Below, piece after piece: positions 1 through 47,549 of a DNA stretch of 47,549 bases. Position numbers and translations under genes: made by a program. Below the pieces are notes generated by a model, which did not search any database, had not been told where the DNA came from, and saw nothing but the letters and a program-made list of their open reading frames with translations. Origin of the DNA: Gallionella sp. (GTDB taxonomy: Bacteria; Pseudomonadota; Gammaproteobacteria; Burkholderiales; Gallionellaceae); contig JAJDNO010000047.1 in the NCBI GenBank assembly GCA_022340615.1, forward strand, positions 1 through 47,549, read 5' to 3'. Within the stretch, counting starts at the first letter, position 1. The number at the start of each line of letters is the position of its first letter.

Positions 1-1
1 T

Positions 2-568
2 CTCGCCACCGATTTCAAGAACGTGCCTATCTACATCTACGGCTACCAGGACAAGTTCAAGGCCTTGCCCGGGGATGATGCGAACGTACAAGTACACCTG
101 GGTGCCAGCGCTGTTCAAGCCCCATTACCACCTGGGGGGACTGCGGGCAACGGCATTATCAATGGGAAGTGGTACGATGCCGCCAATTGGACCGGCGCCA
201 CCACGGACGAAAGCTATCTGTTCTGGCAGCATATCCGCATGGCCGGATTTGGCCCGGGATCAACAGACCCCACCCAGATTGCATCCTATTTGCCCACCAA
301 TGCGGTCGGTGGCCATATTGGAGTAACCAATGCCTCGGCGGCGGACAAACCAATCAACGGAATGGTCGGAACCTACATTGTCTGTTCCGATAGCATACCC
401 TTCAAGTTCGCCAAGCAGCTGGACGTATCGCTGGATGATGGCAATACAGCCACAGGCTCTGTGATGGTAACCACGGCTGGTACTCCTTCCGGTGGAGCCC
501 CAATTCCCACCTCGGGAACGGGAACAGTCCCCGACGATACTCCTGTCCTGGTCTGCATGGGCTACTAA
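2..568 (+). CDS. Prepilin-like (type IV pilin/pseudopilin) protein, 5' truncated
   Basis: The reading frame is open from the window edge, so only the C-terminal part (about 188 residues) is visible; the GTG at 23 is probably not the true start. The segment YGYQDKFKALPGDDANV resembles the region that follows the N-terminal helix in many prepilin-type proteins of Gram-negative bacteria (a Y-x-D-K-F/Y-x-A-L-P-G-D pattern). The rest is rich in Gly, Thr, Pro and Asn, with two cysteines near the end (VCSDS and VLVCMGY) that could form the C-terminal disulfide loop typical of type IV pilins. The prepilin peptidase site lies upstream, outside the window. The role as a surface pilin or minor pilin is inferred. 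A strong terminator follows directly. Confidence 0.6.
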   Translation, partial: LATDFKNVPIYIYGYQDKFKALPGDDANVQVHLGASAVQAPLPPGGTAGNGIINGKWYDAANWTGATTDESYLFWQHIRMAGFGPGSTDPTQIASYLPTNAVGGHIGVTNASAADKPINGMVGTYIVCSDSIPFKFAKQLDVSLDDGNTATGSVMVTTAGTPSGGAPIPTSGTGTVPDDTPVLVCMGY

Positions 569-590
569 GCAATCACCCGGCGTGACACAA

Positions 591-616
591 GCCCGCTGTT
601 CGCAGCGGGCTTTTTT
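591..616 (+). terminator. Rho-independent terminator of the prepilin-like gene
   Basis: Perfect 8-bp stem GCCCGCTG / CAGCGGGC with a TTCG tetraloop, followed by six T residues. It lies 22 nt after the stop codon of the prepilin-like gene and separates it from the convergent antiporter gene. On the opposite strand no T-run follows the stem, so it should act on + strand transcription only. Confidence 0.93.
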
Positions 617-630
617 ATTGCCTTGAATTC

Positions 631-2601
631 TTATTTCCCGTTGTGCAACAGGGACTCGGCGACCTGCAATGCTTCCGGCAAGCCGAGCAGCACCAGGATA
701 TCACCGCTCTGCAGCAGCATATCCTCGCTCGGCTGCGCGCCATACACATTGCGCCGGCGCACCGCATTCACCTCGACGCTCAATTCAGCCAGGCCAAGTT
801 CACCCAGTTTTCTGCCCACCGCACTGGAATCGTCGTTGAGCCGCACACTCAGGAAACGCGGCTGCAGGCTGTCGCCCGCATCATCCTCGATACGGGCGGT
901 GCGCAAGTAGCCGTTGAACACCGCGTAACGACCCGCGCGATTTTCCTGCACGCGGTGAATCACGCGGTTCAGCGGCACGCCGGACAACAGCAGAGCCTGT
1001 GATGCCATCATCACACTGCCCTCGGTCACTTCGGCGACGACTTCCGCCGCCCCGGCTTTCTTGAGCTCTTCGATATGGGTATCGTCGGCGGTGCGAACCA
1101 CCACCGGCAGATCCGGTCGCATCTGGTTCACATGATGCAGGATCTTGAGCGCGGAATGCTGGTCATCGTACGTGATGACCAGTGTCTTAGCGCGCATCAG
1201 CCCGGCGGCTACCAGCACCTCGCGCTTGGCGGCATCTCCGTAAACCACACTGTCTCCCGCAGCCACCGCCTCGTGCACGCGGCGCGGGTCAAGATCAAGC
1301 GCGATGAAGCGGATATTTTCCTGTGACAGGAAGCGCGACAGCGCCTGCCCGCTGCGCCCGAATCCGCAAATGATGATGTGCGCGTCAGTCGCCATGGTTT
1401 TGACAGCAATCTGGTGTATCTGCAGCGCCCGGTCCATCCACGCTGACGGGGAAATCCGCCGCACGATGGCCTCGGCATGCTGAATCAGAAATGGCGCAGC
1501 CAGCATCGAAACCAGCATCGCCGCCAGCACGTTCTGCATCACTTCCGCAGGCAACAGGTGCACACCGCCCGCCAGCGTCAGCAGCACAAAGCCGAATTCG
1601 CCGGCCTGCGCCAGGCCCAGGCCGCTACGTATCGATGCACCCCAGTCATCCGAGAATGCGCGCGCCAGCAGTGTCACCACCGCGGCCTTGAACGGCAGCA
1701 GGATAAGCAGCACCAGCAGCACCCAGCCGATCCCGGTGATCACATTCTGCAGATTGAGCAGCATGCCGATGGTGACGAAGAACAAGCCGAGCAGCACATC
1801 GCGGAATGGCTTGATGTCCTCCTCAACCTGATAGCGATATTCGGTTTCGGAGATCAGCATCCCGGCGACGAACGCGCCCAGCGCCATCGACAGTCCGGCC
1901 AGTTCGGTGACGTAGGCCAGACCCAGCGTGAACAGCAGCACGTTGAGCATGAACAGCTCGGATGATTTCTGAATCGCGACAAGGTGGAACCACGGGCGCA
2001 GCAGCCGCTGCCCGAAAATCAGCAACGCAGACAAAACCAGCGCTGCCTTGAACATCGCGAGACCGATAGTGAGATAGAGATGCTCACCGCTGCTGGCGAG
2101 AGCAGGAATGATGATGATCAGCGGCACCACGGCCAGATCCTGGAACAGCAGCACGCCCATGATCTTCTGGCCGTGCGGCGTGCTCAATTCTGCCCGCTCG
2201 ACCAGCATCTTGCTTACGATCGCGGTGGATGACATCGCCAGCACACCACCCAGCGCCAGTCCGGCACGCCAGTCCAGCCCGAAGAACAACGATGAAAGCA
2301 TGACCAGCAGGATGGTGGCGACCACCTGTGCGGTACCGAGACCGAATACCAGACGCTGCATGCTGCGCAGCCGCGAAAGGCTGAATTCCAGCCCGATGCT
2401 GAACATCAGGAACACCACACCGAAATCAGCCAGATGGCGGGTTTCCGGCGCATCGGGTATCCAGCCCAGCGCATGAGGCCCGATCAGGATTCCGACCAGC
2501 AGATATCCCAGCATTGCCGGCAATTCCAGTATCCTGCACAGCACGACCACTCCCACGGCGACCGCAAGCAGTATCAGCAAAAGTGGCAGAGAGTTCGTCA
2601 T
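631..2601 (-). CDS. Kef-type monovalent cation:proton antiporter (CPA2) with TrkA domains
   Basis: Inner-membrane transporter predicted to exchange K+ or Na+ for H+. About the first 390 residues form 12-13 hydrophobic segments of the Na+/H+ exchanger fold (early motif GYLLVGILIGPHALG and a FLMFSIGLEFS segment typical of CPA2 proteins). A TrkA-N Rossmann domain follows (HIIICGFGRSGQALSRFL, a GxGxxG nucleotide-binding loop, then acidic DLD), and a TrkA-C domain ends the protein. At about 656 residues it is close to KefB/KefC/YbaL length, and the domain order is that of YbaL/KefB. I chose the ATG at 2601; a TTG four codons upstream is also open. It diverges from kdsD. No ancillary KefF/KefG subunit is nearby, so glutathione gating cannot be inferred. 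Confidence 0.9.
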   Translation of the reverse strand: MTNSLPLLLILLAVAVGVVVLCRILELPAMLGYLLVGILIGPHALGWIPDAPETRHLADFGVVFLMFSIGLEFSLSRLRSMQRLVFGLGTAQVVATILLVMLSSLFFGLDWRAGLALGGVLAMSSTAIVSKMLVERAELSTPHGQKIMGVLLFQDLAVVPLIIIIPALASSGEHLYLTIGLAMFKAALVLSALLIFGQRLLRPWFHLVAIQKSSELFMLNVLLFTLGLAYVTELAGLSMALGAFVAGMLISETEYRYQVEEDIKPFRDVLLGLFFVTIGMLLNLQNVITGIGWVLLVLLILLPFKAAVVTLLARAFSDDWGASIRSGLGLAQAGEFGFVLLTLAGGVHLLPAEVMQNVLAAMLVSMLAAPFLIQHAEAIVRRISPSAWMDRALQIHQIAVKTMATDAHIIICGFGRSGQALSRFLSQENIRFIALDLDPRRVHEAVAAGDSVVYGDAAKREVLVAAGLMRAKTLVITYDDQHSALKILHHVNQMRPDLPVVVRTADDTHIEELKKAGAAEVVAEVTEGSVMMASQALLLSGVPLNRVIHRVQENRAGRYAVFNGYLRTARIEDDAGDSLQPRFLSVRLNDDSSAVGRKLGELGLAELSVEVNAVRRRNVYGAQPSEDMLLQSGDILVLLGLPEALQVAESLLHNGK

Positions 2602-2720
2602 GAAAGCGTACAAAGAAACATAGTCGGCATGTCCGGATAATGCACTAAGTTGACCGCGCTTTCAAAACTTCCTTGGCAGAATCCTGTTGTCAAAATTTCT
2701 CCGTGCATCAGGCGCACTGC

Positions 2721-2726
2721 TATAAT
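2721..2726 (+). promoter_or_regulatory. Candidate -10 element of kdsD
   Basis: A perfect TATAAT lies only 9 nt before the kdsD ATG at 2736, which would place the transcription start within a few bases of the start codon. There is no purine-rich Shine-Dalgarno sequence between them, which fits a leaderless or nearly leaderless mRNA. The -35 region is poor (CTCCGT at 17-bp spacing). Confidence 0.5.
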
Positions 2727-2735
2727 CCTGCGCTT

Positions 2736-3722
2736 ATGAACAAGAATCTATCTGTCACGCCCGACGCGCTGGCACTCGCCCGCGAGGTGTTGAATATCGA
2801 AGCCGCTGCGGTGCAGGCGCTCAGTGCACGCCTCGATGAAAATTTCCTGGGCGCAATGGAAGCCGTGCTGCACTGCAAAGGCCGAGTCATCGTGAGCGGC
2901 ATGGGAAAATCCGGCCATATTGCGCGCAAGATAGCCGCCACTCTGTCCAGCACCGGCACCCCCGCCTATTTCGTGCATCCCGGCGAGGCCAGCCACGGCG
3001 ACCTGGGCATGATTACCAGCGAGGATGTCTTCATCGCGCTGTCCTATTCGGGTGAAAGCGAGGAACTGATGACCATCGTGCCGGTCATCAAGCGGCAGGG
3101 GGCAAAACTCATCAGCATGACCGGAAATCCGGCGTCCAGTCTGGCCAGGGTTTCCGATGTCCATCTCAATGCAGCGGTGGACAAGGAAGCCTGCCCGATG
3201 GGGCTGGCGCCCACGGCCAGCACGACTGCGGCATTGGCGCTTGGCGATGCGCTTGCAGTGGCATTGCTGGACGCGAAGGGATTCGGGGCGGAAGATTTTG
3301 CCCGCTCTCATCCCGGCGGCAGCCTGGGGCGGCGCCTGCTCACCCGTGTAAGCGATATCATGCGCACCGGCGAGCGCCTGCCCATGGTCAGCCTGGATGC
3401 GACACTGGGCGACGCGATTCTGGAAATCTCGAAAAAGGGTGTGGGTATGACCGCAATCGTTGATGCAGAACAGCGCGTTCTGGGCATTTATACCGATGGC
3501 GATTTGCGTCGCACGCTTGCAAAGAAGCTGGATTTCAATGCCACTCCGATTCGCAGCGTGATGTCCGCCGATCCGCACCGGATAAACCCGGACAGCCTGG
3601 CTGCCGAGGCGGTGCAAATGATGGAACAATACAACATCAGCCAGATGCTGGTGGTGGATGAACAAAATAAACTGGTCGGTGCGCTGAATATGCATGATCT
3701 GCTGCATGCCAAGGTGATCTAG
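2736..3722 (+). CDS. kdsD: D-arabinose 5-phosphate isomerase
   Basis: Cytoplasmic enzyme converting D-ribulose 5-phosphate to D-arabinose 5-phosphate, the first step toward Kdo of the LPS inner core. The 328-residue protein has an N-terminal SIS sugar-isomerase domain (VSGMGKSGHIARKIAATL, then SYSGESEEL and SHPGGSLGRRL) and two C-terminal CBS domains (about 205-325). This is the KdsD/KpsF/GutQ layout and length. It is followed after 98 nt by kdsC and the lpt genes, the classical arrangement, which supports the Kdo role over the paralogue GutQ. An upstream in-frame start is open to 2673, but homology starts at the ATG at 2736, which directly follows a TATAAT. Confidence 0.96.
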   Translation: MNKNLSVTPDALALAREVLNIEAAAVQALSARLDENFLGAMEAVLHCKGRVIVSGMGKSGHIARKIAATLSSTGTPAYFVHPGEASHGDLGMITSEDVFIALSYSGESEELMTIVPVIKRQGAKLISMTGNPASSLARVSDVHLNAAVDKEACPMGLAPTASTTAALALGDALAVALLDAKGFGAEDFARSHPGGSLGRRLLTRVSDIMRTGERLPMVSLDATLGDAILEISKKGVGMTAIVDAEQRVLGIYTDGDLRRTLAKKLDFNATPIRSVMSADPHRINPDSLAAEAVQMMEQYNISQMLVVDEQNKLVGALNMHDLLHAKVI

Positions 3723-3820
3723 GCAATTTCCCTGCTTGCGGCAGATCATTCGAAACCGGCGTTGCATTTCACCTGCAACCCGTTGATCACGGCACGGGCC
3801 TGTTTTGGCTGGAGAAATTA

Positions 3821-4339
3821 ATGCTGTTAAACCGTTCAAAACTGATACGACTGATCGCGTTCGACGTCGATGGTGTGATGACCGATGGCGGCCTGTTCTA
3901 TTCCGATTCCGGTGAGGAATTCAAATGTTTCAATTCACTGGACGGGCACGGGCTGAAAATGTTGCGCGCCAGCGGCGTGGTACTCGCCATCATCACCGGC
4001 CGCACCTCGCGTTGCGTCGAAGCGCGCGCAAAAAATCTGGGCATCACGCATCTGTACCAGGGCATCGAAAACAAGCTCGAGGCAATGAAGGACCTGCTCG
4101 GCAAACTTGATCTGCCTCCCGATGCCGCAGCCTATATGGGCGACGATGTGGTCGATCTCGCGGTGATGCGGCATGTCGGCCTGGCAATCAGCGTTCCGGA
4201 ATCGCCATTGCTGGTGCGCAAACATTCGCACTATGTCACCCAGCGCAGCGGCGGGCATGGCGCTGTGCGTGAAGCCTGCGAAATGATCATGTCGGCGCAG
4301 GGCACGCTGGATGCCCAGCTCGCCCCCTACTTGCAATGA
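3821..4339 (+). CDS. kdsC: 3-deoxy-D-manno-octulosonate 8-phosphate phosphatase
   Basis: HAD-family phosphatase that removes phosphate from Kdo-8-phosphate, giving free Kdo for LPS synthesis. The HAD motif I is FDVDGVMTDG at about residue 14, with both catalytic aspartates. Motif II is IITGRTS, and the late acidic motif is YMGDDVVDLAVM. There is no cap domain, and 172 residues match the tetrameric C0-type KdsC family. A GGAG ribosome site precedes the ATG. It overlaps lptC by 4 nt (ATGA), so the two are translationally coupled in the Kdo/LPS-export operon. Confidence 0.97.
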   Translation: MLLNRSKLIRLIAFDVDGVMTDGGLFYSDSGEEFKCFNSLDGHGLKMLRASGVVLAIITGRTSRCVEARAKNLGITHLYQGIENKLEAMKDLLGKLDLPPDAAAYMGDDVVDLAVMRHVGLAISVPESPLLVRKHSHYVTQRSGGHGAVREACEMIMSAQGTLDAQLAPYLQ

Positions 4340-4914
4340 CGCTTGGCTCGCGTGTCCGTCCCTGGCTGCCGCTGTTACCCCTGCTTGCTTTGCTGTCAGC
4401 CACCTACTGGCTTAACCAGCAGGCGGCACCCGGGCCAGCGGAGCCGGAAAACGAACGCCACGATCCGGATGCAATCATGGAAAACTTTTCCGCAACCAGC
4501 CTGAATGACCAGGGCGTACCGGACTTCATCATGGACGCAACCAGATTAATGCACTACCCGGATGACGACAGCACGACTCTGGATCAGCCGCGCATAACCA
4601 TGCTCTCCCCCGGACAGCCTGCAATCCACGCCACTGCCGAACATGGCTCAATCTCCGGAAAAGGCGAAGATATATACCTGCGCGACAACGTGAAAGTACT
4701 GCGCGAGGCGAGCGCTCATCAGGGTCAGCTTACGTTGCAAACCGAGTACCTGCACATCTCGCCCGATCAGAACCTGGCCAATACCGACCGCGCAGTAACG
4801 ATCGTGGAAGCGCAAAATATCGTGCATGCGACAGGCATGGAATTGAACAACAAGACACGCATCCTGAAACTGCTTTCCCAGGTCCGAAGTGAACATGTAC
4901 CAAACAAGCCATAA
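4336..4914 (+). CDS. lptC: LPS export ABC transporter periplasmic protein LptC
   Basis: Bitopic inner-membrane protein that passes LPS from the LptB2FG transporter to periplasmic LptA. One N-terminal membrane helix (about residues 9-27, PWLPLLPLLALLSATYWL) precedes a beta-rich periplasmic domain that starts around DAIMENFSATSLNDQG, matching the LptC family. The 192-residue length is typical. The start overlaps the kdsC stop (ATGA), and the 3' end overlaps lptA. Sequence conservation in LptC is low, so the assignment leans on topology and on its position between kdsC and lptA. Confidence 0.95.
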   Translation: MTLGSRVRPWLPLLPLLALLSATYWLNQQAAPGPAEPENERHDPDAIMENFSATSLNDQGVPDFIMDATRLMHYPDDDSTTLDQPRITMLSPGQPAIHATAEHGSISGKGEDIYLRDNVKVLREASAHQGQLTLQTEYLHISPDQNLANTDRAVTIVEAQNIVHATGMELNNKTRILKLLSQVRSEHVPNKP

Positions 4915-5494
4915 ATTCTCCCAATATGTCCTGTTGCTGCCTTTTTTCCTGCAGCTCTGGGCACCATCATGCCTTGCCGCCAGCACAGACAGCTCGCAGC
5001 CGATGCATCTTGAGGCCGATCAGGTGATAATGGACGACGCGCAGCAAATCAGCACCTTTATCGGCAATGTGAAGTTGTCGCAGGGAACGTTGTTGATACG
5101 CGGCGACAGAATAGTTGTCACGCAGGACAAGGAAGGTTTCCAGCACGCCGTCGCGTATGGCGACACTGCCAAGTTCCGGCAGAAGCGCGAAAGCATGGAG
5201 GGATATGTGGAAGGTTACGGAGAACAAATCGAATATGACACGCGCACCGGGATCCTGGACCTTTACGGAAAGGCGCGCCTGAAACGAAATCTGGATACGG
5301 TCAGTGGCAATCATATTATTTACAACATCAAGACCGAAATCTTCAAGGTGAGCGGAAAAAATGCAAACACAGACAATGACACGCCGGTACGTGTACGCGC
5401 CGTGTTGCAGCCCAAAAACGGCAACATGGCAGCACATCAAGCATCGGGCGTCTTGCCCGCCTCTTCCGTTACGACTCCGGGCCGGGCGAAATGA
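4895..5494 (+). CDS. lptA: LPS transport periplasmic protein LptA
   Basis: Periplasmic beta-jellyroll protein that forms the LPS bridge between the inner and outer membranes. A signal peptide (hydrophobic stretch about residues 11-29, cleavage probably after CLA) is followed by the OstA-like domain, starting [20 protein letters not shown] with repeated strands G-N-V and G-D-x-I. The ATG at 4895 is preferred; a GTG two codons earlier (4889) is also possible. It overlaps lptC by 20 nt and lptB by 4 nt. The C-terminal tail is low-complexity and Ala/Pro-rich, as in many betaproteobacterial LptA proteins. Confidence 0.95.
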
Positions 5495-6213
5495 GTGAAC
5501 TGCGCGCGGTTGGCCTGAAGAAAAAGTACGCCTCGCGCACCGTGGTGCACGATGCATCACTGTCCGTAAGTAGCGGCGAGGTGGTCGGACTGCTCGGCCC
5601 GAACGGCGCCGGTAAAACTACAGCTTTCTACATGATTGTCGGCCTGATTGCAGCCGATGGCGGAGAGATTTTCATCGATGAACAGAACATCACCCATCTG
5701 CCGATACACCGCCGCGCCCGTCTCGGACTCGGTTATCTGCCTCAGGAAGCATCCATATTTCGGCGCCTGACTGTTTCGCAAAACATCGAGGCCGTGCTGG
5801 AACTTCAGGGACATAGCGGTGACGGTCTGAAAAATCATCTGGATAAATTGCTGGAAGACCTGCACATCACCCATATTCGCGACAATCCCGCGATCAGCCT
5901 GTCGGGCGGTGAGCGGCGGCGGGTCGAAATCGCCCGGGCTCTGGCAACCGACCCGCGCTTCATACTGCTGGACGAACCGTTCGCAGGAGTAGATCCGATT
6001 GCGGTGCTGGACATACAGAAAATAATCCATTTCCTGAAAGAACGCGGCATTGGCGTGCTGATAACCGACCATAATGTTCGCGAAACCCTCGGTATCTGCG
6101 ATCGCGCCTACATCATCAATGCCGGGTCGGTAATGGCGGAAGGCAAGCCGGATGAAATCATCTATAATGAGGGCGTAAGGAAAGTGTATCTGGGAGAACA
6201 CTTCAAGCTCTGA
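5491..6213 (+). CDS. lptB: LPS export ABC transporter ATP-binding protein LptB
   Basis: Cytoplasmic ATPase that powers LPS extraction by the LptB2FGC complex. All ABC motifs are visible: Walker [10 protein letters not shown] (about residue 36), signature [15 protein letters not shown], Walker [14 protein letters not shown] and the switch histidine in LITDHNV. The 240 residues are standard length. It overlaps lptA by 4 nt and is followed 32 nt later by rpoN, the order conserved in many proteobacteria. lptF and lptG are not in this window, which is usual because they sit elsewhere. Confidence 0.98.
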
Positions 6214-6245
6214 TACGAACGTTATCCCGCACAATAAACCAGTCA

Positions 6246-7697
6246 ATGAAACCCGCTCTACAACTCCGACTATCCCAGCAACTGACCCTCACCCCGCAGT
6301 TGCAGCAGGCTATCCGCCTGCTGCAACTGTCCACGTATGACATGCACCAGGAAGTCGCGCGCCTGCTGGAAGAAAATCCCATGCTTGAATCGTCCGACGA
6401 ATCAGGTGCGGGCACTTTCACCGCGGAAGCTTCGTCATTGCCAGCACACAGCAGTACCGAGGCTGAGGAAGCGCGAACAACGAACAGCGAGGAACGCGGT
6501 GAAAATGATACCGGCGCGGATGCATTTGACAGCGAACCCGTTGACTGGAATACCGGCGGGGTCATGCGCAGCGCGGACGACGAGGACGAGTCATACCCCG
6601 AACAGGCCGCCGAACAAACCAGTCTGCGCGAACACCTGCATAGCCAGCTGACCACCAGTTCGATCGATGACAAAGACCGCAAGGTGGTCGGGATGCTGGT
6701 CGATGCGCTGGATGAGAACGGCTATCTGGCCCAGGACCTGCAGGAACTTGCGGACCTGTTGCCAGACGAACTCGAAATCACTCTGGATGACCTGGAAACC
6801 GCGCTGGTTCAACTGCAGCACCTTGACCAGCCCGGCCTCGGCGCGCGCAATCTGGGTGAGTGCCTTGCGCTGCAGCTGAAGGCAATGCCCGAGGACACGC
6901 CGCAGCGAGATCTGGCGGTTCGACTGGTGAGCCAGCATATAGACCTGGTCGCTGCGCATGACTTCAGCAAGATCAAGAAACTGCTGCGCTGCACGGACGA
7001 TGAATTGCGCACCGCGCAACAATTGATCACGGGCTTGAATCCCAAACCCGGCACCGAGTTCGGGCAAAGCGTCGCCGATTACGTGGTACCCGACGTGATC
7101 GTGGAAAAGCACAAGAACAGATGGCGTGCCAGGCTGAACGCAGAAGCGATGCCCAAGCTGCGCGTTAACCAGATTTATGCCAACATCCTGCAACAGCGCT
7201 CCGACAAGAATTCCTCACAGCTTGCCGTGCAATTGCAGGAAGCAAAGTGGCTGATCAAAAACCTGGAGCAGCGCTTTGAGACCATATTGCGTGTCGCTCA
7301 AGCTATCGTGGAACGGCAGGAAAAGTTTTTCGAACACGGCGAAATCGGAATGCGCCCGCTGGTGCTGCGCGAAATCGCAGACCAGCTCGAGCTGCACGAA
7401 TCCACCATATCGCGCAGCACCACGCAGAAATTCATGCTGACTCCGCGCGGCATATACGAATTCAAGCATTTCTTCGGAAGCGGCCTGGCAACGGAAAGCG
7501 GCGGCACCTGCTCTTCCGCCGCGATACGCGAGCTGATCAAACAACTTGTCAACGCGGAAGATGCGCACAAACCGCTTACCGACAGCCGTATGGCTGAAAT
7601 CCTGGCTCAGCAGGGCATTGTCGTTGCCAGGCGTACCATAGCAAAATACCGGGAATCAATGCGCATACTCCCGGTGAACCTCCGTAAATCTCTCTAA
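6246..7697 (+). CDS. rpoN: RNA polymerase sigma-54 factor
   Basis: Alternative sigma factor recognising -24/-12 promoters with AAA+ activators. Region I is present at the N-terminus (LRLSQQLTLTPQLQQAIRLLQLST), followed by an acidic region II, the core-binding domain, and the C-terminal DNA-binding domain ending with the RpoN box (ARRTIAKYRESM). The 483-residue length is normal. It follows lptB and precedes hpf, the canonical rpoN neighbourhood. I found no convincing GG-N10-GC promoter upstream of the hox or oxidase operons, so its targets are probably outside the window. Confidence 0.98.
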   Translation: MKPALQLRLSQQLTLTPQLQQAIRLLQLSTYDMHQEVARLLEENPMLESSDESGAGTFTAEASSLPAHSSTEAEEARTTNSEERGENDTGADAFDSEPVDWNTGGVMRSADDEDESYPEQAAEQTSLREHLHSQLTTSSIDDKDRKVVGMLVDALDENGYLAQDLQELADLLPDELEITLDDLETALVQLQHLDQPGLGARNLGECLALQLKAMPEDTPQRDLAVRLVSQHIDLVAAHDFSKIKKLLRCTDDELRTAQQLITGLNPKPGTEFGQSVADYVVPDVIVEKHKNRWRARLNAEAMPKLRVNQIYANILQQRSDKNSSQLAVQLQEAKWLIKNLEQRFETILRVAQAIVERQEKFFEHGEIGMRPLVLREIADQLELHESTISRSTTQKFMLTPRGIYEFKHFFGSGLATESGGTCSSAAIRELIKQLVNAEDAHKPLTDSRMAEILAQQGIVVARRTIAKYRESMRILPVNLRKSL

Positions 7698-7713
7698 AAT
7701 ATAGGAGCACACC

Positions 7714-8040
7714 ATGAACCTCCACCTAACCGCTCACCATCTGGAAATCACGCCAGCCATCCGGGATTATTCGACTGAAAAGTTTGATAAAATCAAGCGC
7801 CATTTCGAAAACGTGGTAATAGATGTAAACGTGATTTTTTCGGTTGAGAAGCTGAAACAGAAGGCCGAAGCAACCATGCACTTAAGCGGAAAAAACCTGT
7901 TCGTGGAATGCGAGGACGAAAATCTCTACGCGGCGATCGATATGCTGGTCGACAAACTGGAACGCCAGGTGCGCAGGCATAAGGAAAAATTGTCCGATCG
8001 CCGCCATGACGATTCAGGAAAACTCGCGACAAACGAGTAA
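7714..8040 (+). CDS. hpf: Ribosome hibernation promoting factor (HPF/YfiA family)
   Basis: Ribosome-associated protein that stabilises inactive ribosomes during starvation. It has the S30AE/sigma-54 modulation fold: MNLHLTAHHLEITPAIRDYSTEKFDKIKRHF at the N-terminus, and the conserved EDENLYAAIDMLVDKLERQVRRHKEK segment near residues 68-90. At 108 residues it is the short HPF type, without the dimerising C-terminal domain of long HPF. A clear TAGGAG ribosome site precedes the ATG. It lies 16 nt after rpoN, its usual partner. Confidence 0.96.
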   Translation: MNLHLTAHHLEITPAIRDYSTEKFDKIKRHFENVVIDVNVIFSVEKLKQKAEATMHLSGKNLFVECEDENLYAAIDMLVDKLERQVRRHKEKLSDRRHDDSGKLATNE

Positions 8041-8088
8041 CTGCCAGGGGCGCGTGATATACCGCTCCTTTTAACCGGTTTCCTATAT

Positions 8089-8550
8089 ATGAACCTGATC
8101 AGCAAGATCCTGTTGCCCGACAACATCCTGTTGGACAACGAATCCACCAGCAAGAAGCGCGTGTTTGAGCGGGTTGGCCTGTTGTTTGAAAATAACCAGC
8201 AGATTGCACGCAGCCAGGTATTCGACAGCCTTTTCGCCCGCGAAAAGCTTGGCTCAACCGGGCTTGGGCAAGGCGTGGCAATTCCGCATGGACGTATCGC
8301 CAAATTGCGCGACGCGACTGCCGCTTTTGTAATGACATCCCACCCGATCCCTTTCGATTCGCCTGACGGTCAGCCGGTGAATCTGATATTTGTGCTGCTG
8401 GTTCCGGAACGAGCCAACGATCTGCATCTTCAGATACTCGGCGAACTGGCACAAATGTTCAGCGACACACAATTCCGCAACAGCCTGCTCGCCTGCAAGG
8501 ACACCGGAAGCATCCATCAGCTGTTCTATGACTGGCAAAGCCAGACATGA
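8089..8550 (+). CDS. ptsN: PTS IIA-like nitrogen regulatory protein PtsN
   Basis: EIIA-Ntr phosphoacceptor protein of the nitrogen PTS. The phosphorylatable histidine lies in the conserved GVAIPHGRI motif at about residue 66, and the fold is the EIIA-fructose/mannitol type across the whole 153 residues. No clear Shine-Dalgarno precedes the ATG. It overlaps hprK by 4 nt (ATGA). The upstream phosphotransfer proteins (EI-Ntr, NPr) are not in this window, so the phosphodonor must be encoded elsewhere. Confidence 0.96.
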   Translation: MNLISKILLPDNILLDNESTSKKRVFERVGLLFENNQQIARSQVFDSLFAREKLGSTGLGQGVAIPHGRIAKLRDATAAFVMTSHPIPFDSPDGQPVNLIFVLLVPERANDLHLQILGELAQMFSDTQFRNSLLACKDTGSIHQLFYDWQSQT

Positions 8551-9485
8551 GCCAGGTCAACATACGGCAACTGTTTGAGGACAAACAGGAGCGGCTGTTG
8601 CTCAGCCGTGTTGCCGGTGCCGACGGAACGGATCGCATCATCGTCAGCGACGAAGTTGACGCATCGAACAAGGGGCTGATTGGCCATCTCAACCTGATCC
8701 ACCCGAACTGGATTCAGGTGCTGAGCAATACCGAGCTGGACTATCTGCGTGCGCTGGACGCTGATGCACGCGAAATCGCGTTTCGCCAGCTCGAACAGAA
8801 CGGTACGACTTGCCTGATCATTGCCGGCACCAGCGACATCCCGCCCGAACTGGTCAATTTCGCCAATCGCTCGAACATTCCATTGTTTGCCTCCCCCAAA
8901 CCCAGCGTGCATCTGATGTGGCTGGTCCGCCACTATCTTGCCAAGGAACTGGCCGAATCCACCACCCGCCACGGTGTGTTTCTCGACGTGCTCGGTGTAG
9001 GCGTGATGATCACCGGTGAAAGCGCAGTCGGCAAAAGCGAACTTGGCCTCGAACTGATCACCCGCGGCAACGGCCTGGTAGCCGATGATATCGTCGAACT
9101 GCATCGAATTGCCCCGGATACGCTTGAGGGTCGTTGCCCGGAATTGTTGCGGGATTTTCTCGAAGTGCGCGGTCTGGGCGTGCTGAACATCCGCACCATG
9201 TTCGGTGAAACTGCGGTGCGACGCAAAAAAAGCCTGAAACTTATTGTGCACCTGCACAGCCCGCCCGGCGGCGACTTGTCGCAAATGGAGCGCTTGCAGC
9301 TGAATGCCACGCACCAGGATATCCTCGGAGTGAACATCAGCACGGTGAATATTCCGGTGGTTGCAGGGCGCAATCTCGCCGTACTGGTGGAGGCCGCGGC
9401 GCGAAACTTTGTGCTTCATCAGCGCGGCATCAACAGCATGCAGGAATTCATCTCGCGCCACGATCAGCTGCTTCTCAACGAATAG
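8547..9485 (+). CDS. hprK: HPr kinase/phosphorylase
   Basis: Bifunctional enzyme that phosphorylates and dephosphorylates HPr on a serine. The P-loop GESAVGKS lies at about residue 154. The HprK signature LEVRGLGVLNIRTMFG and the metal-binding LVADDIVELH are intact. The length, 312 residues, is typical. In betaproteobacteria hprK sits between ptsN and rapZ, as here. Its partner HPr (ptsH) is not found downstream in this window, unlike in many relatives. Confidence 0.97.
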   Translation: MSQVNIRQLFEDKQERLLLSRVAGADGTDRIIVSDEVDASNKGLIGHLNLIHPNWIQVLSNTELDYLRALDADAREIAFRQLEQNGTTCLIIAGTSDIPPELVNFANRSNIPLFASPKPSVHLMWLVRHYLAKELAESTTRHGVFLDVLGVGVMITGESAVGKSELGLELITRGNGLVADDIVELHRIAPDTLEGRCPELLRDFLEVRGLGVLNIRTMFGETAVRRKKSLKLIVHLHSPPGGDLSQMERLQLNATHQDILGVNISTVNIPVVAGRNLAVLVEAAARNFVLHQRGINSMQEFISRHDQLLLNE

Positions 9486-9497
9486 CTGGAGCCCGGT

Positions 9498-10361
9498 GTG
9501 CAGCTATTCCTGATCAGCGGCTTATCCGGTTCCGGCAAGAGCGTCGCGCTCAAGGTGCTTGAAGACAGCGGCTATTACTGCGTGGACAATCTGCCCGCCG
9601 ACCTGTTGACCGCGCTGGTGGAACATCTTCAGCAGGCCGGATACAGCAATATCGCCGTCAGTATCGACGTGCGCAGCGCTAACAGCGTGCAGCGCCTGCC
9701 CGATCTGCTGCAGCAAATCAGACAACACGGCGTGGATGTGCACGTGCTGTTCCTGGATGCCCAGAACGACACACTGATCAAACGGTTTTCCGAGACTCGC
9801 CGCCTGCACCCGCTCAGCGACACCTCACTCCTGTCCAACGACAAGACCGCCCGGACCCTTCCTGAATGTGTCAGCTATGAACGTGAGCTGCTGGCCACAA
9901 TCAGCGACATAGGCCATCACATCGACACCACCGAGCTCAACGCCAACTCCCTGCGCAGCTGGATCAAGCAATTCATCAAGGTCGACCGTGCACGCCTGAC
10001 GCTGCTGTTCCAGTCGTTCGGCTACAAGCATGGCATACCGCTGGATTCCGACCTGGTATTCGATGTCCGTTGCCTGCCCAATCCGCATTATTCGCCGGAT
10101 CTTCGTCCGCTTACCGGCTGCGATGCCCCGGTGATCGACTTCCTCGAAAACACCCCGGATACACAGCAGATGTTTGGCGACATCCGCGATTTCGTGGCGC
10201 GCTGGCTGCCCAGTTTCGTCGCCGACAACCGCAGCTATCTGACCGTTGCGATCGGCTGCACCGGCGGACAGCACCGTTCGGTCTACCTGGCCGAAAAGCT
10301 GGCCCGCCACTTCGAGCATCAGCAGCAGGTTCTGGTGCGCCATCGCGAACTGACGCAATAA
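9498..10361 (+). CDS. rapZ: RNase adapter protein RapZ
   Basis: Nucleotide- and RNA-binding adapter. In Escherichia coli it directs RNase E to GlmZ sRNA and so controls amino-sugar synthesis. The N-terminal Walker A is GLSGSGKS at about residue 8. The C-terminal domain carries [11 protein letters not shown] and the hallmark [18 protein letters not shown] infer a GTG start, 12 nt after hprK and preceded by CTGGAG. The length of 287 residues is standard. The next ORF starts immediately after the stop codon. Confidence 0.96.
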
Positions 10362-10745
10362 ATGATTTACAAGCTGGCCATGCAGCATATAAAGCCCGGC
10401 GACTGGCTGACGCTACTGCTCGGTGGCACCCTTGTCGTGGCGCTCACGCTCAAGCTGTGGAACGGCGATCTGGCCGACAAAGCCATTATCCGCAGCGGCG
10501 GAAAGATTTTCAGGGAAGTATCATTGTCCCGCGACCAGAAAATCGAAGTTCCCGGCCCCCTTGGGATAAGCATCGTCAGCATCCGGGACCGCAAAGCGCG
10601 CATTGCATCAGACCCCAGCCCGCGCCAGTACTGCGTGCGCCAGGGCTGGCTGCAGCAGGCAGGCGAGATCGCAATCTGCCTGCCGAATCAGGTGAGTGTC
10701 GAATTGGCCGGCAGCAGAAGCAAATATGACAGCCTCAACTACTGA
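10362..10745 (+). CDS. NusG domain II-containing membrane-anchored protein
   Basis: A 127-residue protein with one N-terminal hydrophobic segment (about residues 16-33, DWLTLLLGGTLVVALTL) followed by a small beta domain. The pattern of the latter (IIRSGGKIFREVSLSRDQKIEVPGP, then IRDRKARIASDPSPRQYCVRQGW) matches the NusG_II domain family found beside Gx-transporter genes. Two cysteines (YCVRQGW and IAICLP) are typical of this family. The start abuts the rapZ stop; an ATG 6 codons later is an alternative. Its molecular role is not established. The pairing with the next gene suggests an accessory part of the same system. Confidence 0.8.
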   Translation: MIYKLAMQHIKPGDWLTLLLGGTLVVALTLKLWNGDLADKAIIRSGGKIFREVSLSRDQKIEVPGPLGISIVSIRDRKARIASDPSPRQYCVRQGWLQQAGEIAICLPNQVSVELAGSRSKYDSLNY

Positions 10746-10761
10746 AAAACAGGTGCAAGGT

Positions 10762-11373
10762 ATGAGTGGCAAGGAACAAGCAGAAAGCGCCGGGGCGGAT
10801 TTACCTTGCTCCTCGCTCCTGCTGGACACCACCGCCGAAGACCACCACATCGCGCGCATGGCGGCGGTGGCCCTCGGGCTGACCATCCTGGAAAGCGCAA
10901 TCCCCTCTCCCCTGCCCGGGGTCAAACCGGGGCTGGCCAACATTGTTACGCTGATCGTGCTGGCCCGCTACGGCTGGCGCGCGGCGGCATGGGTGTCGTT
11001 ATTGCGCGTGCTGGCGGGCAGTTTGCTGTTCGGAAATTTTCTCGCTCCGGGATTTTTCCTGAGCCTGTCCGGCGCATTGTGCAGCCTGGTCGTGCTGGGC
11101 TTGGCCCGGCATCTGCCGGTACGCTGGTTCGGTCCGGTCAGCCACAGCATCCATGCCGCGTTCGCGCACATTGCCGGACAGATGCTGGTGGTGTACTTTT
11201 GGCTGATCCCGCATGCCGGGATTGCCTACCTGATCCCGATTTTTGCCGCTGCGGCACTGCTGTTCGGAACGGTAAACGGTTTGATCGCGGCGCGTTTCAT
11301 GGATAGTGAAACTGTGGCCGAAAACCGGAAGCCTATCCGCCGGCCGCAGAAATCATATGGCTCGCCGGGATGA
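10762..11373 (+). CDS. Gx transporter family / heptaprenyl diphosphate synthase component I-like membrane protein
   Basis: Polytopic membrane protein of about 203 residues. The family is often annotated as Hpre_diP_synt_I or Gx transporter (ECF-type S-component-like). Conserved features are MAAVALGLTILESAIPSPLPGVKPGLANIVTL in the first half, then glycine-rich helices (LLRVLAGSLLFGNFLAPGFFLSLSGAL). The upstream NusG_II gene is the usual partner; in other genomes an ApbE-like flavin transferase or polyprenyl synthetase accompanies them, but not here. The start at 10762 is chosen because it follows the previous stop; an in-frame ATG at 10726 would overlap it. Confidence 0.82.
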   Translation: MSGKEQAESAGADLPCSSLLLDTTAEDHHIARMAAVALGLTILESAIPSPLPGVKPGLANIVTLIVLARYGWRAAAWVSLLRVLAGSLLFGNFLAPGFFLSLSGALCSLVVLGLARHLPVRWFGPVSHSIHAAFAHIAGQMLVVYFWLIPHAGIAYLIPIFAAAALLFGTVNGLIAARFMDSETVAENRKPIRRPQKSYGSPG

Positions 11374-11505
11374 AGCTAAACAGTGTCGATCACGGCCGGA
11401 AGTGTTTTTTTGTGAACGCTGTACGCTCTGGTGTGGATACTAGCCATTCCACTAAGTCACCTAATTACGGTGACCAAGTGGCTGGTTATGTGGCAAACTG
11501 ACCAC

Positions 11506-12108
11506 ATGAAAACGGTGACCCTTGCTTTCACCGGTGCATCCGGGCTGCCCTATGGCATGCGCCTGCTCGACTGCCTGCTGCAAAGCGGGCAGCGCGTCCA
11601 TCTGGTGTATTCCCAGGCCGCGCAGATCGTCGCCAAGCAGGAGCTTGATTTCACGCTGCCGAACCGCGCCGCGGATGCGCAACAGATGCTTTCAGAGCAT
11701 ATCGGCAAATTCAGCGGCGAACTTGAAGTATTCGGCATCCAGGACTGGTATGCACCAATGGCGTCCGGCTCCAATCCCGGCGATGCGATGGTGGTCTGCC
11801 CCTGCACCATGGGCACGCTGGGCAAGATCGCGGGCGGGATCAGTGATGATTTGATTAGCCGAGCCGCCGATGTAATGCTCAAGGAAAAACGCACGCTAAT
11901 TCTGGTGCCGCGCGAGATGCCCTTCTCCGCAATCCATCTCGACAACATGCTCAGACTTTCGCACGCCGGCGCAGTCATCATGCCCCCCAATCCTGGCTTC
12001 TATCATCATCCCCTGAGCGTGCAGGACATTGTGGATTTTGTTGTGGCACGGATACTCGATCATCTGGGCATCGCGCAGACGCTGATCGGAAAGTGGGGGG
12101 AAAAGTAG
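11506..12108 (+). CDS. ubiX: Flavin prenyltransferase UbiX
   Basis: Cytoplasmic enzyme that prenylates FMN to make the prFMN cofactor of the UbiD decarboxylase in ubiquinone synthesis. The FMN-binding motif GASGLPYGMRLLDCLL is at residue 9. Later conserved segments are MVVCPCTMGTLGKIAGGISDDLISRAADV and LVPREMPFSAIHLDNML, which hold the catalytic and dimethylallyl-phosphate contacts. The 200-residue length is typical. The upstream in-frame extension to 11431 is probably noncoding; the ATG at 11506 begins the homology (MKTVTLAFTGASG). No ubiD is in the window. Confidence 0.96.
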   Translation: MKTVTLAFTGASGLPYGMRLLDCLLQSGQRVHLVYSQAAQIVAKQELDFTLPNRAADAQQMLSEHIGKFSGELEVFGIQDWYAPMASGSNPGDAMVVCPCTMGTLGKIAGGISDDLISRAADVMLKEKRTLILVPREMPFSAIHLDNMLRLSHAGAVIMPPNPGFYHHPLSVQDIVDFVVARILDHLGIAQTLIGKWGEK

Positions 12109-12239
12109 AATTCAGCGCCCCGATTTCCACTTTGCCCTGGATTTGGTCTGGAAAGCCGTTTCTATCGCGGCACGATATCCGGAGAAAATTTCAGCTTGTC
12201 CAGTTCGAATGAATTAAATTCCGGCAGAGCTTCATTCAG

Positions 12240-13349
12240 CTAACCGCGACAGTATTCTTCCAGCAAGGCCCTGACCGGTTTTGGAATAGCCGCCTGCAAT
12301 GCGGTTTCCACATCCAGCCACAAGCTTCCCGCTTGCTGCACGCTTTGCGGCCGGTGCGACAAGCGCAAACGCAACGGGGTGATGTGCAATTTGAAATGAG
12401 TGAAACTGTGTGTGAACGTCTGCAGTGACTCGCACCGGCTCTCCGAATTGACCGGGTAGCGGCTCGCGGATAATGCATGTTCCGGTCTGATATACACGCC
12501 TGATCCTGAAGTAATCCCGATCCCCTCCTTTGCACTCCAGGCCAAAGCCGCTGCCTCATCCTCAAACTGCGGCGGACACCACAGACCGCCCCATATCCCG
12601 CTTCCGGGGCGTTTTTCCAGCAGGATGTCGCTGCCGTGCAGTAACAGCAGTAATGCAGTGCGTCTTTCCGGTTTGGCTTTGCGTAAACGCCGTGTCGGCA
12701 ATTCGCTCACCCTTCCGCCTTGAAAAGCTACACAATCGTCCTGCACCGGACAAATCCCGCATTTCGGGCTGTTGCGGGTGCAAAGCGTAGCACCCAGATC
12801 CATCTGTGCCTGAATGTATACGGCAATGTCCCGAAGCGGCAGCCGCGCTTCGGCCTGCTCCCAGAGCAATGCTTCCACCGCCTTTTCGCCGGGTGCTCCG
12901 GCAATGCCGCAATGCCGCGCCAGTACGCGCTTGACGTTGCCGTCCAGTATCGCGCGGCGTTCGTGCCAGGCCAGCGCGCAGATTGCAGCAGCAGTGGAAC
13001 GGCCGATACCGGGAAGTTCGACTATCTGCTCGAATGAGCGCGGAAACTCGCCGTGGTATTTGTCCGCGATGATGCGTGCCGCCGCATGCAGATTGCGTCC
13101 GCGTGCGTAGTAGCCCAGACCGCTCCAGTACGCGAGCACTTGCTCCTCGGTTGCCGCGGCGAGTGCCGGGATGTCCGGAAAAGCAGCAATGAAACGCTGG
13201 TAATACGGCAGAACAGTGGCGACCTGGGTCTGTTGCAGCATGATTTCCGACAACCAGACATGGTATGCATCAGCGCCTTGCCACGGCAGGTCGTGTCGTC
13301 CATGTTTGCGCTGCCAGCGGATCAGGCGTTGTGAAAAATTCGATGTCAT
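12240..13349 (-). CDS. mutY: A/G-specific adenine DNA glycosylase
   Basis: Base-excision repair enzyme that removes adenine opposite 8-oxoguanine. The helix-hairpin-helix DNA-glycosylase domain contains SEIMLQQTQVATVLPYY (catalytic Glu) and ELPGIGRSTAAAICALAW, followed by LDGNVKRVLAR (catalytic Asp). The iron-sulfur cluster ligands C-x6-C-x2-C-x5-C are complete (CTRNSPKCGICPVQDDC, about residues 193-209). A C-terminal NUDIX-like 8-oxoG recognition domain follows (KRPGSGIWGGLWCPPQFE). The 369 residues match full-length MutY. It is convergent with ubiX and upstream of the AsmA gene on the same strand. Confidence 0.96.
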   Translation of the reverse strand: MTSNFSQRLIRWQRKHGRHDLPWQGADAYHVWLSEIMLQQTQVATVLPYYQRFIAAFPDIPALAAATEEQVLAYWSGLGYYARGRNLHAAARIIADKYHGEFPRSFEQIVELPGIGRSTAAAICALAWHERRAILDGNVKRVLARHCGIAGAPGEKAVEALLWEQAEARLPLRDIAVYIQAQMDLGATLCTRNSPKCGICPVQDDCVAFQGGRVSELPTRRLRKAKPERRTALLLLLHGSDILLEKRPGSGIWGGLWCPPQFEDEAAALAWSAKEGIGITSGSGVYIRPEHALSASRYPVNSESRCESLQTFTHSFTHFKLHITPLRLRLSHRPQSVQQAGSLWLDVETALQAAIPKPVRALLEEYCRG

Positions 13350-13482
13350 CTGCGGGCTGCTCGGGTCGCTGTTTGGTCAGAGGCTGTTGTGAACGGATGA
13401 GCAGTCTGAGTGGATGAGATGATGCATGCGTTGTTCCGGCCAGAAGGCAATGATGATCGCATGGATCCGGCAAATGGGCCGC

Positions 13483-15723
13483 TCACTTGAACAGGCCCTT
13501 CAATCCTTTCTTGAGTTCTTCCTGAAGTTTGGCCTTGGCGTCTTCTTTCACCTTTTCCTTTTTTTCATTGATTCGCTGCTTTGCGACATCAACGAGCAGC
13601 GCCCCGTAATCGACCTTGAATTTGAGCGCATCGAACGGGCCGCTCACATTCACCGGCAATGTTGCTGTCCTTCCCTGCGCAGATTTGGCAAACGCTGCCT
13701 TTGCATTGTAGTTCAGTCTGTCATGGCCAATGTCGATGTCGCCGTTTCCGCTCAGCCGCATCACGGTCGACCTGACTGTCAGGTCGTCGTTATGAGCCAC
13801 GCCATCATGAACCTTGAAATTGGCCTTGAACTCGCTGAATTCGGTTTTCTCGTTCTTGTCCACGCCCAATGTCTGCGTTCTGGTGTCCTTGCTCAGATTC
13901 TGCACGCCCTGCACCAGTTTGCTCAGATTGATTCCCTTGATCGCGCCGTTCGCCAGATTCACCGACACCTTGCCGTTCAGCGCCTTTTTCAGCTTGCTTA
14001 CGGTATTGCCGCGCGTGGTCAGGTCCAGCACGATGTTGCCCTTCCCTTCGGCCAAATCAAGACTGGCGGCATCTTTTAACAGGGGCGCGACATCGATTCC
14101 ATTCAGCCTCTGCTTGATAACAAAGCTGGGAATTTGCTTTGCATTGATGCTCAGGCTTCCGTTCATGCTGCCCTGATAAAGTTTGGCGGAAATCGGGCTG
14201 AAATCCACCAGTCCGTCATGCGCTTTAACCCCCAGATGCAGCTGGCTTGATTTCACGTTCGCCACCTTGAGTGAACCGATGCGCAGGTTGCCATCCAGTT
14301 TCAGAGTACGCAATGCAGACAGATCAAACGGCTGCTCGGGCTCCTTTGCCCCAGGCTTGGCCGCCCGCGTGGATTTTTTTGGCAGGTAAGGATCAGCATC
14401 GAACTTGTCGACGTCAACATCGAAGTTGATTGCCGGTTTGGCAAAGCCCTTTACAGCTACCCTGGCCTTGATCTGGCTTTGCAACAGGCCGCCGGCGAAA
14501 TTCGCCTGCACGATTTCTTTTGCGGCATCGATATGTACACCACCCTTCATCTCGCTGCTAACCGACTTGTTCGGCAGCTTGTCACCAGTCGCAGTCACTG
14601 CGATGCCAAGTTTGTCCAGATCGAATTGCCGTGACTTGATATTTCCGGACAGCGGCGAGGCAAGTTTAACCTTGAAAGCCTGTTCGGGCTGTTTCACATC
14701 GAGATCCAGGCTCAGCGCACTGATCCTGAACGACTGCGCGCTGCCTTCGATGCCGGGCATGGTCAGGTTTGCTGCTATATCTCCGGCGGCTCCGTTCAAT
14801 TTTGCATCCAGCTTGATCCTGTCGCTGGAATATTTATCCCTGGTCAATTGAAGCGACGGCGCATCCAGATCAACTTCGAAATCGTCCTTGTCTTTCTTGC
14901 CGGAGGCACTCAGCGAAAAACTCTTCGCCGCGAACTCATTGCTGGCCAGATCCGCATTCACATCTCCGCCGGCTTTTACTTTGAGGTTGCCAATATCCAA
15001 TGCCGTACCGCTGGCCTGCAATTTCAGGCCTTGCAACTGATACCTCTTCTTTTCCGGATCCAGTGCCAGCGTTGCCTCAATTTGGGTATTGATATCCAGT
15101 TTTGGCTGATTGGACTGTATGTTTGCCGAAAAATCGATCTTGCTTGGCACCCCGACGGCAATGCGTCCGGCTCTGAGATTGAGATCTTTTATCGAATATT
15201 TCGCTCCGCTGCTTTCATCGCGATAGCTGAGACTGGTTTTTTCCACGGACACGGAAGCGATGTCGAATTTGAGCGGCGTGCCGGTTGCGGGAGCGGATTT
15301 CTGCTGCTGCGGTTGCTGCCCGGCTTGGCCAAGCAGATCGTCGATATTGGTTGTTCCGTCCCTGTTTTTTACCAGTGAGGCATTCAGGCCGCTTATCGCC
15401 ACTTCGTCCACCACCACCTGTCTGCGCAGCAAAGGCAGCAATGCCAGCGAAACCCGCGCAGACCGGATGGACGCAAATTCCTTGTTGCTTCTGTATTCTG
15501 ACAGGGAGACCTTGCTCAGGCTTGCGCCGATATTCGGGAAAAATGACAGTTTGATGTCGCCATCGAGCCGCAAATTGCGCTGCTTGCTGTCCTTCACCGC
15601 CTTGATGATTTGCGCCTTGTAGTCATTGGGATTGAAAGTTGCGGCCACATACGCAACCGCAGCAGCAGCCACGACAACGAGGGCCGCAATGACCAGAAAA
15701 CCGTATTTTATGATTTTATTCAT
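13483..15723 (-). CDS. AsmA family protein
   Basis: Large envelope protein of 746 residues, inner-membrane anchored by one N-terminal helix (about residues 5-30, IIKYGFLVIAALVVVAAAAVAYVAA), with a long periplasmic beta-rich region. An AsmA-type N-terminal block (FNPNDYKAQIIKAVKDSKQRNLRLDGDIKLSFFPNIGASLSKVSL) and a C-terminal AsmA block (VHDGVAHNDDLTVRSTVMRLSGNGDIDIG) are recognisable. The chorein-like repeats of this family are implicated in lipid transport and outer-membrane homeostasis. The last 40 residues are Lys-rich (KEKVKEDAKAKLQEELKKG). It is close to mutY, a common neighbour in betaproteobacteria. Confidence 0.92.
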   Translation of the reverse strand: MNKIIKYGFLVIAALVVVAAAAVAYVAATFNPNDYKAQIIKAVKDSKQRNLRLDGDIKLSFFPNIGASLSKVSLSEYRSNKEFASIRSARVSLALLPLLRRQVVVDEVAISGLNASLVKNRDGTTNIDDLLGQAGQQPQQQKSAPATGTPLKFDIASVSVEKTSLSYRDESSGAKYSIKDLNLRAGRIAVGVPSKIDFSANIQSNQPKLDINTQIEATLALDPEKKRYQLQGLKLQASGTALDIGNLKVKAGGDVNADLASNEFAAKSFSLSASGKKDKDDFEVDLDAPSLQLTRDKYSSDRIKLDAKLNGAAGDIAANLTMPGIEGSAQSFRISALSLDLDVKQPEQAFKVKLASPLSGNIKSRQFDLDKLGIAVTATGDKLPNKSVSSEMKGGVHIDAAKEIVQANFAGGLLQSQIKARVAVKGFAKPAINFDVDVDKFDADPYLPKKSTRAAKPGAKEPEQPFDLSALRTLKLDGNLRIGSLKVANVKSSQLHLGVKAHDGLVDFSPISAKLYQGSMNGSLSINAKQIPSFVIKQRLNGIDVAPLLKDAASLDLAEGKGNIVLDLTTRGNTVSKLKKALNGKVSVNLANGAIKGINLSKLVQGVQNLSKDTRTQTLGVDKNEKTEFSEFKANFKVHDGVAHNDDLTVRSTVMRLSGNGDIDIGHDRLNYNAKAAFAKSAQGRTATLPVNVSGPFDALKFKVDYGALLVDVAKQRINEKKEKVKEDAKAKLQEELKKGLKGLFK

Positions 15724-15796
15724 GCTCTACCCAATAAAAAGTTCACATTCAATTATTGCGCAAAGAGAAATTGACCGGGCCAGGCCGGACCCGAGG

Positions 15797-17191
15797 CTAG
15801 ATCACCTTGGAATAGAGTGCGTGCTCCTGCCGCGTGCGCAAATACTTGTCGAAAACCATGCATATGTTGCGTATCAGCATGCGTCCCTTCGGGGTAACCT
15901 TGATCGACTGCGGTGAAATCACCAGCAACCCTTCTCGCTCGTAGTCGCGCAATTCATTCAGCTCAGTCGCAAAGTAGTCATCAAAATCTATCCCGTATGT
16001 GCTGCTGAAAGATGCCTTGGAAAGTTCGAAGTGGCACATCAGGGCCTGAATGATTGCCCTGCGCACCAGGTCGTCCGAGTTCAATTCCATACCACGCATG
16101 ATGGGCAGTACGTCCCTGTCGAGCGCATCGTAATAATCCGCAAGATCACGATAATTCTGGCTGTATGTCGGGCCGATCTTGCCGATCGCGCTGAGGCCGA
16201 GCGCCACAAGATCGCAGTCCGAATGTGTGGAATAACCCTGGAAATTCCGGTGCAGCCTGCCCTGCCGTTGCGCAACGGCAAGCTCGTCTTCAGGTTTGGC
16301 GAAATGGTCCATGCCGATGTAAACATAGCCCGCACTGGTGAGCTTTTTCACCGCCATGTCGAGTATATCCAGCTTCACCTGCGGTGCGGGCAAGTCCTCT
16401 TCATGAATACGCCGCTGCGGCTTGAAGATGGTTGGCATATGAGCATAGTTATAGATGGACAAACGGTCCGGGTTAGCTGCGATGACCCTGTCCAGGGTCA
16501 CACCAAAACCATTCAGGGTTTGTTTGGGCAGGCCGTAGATCAGATCAATGCTCACCGACCTGAAACCGTTTGCGCGCGAGGCTTTAATCACCCGCAGAGT
16601 TTCTTCTTCGCTCTGAATGCGGTTCACGGCACGCTGCACCTCATCATCGAAATCCTGCACTCCGATACTGATCCGGTTGAAACCTACCTCGCCCAGCAGC
16701 GCGATGGTTTCATCGCTTACTTTGCGCGGATCGATTTCAATCGAATATTCCCCGTTTTCCACGAGCTTGAAGTGCTGGCGTATCGCCTGCATTACCTGGC
16801 GGATTTCTTCATCGCTAAGGAAGGTCGGCGTCCCGCCACCAAAGTGCAGCTGCTCGACAACCTGATCAGGACCTAGCAGCATCGCCTGCATCGCCATCTC
16901 CTTGATCAGATAGCGCACGTATTCGGCAGATTTGCTCTTGTCCTTGGTAATCACCTTGTTGCATGCGCAATAGAAACACAAGGTGTTGCAAAAAGGAATG
17001 TGGATGTACAGCGACAGCGGGCGGTCAACCCCGCCAATCTCCCGCTTGGCCACCCATTGGCCATAACGCCCGGCATCAAATGCTGCAGTAAATCGATCTG
17101 CGGTAGGATATGAGGTATAACGTGGTCCGTTTTTGTCCAGCCGACGTATCAGTTCCAGGTCCACGATCAGTTGATTGGCCGATTGATCCAT
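15797..17191 (-). CDS. hemN: Oxygen-independent coproporphyrinogen III dehydrogenase
   Basis: Radical SAM enzyme that converts coproporphyrinogen III to protoporphyrinogen IX without oxygen. The cluster motif is CNTLCFYCACNK (CxxxCxxC plus an extra Cys), followed by LHFGGGTPTFL. The N-terminal trip-wire region and LDKNGPRYTSYPTADRFT are the HemN signatures, and 464 residues fit true HemN rather than the shorter HemW. An AGGAGG ribosome site precedes the start. It is adjacent to the heme-rich oxidase region and has a 23-nt palindrome 14 nt before its start codon. It would supply heme under low oxygen. Confidence 0.96.
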   Translation of the reverse strand: MDQSANQLIVDLELIRRLDKNGPRYTSYPTADRFTAAFDAGRYGQWVAKREIGGVDRPLSLYIHIPFCNTLCFYCACNKVITKDKSKSAEYVRYLIKEMAMQAMLLGPDQVVEQLHFGGGTPTFLSDEEIRQVMQAIRQHFKLVENGEYSIEIDPRKVSDETIALLGEVGFNRISIGVQDFDDEVQRAVNRIQSEEETLRVIKASRANGFRSVSIDLIYGLPKQTLNGFGVTLDRVIAANPDRLSIYNYAHMPTIFKPQRRIHEEDLPAPQVKLDILDMAVKKLTSAGYVYIGMDHFAKPEDELAVAQRQGRLHRNFQGYSTHSDCDLVALGLSAIGKIGPTYSQNYRDLADYYDALDRDVLPIMRGMELNSDDLVRRAIIQALMCHFELSKASFSSTYGIDFDDYFATELNELRDYEREGLLVISPQSIKVTPKGRMLIRNICMVFDKYLRTRQEHALYSKVI

Positions 17192-17204
17192 AAATCCTCC
17201 TTAA

Positions 17205-17227
17205 CTAACAGGCATTATGCCAGTTAG
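17205..17227. promoter_or_regulatory. Palindrome upstream of hemN
   Basis: CTAAC-A-GGCAT-T-ATGCC-A-GTTAG: two 5-bp blocks on each side pair perfectly about a central T, with only one opposed A/A position. It lies 14 nt upstream of the hemN start codon, just beyond its Shine-Dalgarno. It could be a regulator binding site or an mRNA hairpin (loop ATTAT). The factor is unknown. Confidence 0.5.
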
Positions 17228-17403
17228 CCGCCCGAAATACACCTGATCATGCGGCGAATACTTGTCAAATCAGCGTCGACAGGCATTTCATCCCGAACTC
17301 GCCTCACGCCATCCCTTTAATATATATATCATAGTGTTGGATACAGCCAAACCATCTCAAGTTCATCTCGACAATTCCGGGTTACGGCCATATGTTAATT
17401 GTG

Positions 17404-17451
17404 GTTTAGTTGATCCATGTCAGTGCAGTGAAAATCGTTTGCAGTTATGTT
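17404..17451 (+). promoter_or_regulatory. FNR-type promoter, left copy
   Basis: Contains the FNR/ANR-like box TTGAT-CCAT-GTCAG (17410-17423) and a -10 candidate TATGTT starting 29.5 nt after the box centre. This is the geometry of a class II FNR promoter (box centred near -41.5). The block GTTGATCCATGTCAGTGC (17409-17426) and the block CGTTTGCAGTTATGTT (17436-17451) recur identically, at the same spacing, on the minus strand at 36054-36101 before the second oxidase operon. The predicted start is near 17458, about 285 nt before the first small gene. Confidence 0.75.
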
Positions 17452-17741
17452 TCCACCTGTTCTACTGCGAACTGAAAAGCGGTTTTTCGCGGTTATCACC
17501 TTCGCCGGGAGCGACACAGCCTGAGCGAAGATCATGTGGGCAGGATTCATATCGTTGATTGATGTTATGAAACCGGAAAATATGCGTTTCGGCAATCTTT
17601 TGCAGGGTTGCCACAACATAAGGAAACGTCTATTCCGCCCCGAAAATTGACGCAAATGACACATTGCAGTCTTGATGTTATTATCATCTAAGCCCTTGAA
17701 TTAGGGATTGTTAATATTATTATCATTCAGAGGAGAAGGAA

Positions 17742-17849
17742 ATGCTTGAACCATATGACACAAATACCGCCGATGTTGTAGGCATGTATATAGGTATATT
17801 CGTGTTTTTATTTGGCCTGGCTATTATTCTAATGAAAAAGAATTCCTGA
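17742..17849 (+). CDS. Tiny single-helix membrane protein (35 aa)
   Basis: A 35-residue peptide starting MLEPYDTNTADVVGMYIG, with one predicted membrane helix (about residues 12-31) and a Lys-Lys-Asn-Ser tail, so N-out/C-in by the positive-inside rule. A strong AGGAGAAGG ribosome site lies just before the ATG. It is the first gene after the FNR-type promoter and precedes the diheme cytochrome. Size and topology resemble small oxidase subunits (CcoQ class), but the sequence is not recognised. Three other 36-residue membrane peptides occur in the same region. Confidence 0.7.
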   Translation: MLEPYDTNTADVVGMYIGIFVFLFGLAIILMKKNS

Positions 17850-17906
17850 TTAGCTTGTCCTGCATTAGGTGCTGGTAATTAAAATATTTTGAGTGGGGAG
17901 GGGTAC

Positions 17907-18671
17907 ATGAGTAAATTATCCAATTTGGCGCTGGCAGGTTTGGGGGCAGTCGCCATGCTGGCATTTTCAGGAGCAGGCTTTGCCGATCAAGGCGTTGTCA
18001 CGGCAAATCCCGCCAATGGGAAGAAAATCTTCGAAAATGGCATAGGCGACAAAGTTCCTGCTTGCGCTACATGCCATGGCGACAAAGCCATGGGCAACGA
18101 TGATATGGGAACTCCGAGGCTTGCTAACATCGGATTTGTATACATCGTCAAGCAACTGCACAATTTTAAAGAAGACAAGCGCAAAGACATGACCATGTTC
18201 CAGATGAACGATATCGCTAAAAACCTGACCGATCAGGATATGCGGGATCTTGCATCATATGAGGACACCTTCCCATTGGACAATCCTGAAGTCTCCGATC
18301 TCAAGCAGCTTAAAGCCAATGGCACAGTGGTAGGTGAATCCTACAAGGGGAAAATACTGGTTACCTATGGTTCGGACAAGGTTTCCGCGTGCAAATCCTG
18401 CCACAGCTATGATGGCCGTGGCGCCGACCCGATATTTCCGAAGATCGGTCACCAGAAATATGTTTATCTGGTCAATCAGCTGACACATTGGCGCGACGGT
18501 ACCCGTGCGAACGATCCGAAGAAAATGATGGAAAAGATCGCCCAGAAGTTGTCTGACGACGATATCCACAATGCCGCGACGTACTTGTCGCAAGCAGCTG
18601 ACAGCACAGCTGGGGACGGTTATCAATTTAACAACGAAACAGTTCTGGATAACATTAAAATCGTCAAGTAG
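17907..18671 (+). CDS. Periplasmic diheme cytochrome c (c4-like)
   Basis: A 254-residue secreted cytochrome with a signal peptide (cleavage likely after GFA, about residue 26). It has two heme c sites, CATCH (53-57) and CKSCH (162-166), each at the start of one class I-type domain. The two halves are similar to each other (NGKKIFENGIGDKVPACATCHGDKAMG versus YKGKILVTYGSDKVSACKSCHSYDGRG), the internal duplication seen in cytochrome c4. Such proteins donate electrons to terminal oxidases. The ATG at 17907, behind GGGGAGGGG, is preferred over the start six codons upstream. Two tandem hairpins follow the stop. Confidence 0.9.
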   Translation: MSKLSNLALAGLGAVAMLAFSGAGFADQGVVTANPANGKKIFENGIGDKVPACATCHGDKAMGNDDMGTPRLANIGFVYIVKQLHNFKEDKRKDMTMFQMNDIAKNLTDQDMRDLASYEDTFPLDNPEVSDLKQLKANGTVVGESYKGKILVTYGSDKVSACKSCHSYDGRGADPIFPKIGHQKYVYLVNQLTHWRDGTRANDPKKMMEKIAQKLSDDDIHNAATYLSQAADSTAGDGYQFNNETVLDNIKIVK

Positions 18672-18705
18672 TATATATTGGCGTAGTTAGGCATTCTTGC
18701 AGCTC

Positions 18706-18730
18706 TCCCGCACCAATTATCGGTGCGGGA
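18706..18730 (+). other. Perfect hairpin after the diheme cytochrome gene
   Basis: TCCCGCACC / GGTGCGGGA, a 9-bp perfect stem with loop AATTATC. It has no T-run of its own, so it may be a 3'-end stabiliser or part of a tandem stop with the hairpin at 18741-18769. Confidence 0.7.
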
Positions 18731-18740
18731 GGATTGATGG

Positions 18741-18769
18741 AGACTGGTCTGCTTTGATCAGTCTTTTTT
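18741..18769 (+). terminator. Rho-independent terminator or attenuator
   Basis: AGACTGGTC / GATCAGTCT form a 9-bp stem with one G-U pair and a six-base loop, followed by a run of T residues to 18769. It ends the 17742-18671 transcription unit, or partly attenuates reading into the downstream cytochrome and half-oxidase genes. Confidence 0.8.
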
Positions 18770-18833
18770 GCTTTGTAGGTTCCCTGAACTAATAATGTTG
18801 TTCATGGTCTTCCTGTTTTAATCAAGATTGGTG

Positions 18834-19415
18834 ATGATGAAAAAGGGTGAAAAGATTCTATTTGGGATAGTGGGGTTTCTGGTTGTAATTACTGTAATTA
18901 ACTTTACCGTATTGGAGAAAGCCAGCCATAAATCAGACAAGCCGTTGTACCCCATTCTGACGCATTACGATTTTTCGCCTGCGGGCATGCGCGGTTACAG
19001 CATATATGAGCATGACAATTGTTACGATTGCCATAAGGCGGTAGGCAGCGGCACCAGCATGGGTGTTACCCTGGACGGCCTGGGATCAGAGCATGACGTG
19101 AATTATTTCTACAATTTCCTCAAGTATCCGGAAAAAACCTATGGTGCAAAAACCCTCGATCATGGCGCACCGCCCAAGGATGCAGCATATGTTTCCTCAC
19201 TTCCGGATTCGGACCTGCATGACATCGCGATATTCCTGTCGGAGCTGAAGTCCGACCAGGGCTCTTCGTCATCCTTCGAACCACCCAAAGGTGACTCCAG
19301 CTTCATTGATGCCATGGTTGATATGTGGACGCCCGCCAACTGGAGAAGCAAGTACAGGGATATTCGCGAATGGATGAAATCAAAAAATGAGGACAAGCAT
19401 GACGGAAAGCAATAA
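18834..19415 (+). CDS. Membrane-anchored monoheme cytochrome c
   Basis: About 193 residues. An N-terminal helix (about 8-26, ILFGIVGFLVVITVINFTV) anchors a periplasmic heme c domain with CYDCH (about 63-67). This layout is that of CcoO/NorC-type cytochrome subunits. It is a paralogue of the cytochrome at 31009-31491: both begin with a K-G-E-K lead into the helix and share an LDG(L/I)GS motif about 15-20 residues after the heme site. The start is uncertain (TTG, GTG and two ATG codons lie within 12 nt, with a weak ribosome site). The 3' end overlaps the half-size subunit-I-like gene, so the two products are probably made together. Confidence 0.87.
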   Translation: MMKKGEKILFGIVGFLVVITVINFTVLEKASHKSDKPLYPILTHYDFSPAGMRGYSIYEHDNCYDCHKAVGSGTSMGVTLDGLGSEHDVNYFYNFLKYPEKTYGAKTLDHGAPPKDAAYVSSLPDSDLHDIAIFLSELKSDQGSSSSFEPPKGDSSFIDAMVDMWTPANWRSKYRDIREWMKSKNEDKHDGKQ

Positions 19416-19914
19416 ATTGAGCGCTGCGCAAAACAAGGAATTCACCCGGTATATCCTGTTTTTTGTGTATGCCTGCATAATCTACAGCATCATCGGCTTT
19501 TCCTGGGGTGCCATTATGGGCGGTATTCCGGCCTTCAGGCATTTCGTCGACTACAGTGCACACGGCCGCCTGATTACCCTCGCGCACGGGCATATCAATC
19601 TGCTGGGCTGGGTTGAAATGGCGATATTTGCTTCCTTGTATTATGTGGTCCCTACCCTTACACGCCGGTCAATCTACAGCCTGCGCCTGGTTAAGGTTCA
19701 TTTCTGGATGCACAATTTCGGCCTGATCGGCATGGTGGTATTTTTCTTTTCAGCCGGACTGGTCGGCGGCCTGAGCACTGGCCCGGATACCGAGAAACTG
19801 GTCAGTCATCTGCTTGCTTTTGTCGGTATATTCGGAACACTGGTTCTGACAGCAAATATCATATGGGGTTATAACCTGTACAAAACCACAGTAGGGTGGC
19901 AGAAAGAGGCATGA
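19399..19914 (+). CDS. Half-size heme-copper oxidase subunit I-like protein (copy 1)
   Basis: A 171-residue protein with about four membrane helices. The segment LAHGHINLLGW (His63, His65) matches the HxH helix of CcoN-type subunits, where the histidines bind the high-spin and low-spin hemes. The following part (RRSIYSLRLVKVHFWMHNFG, then LTANIIWGYNLYKT) aligns with the last helices of the full CcoN in this window (KRKLYSITLANMHFWLLLIG, then FSGNILWLYNMWMT). The CuB ligands, active-site tyrosine and the partner histidine of low-spin heme are absent. The start MTESNK follows GAGGA; it overlaps the cytochrome c gene by 17 nt and the next gene by 4 nt. Function unknown. Confidence 0.85.
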   Translation: MTESNKLSAAQNKEFTRYILFFVYACIIYSIIGFSWGAIMGGIPAFRHFVDYSAHGRLITLAHGHINLLGWVEMAIFASLYYVVPTLTRRSIYSLRLVKVHFWMHNFGLIGMVVFFFSAGLVGGLSTGPDTEKLVSHLLAFVGIFGTLVLTANIIWGYNLYKTTVGWQKEA

Positions 19915-20414
19915 ACAAACGGTGGCTTCTATCGGTTTGTTGCGTGATCGTCCTGAGTTTGCTGGGCGGATGTGGCCAGGGCGGCCTGTCCGCCGGCTTC
20001 ACTATAGGCCAGAAAGCGCCCAGTCTTCCCACCAAGACCCTGGCCGACGTGGGCGGTGACTTCAGCAAAATCACCACCTACCGGCAGCCTGACCCGCGCA
20101 TGTATCAGTATTCAATCGACAAGGCTCTGCTGACCGGCAAGCCTATCGTGCTTGAATTTGCGACTCCCGGTCATTGCACCAATTGTGATGCGCAGCTCCA
20201 GGTACTCAAGGCCATACTCGACAAATACCAGGGGCAAATGATATTCATCCATATCGACCAGTATGAAAATCCCCAAGCTTACAAAGCATATCAAGTCATG
20301 GGGGATCCCTGGACGTTTCTGATCGACAAGCATGGCATTGTCCGCTTCGAGCGCGCGGGTGCAATGCTGTACGGCGAACTGGATATGGCCATCAAGAAGT
20401 TCTTTCTGTCTTGA
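19911..20414 (+). CDS. Thioredoxin-like lipoprotein
   Basis: A 167-residue envelope protein with a lipoprotein-type signal (hydrophobic helix ending in LLGGC, Cys about residue 21) and a thioredoxin fold. The putative active site is GHCTNC (C-x2-C) after IVLEFATP, and the cis-proline region is GDPWTFLID. TlpA/Sco-like proteins of this kind reduce apocytochrome cysteines or deliver copper to oxidases. Sco proteins have CxxxC plus a distal His, whereas the CxxC here is closer to a thiol-disulfide reductant. It is translationally coupled (ATGA) to the half-size subunit-I-like gene, which supports a role in assembling that module. Confidence 0.82.
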   Translation: MNKRWLLSVCCVIVLSLLGGCGQGGLSAGFTIGQKAPSLPTKTLADVGGDFSKITTYRQPDPRMYQYSIDKALLTGKPIVLEFATPGHCTNCDAQLQVLKAILDKYQGQMIFIHIDQYENPQAYKAYQVMGDPWTFLIDKHGIVRFERAGAMLYGELDMAIKKFFLS

Positions 20415-20462
20415 CCATCCAGTGCTCATTGCAACCAACTAAAAATTACAGGCAGCAGACCT

Positions 20463-20936
20463 ATGGCTGACAAAGAAACAGCAGGTAAGATTCAGATTGA
20501 ACTGGTCAGGGATCGCAAGGGAATGATATGGGACTTGCTGCTTTACATTCCAACAGTCGTTGCGCTTGCCTCGATTTCAGCCAGCTTCTGGTACGGCAAC
20601 AACCACAACATGGGATATTTGTTTTCCTTTCTTACCTGTTTCTTTTTTATAGCCGGATTCAATCGAATATTCAAAACACGTTTGATGCTGCTGCCGTCAG
20701 CTCCGATTTCCATATCCGTAGACGAACAAAGCCTGGGCTTGCAGCAGAAAAACGGTAACCGTATTGATCTGATAAAAAGTCTTCGTTATTACCCTGACTA
20801 TGCGGGCAAGTCCTTCGGGATTTCTGGTTTGGATGGCATGGGAAAGCAATTGCAGTTTGTGTTCCACCGCGGGCAGTTTGCAACTGCGGAGCAGTATGCT
20901 AGCGTTCAGGACAAACTGAAACGCCACAAAAAATAA
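20463..20936 (+). CDS. Membrane protein with cytoplasmic PH-like domain, unknown function
   Basis: A 157-residue protein not recognised by name. Two hydrophobic segments (about 22-45 and 50-68) form a hairpin, followed by a beta-rich soluble region (SISVDEQSLGLQQKNGNRIDLIKSLRYYPDYAG) of the kind seen in bacterial PH-like or YcxB-type domains. It ends in a Lys-rich tail (KLKRHKK). It follows the thioredoxin-like gene by 48 nt on the same strand and is the last gene of the left operon before the strand switch. Function unknown. Confidence 0.65.
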   Translation: MADKETAGKIQIELVRDRKGMIWDLLLYIPTVVALASISASFWYGNNHNMGYLFSFLTCFFFIAGFNRIFKTRLMLLPSAPISISVDEQSLGLQQKNGNRIDLIKSLRYYPDYAGKSFGISGLDGMGKQLQFVFHRGQFATAEQYASVQDKLKRHKK

Positions 20937-20977
20937 CGGCGGGATACACCGGGGCGTACACGATATCACTGCCCTTT

Positions 20978-21178
20978 TTACTTCCGTCCTGAACGTCTTT
21001 GAATCACATCCCAGGTCATGTAACCAATGACCCCCACGACCATCAGGCAAGCCAGAACGATAATCTGCAACTCTGATTGCGGACTTACCAGTCCGCCTAT
21101 GAACATGTGCACCGCATAACCGGTAATGAATAGCGCGCTGATCGCAACCACCAAATACATCAATATTTCGCCCATCAT
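20978..21178 (-). CDS. Small two-helix membrane protein, unknown
   Basis: 66 residues with two predicted membrane helices (about 6-27 and 37-56) and a basic C-terminus (QRRSGRK). It is 14 nt downstream of the 480-residue membrane protein gene on the same strand, suggesting co-expression. No family recognised. It is convergent with the PH-like protein gene. Confidence 0.6.
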   Translation of the reverse strand: MMGEILMYLVVAISALFITGYAVHMFIGGLVSPQSELQIIVLACLMVVGVIGYMTWDVIQRRSGRK

Positions 21179-21192
21179 GCCATTTGCTCCCG

Positions 21193-22635
21193 CTATTTGG
21201 TTGTTGTGGACTCCTTGATTTCAATAATAACCCCGCCGCGCTGCAGGGCAACTGTCTCGACTTTTCCTGCATCCATCATCGCAAGATTGTGTGACAGCGA
21301 GTGATTCGCAGGATCTCGCGGATCAAACAGCAGATACTTGACACCCCTCATCATCGCCAACAAGGTTTCCTCGTCCTTGGCTGCAGGAGGCAGTGGCAGG
21401 GTATCGCAGCGGCATGCCAGCATGGTCCTTGCAGGCCACTGGCTGGCTATCCGTATCGGCTTGCCCGAAGGTAAATTTTTCTGTTGCCGGTCACTTGCCA
21501 TGTTTTCAACATTATCGACATACGCCTTGATCAGACGGTCACTTGATGCAAGCTGCCCGGCCAGCATGGCCTTATAGTGCGACTTATCAATCATCATATA
21601 AGTCGTGGAAATTACGACAAACAGCACCAGAACCACACCCCGCTGCTGCCAGAATCCGCCTTGGAATTCCGTGTCCTTCTGCAACAGCAAAGGCAATCCC
21701 CAGTAAAGGCTCGTGACGAGTGCAAACATGCCGAGCGTATCATCACCGGTCAGCATGCCTATCGCCAGTGCAAGCAGAAAAATGCACCCCAGAAAATCCG
21801 TCCATAAGTTTCTCCCCTGCTTCAAAACAATCAGGAAAAGGATAGCCAGGACCCCGATCCCGCTGAACCAGCGGTCGGTTTCAAGAACTTTGCTGCCAGC
21901 CGGCCCCTGCAGCACTGTTGATAAGCCCCTGACTGGATTGGAAAGCCACGTAACATGACTCCACCCCATTGTCAGCACCAAAGCCAGCAGAACGGTGAAA
22001 ATGATTCCTGCAAAGAAATAATGCTGCTGCTTTTTATTGACAGGATCCTTGTACCATCGCCAGAACAAGGCCAGAGGATATGCAAGCCCGGCAGGATGCA
22101 GCGTTACGCTCACCAGACTCAGCAACATTTGCAGGAAATACCTTCCCCCGAATGCCTGAGGCAACTCGCGGTATTTCAGGTCGGTCCAGGCGCCAATCGC
22201 AAATGTAAAGAGCAGGAAAGGTCCGACCGAAATAGTGTCGATCTGACTAAAAACCAGAGGGGAAATAAGCAGCAAACCGGTTGCCAGAAGTGCACCTTCT
22301 GTTTCCCCGCTGCGCCGGCGCCATGAATGAACAGCCCAAGTGGCGACTGCCATTACCAGGATCGTAAATATCTTTGCGGCCAACAGATTTCCTGTCCACA
22401 AAAAGCCGACCGGGGCGAGAAACACAGCCCGGAAATCCGGAAAACCCAAAGTAACGACCGAACTTACCACATTGTCCACTACCGACCAGGTCAACAACAA
22501 AGCCTGAGCCGCACCTTCATCAATGCCATAGGAAGACTTGTTCAACAACATCAGGCACATACCTCCCCAGCATATCAGTGCTAGGTAAGCCCAGTATCTT
22601 TGTGGAATCTGTAATTGCCAATTTTTCATTTTCAC
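21193..22635 (-). CDS. Polytopic membrane protein, unknown (glycosyltransferase-like topology)
   Basis: 480 residues with about 10 hydrophobic helices in the first 360 residues, then a soluble C-terminal domain of about 120 residues that includes PVGFLWT-type loops and CRCDTLPLPP. The early acidic YGIDEGAA motif after helix 1 resembles the first-loop acidic residue of membrane glycosyltransferases of the GT-C class (ArnT/PMT). The final domain (VKYLLFDPRDPANHSLSHNLA) would be periplasmic. This is a topology-based guess. A 66-aa gene follows directly. It diverges from the tiny membrane peptide gene at 23028. Confidence 0.6.
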   Translation of the reverse strand: MKMKNWQLQIPQRYWAYLALICWGGMCLMLLNKSSYGIDEGAAQALLLTWSVVDNVVSSVVTLGFPDFRAVFLAPVGFLWTGNLLAAKIFTILVMAVATWAVHSWRRRSGETEGALLATGLLLISPLVFSQIDTISVGPFLLFTFAIGAWTDLKYRELPQAFGGRYFLQMLLSLVSVTLHPAGLAYPLALFWRWYKDPVNKKQQHYFFAGIIFTVLLALVLTMGWSHVTWLSNPVRGLSTVLQGPAGSKVLETDRWFSGIGVLAILFLIVLKQGRNLWTDFLGCIFLLALAIGMLTGDDTLGMFALVTSLYWGLPLLLQKDTEFQGGFWQQRGVVLVLFVVISTTYMMIDKSHYKAMLAGQLASSDRLIKAYVDNVENMASDRQQKNLPSGKPIRIASQWPARTMLACRCDTLPLPPAAKDEETLLAMMRGVKYLLFDPRDPANHSLSHNLAMMDAGKVETVALQRGGVIIEIKESTTTK

Positions 22636-23027
22636 TTGTTTCCTGATGGGAATTTTAAGACGGACCTACAAAAGGCATGTACGGCTGCTGGCACGCCGGC
22701 GCTGATATTGAATTGCTTTCCACAATTGAGTTGTTGGGGAAGAAAACTGTCGGTATCCGGGAGTTGGATAGGCCAAGATTGGATCGGACCTGCGGAAGTT
22801 AATAATTAAATTCTGACCGATTTTATCAGCAAGTAAACCATGGCTGCAATTATTTAAATACCGACATTACATTAATACGCTCCACTAATTTTGTTACACT
22901 TTTAACAGTTGCATGCACATGGTGATTCCGCTAGACTTGCGTGCAAAGGGTGGCTGGTTTTTGCATGAATACCGCAGCCTTTTCAATACTTACTATAATG
23001 TCGTGCAACCAAACGGAGGGATGTAGC
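22636..23027. other. Divergent intergenic region, AT-rich
   Basis: About 390 nt between divergent genes, with no supported gene. A TATAAT at 22995-23000 lies 28 nt before the tiny peptide gene and is a plausible -10 for it; no good -35 is visible. An imperfect inverted repeat TTGCATGC ... GCGTGCAA brackets about 22908-22946. The shared FNR-type promoter of the other two operons is not found here. Confidence 0.45.
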
Positions 23028-23138
23028 ATGCCAATCGAACTTCTTGTACCAATAGGAATTTTTCTTCTGGGTGTGGTGGTTTCAGTAAGCCTGTCCACAC
23101 TGGGAATTGAACGCGTCATTGAGGCAAACAAGTCTTAA
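23028..23138 (+). CDS. Tiny single-helix membrane protein (36 aa)
   Basis: 36 residues (MPIELLVPIGIFLLGVVVS...), with one hydrophobic helix (about 4-23) and a charged tail ending EANKS. A GGAGGG ribosome site just upstream supports this start over the in-frame upstream start at 22941. It has its own candidate -10 and a downstream hairpin with T-run. It precedes the second half-size subunit-I-like gene, paralleling the tiny peptide at the head of the left operon. Confidence 0.7.
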   Translation: MPIELLVPIGIFLLGVVVSVSLSTLGIERVIEANKS

Positions 23139-23179
23139 TCAAAACCTGCCCCTGATTACCAAACACGCTTCGAAAGTGT

Positions 23180-23205
23180 CCGGCTGGAGCCGGGCATTTT
23201 CTTTT
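23180..23205 (+). terminator. Candidate terminator after the 36-aa peptide gene
   Basis: CCGGC-TGGA-GCCGG hairpin (5-bp stem, 4-nt loop) followed by GC and a T-rich tract (ATTTTCTTTT). It lies 41 nt after the stop codon, so the tiny gene may be monocistronic or only partly co-transcribed with the downstream half-oxidase gene. Confidence 0.65.
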
Positions 23206-23305
23206 GTAGTGCCATAGAATCAGCGTATTTATTTCCGGCCACCAAGATTAGCAATCTCTCCGGCTTTTATTCTCCCGTAATTCCAAACCTGAATCCCGGC
23301 ATTCT

Positions 23306-23821
23306 ATGCAACCAGATCCTCTGCACCGGTATCTCCTTAAATTTTTACTGCTCTCGGCCTTTTCGTTTTTCGTAGGAACGATTCATGGAATGCTGCAGGT
23401 TATGCCGCCAATTCGGGCGTGGCTGGATTCGATCGGAAGTCCCTATGGCGGCCCAGGCCATATGATCGACCCGCTGGCACATGCGCATATGAATCTCGTA
23501 GGCGGAGTGGTTTTACTCGCAATGTGCGTTACTTTTTATCTGTTGCCGATTTTTGCGGAAAGAAAGATATATTCAATCAAACTGGTACAACACACTTTCT
23601 GGTGGGTAAGCATTGGGGTATACAGCTTTTACATAATCCTGATGACTTTCGGTATCTGGGAAGGTTTGCTCTTGCACTCCCATCCGCAGGAAGTAGCCTC
23701 AGTCCACCACTATTATAGTGTTGCAGTCGCAATTTCCGGCACGGTCATGGCCGTCGGATTCTGCACTTTTCTGGCCAATGTCATTCTGACCATGGTTGCC
23801 AAACCGACCAGACAGGACTAG
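23306..23821 (+). CDS. Half-size heme-copper oxidase subunit I-like protein (copy 2)
   Basis: 171 residues, about four membrane helices, homologous to the protein at 19399-19914. It keeps the HxH motif (DPLAHAHMNLVGG, His59 and His61) and the downstream signature (AERKIYSIKLVQHTFWW; LANVILTMV). Extra histidines occur in the first helix (GTIHG) and in a loop (LLLHSHPQEVASVHHYY). As in copy 1, no CuB-ligand helix, active-site tyrosine or N-terminal low-spin heme ligand is present. Unlike copy 1, no cytochrome c gene is adjacent. It ends 17 nt from the convergent FixH-like lipoprotein gene. Confidence 0.83.
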   Translation: MQPDPLHRYLLKFLLLSAFSFFVGTIHGMLQVMPPIRAWLDSIGSPYGGPGHMIDPLAHAHMNLVGGVVLLAMCVTFYLLPIFAERKIYSIKLVQHTFWWVSIGVYSFYIILMTFGIWEGLLLHSHPQEVASVHHYYSVAVAISGTVMAVGFCTFLANVILTMVAKPTRQD

Positions 23822-23837
23822 ATGGACTAGAGCAGTA

Positions 23838-24227
23838 TCAACTCACATCCAGTTTGATCGGAAAGCGCAATATTTTCTGCTTTTTACCCTGCTGTATCAT
23901 TACCCTGACAATCCCGTTCCTGTTCTCGCCTATGTCGATTGCACGGCGGTAAACGCCTATATACCCATCCTCGATAGCCTGAATCCACGGCTCTGATTCG
24001 GACCCGCGAAGGGAAACGATCAGATCTCCTGCGGGTTTGCCGTGTGGGCCGGTGATAATAACGACGACTTCGGACATGCCGGCAATCGGAGGACTCGGAT
24101 GAGTCTGTATACGCACCACCATGTTTTCCCAGTGTTGCGGTGGAATTGAGGAGTCAGTTGCACTATCGCTGCAAGCGACCAGCCCGATAGCCAGCGTACT
24201 GAATATGATTCCCAGGTATCGATTCAC
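23838..24227 (-). CDS. FixH/YtkA-like lipoprotein
   Basis: 129-residue lipoprotein: the signal helix ends in LVAC (lipobox, Cys about 19), followed by one beta-sandwich domain. The pattern PPIAGMSEVVVIITGPHGKPAGDLIVSLRGSES...GYIGVYRRAIDIG resembles YtkA-like/FixH domains found in cbb3 oxidase assembly proteins. It appears to use a GTG start. It is the last gene of the run ccoG-like, heme-less CcoP-like, FixH-like, echoing ccoGH order in canonical cbb3 clusters. A copper-related or maturation role is inferred only. Confidence 0.7.
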   Translation of the reverse strand: MNRYLGIIFSTLAIGLVACSDSATDSSIPPQHWENMVVRIQTHPSPPIAGMSEVVVIITGPHGKPAGDLIVSLRGSESEPWIQAIEDGYIGVYRRAIDIGENRNGIVRVMIQQGKKQKILRFPIKLDVS

Positions 24228-24269
24228 GATCTAGACATTAACTTGAACAAATCGGAATCGGTTCCATTC

Positions 24270-24698
24270 TTAATCGTGTTTTTCATTTTTGTCTTCTTGT
24301 TTGCCTTCCTTATCAGAGTCCAGCCTTCCCGCAGCAGCAGATCCGTACATATTTACCATGTACCAGACGAATAATCCGGCAAGCGCGATATACACAAGCG
24401 ACCCCAGAAAACCGGGATCCTTTACCCAGTCAGTCCACGTCACAACCACTCCTGGGCGCAGTCCCCAGAATGGGAAGCTGAGGCCCACACCGACCAGCAG
24501 GACTATTACCACCACCGCCCAAAACCAGTAGGGGACATTCAACTGCGACTCGGGGATCCTTTCTACCATTTCCCAATCTTCCATACCGCGCTTTTCCAGG
24601 CGCTCTTCATCCGTGGCGTAACCGAAATTATCCTTCCGGGGTTGTCCCCATTGCGGATCTCCTCCCTCCAACTCGGATTTTTTATCCTGATGTTCCAT
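24270..24698 (-). CDS. Heme-less CcoP-like membrane protein (short form)
   Basis: 142 residues with two helices (about 55-77 and 95-115). The segment VPYWFWAVVVIVLLVGVGLSFPFWGLRPG resembles the N-terminal helix of CcoP and is clearly related to the same part of the protein at 32411-33028 (LPVPIVLL...VTFPLWGQRPT). There is no CxxCH, and the protein contains no cysteine, so no heme c can be bound covalently. Residues 115-142 are highly charged (DSDKEGKQEDKNEKHD). The ATG at 24698 behind GGAG is preferred. It lies 11 nt after the ccoG-like gene. Confidence 0.72.
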   Translation of the reverse strand: MEHQDKKSELEGGDPQWGQPRKDNFGYATDEERLEKRGMEDWEMVERIPESQLNVPYWFWAVVVIVLLVGVGLSFPFWGLRPGVVVTWTDWVKDPGFLGSLVYIALAGLFVWYMVNMYGSAAAGRLDSDKEGKQEDKNEKHD

Positions 24699-24709
24699 CA
24701 CAATATCTC

Positions 24710-26026
24710 CTATTCGACAAATAGCTGGGTATCAAAGCGTCCGATCCACCCATCCTTGGAACGGGCCACCACCACAAATGGATGCAGGCCATGCTGCAAT
24801 TTGGGAAGAATCGAGAGAGTAACCGATTGTCTGCCGACCGTATTAAAATCGATCTTGCTTGTGCTCAACGTGTAATCATTCTGCGGCAGGCCCTCTACAG
24901 CCAGTTTCAATTCTGCCGGTCGATATCGTTTGCTCGATATTTCGACACGATATTTTCGTGCAGACTGATTATGGTTCGCCGACATATACCCGACAGCCAG
25001 GTGGTAAGGCTGGTATGACCATACTCCCCACGCAAACATGACTGATCCGAGCGCCGCGAATGGCATGGTCCATCCGAATCTCGACAACAGTGACATCGAA
25101 TTATCCCGGAAATTGCGCAGCTTGCCCGATTCCCGCTGCCCCAATTCGAAACGCAGCAACCCGGTGCTCCCTTTTTTTGCCTTCAGACTATTGCATGCAT
25201 CGATGCAGTCTCCGCAGTTGATGCAGCTATCGTAAATTTCTGTTTTTCGTGGGTCCAGCTTGATGAAACAGGTCGTTACACAGTAATTGCATTTTTCGCA
25301 CTCGGAAGCACGGCTCGCATCGTAAACCACATGCAATGTTTCCCTGGTTTTGAACGAATGCTGCCAAACCTTGTACACGCATGCGAAACGGCACCAGAAG
25401 TGCCGCAGCACCGAAATATCGAGCAGGATAATCATCACCCAAACCGAATAAATCCAGTACAGCGAGCCGGCCAGTCTCGAATCCGGCCTGAACGTTATGA
25501 AAGACCACACCACTTCGGGCGGGTAGAAATACAACAATGGCACCAGCGCGAACAGCATCGAAGCTGACAGAAACGAAAACCCGAGCAATATCCAGTTAAT
25601 TATCTTATTTTTCCCGGCAGAAACTATCGGAGCCTCACCATTCAAACTGACTTCAGCTCGCTTGCCAAGCAATCTGCGGGTCATGTGATTTGCCCATTCT
25701 GCCAGTGAATTCTGGGGACAAGCCCAACCGCAAAAGACGGTTCCTGCCACCGAGTACAACACAACCAGGCCACTCGCCAGCATGATCCACAAACCCGATA
25801 CCAGGAAGAAATCGGAAAACCATATTTGCCAACCGAGTACCACCAATGCGCCATTCTCGGGATCGATTCGAAACAGGCCTGATACCGGGATAAGGACCAG
25901 CAGCAGCAAAAATACGATCTGCACAGTTCGACGCTTCCAGCGGAAATTGGGCGCACCTTTTTTTGCCCCGGTTCCGACAACCTTTACAGGGATGCTTGAG
26001 AGTGTCTTGTTGATTACGGAGGACAT
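24710..26026 (-). CDS. ccoG: CcoG/FixG-like polyferredoxin membrane protein
   Basis: 438-residue inner-membrane protein of the CcoG family, a cupric reductase needed for cbb3 oxidase assembly in other bacteria. Visible features are membrane helices at about 33-55, 85-105, 160-180 and 205-225. The CGWACPQN motif follows the second helix and CRFACVYKVWQ follows the fourth. Two cluster motifs follow (CEKCNYCVTTC and CINCGDCIDAC), with a C-terminal periplasmic Ig-like domain after a further helix. Typical CcoG is slightly longer (about 470). A CcoI copper ATPase, the usual neighbour, is absent from this window. Confidence 0.9.
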   Translation of the reverse strand: MSSVINKTLSSIPVKVVGTGAKKGAPNFRWKRRTVQIVFLLLLVLIPVSGLFRIDPENGALVVLGWQIWFSDFFLVSGLWIMLASGLVVLYSVAGTVFCGWACPQNSLAEWANHMTRRLLGKRAEVSLNGEAPIVSAGKNKIINWILLGFSFLSASMLFALVPLLYFYPPEVVWSFITFRPDSRLAGSLYWIYSVWVMIILLDISVLRHFWCRFACVYKVWQHSFKTRETLHVVYDASRASECEKCNYCVTTCFIKLDPRKTEIYDSCINCGDCIDACNSLKAKKGSTGLLRFELGQRESGKLRNFRDNSMSLLSRFGWTMPFAALGSVMFAWGVWSYQPYHLAVGYMSANHNQSARKYRVEISSKRYRPAELKLAVEGLPQNDYTLSTSKIDFNTVGRQSVTLSILPKLQHGLHPFVVVARSKDGWIGRFDTQLFVE

Positions 26027-26060
26027 GTATACCTTTTCTTGCCGGGCCAGCTACATCAAG

Positions 26061-28703
26061 CTAGCGAATTGTTCTCGCCTCAGCGTCAAATGGTGATACG
26101 GCAAGCAGGCGGGAACGATAACGTTCCGCTTCCCTGCTGTTTCCCGCAGCCAGTTCCATATGCCAGAATGCGCGCAAGGCACCAACAAAGTTGGGGGATA
26201 CCTTGAGGATTTTCTGCAATGCTTCTCGCTCGCTCAATCCGTGTTGAGTTGCTTCCGGCAGCGACTCCAGCATGTTATCAGCTAGTGCATCGGCAATCCA
26301 GCGATCTTGCCGGTTGGCCTGATAAGCCAGCCAGATCAGCTTGCCCGCTTTCGCAGGTTCTCCCTGAATCGATGCAATCCAGGCTCGCATGGTCAATTCG
26401 GTTGCAAAGTAGGCGCGCCCGAACTTTTCCCTGTCATTCTTACCGACTGCCAGTATTTTCCCCGCTGTGTCCACATCCGGACGGTGCTCCAGCATCCATC
26501 CCAGTAATGCCGGCAGATTGACGCTTCCATCATATCGCGCGCGCGGGAGGCTGAATTCAATATATGGAACCCACTCATCCTGAACAGGTCCGGCAGTTTC
26601 GGGGATCGGGCCCCAATAACGTCCCAGCCAGGTCCAGGCACCTTCGCCTCCGGTCGCCTGACTCTGTTCCTGTGCAGTCATCCGGCGCAGATTTGCAAGC
26701 AATGCACCTGCGCCCAGAAATCGCCTGTGCGGGCCGACCATTGCCAGGTGCATACCGTCCATGAATAACTGTGCATCAGGGAAAACTTGCCTGAAGCTGC
26801 GCAATACCACTTTGAGTGATTGAATGTCGAATTGGTTCAGAGCCAGCCACTGTACAAATACACCATCGGCATTCAAGTGGTCCCGCGCTCTCTGGAATTG
26901 CTGTACTGACAGCAAGGCGCCCATACCTGCCAGATCCGGATGAAACAGATCGCCGATAATCACATCGTATTTGTTTTTCGAAGTAATCAGGTAGTGTCTG
27001 GCATCATCCCGTCTAGTCTGTGCCTGATCCATGATGTTACGGTTGACCGGTGCAAACCACGTACGGGCGGCAATAATCGCCCCGCGTGACAATTCGACCG
27101 CGCTACGCTGCAAATCCGGAAATGGTACAGATCCCGCCATTGATATCCCGGTTCCCAATCCGAGAAACAGCACGCTGTGCGGCGCGGGATGAAGCAGCAG
27201 CGCAAGTCTCGCCTGATCCATCTGGATCTCCACCGCACTCGGATCACTGGATGCATCCATACGCTGCAGATCGCTCAACAGCACGCGCTGGCCATCCTGC
27301 TGCTGAATAACATGCGTCATAGCGATTGCATCTTCATAAAGAAACAGATCCCGGCTATTGACTTCGATTTTCGGCAACAGAACGTGCACGGGCGGCATGC
27401 TGCGCAAATGCCATGCAACCATCATCATGATTGGAATTGCCAGCCATACACGCCTGGAATTGACCCAAAACATTCCCAACGATGCAATTGCAAGTCCGGC
27501 AATTGCAACTGTCCCGGCGCTGCCCAATGACGGTATGAGCAGCAAACACGCGATAATTGCACCTGTGGCCCCGCCAAGACAGTTTGCGCCGTACAACCAT
27601 ACTCCGCTCGCTTCAGTGCCTGCAAGCCGGCCGGCCAGCAATGGCAACCATGCGCCCAGGGAGAGGGTAACCGGGAACGTGAATAATCCCAGTATCAGAG
27701 CTTGCGTCCAGGTGGCGCCAAGGAAGGATCGAAACTGGTTTTGCTCAACCCATGCGGAAACCGCTGGAAGCAGCCAAAGGCTGGCCAGCACACCGGCACC
27801 TGTTGCAAGCGGCAATATCATGGTTAACCATTGCTTGTGCACGCGCGGCAACAGCATGCTGCCGAATGCAATTCCGAGCAGAAACACGGCTAGAATCACA
27901 CCGAGTACATATTCCGTGCGCAACAGAACCATGCCATACAGCCGTATCCAGCAGACTTCCAGCATGATGCTGCCGGCCCCAATACCAGCGTATACAAATA
28001 GCGCCGAAAGCGGCGGACGTGTTTGCTGGATTTTGCTCGGAACATTTCCGCTTTGGCTGGCGCGATATATATATGACAGCGTCAGTCCTGCTACACCGAT
28101 TGACAATCCAATCAGGGCGACTGTTCTTACCGAATTCGTCCAGCCCAATGCCGACAAGCTCCATAGCGGAAACAGTGCGCCTGCTGCTCCACCAACCGTA
28201 TTCAGACCGTATAGCTTTCCCAGCGATAATGGGGTTCGCTCCACCACTTTGAGCACCAATGCAAAACTCAAGCCCATTGCGAATGCCGGCAACACCAGCA
28301 AACACAGCGCCTCTCCCCCTTGCAACAGATACCATTGCACCAGTGTCATCCTGGTGGCTACACCACTCATCCACCCGCCCATTGCCTGGACCAGACTTGG
28401 CAACAGCAGGGAATAGAATGCGATTGCCGTTTCCAGCAGCGCAAACCATGCCAGCGGCTTGCTGATCATCCGCACCCATCTCACCCCTGCCAGACTGCCC
28501 AGACCCAGCCCGATCATGAATGCAGCAATAGTGAGCACCACCCCGAATATGCTTACCCCGAACTGCAAGGACAACATACGCGCCCACAATACCTCGTATG
28601 CAAGACTGGTTAAGCCCGACAAAAAGTACAGAATTGCCACCCACCGCCACAACAGCCGGCTTGCCGGATTTGTATTCAAGCTGAGCGTGGACGCGTGTGA
28701 CAT
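26061..28703 (-). CDS. Fused membrane transporter-like / spermidine synthase-like protein
   Basis: 880 residues. The first about 430 form roughly 12 helices in two repeats. Each repeat starts with a similar motif (FLSGLTSLAYEVLWARMLSL and YAGIGAGSIMLEVCWIRLYG), typical of the MFS-like half of fused spermidine synthase proteins. A Rossmann methyltransferase-like domain follows (HSVLFLGLGTGISMAGSV near residue 515; YDVIIGDLFHP), resembling SpeE but probably not a true aminopropyltransferase. The last 200 residues are helical and TPR-like. It is 34 nt upstream of ccoG on the same strand, so probably co-transcribed with the oxidase assembly genes. Function unknown. Confidence 0.82.
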   Translation of the reverse strand: MSHASTLSLNTNPASRLLWRWVAILYFLSGLTSLAYEVLWARMLSLQFGVSIFGVVLTIAAFMIGLGLGSLAGVRWVRMISKPLAWFALLETAIAFYSLLLPSLVQAMGGWMSGVATRMTLVQWYLLQGGEALCLLVLPAFAMGLSFALVLKVVERTPLSLGKLYGLNTVGGAAGALFPLWSLSALGWTNSVRTVALIGLSIGVAGLTLSYIYRASQSGNVPSKIQQTRPPLSALFVYAGIGAGSIMLEVCWIRLYGMVLLRTEYVLGVILAVFLLGIAFGSMLLPRVHKQWLTMILPLATGAGVLASLWLLPAVSAWVEQNQFRSFLGATWTQALILGLFTFPVTLSLGAWLPLLAGRLAGTEASGVWLYGANCLGGATGAIIACLLLIPSLGSAGTVAIAGLAIASLGMFWVNSRRVWLAIPIMMMVAWHLRSMPPVHVLLPKIEVNSRDLFLYEDAIAMTHVIQQQDGQRVLLSDLQRMDASSDPSAVEIQMDQARLALLLHPAPHSVLFLGLGTGISMAGSVPFPDLQRSAVELSRGAIIAARTWFAPVNRNIMDQAQTRRDDARHYLITSKNKYDVIIGDLFHPDLAGMGALLSVQQFQRARDHLNADGVFVQWLALNQFDIQSLKVVLRSFRQVFPDAQLFMDGMHLAMVGPHRRFLGAGALLANLRRMTAQEQSQATGGEGAWTWLGRYWGPIPETAGPVQDEWVPYIEFSLPRARYDGSVNLPALLGWMLEHRPDVDTAGKILAVGKNDREKFGRAYFATELTMRAWIASIQGEPAKAGKLIWLAYQANRQDRWIADALADNMLESLPEATQHGLSEREALQKILKVSPNFVGALRAFWHMELAAGNSREAERYRSRLLAVSPFDAEARTIR

Positions 28704-28839
28704 ATGGAATTATTCGGGAATTGCAGCCGATGCTGGATCCGCAGCCTCGCTATTGGGCTCAGCCATGCAGAAAAGCCAGGATAAGGAATTGGAACTAATT
28801 GGCGCAGCCCGGCTGTCAGTAGCCTTCAAGGTACTGTTA

Positions 28840-29232
28840 CTAGAACGGATAAAACCATACCAGGCCTACAATCGCATGAGCGATTGCCAATGTGATACTT
28901 AATGCTGCAAATACCATGTGCGCAACAAACAGTGGCTTTCCAAAAACACCCATGGCGAGCCCCAACCCACCGGTAATAATCACCAGCAGGATCACACCCA
29001 AGCCCAGCAAAAACATGATCTGCTGTTTTTCCTTTAGCGGGACCGCTTTTGCTCTTATATCGCTCCTGTTTTGTTTATTGAATTCATTCAAAATTTGCGC
29101 ACCGTTATCAGCTGGCGGGGCCTCTTGCGCATATGCAGGAAGCATAGTCAGAAAGGACAGTAAGATCGCCAGTATTGTGCTGGCATAACGTAGGGCAGAC
29201 ATCTTGAATTGGTACTTTGTCAATTTCAGCAT
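28840..29232 (-). CDS. Membrane protein with signal peptide, unknown
   Basis: 130 residues. An N-terminal signal-like helix (about 13-35, ending AYA) is followed by a charged stretch and two helices at the C-terminus (about 73-96 and 104-125). The second ends in IAHAIVGLVWFYPF with two histidines within the membrane region. No family recognised. It lies 12 nt after the 81-aa gene in the long minus-strand oxidase gene set. Confidence 0.6.
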   Translation of the reverse strand: MLKLTKYQFKMSALRYASTILAILLSFLTMLPAYAQEAPPADNGAQILNEFNKQNRSDIRAKAVPLKEKQQIMFLLGLGVILLVIITGGLGLAMGVFGKPLFVAHMVFAALSITLAIAHAIVGLVWFYPF

Positions 29233-29244
29233 TGCATACCTGCT

Positions 29245-29490
29245 TTATAAATAGTTTATGGTTTCGCCATCCGCCGCTTCGCGTTTGGATTTACGTATGG
29301 CGTTTTTCCAGGCCAGCACTGCCATGAGCACAAAAGGTATGAAGACCATCATCATCAGAAACAGGAAAATGTACCAAGGTGTTTCAATGGTAACGTGCAT
29401 GTAGCGGTAGCTGTCCACTTGGGCCTGCGCGGATGTAGTAACGGCCAAACTGACCAGTGCCAGTAAATTCCTAACCCATTTGCAGTTCAT
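29245..29490 (-). CDS. Small secreted/membrane protein, unknown
   Basis: 81 residues: signal peptide (about 1-24, ending AQA), a short periplasmic segment with several Tyr, one membrane helix (about 36-62, PWYIFLFLMMMVFIPFVLMAVLAW), and a basic cytoplasmic tail (KNAIRKSKREA). The type I topology suits a small accessory oxidase subunit. It lies 20 nt after the SUMF1-like gene. Function unknown. Confidence 0.6.
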   Translation of the reverse strand: MNCKWVRNLLALVSLAVTTSAQAQVDSYRYMHVTIETPWYIFLFLMMMVFIPFVLMAVLAWKNAIRKSKREAADGETINYL

Positions 29491-29510
29491 GATAACCCTC
29501 CGTATTTCGG

Positions 29511-30572
29511 TTACTTCTGTTCATCGGCTGCGCAACGGAATCCGTAAAAATCCGATGCGGAATTCGGCCAGGCATAATCTCTGTGATAGCTCGCCGTGGA
29601 GAAGGGGTCGCCCTTCCATGATCCTCCGCGCAATACCTTGTAATGCCGATTTACCCGAACCAGGGTGGATATTTTCAAGGCCTGATCTTCCGCACCCATG
29701 ACTTTGGAAACCTTGCCCTGGAACACATCTGCTGTCGCATCCGTATTTTTATAGGGAAGGAAATCATCGGCTGTCCATTCGTCAACATTACCCGCCATGT
29801 CGTAGACACCGTATGGGCTTAGACCGTTGGCATAGGTCGTGACATCGGTTGCAGAGCCAACATCATAGTATGTGTTCAGACGCTTGGGATCCATTTGATT
29901 GCCCCATGGCCAACGCCTGCCGTCTGTGCCGCGAGCAGCCTTTTCCCACTCTGCCTCGGTTGGCAATCGTTTGCCCGCCCATTTGCAATATGCCGCTGCA
30001 TCGTACCAGTTCACCATGGATACCGGATACTTCAAAGTACCTGGTTCGATTTTCCCTTTTTTCCAATCCAGAGGCGGACGATGTCTGGCCGCTGCAACAA
30101 ATCGCGCGTATTGCGCATTCGTCACCAGATATTTGTCTATTCTGTAGGCCTTTAACTTGACCTTGTGTTCCGGGTGCGCGGAATCATTGGCCATTTTCAA
30201 ATTTGTACCCATCAGAAAGCTCCCTGCCGGGATTCTTACCATACTATCCAGATTCTCCCACTGACCCTTGGATAACAGGGCCTCTGCTTCATCCAGGGTA
30301 TATCCCGCAGCCTGATTTATTCTTTTCTCATTCTCTTCGTGAAGCACAATATCCTCACCTTGCGCCCGTATCTTGCTTGATTCCTCTCTCAAATCATAAG
30401 TTGCCAAGGCACGCATCTCGCCCATGCGCATTGAGCCCAATCTGCTCACATGCAGGCATCCCAAAATCATTACCAGAGAAATGCACGTGATCAGCGTGGC
30501 AGAAAGATACCGCTTCCTGCGTAATTGCTCTTGCGGATTTGTTGCTGCAGCAGGTCTAGATGCCGTCGACAT
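29511..30572 (-). CDS. Membrane-anchored formylglycine-generating-enzyme (SUMF1/NirV-like) domain protein
   Basis: 353 residues: a short cytoplasmic N-terminus, one helix (about 22-42, YLSATLITCISLVMILGC), a charged linker and then an FGE/SUMF1 domain (about 110-350). Family hallmarks visible are MVRIPAGSFLMGTN, YPVSMVNWYDAAAYCKWAGKRLPTEAEWEKAARG, YGVYDMAGNVDEWTAD, VLRGGSWKGDPF and the terminal FYGFRCA. Related NirV proteins accompany nitrite reductase genes, and other relatives generate formylglycine in sulfatases; neither substrate type is present here. A periplasmic scaffold or maturation role for the oxidase is inferred. Its start overlaps the stop of the upstream gene by one base. Confidence 0.85.
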   Translation of the reverse strand: MSTASRPAAATNPQEQLRRKRYLSATLITCISLVMILGCLHVSRLGSMRMGEMRALATYDLREESSKIRAQGEDIVLHEENEKRINQAAGYTLDEAEALLSKGQWENLDSMVRIPAGSFLMGTNLKMANDSAHPEHKVKLKAYRIDKYLVTNAQYARFVAAARHRPPLDWKKGKIEPGTLKYPVSMVNWYDAAAYCKWAGKRLPTEAEWEKAARGTDGRRWPWGNQMDPKRLNTYYDVGSATDVTTYANGLSPYGVYDMAGNVDEWTADDFLPYKNTDATADVFQGKVSKVMGAEDQALKISTLVRVNRHYKVLRGGSWKGDPFSTASYHRDYAWPNSASDFYGFRCAADEQK

Positions 30573-31012
30573 TACGATTCCCTTGTTGCGGTAATTTGCT
30601 CTCCGCTATCCTTCTTGGATCGCCCATAAATACCCTTCTTCATTACTTCACCCATGACTCCACCGATTACAGCTGACTCCACCGACAGAACCACATAAAG
30701 GCTCCACCAGCCCAAGGGGTTCAAATTGGTGCCATGCGGAGTGCCGGACACATAATAGATTTCTGCATAACTTAAACAGCGCACGATTATTGGCGGAAAA
30801 TAGCACAACCATTTACCACCCAGTCCGTATATCCAGGATACGGCCAGTCCGACCAGAAATGGCACAAAGAAAACATCCAGTATCCATGCGAAGCTGAATG
30901 TAGACAAACCCGAAAACAGTTCGATTTTTACCCCAAGCAACCTGTCGCCGAAGTGGATCATGGACATCCCGATCATCAGAGCAACAAGACCCCTCAAAGT
31001 TCGATTGTTCAT
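30572..31012 (-). CDS. Polytopic membrane protein, unknown
   Basis: 146 residues with about four hydrophobic segments (7-24, 40-65, 68-85, 100-125) and a basic tail. There is a conserved-looking tract IYYVSGTPHGTNLNPLGWWSLYVVLS. It overlaps the downstream end of the monoheme cytochrome gene by 4 nt and the SUMF1-like gene by one base, so all three are translationally coupled. No family recognised. Confidence 0.65.
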   Translation of the reverse strand: MNNRTLRGLVALMIGMSMIHFGDRLLGVKIELFSGLSTFSFAWILDVFFVPFLVGLAVSWIYGLGGKWLCYFPPIIVRCLSYAEIYYVSGTPHGTNLNPLGWWSLYVVLSVESAVIGGVMGEVMKKGIYGRSKKDSGEQITATRES

Positions 31013-31491
31013 TTCGGATAATCCTTGCCGGTTAATTTCTCATACTCGGATTTTTTGGTTTGCTCAAGGTACCAGTCCTTAACCTTGAGACTGGCCAGAT
31101 ATTGCGCCAACAGATGTCGGTCACCATCCGGCATACTTGCGTAAGATGGCATGCTCCATTTCTTTTTCAAGCGAGTTGGTAAAATCGACTGCGGATCGGG
31201 AGAGGAAAGATACGCATACAACCATGCTTCGCTGCGCAGCGAGCCGATGCCATCCAGCATTGGAGCCGGGACCGATTCAAGTATATCTTTCATCGTCCAT
31301 AATGAATGACATACAGAACAGCCATTTTTATTGTAGATAGCCATCCCGTTTACTGACAAATCATGCGTAGCCGTCGTATAAAACGGAATATCACGATCGT
31401 GCTTTCCCTCAACATGCAGCATTGAACGGATTACACCTGCAACAAGAAACACGCCAATCAAAGCCAGGATTGCTTTTTCTCCGCGTTTCAT
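31009..31491 (-). CDS. Membrane-anchored monoheme cytochrome c (paralogue)
   Basis: 160 residues: one N-terminal helix (about 7-24) and a periplasmic heme c domain with CSVCH (58-62). It shares architecture and motifs with the cytochrome at 18834-19415: the K-(K/R)-G-E-K lead-in, LDGIGS after the heme, and the YAYLSSPD region matching YNFLKYPE. A methionine in KKWSMPSYASMPD is a candidate axial ligand, as in CcoO-type cytochromes (SxMP). It overlaps both neighbours by 4 nt. A role as an extra electron-transfer subunit of the cbb3-like oxidase is inferred. Confidence 0.88.
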   Translation of the reverse strand: MKRGEKAILALIGVFLVAGVIRSMLHVEGKHDRDIPFYTTATHDLSVNGMAIYNKNGCSVCHSLWTMKDILESVPAPMLDGIGSLRSEAWLYAYLSSPDPQSILPTRLKKKWSMPSYASMPDGDRHLLAQYLASLKVKDWYLEQTKKSEYEKLTGKDYPK

Positions 31492-31766
31492 ACGCCCAGC
31501 TTGCGCCTTTCAGCTTCTTCCGCCAAATGGCGCTTCCGGCTTTCGATCTGTGAATCAATGACTGCACGACTTTTCGTATATTCTTCCGGCGCCATTTTGC
31601 CCTGATCTTTTTCGTCAAATATTACGTATTTGATATCCTCATCGAACTGTTCGTTTTGTGCACCCCACCTGATCCAGTAAAGTACCGCGAGAATAATCAT
31701 TGCACCGATAATCAACCATAAATATATGCTCCATCCATCCGGAAGCGTTTCAAAAAAGTGAGCCAT
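31488..31766 (-). CDS. CcoS-like cbb3 oxidase maturation/small subunit
   Basis: 92 residues: one helix (about 14-34, YLWLIIGAMIILAVLYWIRW) followed by GAQNEQFDEDIKYVIFDEKDQ. This fits the CcoS pattern (helix, then W-x-x-x-x-G-Q-F-D-D-x...I-L-F-D-D), with a longer, coiled-coil-prone charged C-terminus (residues 55-92) than CcoS (about 50-70 residues). CcoS is required for cofactor insertion into CcoN. A GGAA-type ribosome site precedes the ATG; the end overlaps the cytochrome gene. Confidence 0.68.
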   Translation of the reverse strand: MAHFFETLPDGWSIYLWLIIGAMIILAVLYWIRWGAQNEQFDEDIKYVIFDEKDQGKMAPEEYTKSRAVIDSQIESRKRHLAEEAERRKLGV

Positions 31767-31787
31767 AGTAGTTTCCTTGTCAAATTG

Positions 31788-32090
31788 TCAAAATAGAATG
31801 CCACCAAGCATCTGCATCGCGGCAATTATTACTGCAGCCACAACACCAAGAATGATTGCTCCGAATAGTATACTTTCTCCCAGCCTTGCCTTCTTCGGAC
31901 GATTTTTGTTGAACATCAACGCAATTATTATTCCCGAAAACAGCAATATGCCGACCATCAGAAAGACAAATATCCACTCGCTGAATTCCTGGCTGCGCAT
32001 GCCCTCGATGCTGAGGTCTAGCTTGGGTGAAATTTCGGGATTAATCTGCGTGACAAAAAGCTGGATAGTGTTGATAGCTTGAATGAGAAT
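31788..32090 (-). CDS. Membrane protein of the oxidase cluster, possible ATT start codon
   Basis: Two or three helices in a protein of 70 residues if started at the ATG at 32000, or 100 residues if started at an ATT at 32090. The ATG has only GAGGGC directly before it, too close for a good ribosome site. The ATT is preceded by AGGAG at a 6-nt spacing and by an in-frame stop codon. The extra 30 residues read ILIQAINTIQLFVTQINPE, plausible as an amphipathic lead-in. Helices are at about 37-57 and 70-95 of the long form. I list the long form but with doubt. No family recognised. Confidence 0.55.
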   Translation of the reverse strand: MLIQAINTIQLFVTQINPEISPKLDLSIEGMRSQEFSEWIFVFLMVGILLFSGIIIALMFNKNRPKKARLGESILFGAIILGVVAAVIIAAMQMLGGILF

Positions 32091-32128
32091 CTTTGGCTCC
32101 TAGTTGCAACTTATGCCTACCTAAACAA

Positions 32129-32160
32129 AAATGCCGCGCCGTATATTCGGCGAGGCATTT
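32129..32160 (-). terminator. Rho-independent terminator of the ccoNO-containing operon
   Basis: AAATGCC-(mismatch)-CGCCG / CGGCG-(mismatch)-GGCATTT stem with loop TATATT, read on the minus strand and followed by TTTTTGTTT. It lies 72 nt beyond the stop of the 36-aa gene. It divides the minus-strand genes into a right operon (35916-32232) and a left set starting near 32090; readthrough is possible. Confidence 0.82.
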
Positions 32161-32231
32161 CATATGATTACTAATTTTACTCAGTAAACCAGACCTTAGC
32201 TAAACCAATTTTGTTTGTATTTGTAATTATG

Positions 32232-32342
32232 TTACTTCTTTTCATTACGACGATCGATGAAAAGAGCATAAAAAATCGGCATAGCAAAAGCCAGAGCAAT
32301 AATAAAGGATATTGCGAGCGGACCGTTATCAAGTTCAATCAT
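32232..32342 (-). CDS. Tiny single-helix membrane protein (36 aa, CcoQ-like position)
   Basis: 36 residues (MIELDNGPLAISFIIALAF...), one membrane helix (about 7-27) and a basic tail FIDRRNEKK. It has an AGGAGG ribosome site in front of the ATG. It is the last gene before the terminator and directly follows the heme-less CcoP-like gene. Size, single helix and charged C-terminus resemble CcoQ, although gene order differs (CcoQ normally lies between CcoO and CcoP). Confidence 0.72.
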   Translation of the reverse strand: MIELDNGPLAISFIIALAFAMPIFYALFIDRRNEKK

Positions 32343-32410
32343 TCCAGTTCCTCCTAAAAAATTAAAGTTGCAAACCGGATTGGCTTAATGTGCAGACAAT
32401 CCGGCCACAA

Positions 32411-33028
32411 TCAATGATTATGCCTTGGCTGCCAGCTCGACGGAGGCAGTCGCTTGATCAGTATCGTTACCCCAATGAAAAAGTAGCTCAGGTAGAAAAT
32501 GTCAATCAGATAGCCCTTGTCCCACCATGGCTGCTTTCTTATGACCGTTCCATCAGCTCTTTTGTTTCCCTCGAAGTTTGCCATTACCACATGGTCGCCA
32601 ACAACTTCGTACTCGTCCATATGCACACCTTTGGCCATCAATGCTTCCATCTCGGGTTTCATGATACGCAGATCATCCATGGTTACCGGGTGGCGTTCCA
32701 GCATGCCATCATGCCCCTTGCCCTTGTTCAACTGGATGATTTTCTCCATCGCTTCCTGGTCATTTTTGGCCGCCAAGACTTCTGGATTGCTCATTGCTTT
32801 AATATACCCTTCATAGATTTCAGCTGTGGGGCGCTGGCCCCACAGAGGAAACGTAACCGCAAAAGCGGTAATGACGGTAAGTATGACGAGCAGCACAATG
32901 GGCACAGGCAAGCGATTGTTATCTTCCGTGATGCCGCCCAGATCTTCTTTTTCCCACAGCACTTTGTCCGCCTCATTCGTGGCTGAGTCACACATTGTGC
33001 GCAATGGCTTATCAAAATTCCAAGACAT
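32411..33028 (-). CDS. Heme-less CcoP-like oxidase subunit (long form)
   Basis: 205 residues. The N-terminal part (GGITEDNNRLPVPIVLLVIL) matches the start of CcoP (EDNNPLP then a membrane helix, about 42-62, ending FPLWGQRP). Instead of the two cytochrome c domains of CcoP there is a soluble segment of about 100 residues and a second helix (about 172-193). There is no CxxCH; the only cysteine is at residue 13. It follows ccoO by 13 nt with a strong ribosome site, the position of ccoP in canonical clusters. A shorter relative is encoded at 24270-24698. Confidence 0.8.
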   Translation of the reverse strand: MSWNFDKPLRTMCDSATNEADKVLWEKEDLGGITEDNNRLPVPIVLLVILTVITAFAVTFPLWGQRPTAEIYEGYIKAMSNPEVLAAKNDQEAMEKIIQLNKGKGHDGMLERHPVTMDDLRIMKPEMEALMAKGVHMDEYEVVGDHVVMANFEGNKRADGTVIRKQPWWDKGYLIDIFYLSYFFIGVTILIKRLPPSSWQPRHNH

Positions 33029-33041
33029 GTCCTACCCCCTC

Positions 33042-33998
33042 TTATTTAAGGCTCAAAATCCAGTCAATCAGACCGCGAATTTCGGAATTGCTGGCATAAC
33101 TTGGTACGTCAGGAGGCGATACACGCTTGCCCTCACGATACTCGTTATATTCTTCACGCCATTTGGCGAAATCTATTTTTTTGCCATCCGCATCCGTCTT
33201 GCCCCACAAATAGTCGAAGCGCGGCATGATGGAGTGCGGCTGCACCAGGCGAGGATTGAAGAAGTGCATCATCATCCATTCCTTGGAGGAATTGCGCGAT
33301 CCAACGTGCAGCAAGTCAGGTGCTTTGCGGTCAGAACCGAATGCGGTTGGGGATTCACCATTGAAATCGCCCAGCATCGGCGGTGCACCAAACACCTGCC
33401 AGTCCTGCGTTTCCTCGGGCAGCAGTGTATGGCACCACCAGCAGCCCTCTCGAATGAACATGGTTTTACCCTTGCCGGCTTCAGAAACATCCGAATCCTT
33501 GGCCACACTCATCACGTCAGCTGGCGTCCAACCCTTGGTTGCGGTCAGATTGTCAATATAGCTGTATTCTTTGCCCTGATAGAGCCCCTTAGCTATAGTG
33601 AAAACCGCCCCAACGTTTTTGTTTGCATCATTAACATGCCCCTGCTGCACGCTCAACTCCTGGATACCTTCACCCAGAATCCTCGGATGCATCACACCCG
33701 ACGGGAACGATGTCCCCTTTTCGTAGACATAAACCTGCATTCCCCCGTCTATAGGCTGCTTGGTCTTAGGATCTACTTTCAGCGATACGCCCAGCGGCTT
33801 GTTCTTGCCCTGCATCCACGGATCATCCAGATTGAATCCGGATTCACGCCCCACCTCCAATTGCTTGGTAAGGGCGATATCCGTTGAGGACACTGACGCA
33901 ATATTGATGCTCGGAAAAAACAAGGTAATTGTCATCGACCCGCCCAGCGCCAAGCCGAACAGTCTCGCTCCGATTTTATACTCCCTAAATCCAGCCAT
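33042..33998 (-). CDS. ccoO: cbb3-type oxidase monoheme cytochrome c subunit (CcoO-like)
   Basis: 318 residues: N-terminal helix (about 12-30) and a periplasmic domain with one heme c site CWWCH (186-190) and a candidate axial methionine in SIMPRFDYLWG (about 258), equivalent to the SxMP of CcoO. Between the helix and the heme there are about 155 residues, longer than in typical CcoO, including a Lys/Gly-rich beta segment. CWWCH with two Trp is an unusual heme motif. It lies 33 nt after ccoN and before the heme-less CcoP-like gene. It would receive electrons from the diheme or monoheme cytochromes of this region. Confidence 0.88.
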   Translation of the reverse strand: MAGFREYKIGARLFGLALGGSMTITLFFPSINIASVSSTDIALTKQLEVGRESGFNLDDPWMQGKNKPLGVSLKVDPKTKQPIDGGMQVYVYEKGTSFPSGVMHPRILGEGIQELSVQQGHVNDANKNVGAVFTIAKGLYQGKEYSYIDNLTATKGWTPADVMSVAKDSDVSEAGKGKTMFIREGCWWCHTLLPEETQDWQVFGAPPMLGDFNGESPTAFGSDRKAPDLLHVGSRNSSKEWMMMHFFNPRLVQPHSIMPRFDYLWGKTDADGKKIDFAKWREEYNEYREGKRVSPPDVPSYASNSEIRGLIDWILSLK

Positions 33999-34031
33999 TC
34001 TTGATCTCCCTAAGTTTTTCTTGGCTCAACA

Positions 34032-35438
34032 TTAGCGCTCGTATGCCAGTTCATGAGGCAAACGACCCTGAGGTACAACAGTCCCTTTGCGTGCCGTCAT
34101 CCACATGTTGTACAGCCACAGAATGTTCCCAGAGAACACCATGGAGCCACCCAGCCAGCGCGCGATCATGTAAGGATGCTCCGCAATGACCACGTCGATG
34201 TAGGGAACCTCATATATCTTGCCCGCACCCTGAATCAGGCCGGCAATCGTCATTGAAACCCAGTAAGTGGTAAATCCGATCAGCAGCAGCCAGAAGTGCA
34301 TGTTGGCCAGAGTGATGGAATACAGCTTGCGCTTCATGATTGACTGTATACCGTAATAAACAGCCGCTACTTCCAGGAATGTCGAGAATCCCAGCAATGC
34401 CAAATGCGCATGCGCCACAATCCAGCCGGTTCCGTGGATATACCAGTTGATAGCACGAGTTTGCTGGAATCCGCCCTGCATATTCAGCGGAATCGCCATC
34501 AGACATCCGGTTACGGTAAAACGAACCTCGATATTCTCGACGAACATATACCACTTGCCCTGCATCGTCAGCATGATGTTAGACACGAATGCGATTGCAG
34601 GAACCAGAATCAGCACACCCTCTACAGATGCGAACGACTTCAGCCACTCGGGCAGAGGCGCAGACATCAGGTGATGAGCTGCCGGGGTTGAATAGAACAC
34701 CACCACCGACCAGAAGTGCAAGTGACCGATACGGTGTGAGTACAACGGATTCCCCGTCACCTTTGGAATGGTGTAATAGGCGATCGCCGCTGCCACCGGA
34801 GTGATCCACAGCCCAAGCACATTATGAGCGAACCACCAGGTCAGGTATGCCTCGGTCAGGCCGGTCAAATGGAAAAATTCTGGCAAATTGCCAATCAGGA
34901 ACACGATAATGACCATGAAGGTCGCTGCCGCAAAAAACCAGTTGGTCGTGTATATACCCTGTGTACGGCGATTCAGGATCGTCATCCAGACGTTGATGCC
35001 GAGAGGTATGAACACACAGGTCGCAAGGTACAGGTCGATCGGCCATGGGAAGTCGGAATATTCGCGGCCGGAAGTAATACCTGCCCACAAAACCGTCAGG
35101 CCCAGAGTCAGACCCAGGTTCCACAGGAAGCAATTCCACAACCCCAGCTTTTCAGACCACAATTTATTGTTACCGAGCGCGGGCGTGATATACATCATGG
35201 CCATGGCGAATGCCATTGAAATCCAGCCGAAAATAACCGCCATCACGTGAACCTGGCGCATATGGCCGAAAGCAAAATATTCATTGCCAGTCACAAAATC
35301 GGGAAATGCGAGCTTTGCCGCATTGAATGAACCCAGGCCGGTACCGATAACGAACCAGATTATGGCCGAAAACCCGAAGAATATCGCCGCAGAACCAGAC
35401 GGTATGTCCTCGTTCTTGGCAAATAGATATTTAAGCAT
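34032..35438 (-). CDS. ccoN: cbb3-type heme-copper oxidase catalytic subunit (CcoN-like)
   Basis: 468 residues, about 12 helices; binds low-spin heme b, high-spin heme b3 and CuB and reduces oxygen to water. Ligands by position: His64 (RQVH) and His345 for heme b; His343 for heme b3 (VAHAHLALLG); His205 (WWFAHN), His255 and His256 (TPAAHH) for CuB. Tyr249 lies six residues before His255, the spacing of the cross-linked tyrosine of cbb3 oxidases. All positions are offset by two from the Pseudomonas stutzeri numbers I recall. The tyrosine argues against a nitric oxide reductase. By counting, the glutamate 22 residues before the heme b3 histidine is Gln321 here. A GGAGGGG ribosome site precedes the ATG. 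Confidence 0.93.
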   Translation of the reverse strand: MLKYLFAKNEDIPSGSAAIFFGFSAIIWFVIGTGLGSFNAAKLAFPDFVTGNEYFAFGHMRQVHVMAVIFGWISMAFAMAMMYITPALGNNKLWSEKLGLWNCFLWNLGLTLGLTVLWAGITSGREYSDFPWPIDLYLATCVFIPLGINVWMTILNRRTQGIYTTNWFFAAATFMVIIVFLIGNLPEFFHLTGLTEAYLTWWFAHNVLGLWITPVAAAIAYYTIPKVTGNPLYSHRIGHLHFWSVVVFYSTPAAHHLMSAPLPEWLKSFASVEGVLILVPAIAFVSNIMLTMQGKWYMFVENIEVRFTVTGCLMAIPLNMQGGFQQTRAINWYIHGTGWIVAHAHLALLGFSTFLEVAAVYYGIQSIMKRKLYSITLANMHFWLLLIGFTTYWVSMTIAGLIQGAGKIYEVPYIDVVIAEHPYMIARWLGGSMVFSGNILWLYNMWMTARKGTVVPQGRLPHELAYER

Positions 35439-35470
35439 GTGCTACCCCTCCCTCAAATCGAATGAAAACT

Positions 35471-35581
35471 CTAGTGATTACCGGCTTCATTTTTTCTATC
35501 ATGTGGAACAATGATGTACCAAGACAGCAACATACTCGAAAACGCCAGCAGCACTCCAAGTGATCCCGCAATTAAAGCCAT
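35471..35581 (-). CDS. Tiny single-helix membrane protein (36 aa)
   Basis: 36 residues (MALIAGSLGVLLAFSSMLLS...), one helix (about 3-25) and a polar tail HDRKNEAGNH. An AAAGGGG ribosome site precedes the ATG. It lies between the 92-aa membrane protein gene and ccoN in the operon, so is probably a small accessory subunit. No family recognised. Confidence 0.7.
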   Translation of the reverse strand: MALIAGSLGVLLAFSSMLLSWYIIVPHDRKNEAGNH

Positions 35582-35637
35582 AACAACACCCCTTTAAGAA
35601 TAATAAATGTCAATCGAACAAGCCGAACGCATCGAAT

Positions 35638-35916
35638 TTATCCAGCCGCCTGTTCCAATTTATCATGGCGAGTCAGACCCACCACCAGAATCACACAAAA
35701 CGCGAAACCGAATACAAACATCGCCCAATCTATGAACCCAGTGAATGTCGAAGGATCATAGGATGTCAAGCCTGGACCACCCCATTTGGCAAAGCCGCCA
35801 CGCCCCAGCAAGCACATCAAGGTTGCACCGAACACGCTGCCATTCCCCATGCCAGTCAACATCCCGCCTATGATAATTGTCCAGAAGGATCGAGATGTAA
35901 TCGACTTTGTACTCAT
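35638..35916 (-). CDS. Small membrane protein, first gene of the ccoNO operon
   Basis: 92 residues with helices at about 11-35 (Gly-rich, FWTIIIGGMLTGMGNGSVFG) and 60-82 (FIDWAMFVFGFAFCVILVVG). The C-terminus is charged (HDKLEQAAG). A GGGGGT ribosome site precedes the ATG. It is the first gene downstream of the FNR-type promoter at 36054-36101 and upstream of the tiny peptide and ccoN. No family recognised; an oxidase accessory role is inferred from context. Confidence 0.68.
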   Translation of the reverse strand: MSTKSITSRSFWTIIIGGMLTGMGNGSVFGATLMCLLGRGGFAKWGGPGLTSYDPSTFTGFIDWAMFVFGFAFCVILVVGLTRHDKLEQAAG

Positions 35917-36053
35917 TTAAAACCCCCTTTAAAGTTAATTATAATTAACACGTCATTCCGATCAGGCCAAAATTCTCATGAGAATCATACATCTAATTTT
36001 CTCCGAGCCCCAGCAGCGTGAAATCCTAGCGTGAACTGTCCCATACACGGCGT

Positions 36054-36101
36054 AACATAACTGCAAACGCCTGACAGCGCACTGACATGGATCAACCAAA
36101 C
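36054..36101 (-). promoter_or_regulatory. FNR-type promoter, right copy
   Basis: Minus-strand copy of the element at 17404-17451: GTTGATCCATGTCAGTGC (36096 to 36079) with the FNR-like box TTGAT-CCAT-GTCAG, nine variable bases, then CGTTTGCAGTTATGTT (36069 to 36054) ending in the -10 TATGTT. The box centre is 29.5 nt from the -10 start, as in the left copy, giving a predicted start near 36047, about 130 nt before the 92-aa gene. Only the nine central bases and one upstream base differ. Confidence 0.78.
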
Positions 36102-36161
36102 TAGATATATTTACAGGCCGTATACCCGATTAATTTGCTTGGATACCGGGTGCCAGATTGC

Positions 36162-36923
36162 CTATCCGCGGGCAATGTTATCGAGACGCTCCAGATCGAG
36201 TAGCTGAACCTGCCGCCGTTCGGTAGCCAGCAATCCCTCGTTCTGAAAACGGGTAAACACACGGGATACTGTTTCTTCGGTTATGCCAAGATAATTGCCT
36301 ATGTCGCTGCGCGACATGCTCAGATTGAATTCAGTGGGGGAATAATTGCGCCTACGGAATCGCTGCGACAAGCTAAGCAAAAACGTAGCCAGGCGTTCAT
36401 CAGCGCTCTTTTTTCCGAGCAAAAGCATCAACTCCTGGTTATCGAGAATTTCCCGGCTCAGAATTCTGAGCATCTGTTGCCGGATGGAAGGGATTTCCTT
36501 GCTGTAATACTCAAGCACTTCGATGGGAACTTCGCACACCATTGTGGTTTCCAGCGCCATCGCTTCGGTCGTGAAATAATGGGCTGCAATCGCGCCCAAA
36601 CCGAGCAGTTCGCCAGCAATATGAAAACCTGTAATCTGCATGCGGCCATTTTTTGTCAGCACATATGTCTTGACCGAACCACTGCGGACCGCATAGATGG
36701 TACGCACAGGCTCATCTGACCTGAACAGCAGTTCACCTCGTTCGAACAACCTGCGATTCCTGACGATTGTTTCCGGCAAGCGCAGATCCACATCGGTACC
36801 GTTAACTTCTTTGCACAATCCATATATTCCGCAATCTTTGCAGATGATCGGTGAGCAGGAGTCATTGTCTGCAGCAGGTGCAAAGACCGACTCGCTTGGC
36901 GTCATTCGTAAAATTGCCGTCAT
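36162..36923 (-). CDS. fnr: Fnr-family oxygen-sensing transcriptional regulator
   Basis: 253 residues. The N-terminal cluster ligands CKDCGIYGLC (C-x2-C-x5-C, about 28-37) plus the distal Cys in ALETTMVCEVPIE match the four ligands of the oxygen-labile [4Fe-4S] cluster of E. coli FNR. A cyclic-nucleotide-like beta-roll and the dimer helix follow. The C-terminal helix-turn-helix is SRSDIGNYLGITEETVSRVFTRFQ, whose recognition residues (E-x-x-S-R) predict binding to TTGAT-N4-ATCAA. Matching boxes occur at both oxidase promoters in this window. It is transcribed away from hoxF, next to the ccoNO operon. Confidence 0.96.
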   Translation of the reverse strand: MTAILRMTPSESVFAPAADNDSCSPIICKDCGIYGLCKEVNGTDVDLRLPETIVRNRRLFERGELLFRSDEPVRTIYAVRSGSVKTYVLTKNGRMQITGFHIAGELLGLGAIAAHYFTTEAMALETTMVCEVPIEVLEYYSKEIPSIRQQMLRILSREILDNQELMLLLGKKSADERLATFLLSLSQRFRRRNYSPTEFNLSMSRSDIGNYLGITEETVSRVFTRFQNEGLLATERRQVQLLDLERLDNIARG

Positions 36924-37501
36924 ATTTTTCCTCGCTTGGAAACACCGTAAACATACCTGTTACAGCATTACCGGCACCATTGATGTTCAGAAGCAGAAAT
37001 CGACCCCACTTTAACCGAAAAACCAGCCTGTAGCAATTCCGGAAACCCTTTGCTCAGGGCGAGTTCGACTGGATAATTCGCTCCCAGTATACGCAGAACA
37101 GGCACTCAAAAACTATTGCGCCTGGTAAATTAAAACATTCGTGGATATGCCATTTTCAAAGGGAATCGGATGAAATTTCCTGCCGTTCGCTTATACAATA
37201 GAGCATCGTAGTCACCATGAAATAGGCCACTATTACATGACCACGATTGTGGTCAATAATTATCCAAAGCATCCGATTAAGTTGTAACATTTTGTATCGG
37301 TTCCGGCATGGATATTTCTAAGGGTAAAATATTTCGAGTGCATGTTTTTCCTCGCACTCAAAGGCAGTCACGATGCTATCCAGCGGGTATTGCCTTAACA
37401 CAGGCAAGAAATTCATTTACTGGCGAATTAAGCAGCTTTTCATATCGACGATATCCATTCGGATGATTTTACGGTAGGGTAAGGCCCAGGAAAGGACAGC
37501 C
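36924..37501. other. Divergent regulatory region between fnr and hoxF
   Basis: About 580 nt without a gene. It contains the palindrome at 37238-37255, an inverted repeat GAGTGC / GCACTC (37336-37341 and 37354-37359) directly after a possible -10 TAAAAT (37325-37330), and a second one TTGCCT / AGGCAA (37390-37395 and 37402-37407) in the hox leader. No sigma-54 type GG-N10-GC element or clear FNR box was found. Confidence 0.55.
37238..37255. promoter_or_regulatory. Perfect palindrome, candidate operator for hox or fnr
   Basis: TGACCAC-GATT-GTGGTCA: two 7-bp arms with no mismatch around a 4-nt centre. It lies 247 nt upstream of hoxF and 315 nt upstream of fnr. The size fits a dimeric helix-turn-helix regulator (GntR- or LysR-like half-sites); no such regulator gene is in the window. 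Confidence 0.6.
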
Positions 37502-39298
37502 ATGAGCCCAGCAATTCGGACTGCATCATCTGAACAGTTGAGTGCGTTCATTGCAAACACCTGTTCAAAATCAAGTCATCTACTTCATGTCTTGCATGAA
37601 CTCCAGCATCGATTCCTCCATATATCTCCAGAAGCTGTCATCGAAGTAGCTTCATTCCTTGACCTGCCGCCCAGCCAGGTGGAATCTGCAGTCGAGTTCT
37701 ACTCTTTCTTTTCCACGGTTCCACACGGCAGATTTGACATTCTGCTCAGCAACTGCACCAGTTGCGGATACACGGCGAACGGCCAGGATCTCCTGCAATT
37801 GCTCTGCGATCGGTTGCATGTACTGACCGGCAAGACGCGGGATGACGGATTGGTCAGCGTAGACGAGACCTCATGCATCGGTATGTGCGATCACGGAGCT
37901 TCTCTGCTGGTCAACGGCAGGCCGGTCACCGGGCTTGATGCCGTGAAAATTATGCGCATCGCCGAACTGATTGAAACTGGAACACCGTTTGAAAATTGGC
38001 CTGCCGAATGGTTCGACATCAGTGACAGTATCCGCAAAATCGGCCTGTTGCTCAGCGAGGATATTACGGCAGGCAATGGACTGCGTGAGTCGCTGATGCG
38101 CGGTATCGATGGCACGCTGGAAGAAATCACCCAGTCCGGACTGCGCGGGCGAGGCGGCGCAGGATTCAGCACCGGAATGAAATGGAAATTCTGCGCCGAG
38201 GCTGAGGGGTCAGCGCATTATGTGATCTGCAATGCTGACGAGGGTGAACCTGGCACATTCAAGGATCGCATCCTGCTGCAAAGCCATGCTGACGCAATAT
38301 TCGAAGGCATGACGACATGCGCTTACGCAATCGGCGCAGAACTGGGCTTTCTGTATCTGCGCGGCGAATACCGCTATCTGTCGCCGCACCTGGAAGCGGT
38401 CCTGGCACGCAGACGCGTGCAGGGGCTGCTGGGTAGCAGCATACTCGGGCGATCGGGTTTCAACTTCGATATCGAGATCGTTGTCGGGGCCGGAGCATAC
38501 ATCTGCGGCGAGGAATCGGCGCTGATCGAATCACTGGAGGGCAAGCGCGGCGTACCGCGCAACCGCCCCCCCTTCCCGGTGACACATGGCTATCTCGGAC
38601 AGCCTACCGTATTGAACAATGTCGAAACATTTGTTGCCGCCGCTCATATTGCACAGAACGGCAGCGCCTGGTTCAGGACAACCGGCACCATGAAATCCCC
38701 GGGCAGCAAGCTGCTGAGTGTCAGCGGAGACTGCGCGTACCCAGGCATCTACGAATACCCTTTCGGTGTCAGCATAAAACAGGTGCTGGACGACTGCGGA
38801 GCTGAAGACGTGCAGGCAGTGCAAATCGGCGGTCCCGCCGGCACGCTGATCGGCAGATCCGGTTACAAACGTATAATCGGTTTTGAGGATTTGTCGACCG
38901 GCGGTTCGTTCATGGTGTTTGGCCGGAAACGCGACCTGCTGGACATTATCGTCAACTTTTCGCGTTTCTTTGCCCATGAAAGTTGCGGCTTCTGCACACC
39001 TTGCCGGGTGGGTACGACGCTGCTCAAAAATGCAATGAACAAGATCGCAAAAGGCCAAGGAACGCAGTATGACCTTGATGAAATGGAACGCATCGGAACG
39101 CTGATCAAACGCCGTTCGCATTGCGGCCTGGGGCAAACTGCGGCGAATCCGATCCTGAACGGATTGCAGCGATTCCCGCAGATTTTCAGGCAACGCCTGG
39201 CACGCGGCGATTTCGAGCCGAGCTTCGACCTTGACGCTGCACTTGAAGAAGCGCGCCAGATTACGCACCGCGACGATGCGGCGGCACATCTGGAATAA
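37502..39298 (+). CDS. hoxF: NAD-reducing hydrogenase diaphorase subunit HoxF
   Basis: 598-residue flavoprotein that transfers electrons between the hydrogenase and NAD+. The N-terminal 170 residues are NuoE-like with a [2Fe-2S] set (NCTSC and CIGMC). The rest is NuoF-like: FMN loop GLRGRGGAGFSTGMKWKFC, NADEGEPGTFKDR, YICGEESALIESLEGKRG and the [4Fe-4S] ligands ESCGFCTPCRVGT plus HCGLG. The fusion and length match HoxF of group 3d NiFe hydrogenases, so no separate hoxE is required. AAGGA precedes the ATG. It is the first gene of hoxFUYHW. Confidence 0.97.
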   Translation: MSPAIRTASSEQLSAFIANTCSKSSHLLHVLHELQHRFLHISPEAVIEVASFLDLPPSQVESAVEFYSFFSTVPHGRFDILLSNCTSCGYTANGQDLLQLLCDRLHVLTGKTRDDGLVSVDETSCIGMCDHGASLLVNGRPVTGLDAVKIMRIAELIETGTPFENWPAEWFDISDSIRKIGLLLSEDITAGNGLRESLMRGIDGTLEEITQSGLRGRGGAGFSTGMKWKFCAEAEGSAHYVICNADEGEPGTFKDRILLQSHADAIFEGMTTCAYAIGAELGFLYLRGEYRYLSPHLEAVLARRRVQGLLGSSILGRSGFNFDIEIVVGAGAYICGEESALIESLEGKRGVPRNRPPFPVTHGYLGQPTVLNNVETFVAAAHIAQNGSAWFRTTGTMKSPGSKLLSVSGDCAYPGIYEYPFGVSIKQVLDDCGAEDVQAVQIGGPAGTLIGRSGYKRIIGFEDLSTGGSFMVFGRKRDLLDIIVNFSRFFAHESCGFCTPCRVGTTLLKNAMNKIAKGQGTQYDLDEMERIGTLIKRRSHCGLGQTAANPILNGLQRFPQIFRQRLARGDFEPSFDLDAALEEARQITHRDDAAAHLE

Positions 39299-39311
39299 CG
39301 GGGATGATGTG

Positions 39312-40130
39312 ATGGAAGCAAAAGCAGAAACCGCCGCGAACACCATCAATATCGATGGCCAGGAAATTCCGTTCGAGCACGGGCAGACCATCATGGATGC
39401 GGCATTTGCAGCCGGCGTCTATATCCCGCATCTGTGCCATCGTCCCGGACTCACGCCGCACGGAAGCTGCAAGCTTTGTACTGTCGATATCCGCAACAGG
39501 ATCTCGGCTTCGAGCACATCGGATCGCAGGAGGCAGACAAAATTCACGGTCGATGCCGACAGCCGCAGCGTGTCGGCCTGCACCACGCCGGCCGCAGCAG
39601 GCCAGCAGATCAGCAGCAACACGCCGGCACTGAACGAAGTGCGCAAGACCATCACGCAAATGCTGTTCATCGAGGGCAATCATCTCTGCCCGTCCTGCGA
39701 AAAATCCGGCGACTGCACGCTGCAGGCAGTCGCCTATCATCTTGGCATGCTGGACGGGCATTTTCCGCAGTTCTTCCCGCGCCGCGAAGTGGACGCCTCG
39801 CATCCGACCGTGATGCTGGACCGCGACCGCTGCATACTCTGCGAACTGTGCGTGCGCGCCAGCCGCGAAGTTGACGGCAAGAACGTGTTTGCGATCGCCG
39901 GGCGCGGCACCGCTGCGCATCTGATCGTGAATTCGCCGAGCGGCAAACTGGCTGACAGCGATCTCGAAACCGGCGACATGGCGGTACACATCTGTCCTGT
40001 CGGCGCAATCCTGATCAAGGAGCAGGGTTATGAAGTGCCGATCGGACGGCGCACCTTTGACCTGCATCATTTAGGCGAAGCAGGACTGGAAAAAGTCGTG
40101 CTGGCCAAAACGGTATACCGCGATGAATAA
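39312..40130 (+). CDS. hoxU: NAD-reducing hydrogenase diaphorase subunit HoxU
   Basis: 272 residues, NuoG N-terminal-like iron-sulfur subunit linking HoxF to HoxY. It carries a [2Fe-2S] domain (LCHRPGLTPHGSCKLC...SACTTP), the CPSCEKSGDC motif, and a [4Fe-4S] set DRCILCELC with HICPVGAIL. Between CKLC and SAC there are 33 residues, where I recall about 11 in Ralstonia HoxU, so it is longer than the usual 235 residues. The ATG at 39312 is chosen; the frame is open further upstream inside hoxF. It overlaps hoxY by 8 nt. Confidence 0.94.
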   Translation: MEAKAETAANTINIDGQEIPFEHGQTIMDAAFAAGVYIPHLCHRPGLTPHGSCKLCTVDIRNRISASSTSDRRRQTKFTVDADSRSVSACTTPAAAGQQISSNTPALNEVRKTITQMLFIEGNHLCPSCEKSGDCTLQAVAYHLGMLDGHFPQFFPRREVDASHPTVMLDRDRCILCELCVRASREVDGKNVFAIAGRGTAAHLIVNSPSGKLADSDLETGDMAVHICPVGAILIKEQGYEVPIGRRTFDLHHLGEAGLEKVVLAKTVYRDE

Positions 40131-40659
40131 GATCAGGATCGCAACGACATCCCTGGCCGGCTGCTTCGGCTGCCATATGTCCTTCCTCGACATGGACGAG
40201 CGGCTGGTGGAATTGCTGGAACACGTCGAGTTCGACCGCTCGCCGCTGACCGACATCAAACATTGCGGTCCTTGCGACATCGGCCTGATCGAGGGCGGAC
40301 TATGCAACGCGGACAACCTGCATGTGCTGCGTGAATTCCGCGCCAACTGCAGGATACTGATCGCGGTCGGTGCCTGTGCGATCAATGGCGGCGTGCCCGC
40401 AATGAGAAATCATTTCGATCTGCGCTCATGCCTCGAAGAATCCTTCCTGAACGGCATCGGCGTCGAAAATCCGCAGATCCCGGATGACGTGGAATTGCCT
40501 TTGCTGCTCGATAAAGTGCGGCCAATCCACGAAGCGGTGCGCATAGACTATTACCTGCCGGGATGTCCTCCTTCCGCCGACGAATTCCTCAGCGTGCTCG
40601 GCGACCTGCTGGCAGGCCGCATCCCCGCATTGCCGAAAAAACTCATCCATTACGATTAA
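40123..40659 (+). CDS. hoxY: NiFe hydrogenase small subunit HoxY
   Basis: 178 residues holding the proximal [4Fe-4S] cluster of the hydrogenase module. Ligands are seen in LAGCFGCHMS, EGGLC, VGACAINGG and LPGCPPS. The short length without Tat signal or extra clusters is typical of cytoplasmic group 3d enzymes. It overlaps hoxU by 8 nt and precedes hoxH by 12 nt. Confidence 0.97.
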   Translation: MNKIRIATTSLAGCFGCHMSFLDMDERLVELLEHVEFDRSPLTDIKHCGPCDIGLIEGGLCNADNLHVLREFRANCRILIAVGACAINGGVPAMRNHFDLRSCLEESFLNGIGVENPQIPDDVELPLLLDKVRPIHEAVRIDYYLPGCPPSADEFLSVLGDLLAGRIPALPKKLIHYD

Positions 40660-40671
40660 CGACCAGGCGCC

Positions 40672-42171
40672 ATGGAACAAAACCCGCAATCCCCGTCAGA
40701 CACGGCTTCCAAATCCGGCCTCAGGCGTGTCGCAATCGATCCGGTATCGCGAGTCGAAGGGCACGGCAAAATCACGCTGATGCTCGATGCAGAAAATCAC
40801 ATTCATGAAGCGCGCTTCCATATCGTCGAATTCCGCGGTTTCGAAAAATTCATCCAGGGACGCCCTTACTGGGAAGTGCCGTTCTTCGTACAGCGTTTGT
40901 GCGGCATCTGCCCGGTCAGCCACCAACTGGCGGCAGCCAAGGCAGTGGATCAACTGGTCGGCGTCGAGAACCTCACACCGACAGCAACCAAGCTGCGCCG
41001 TATGCTGCATTTTGGCCAGGTCTTGCAATCGCATGCACTGCATTTTTTTCACCTGTCGTCGCCCGACCTGCTGTTCGGATTTGGCAGCGACCCAAAGCTT
41101 CGCAACATCGTCGGCATGCTGGAGAAGTATCCCGATCTCGCGCTGAAAGGCGTGAAGTTGCGCAAATACGGGCAGCAGATAATCGCGGCGATCGCCGGCA
41201 AGCGCATCCATGGCACGGCGACGGTGCCTGGCGGCGTGAACAAGGCACTGAGCCTCGCCGAGCGCGAAATCCTGCTGGCCGATATCGATGATATCCTGAT
41301 GTGGAGTCAGGACGCAGTGATGTTGAACGAACAGATTCACACCGCGCATGCCGAACACCGCGGCTTCGCCGCAATCAACAGCAATTTCCTCAGCATGATC
41401 GGCCGCGGCGGAGAACTGGAGTTGTATCACGGCGGCTTGCGAGCGCGCCGGTCTGATGGCTCCAGGTTGTTCGATCAATTCGATTACCGCGGCTATCAGC
41501 AGATCATCCGCGAAGAAGTGCGCCCGTGGAGCTACATGAAATTTCCGTATCTGATCGAGCTGGGCAGACAACAGGGCTGGTATCGGGTTGGCCCGTTGGC
41601 ACGCGTGAACAATTGCGATTTCATTTCAACCCCTCTCGCTGAAGCCGCGCGCAAGCGCTTCAGGGAATTCGGCAATGGCGATTCAGTGCAGGACACACTC
41701 GCCTACCACTGGGCACGCATGATAGAAGCATTGCATTGCGCCGAGTCCATTCAGGATTTGCTGCACGATCCCGATATCGCCGGCACTGATCTGGTCGCAG
41801 ATCTGGGCGACAAACGCCGCGAGGGTATCGGCGTGATCGAGGCGCCGCGCGGCACATTGTTTCATCACTATCAGATTGACGAACAGGGCCTGATTGAAAA
41901 AGCCAACCTGATCGTCTCGACCACCAGCAACAACCAGGCGATGAACGAATCGGTGCGCTCGGTTGCAAACGAATATCTCGACGGCAATGAAATCAGCGAA
42001 GGCTTGTTGAACCATCTGGAAGTCGCGGTACGCGCCTACGACCCCTGCCTGTCCTGTGCGACCCACGCGCTGGGCAAGATGCCACTGCAGGTCGAGTTGC
42101 TCGACGCAAATGGCACGCTGCTCGACCGGCTGAGCAAAGGCGGCAATGGCAGGATAGAAAGGGCAGCCTGA
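40672..42171 (+). CDS. hoxH: NiFe hydrogenase large subunit HoxH
   Basis: 499-residue catalytic subunit that splits or forms hydrogen at a NiFe(CN)2CO centre. The L1 motif is RLCGICPVSH (about 75-84) and the L2 motif is DPCLSCATH near the C-terminus, giving the four Ni-binding cysteines. The residues after ATH form the C-terminal extension removed by HoxW after metal insertion. An RVEGHGKITL motif lies near residue 24. Length and motifs match group 3d (NAD-coupled, bidirectional). It lies 5 nt before hoxW. Confidence 0.97.
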   Translation: MEQNPQSPSDTASKSGLRRVAIDPVSRVEGHGKITLMLDAENHIHEARFHIVEFRGFEKFIQGRPYWEVPFFVQRLCGICPVSHQLAAAKAVDQLVGVENLTPTATKLRRMLHFGQVLQSHALHFFHLSSPDLLFGFGSDPKLRNIVGMLEKYPDLALKGVKLRKYGQQIIAAIAGKRIHGTATVPGGVNKALSLAEREILLADIDDILMWSQDAVMLNEQIHTAHAEHRGFAAINSNFLSMIGRGGELELYHGGLRARRSDGSRLFDQFDYRGYQQIIREEVRPWSYMKFPYLIELGRQQGWYRVGPLARVNNCDFISTPLAEAARKRFREFGNGDSVQDTLAYHWARMIEALHCAESIQDLLHDPDIAGTDLVADLGDKRREGIGVIEAPRGTLFHHYQIDEQGLIEKANLIVSTTSNNQAMNESVRSVANEYLDGNEISEGLLNHLEVAVRAYDPCLSCATHALGKMPLQVELLDANGTLLDRLSKGGNGRIERAA

Positions 42172-42176
42172 ACATC

Positions 42177-42668
42177 ATGGCGAAACTGCTGCTGTTCGGA
42201 TACGGCAATCCCGGGCGCGGCGACGATGCGCTCGGGCCTGAATTGGTTGCTCGCATTAAACGGATGCAACTCGCCGGCGTCGAGTGCCATGATGATATGC
42301 AATTGCAGGTCGAACACGTCACCGACCTGAGCGGGTGCGATCTGGTGCTGTTCGTCGACGCCGACATGTCCTGCGCCGAACCGTTCGAATTTTCCGAGAT
42401 CAGTGCGGCAACGGACGACAGTTATACCAGCCACGCAATGAGCCCGGCCGCGTTGCTGCACGCCTATCGAGAGATTTACCGCAAGGATGCGCCGCCCGCT
42501 TTTCTGTTGCGCGTACGCGGTTACGATTTCGGGTTGGGTGATCCGCTGACGGGCAGGGCGGCGAACAACCTGGAAGCTGCAACGCTGCTGGTTGTTGAAT
42601 TATGCAATTTTGTCAGCCTGCCGATGTGGCGAAAGAAATTGAATACAAGCTGTCTGGCTATTCAATAG
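42177..42668 (+). CDS. hoxW: Hydrogenase maturation endopeptidase HoxW
   Basis: 163-residue M52-family protease that cleaves the HoxH C-terminal extension once nickel is bound. Metal-binding and family motifs are GYGNPGRGDDALGPEL, VDAD (about 59) and the histidine in SHAMSP (about 87). It directly follows hoxH as in other hoxFUYHW operons. Its 3' end overlaps the 3' end of the convergent hypD gene by 11 nt. Confidence 0.93.
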   Translation: MAKLLLFGYGNPGRGDDALGPELVARIKRMQLAGVECHDDMQLQVEHVTDLSGCDLVLFVDADMSCAEPFEFSEISAATDDSYTSHAMSPAALLHAYREIYRKDAPPAFLLRVRGYDFGLGDPLTGRAANNLEAATLLVVELCNFVSLPMWRKKLNTSCLAIQ

Positions 42669-43761
42669 CTGTGGTGGACTTCACCCCGCCTGCGCGCCAG
42701 ATCCGGCATGCACCTTCATCCGAAACCATGCACGGGCCGACCGGAGTGCGCGGCGTGCAGGCGGTGCCGAACAGCTTGCATTCGTCCGGGTAGATTTTCC
42801 CCAGCACCACGCGCGCGCAGTCACAGCCGGGCGGCATCTCGCCGACCCGCTTGCGTCCTTCCGTTTCATATCCGGTGAATTTCCTGCGCGCATCGTGCGC
42901 GGCAAACCGCGCGTTGAGTGAGTAGCCCGATGCCGGAATGATGCCTATGCCGCGCCATTTCGCGTCGCTGACCTGCATCGCAAGCCCGAGTTGTGATTGC
43001 GCGGTGGCATTGCCGCCGGGACGCACCACCTCGGGATAGCAATTGTCCAGAAAACATTCTGCCTCAAGCATCTGGCGCAGTACCGAATAGATCGCCGCAA
43101 GCAGCGACACCGTAGTAAAGCCTGCCACCGCAGCGGGGATTGCGTGCTGCTCCGCCACGAAAGCCCACTCCTCCGGGCCCATCACGGTAGCAACATGGCC
43201 GGGCGCAATCAGCGCATCGAAGCCGGGCTTTCCGGAATCAAGCAGCATCGCAACCGCTGGCCAGGTCAGCCGGCACGAAAGCAGCAGTAAAAGGTTTTCA
43301 GGGATGCCCTGGAGCAGCATTGACGCGACCGGTGCGGTGGTGGTTTCGAATCCCGCGACGAAGAACACTACCTGCCGCCCGGGATTTTCTATCGCAATTC
43401 TTACCGCTTCCTGCGGGCTGGCTACCGGGCGGATGTCAGCACCCGCGGCCTTGGCCTGTTCCAGCGAGCGTGGCTCGGATTTAGGCACATTGACCGGCAC
43501 ACGCAGCATGTCGCCGAACGCGACCAGGATTACGTCTGCATGCAGCGCCAGTTGAATCGCGAGGTAGACATCCTCTTCGGGACACACGCACACCGGGCAG
43601 CCCGGACCGGGAATCAGCTCAATGTTCCGGGGCAGTGCACTGCGCAGACCAGCCATCGTGATCGAGCGCTCATGTCCGCCGCACACATTCATGATGCGCA
43701 CGCGTCGCGCGGTTGGCAGCGCGCTTATCTTACCCAGCCAGTCCTGTGCATTAAGGGTCAT
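42658..43761 (-). CDS. hypD: Hydrogenase formation protein HypD
   Basis: 367-residue iron-sulfur protein on which, with HypC, the Fe(CN)2CO group of NiFe hydrogenases is built. HypD motifs are NVCGGHERSIT (catalytic Cys), GPGCPVCVCPEEDVYLA, FVAGFETTTAP and WRGIGIIPASGYSL. The C-terminal [4Fe-4S] cysteines lie in CDCARVVLGKIYPDECKLFGTACTP. It contains EGAC and no frame damage. The ATG at 43761 is preferred over a TTG seven codons upstream. No hypA, B, C, E or F is visible here, so the remaining maturation set must lie elsewhere. Confidence 0.93.
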   Translation of the reverse strand: MTLNAQDWLGKISALPTARRVRIMNVCGGHERSITMAGLRSALPRNIELIPGPGCPVCVCPEEDVYLAIQLALHADVILVAFGDMLRVPVNVPKSEPRSLEQAKAAGADIRPVASPQEAVRIAIENPGRQVVFFVAGFETTTAPVASMLLQGIPENLLLLLSCRLTWPAVAMLLDSGKPGFDALIAPGHVATVMGPEEWAFVAEQHAIPAAVAGFTTVSLLAAIYSVLRQMLEAECFLDNCYPEVVRPGGNATAQSQLGLAMQVSDAKWRGIGIIPASGYSLNARFAAHDARRKFTGYETEGRKRVGEMPPGCDCARVVLGKIYPDECKLFGTACTPRTPVGPCMVSDEGACRIWRAGGVKSTTAIE

Positions 43762-43919
43762 GGTGTAGCCCGGGAGATGCAATTGTCTACCATTCTACTC
43801 CGGTAATGTGCCGAATTTATTCTGCAAGGTGATGGAACAATCACGAAACAGGATTATCATTTAACAATATTGCCGGACATCAGGCTGATGACGCGAAAAA
43901 TATAAATGACTTTTCATTT

Positions 43920-43935
43920 TGTGACTTTCCTCACA
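43920..43935. promoter_or_regulatory. CRP/Vfr-type binding site upstream of the sqr-cyd genes
   Basis: TGTGA-CTTTCC-TCACA: a perfect match to the TGTGA-N6-TCACA consensus of CRP-like regulators, nested inside a wider TTTGTG...CACAAA repeat (43918-43943). It lies about 150 nt upstream of the first small membrane protein gene of the sqr-cydA set and about 160 nt upstream of hypD on the other strand. Confidence 0.65.
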
Positions 43936-44068
43936 GACACAAAGTTTGAATAAGCGTAGCATTTAATGATTGATTTTTAACGCGCCTGAAAATTACATTA
44001 GACCTGATGGTATATTAGAGAATATTAATATGCCTGAAATTGGAATGTTCATCTTCAAGATAGACATC

Positions 44069-44461
44069 ATGCCCAATAAAACAAAACGCGCGCATTTGTG
44101 GAAGGAGATATCCCTGACACTGGTCCAAAAGATCCTGGTGCTGTTCGTGATATGGGCAGCCTGGTTTTCTGCGCCCGAAGAGGCCCGCCTCGACGACCAA
44201 GCCGTCGCTTCCAAATTATTTTCCCAGCAAATAATGATGATGCATGGTTCGATCAATTTTCAGACCCGGACGGAAGGCGTGATCGCGGAACGTGCACGAC
44301 GCGCGGCAAAATTTATCGGCTTGGTGTTCATTCTCGCCTTCACCCTCGCTGGAATCTGTGTCATGAATGGAATCGACGGACACCACATCTTTTCGATGCT
44401 GTCCGCCAATTCTGTGACAGGAATCTTCGACCGGATTCCTGGTAATACAAGTTATTGGTAA
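44069..44461 (+). CDS. Small two-helix membrane protein preceding sqr (possibly CydP-like)
   Basis: About 130 residues from the ATG at 44069; ATG codons at 44030 and 44045 are alternatives, none with a strong ribosome site. A basic N-terminus (NKTKRAHLWKE) leads into helix 1 (about 12-33, ISLTLVQKILVLFVIWAAWFS). After a charged segment comes helix 2 (about 81-99). The lead-in plus first helix resembles the small cytochrome oxidase-associated proteins sometimes named CydP, which would fit with cydA two genes downstream, but I hold this weakly. It lies 14 nt before sqr. Confidence 0.55.
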   Translation: MPNKTKRAHLWKEISLTLVQKILVLFVIWAAWFSAPEEARLDDQAVASKLFSQQIMMMHGSINFQTRTEGVIAERARRAAKFIGLVFILAFTLAGICVMNGIDGHHIFSMLSANSVTGIFDRIPGNTSYW

Positions 44462-44475
44462 TTGAAAGGAAAGAA

Positions 44476-45936
44476 ATGGCACGAGTCGTGATTTTAGGAG
44501 CGGGCATCTCAGGACACACCGCCGCGCGATACCTGAACAAATGGATCGGCAAGAACCACGAGATCGTCGTTGTCTCGCCGAACGCGAAATGGAACTGGAT
44601 ACCGTCCAACATCTGGGTCGGCGTCGGGCAGATGACCGAACAACAGGTGACGTTCGATCTCGCCGAGGTGTACAGCAAGACCCATGTGGATTTCCTCCAA
44701 GCCAAGGGTGTGTCCATCCATCCCGAGGGCAGCGCGACGATTGCCAAGCCTTACGTCACCATTGAATACACGCGCGCCGACAAGGCAGGCCAGCAGGAGA
44801 ACATCGAATATGACTACCTGATCAATGCCACCGGGCCGAAGCTCAACTTCAACGCGACCGAAGGGCTCGGCCCCGAGCACGGCCATAGCGTCTCGGTCTG
44901 CACCGCGCAGCACGCTTTGGAAGCCAACCAAAAATTGCAGGAGCAGATCGACGCGTTGCGAAAAGGCGAGCACCGCACGCTGGTCGTCGGCACCGGCCAC
45001 GGCATGTGTACCTGCCAAGGCGCCGCGTTCGAGTACATCTACAACGTCGACCATATCCTGCGCGAAGCGGGCGTGCGCGACAAGGCGCGCATCGTCTGGA
45101 TCAGCAACGAATACGAGCTCGGCGACTTCGGAATGGGCGGCGTCAACATCAAGCGCGGCGGCTATATCACCAACGGCAAGACCTTCGCCGAATCGCTGAT
45201 GGTCGAGCGCGGCATCGAGTGGATCATCCGCGCTCACGTGAAGAAGGTCGAAGCGGGCAAGCTCCTTTACGAGCTGCTGGACGGCACCTTCCACGAACTC
45301 GAGTTCGATTTCACGATGCTGATCCCGCCGTTCGCCGGCGTCGGCTTGAAAGCCTTCAGCAAATCGGAAGAAGACATCACCAGCCAGCTGTTCGCGCCCA
45401 ACGGCTTTATGAAGGTGGATGCAGACTATACTGCGCGTCCCTTTGCCGAATGGAGCGCGAAGGACTGGCCCAGGACCTACCAGTCGCCGGTGCACAAGAA
45501 CCTGTTCGCGGTCGGCATTGCCTTCGCGCCGCCGCACCCGATCAGCAAGGTCATGAAGAGCCCCAACGACACCCAGATCAGCCCGACACCGCCACGCACC
45601 GGCATGCCATCCGCCGCGATGGCCAAGGCCGTGGCAGAGAGCATACGCGACATGATCAATAGCGGCTCGGACAAGCCGACGCACACCGCCTCGATGTCCG
45701 AGATGGGTGCCGCCTGCGTCGCCTCCACCGGGTCGCACCTCTTCCGGGGAACGGCCGCGACAATGACCGTATTCCCGGTCGTGCCTGATTACGAAAAATA
45801 TCCCGACTACGGCCGCGACATGGACCTCACCTTCGGCGAGATCGGTCTGGCTGGGCACTGGATGAAGTCATTGCTGCACTACACCTTCATCTACCAGGCC
45901 AAAATGAAACCGGGCTGGTCGATCCTCCCGGATTAA
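44476..45936 (+). CDS. sqr: Sulfide:quinone oxidoreductase-like flavoprotein
   Basis: 486-residue membrane-associated FAD enzyme that oxidises sulfide and reduces quinone. The N-terminal FAD loop is ILGAGISGHTAARYL; a second dinucleotide-like loop VVGTGHGMCTCQGAAFEY carries two cysteines, and a third conserved Cys lies in MGAACVASTGSHLFRG. Hydrophobic and aromatic residues near the C-terminus (HWMKSLLHYTFIYQAKM) match the amphipathic helices that dock SQR on the membrane. The exact SQR type (I-VI) is not resolved, and flavocytochrome c sulfide dehydrogenase is a relative. GC content looks higher than in its neighbours. Quinol made here could be used by the bd oxidase encoded next. Confidence 0.85.
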   Translation: MARVVILGAGISGHTAARYLNKWIGKNHEIVVVSPNAKWNWIPSNIWVGVGQMTEQQVTFDLAEVYSKTHVDFLQAKGVSIHPEGSATIAKPYVTIEYTRADKAGQQENIEYDYLINATGPKLNFNATEGLGPEHGHSVSVCTAQHALEANQKLQEQIDALRKGEHRTLVVGTGHGMCTCQGAAFEYIYNVDHILREAGVRDKARIVWISNEYELGDFGMGGVNIKRGGYITNGKTFAESLMVERGIEWIIRAHVKKVEAGKLLYELLDGTFHELEFDFTMLIPPFAGVGLKAFSKSEEDITSQLFAPNGFMKVDADYTARPFAEWSAKDWPRTYQSPVHKNLFAVGIAFAPPHPISKVMKSPNDTQISPTPPRTGMPSAAMAKAVAESIRDMINSGSDKPTHTASMSEMGAACVASTGSHLFRGTAATMTVFPVVPDYEKYPDYGRDMDLTFGEIGLAGHWMKSLLHYTFIYQAKMKPGWSILPD

Positions 45937-45984
45937 GGTCTGCCGGACTAATCGATCAACCCGATAATCTGCGAGGACACGAAC

Positions 45985-46149
45985 ATGACAGAAAACGCAA
46001 CCAACCGCGAACCATACCAACAGGCCTACTATCCGCCCGTGCCGACCGGCTTCACGCGCTACATGCGCACCAGTGTGTGGTGGCAGTTGTGGCGCTTCAT
46101 CGTCATCAACTGGAAGATGCTTAAGCTGCTGGCGAATTCGCATCACTGA
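45985..46149 (+). CDS. Small protein between sqr and cydA (54 aa)
   Basis: 54 residues starting MTENATNREPYQQAYYPPVP, with a Trp-rich amphipathic segment (SVWWQLWRFIVINWKMLKLL, about 30-49) that could sit in or on the membrane. A GAGG-type ribosome site precedes the ATG. It lies 48 nt after sqr and 69 nt before cydA on the same strand. No family recognised; a small subunit or docking peptide for SQR or bd oxidase is possible. Confidence 0.65.
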   Translation: MTENATNREPYQQAYYPPVPTGFTRYMRTSVWWQLWRFIVINWKMLKLLANSHH

Positions 46150-46218
46150 TCGTTGCTTGAGAAAAAAATGAACTGGCTGCATCACCCAGTTTCCATTGTT
46201 TACTAGGAGGAACGTCCC

Positions 46219-47549
46219 ATGATCAACGGTACTGTCGTTGAACTTTCACGCTGGCAATTCGCAGCGACTGCACTTTACCACTTCCTGTTTGTCCCGCTGA
46301 CTCTCGGGCTGAGCTTTCTGCTCGCCGCCATGGAGACAGTCTATTTCACGACCGGCAAGAGAATTTACCGGGAGATGGCCCAATTCTGGGGGAAGCTGTT
46401 TCTCATCAACTTCGCTCTTGGCGTGGCTACCGGCCTGACGATGGAGTTTGAGTTCGGCACCAATTGGTCTTTTTACTCCAGTTTCGTCGGCGACATTTTT
46501 GGGGCTCCCCTTGCGATTGAGGGCCTGATGGCCTTCTTCATGGAGTCCACCTTCGTGGGCCTGATGGCCTTCGGCTGGCAGCGTCTTTCGAAGGGACAGC
46601 ACCTGATCGTAACCTATCTCGTGGCGCTGGGCTCCAACCTTTCAGCGCTGTGGATATTGGTGGCCAACGGTTTCATGCAGGATCCCCAGGGGGCGCATTT
46701 CAACCCGATTACCATGCGCATGGAATTGACAAATTTTGCTGACCTCATATTCAACAACGATGCCCAGGCAAAATTCGTTCATACCACCATTGCCGGTTAT
46801 GTGACGGCCGCAATCTTCGTTGCCGGCATCAGCGCGTGGTACATGCTCCGCGGCAAACACACCGAGATCGCCAAGCGCTCGTTCCGGATGGCCGCGCTCT
46901 TCGGCGTGCTGGCAACCGCGGGTGTCATCACCCTGGGAGATGCGCTGGGCTTCGTCGGCGGCAATGCACAGCCCAGCAAGCTGGCGGCCATGGAAGCGAT
47001 GTGGCAAACCGAACCGGCGCCAGCTCCATTCAATGTCGCAGCCTGGCCTTCCCAGAGCGAACAGCGCAACACCTGGTCGTTGCAGATTCCCTACGTGCTG
47101 ACACCGCTTCTGACCCACACCATGACCAAGGAAGTACCGGGGATCCAGGAGATCAAGGCACAGGCCGCGGAACGAGCCAGGAACGGCATTCCCGCGGTGG
47201 AGGCGCTCAAGATTCTCAGCAAGGACCCGACCAATGCCCAAGCCCTGGCCCAGTTCAAGGCCCACGAGCAGGATCTCGGCTTCGGCTTTCTGGTGCAGCG
47301 CTATGCGCCAAATGAAGATGTCTCACAGGCCACTGATGCAGATATTGCCCAGGCTGCCAATGACACCATACCGGCGGTTGCAGCCATCTTCTGGACCTTC
47401 CGCCTCATGGTCGCATCCGGCCTTCTGATGCTGGCCTACTTGATCATGGCGGTGATCTATACCTTGCGTAACGACGTCGAGCGGCACCGCTGGTTTCTCA
47501 GGCTTGCTCCCTGGATGATCCCTATCCCCTTCCTCGCATGCGAGATGGG
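46219..47549 (+). CDS. cydA: Cytochrome bd ubiquinol oxidase subunit I (3' truncated)
   Basis: The first 443 residues are present; the window ends before the stop codon. CydA motifs: RWQFAATALYHFLFVPLTLGLS with the heme b595 ligand His21; the glutamate pair in APLAIEGLMAFFMEST (proton and heme d/b595 region); the heme b558 His in KFVHTTIAGY; and a quinol-binding Q-loop including TKEVPGIQEIKAQAAERARNG. AGGAGG precedes the ATG. bd oxidases are sulfide- and NO-tolerant, which fits the adjacent sqr. cydB should follow beyond the window. Confidence 0.96.
   Translation, partial: MINGTVVELSRWQFAATALYHFLFVPLTLGLSFLLAAMETVYFTTGKRIYREMAQFWGKLFLINFALGVATGLTMEFEFGTNWSFYSSFVGDIFGAPLAIEGLMAFFMESTFVGLMAFGWQRLSKGQHLIVTYLVALGSNLSALWILVANGFMQDPQGAHFNPITMRMELTNFADLIFNNDAQAKFVHTTIAGYVTAAIFVAGISAWYMLRGKHTEIAKRSFRMAALFGVLATAGVITLGDALGFVGGNAQPSKLAAMEAMWQTEPAPAPFNVAAWPSQSEQRNTWSLQIPYVLTPLLTHTMTKEVPGIQEIKAQAAERARNGIPAVEALKILSKDPTNAQALAQFKAHEQDLGFGFLVQRYAPNEDVSQATDADIAQAANDTIPAVAAIFWTFRLMVASGLLMLAYLIMAVIYTLRNDVERHRWFLRLAPWMIPIPFLACEM

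Follow-up and report, generated by a model that had tools for sequence, protein, structure and literature searches.

In ANR/FNR-controlled cbb3 operons, a low-oxygen regulator governs a high-affinity oxidase. Promoter propagation, as Matus-Garcia et al. (2012) reportedly described it for prokaryotes, copies a promoter region before a non-homologous gene. For class II promoters, PMC3688515 and PMC7349173 place the FNR box at -41.5. Two elements with this predicted geometry, a and b, lie in the window, that is, the whole stretch of 47,549 nucleotides analyzed here, which is an entire contig of a Gallionella sp. genome (2.27 Mb, 78 contigs, completeness 99.47%):

17409..17451, plus strand: element a, with the FNR-type box TTGATCCATGTCAG at 17410-17423, a 9-base gap, and CGTTTGCAGTTATGTT containing the -10 TATGTT at 17446-17451
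17458, plus strand: transcription start for element a, predicted from class II geometry
36054..36096, minus strand: element b, with the same box at 36095-36082, the gap, the -10 at 36059-36054, and a predicted start at 36047

Each element spans 43 bp and is laid out exactly as the original prediction had it, with an 18-mer, a variable gap of nine bases, and a 16-mer; the 34 fixed bases are identical between a and b (34/34), and the gaps agree at 3/9 bases. The distance from the center of the FNR-type box (17416.5 in element a) to the -10 TATGTT is 29.5 nt, again in agreement with that prediction, and both boxes are centered at -41.5 from the predicted starts, which is the class II position. 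The box has the form TTGAYN4RTCA in both elements, the second half ending in G, not A. Alone it is unremarkable, since the exact form TTGATN4GTCAG occurs three times in the window and the form with at most one mismatch occurs five times versus 3.06 expected, a count reached by 20/100 shuffles. The genome search proposed along with the prediction found the composite pattern only twice in 2.27 Mb at up to three mismatches, both times without any mismatch (17409-17451, plus strand; 36096-36054, minus strand), and the reversed control gave no match in the same 2.27 Mb. The 34-base composite far exceeds random expectation, and a chance match was rejected. Element a has hemN, which is divergent, on one side and a cytochrome c operon (operon a) on the other, element b sits between fnr and an oxidase operon (operon b), and both point into the 18.7-kb segment between them. 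In the window the two are alignable only over -33 to +42, with an ungapped identity of 57% from -30 to -1 and 30% from +1 to +30, so that the claim of unconserved flanks holds roughly there, but not in the related genome G070, where copies a and b share a block of 340 alignment columns that includes the fnr tail.

Around element b we found the following genes:

36162..36923, minus strand: fnr (NF008365, 247 bits, cut-off 228), its end 65 bp upstream of element b
35638..35916, minus strand: 92-aa protein, first gene of operon b, no NCBIfam match
34032..35438, minus strand: cbb3-like heme-copper oxidase subunit I, operon b
33042..33998, minus strand: CcoO/FixO-like c-type subunit, operon b
29511..33028, minus strand: further operon b genes, namely, a 205-aa protein, a 92-aa protein, a cytochrome c (31009-31491), a 146-aa protein, and an FGE-like protein (29511-30572)

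The subunit I protein reaches 237.7 bits against TIGR00780 (ccoN), for which the cut-off is 583, and thus fails as canonical cbb3. Its Y249 and H255-H256 align with Y251 and H257-H258 of Pseudomonas stutzeri CcoN (3mk7), a tyrosine and a His-His pair that we take to be active-site residues. Judged by its sequence, the operon b oxidase is, broadly, a C-family (cbb3-type) oxygen reductase. The position of cbb3 Glu323 is occupied by Gln, within an MQGG motif. Of 202 loci with a gene for this oxidase, the best 80, all named, were compared; the closest relatives among them by oxidase gene are Gallionellaceae MAGs, including "Candidatus Gallionella acididurans." The "Distal" ccoN form of the Gallionellaceae, as named in PMC10734462, is probably, at a guess, this same divergent oxidase; the main text of that paper contains neither "fnr" nor "promoter." In the window, the ORF at 37502-39298 (plus strand) resembles NuoE/HoxE models over its first part and NuoF over the remainder, with every score under the cut-off, as a HoxE-HoxF fusion might.

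Element a has these surroundings:

15797..17191, minus strand: hemN, divergent neighbor upstream of element a
17200..17408, plus strand: region upstream of copy a, where a truncated 3' piece of fnr stands in G070 and G077 (and, decayed, in G061 and G081)
17452..17680, plus strand: leader a, apparently from a canonical cbb3 5' leader, as traced through relatives (only a weak match when compared directly)
17656..17684, plus strand: candidate downstream sigma70-like promoter, ATGACA-17-TATTAT, preceded by TG
17742..17849, plus strand: 35-aa ORF MLEPYDTNTADVVGMYIGIFVFLFGLAIILMKKNS, absent from the ORF list, with one hydrophobic stretch
17907..18671, plus strand: c-type cytochrome, operon a, with two Cytochrom_C stretches
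18828..19415, plus strand: c-type cytochrome, operon a
19387..19914, plus strand: 175-aa protein, operon a, matching the C-terminal part of COX1
19896..20414, plus strand: thioredoxin-like protein, operon a
20463..20936, plus strand: 157-aa protein, operon a, no Pfam match

Two oxidase operons had been predicted, but operon a turned out to be the cytochrome c and accessory operon of the same oxidase system. Among the best 80 of 202 loci, the cytochrome block lies on the same strand as the oxidase in 50 (47 upstream, 3 downstream) and on the opposite strand in 2, while in the remaining 28 it falls outside the stretch compared, giving an upstream same-strand share of 47/52. This linkage across loci indicates that operons a and b are the two halves of one system. 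Two proteins of about 170 aa in this region (19387-19914 and 23306-23821, plus strand) match only the C-terminal part of COX1/CcoN. The 35-aa ORF before the cytochrome c gene is conserved in 6/6 loci carrying copy a and in several relatives.

We then compared Gallionella genomes. A scan of 61 genomes for the exact-core element with up to three mismatches recovered 2 genomes, a less strict one of 76 genomes from the genus recovered 8, and a wider pattern recovered 12, with 18 copies, one to three in each. Copies a and b are both present in G000 (the window genome), G021, G061, G070, and G081, and copy a is present in G077; G061, G070, and G081 share contig places with the oxidase loci L006, L045, and L007. 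In G006, G012, G031, and G083, an element with equal spacing and 27 to 30 of 34 matches lies between fnr and ccoN. The ccoN of G083, the only one of these four scored against TIGR00780, passes the cut-off, and those of G006, G012, and G031 are called canonical because they are about equally similar to the window ccoN (30 to 32%).

The proposal of a promoter duplication is borne out by homology that, in relatives, runs past the functional core into an fnr 3' fragment and a cbb3 leader at copy a. Codons for fnr residues 195 to 253 stand upstream of copy a in G070, where they contain an in-frame stop, and in G077. This fnr tail is decayed in G061 and G081 and undetectable upstream of G021 copy a; upstream of the window copy a, nhmmer detected no fnr fragment, and comparison with the tails of the relatives gave none above shuffles. 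The window sequence at this place matches only that upstream of G021 copy a (79 versus a shuffle maximum of 44). On the other side, 6/6 copy-a leaders score higher against the cbb3 leader of G083 than any shuffle (55 to 287 versus maxima of 39 to 50), strongly in five of them and weakly in the window (55 to 56 versus 45), whose leader matches that of G021 copy a more strongly (123 versus 48); 4/5 b leaders stay below the shuffle maximum, and that of G070 lies slightly above it (47 versus 44). By eye, one and the same 3' junction links all six copy-a leaders to the cytochrome operon's native -10 region, which suggests a single insertion in an ancestor shared by all six, including the window. 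Judged by the fnr fragment and the cbb3 leader in the relatives, copy a is a piece of the fnr-cbb3 promoter region. G096 has no fnr match at 1e-40, no element, and no trace of the insert; a 14-gene tree leaves it close to or inside the clade without fixing its position and a two-gene tree groups it with G077 (92/96), which leaves a loss of the insert in G096 or a different branching order. The joint absence of fnr and elements from G096 was dropped as functional evidence, owing to this unfixed position and to the TTGACA-type promoter, like that of outgroups, before its oxidase operon.

Selection on the shared core, also part of the original prediction, is supported by copy-a identities of 0.94 for the box and 0.91 for the 16-mer, versus 0.61 for the gap and 0.49 to 0.74 for the flanks (5 of 6 copy-a loci, G081 left out). 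The candidate downstream promoter of operon a has its first hexamer within the inserted DNA and, by eye, a native -10 region. A consensus scan gave three sites of this type in the region versus 2.3 in shuffles, so that the support for this promoter comes from the conservation of its -10 region in relatives. That conservation below the insertion, together with an altered -10 in G070 copy a (TAAGTT), would suit a reading in which Fnr is of little weight, operon a being driven by the downstream promoter and copy a being a decaying passenger. We consider this improbable, given that the 34 core bases of copy a are identical in G000, G021, G061, and G081 although the attached fnr fragment has decayed. 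Operon a probably also keeps basal transcription from the predicted downstream promoter, and its dependence on Fnr may be partial.

The presence of an Fnr gene adjoining copy b was confirmed (36162-36923, minus strand). Cysteines 28, 31, 37, and 130 of the window Fnr align with the cluster cysteines of solved Fnr, and the protein thus has both the four Fe-S cysteine positions and the ETxSR motif, as ETVSR. The recognition helix reads ETVCR in 8/12 aligned Fnr sequences covering it. The element was found in 9/10 genomes with a close fnr (at least 69% identity) and in 3/66 without one (n = 76, genomes not being independent); G087 has a close fnr, at which its contig ends, and no element was found there, and G077 has the element and no full fnr match. 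This co-occurrence, and the single Fnr match at 1e-40 in the window genome, make it quite unlikely that a different Crp/Fnr protein acts at the boxes, even though other genes of the Crp/Fnr type (42 to 47% identity) are frequent in the genus. In the window's own genome, TTGATN4RTCAR gives 45 matches (both strands, palindromes counted twice), and the reversed control gives 6. We inspected 27 loci among these and found 21 boxes inside ORFs of at least 100 codons; six boxes remain, at a, b, L092, L094, L103, and L109, and only a, b, and L094 have TANNNT 22 to 23 bases downstream of the box. A wide Fnr regulon in this genome was rejected on these grounds. The L094 box, TTGATCTATGTCAG, around position 1501, is a possible further Fnr target, lying upstream of a 122-aa ORF without NCBIfam match and of an ORF that, by eye, resembles a ferredoxin-type reductase.

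The element was also found before other genes. G021 has a third copy (L216, 2703-2745) before a multicopper oxidase-like gene for which no NCBIfam match reaches its cut-off (the best is copper_res_A with 136.8 of 479, and the model for nitrite reductase gives 98.6 of 296), and in G020 and G094 the element precedes an ORF resembling cytochrome c (CxxCH read by eye; its family match stays under the cut-off), which in G094 is followed by a Rieske gene passing its cut-off. Within the stretches examined, all 18 copies in the 12/76 genomes stand before redox or respiratory genes. A second fnr and, by eye, a transposase-like ORF lie near the third copy in L216. Separately arisen promoters in which the same Fnr selected the same core could account for like elements before the multicopper oxidase-like and cytochrome-c-like genes, the latter with a Rieske gene next in G094, and for a strongly conserved core; but the relatives share DNA far past any binding site, namely, the fnr 3' fragment and the cbb3 leader at copy a, and we regard such convergence as very improbable. 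Least credible is an origin as a dispersed repeat or as a small mobile element. The three G021 copies and the transposase-like ORF might evoke one, but the window genome has just two copies and the 18 copies in the genus are confined to redox or respiratory promoters so far as the stretches examined show; many copies beside unrelated genes were looked for in the window's own genome and in 76 genus genomes and were not seen.

The promoters of the oxidase itself were compared over up to 450 bp before the operon in 76 loci (74 of the best 80, L209, and L207, a repeat of L005). An FNR-type box in operon direction occurs in 3/76, namely, L006, L007, and L045, exactly the 3/80 loci with fnr among the best 80 of 202; none occurs in the other 73, and L050 has a looser reverse-type match. 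The pattern TTGACA-N17/18-TAnnnT stands 152 to 238 bp before the operon in 33/73 of the remaining loci (0.3% in shuffles) and in 0/3 of those with the box. By this strict pattern, 40/73 lack a TTGACA-type promoter, being largely gammaproteobacteria and Ferrovum relatives, so that only the closer relatives reveal the ancestral promoter. An FNR-type box precedes the cytochrome gene in 0/24 loci. In G061, G021, G070, and G077, the canonical-type ccoN, which passes TIGR00780 in G061, is located elsewhere in the genome with sigma70-like promoters and has no FNR-type box in the 700 bp upstream, where G083, G006, G012, and G031 do have one. The window genome gives one ccoN-type match at 1e-30, from which canonical cbb3 appears to be absent there. 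Fnr control has thus apparently moved from canonical cbb3 to the divergent oxidase.

We also considered whether the two copies change in concert, using trees of fnr, of the promoters (with long branches for G000), and of 14 genes. In G070, a and b are alike at 310/323 positions (96.0%) over -236 to +50, versus 297/328 (90.5%) for G070 copy a and G077 copy a, which share the insertion (Fisher p 0.007, the comparisons not being independent). This likeness is most simply explained by gene conversion or by a second duplication, but short-read assembly of such a repeat could mimic it. Copies a and b of G061 are 79.7% identical, with no homogenization in G061 or G081, and the a-type core of the b copy in G000 and G021 is only suggestive of conversion. 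The divergence of the G070 a and b leaders was rejected as support for conversion because the b leader is of other origin. Inversion of the inter-copy segment was rejected as well, the order being the same in 3/3 genomes whose two copies share a contig (G000, G021, and G070), among which no flipped form occurs. A tentative idea, which we hold to be rather less likely than its negation, is that the inverted copies, about 19 kb from each other, undergo gene conversion and the oxidase halves thereby stay under matched Fnr control, after the transfer of control from canonical cbb3 to the divergent oxidase.

Taken together, elements a and b are very probably copies of one Fnr-dependent class II promoter, originally located between fnr and the canonical cbb3 operon and placed before both operons of the cbb3-like oxidase. 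The parts of this reading that have direct backing in the sequences are the shared promoter, the remnant of fnr and the cbb3 leader next to copy a, the common 3' junction, the lack of a TTGACA-type promoter at b, and a core conserved next to decayed flanks. The promoter between fnr and the canonical cbb3 operon would be the ancestral state in Gallionella. In the ancestor of the clade, a piece running from the last approximately 60 fnr codons through the promoter and about 230 bp of cbb3 leader would have been inserted before the cytochrome c operon, and the oxidase operon of the cbb3-like system would have joined the promoter beside fnr itself; the order of these events is inferred. Fnr, active at low oxygen, would bind the predicted boxes at -41.5 and recruit RNA polymerase without a -35, so that both oxidase halves would be induced together at low oxygen, operon a having added basal transcription from its predicted downstream promoter.

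A literature search short of full texts found no account of this promoter pair. It would be a clear natural case of genes brought under new control, leaving a readable trace of regulatory rewiring, in that the promoter would have been copied with a broken piece of the regulator gene. Sister species with the donor-type arrangement and relatives that lack the insertion belong to this trace too. A swap of the oxygen-controlled oxidase within the genus is also suggested, which bears on the low-oxygen life of these bacteria. Compared to the E. coli FNR class II promoters listed in the relevant part of PMC3688515 (narG, dmsA, and nirB, at -41.5), the elements have the same box center relative to predicted starts and a matching -10 distance, but their second half-site is RTCAG (GTCAG in the window, not ATCAA) and an extra conserved GTTTGCAG stands just upstream of the -10. 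Sister Gallionella share, by sequence, the ANR/FNR-cbb3 arrangement, whereas in the window clade the controlled oxidase is the divergent cbb3-like one. As in promoter propagation, a promoter region was apparently copied before a non-homologous gene; here, however, a piece of the gene for the regulator itself marks the copy, and it is the halves of one enzyme system that come under one control.
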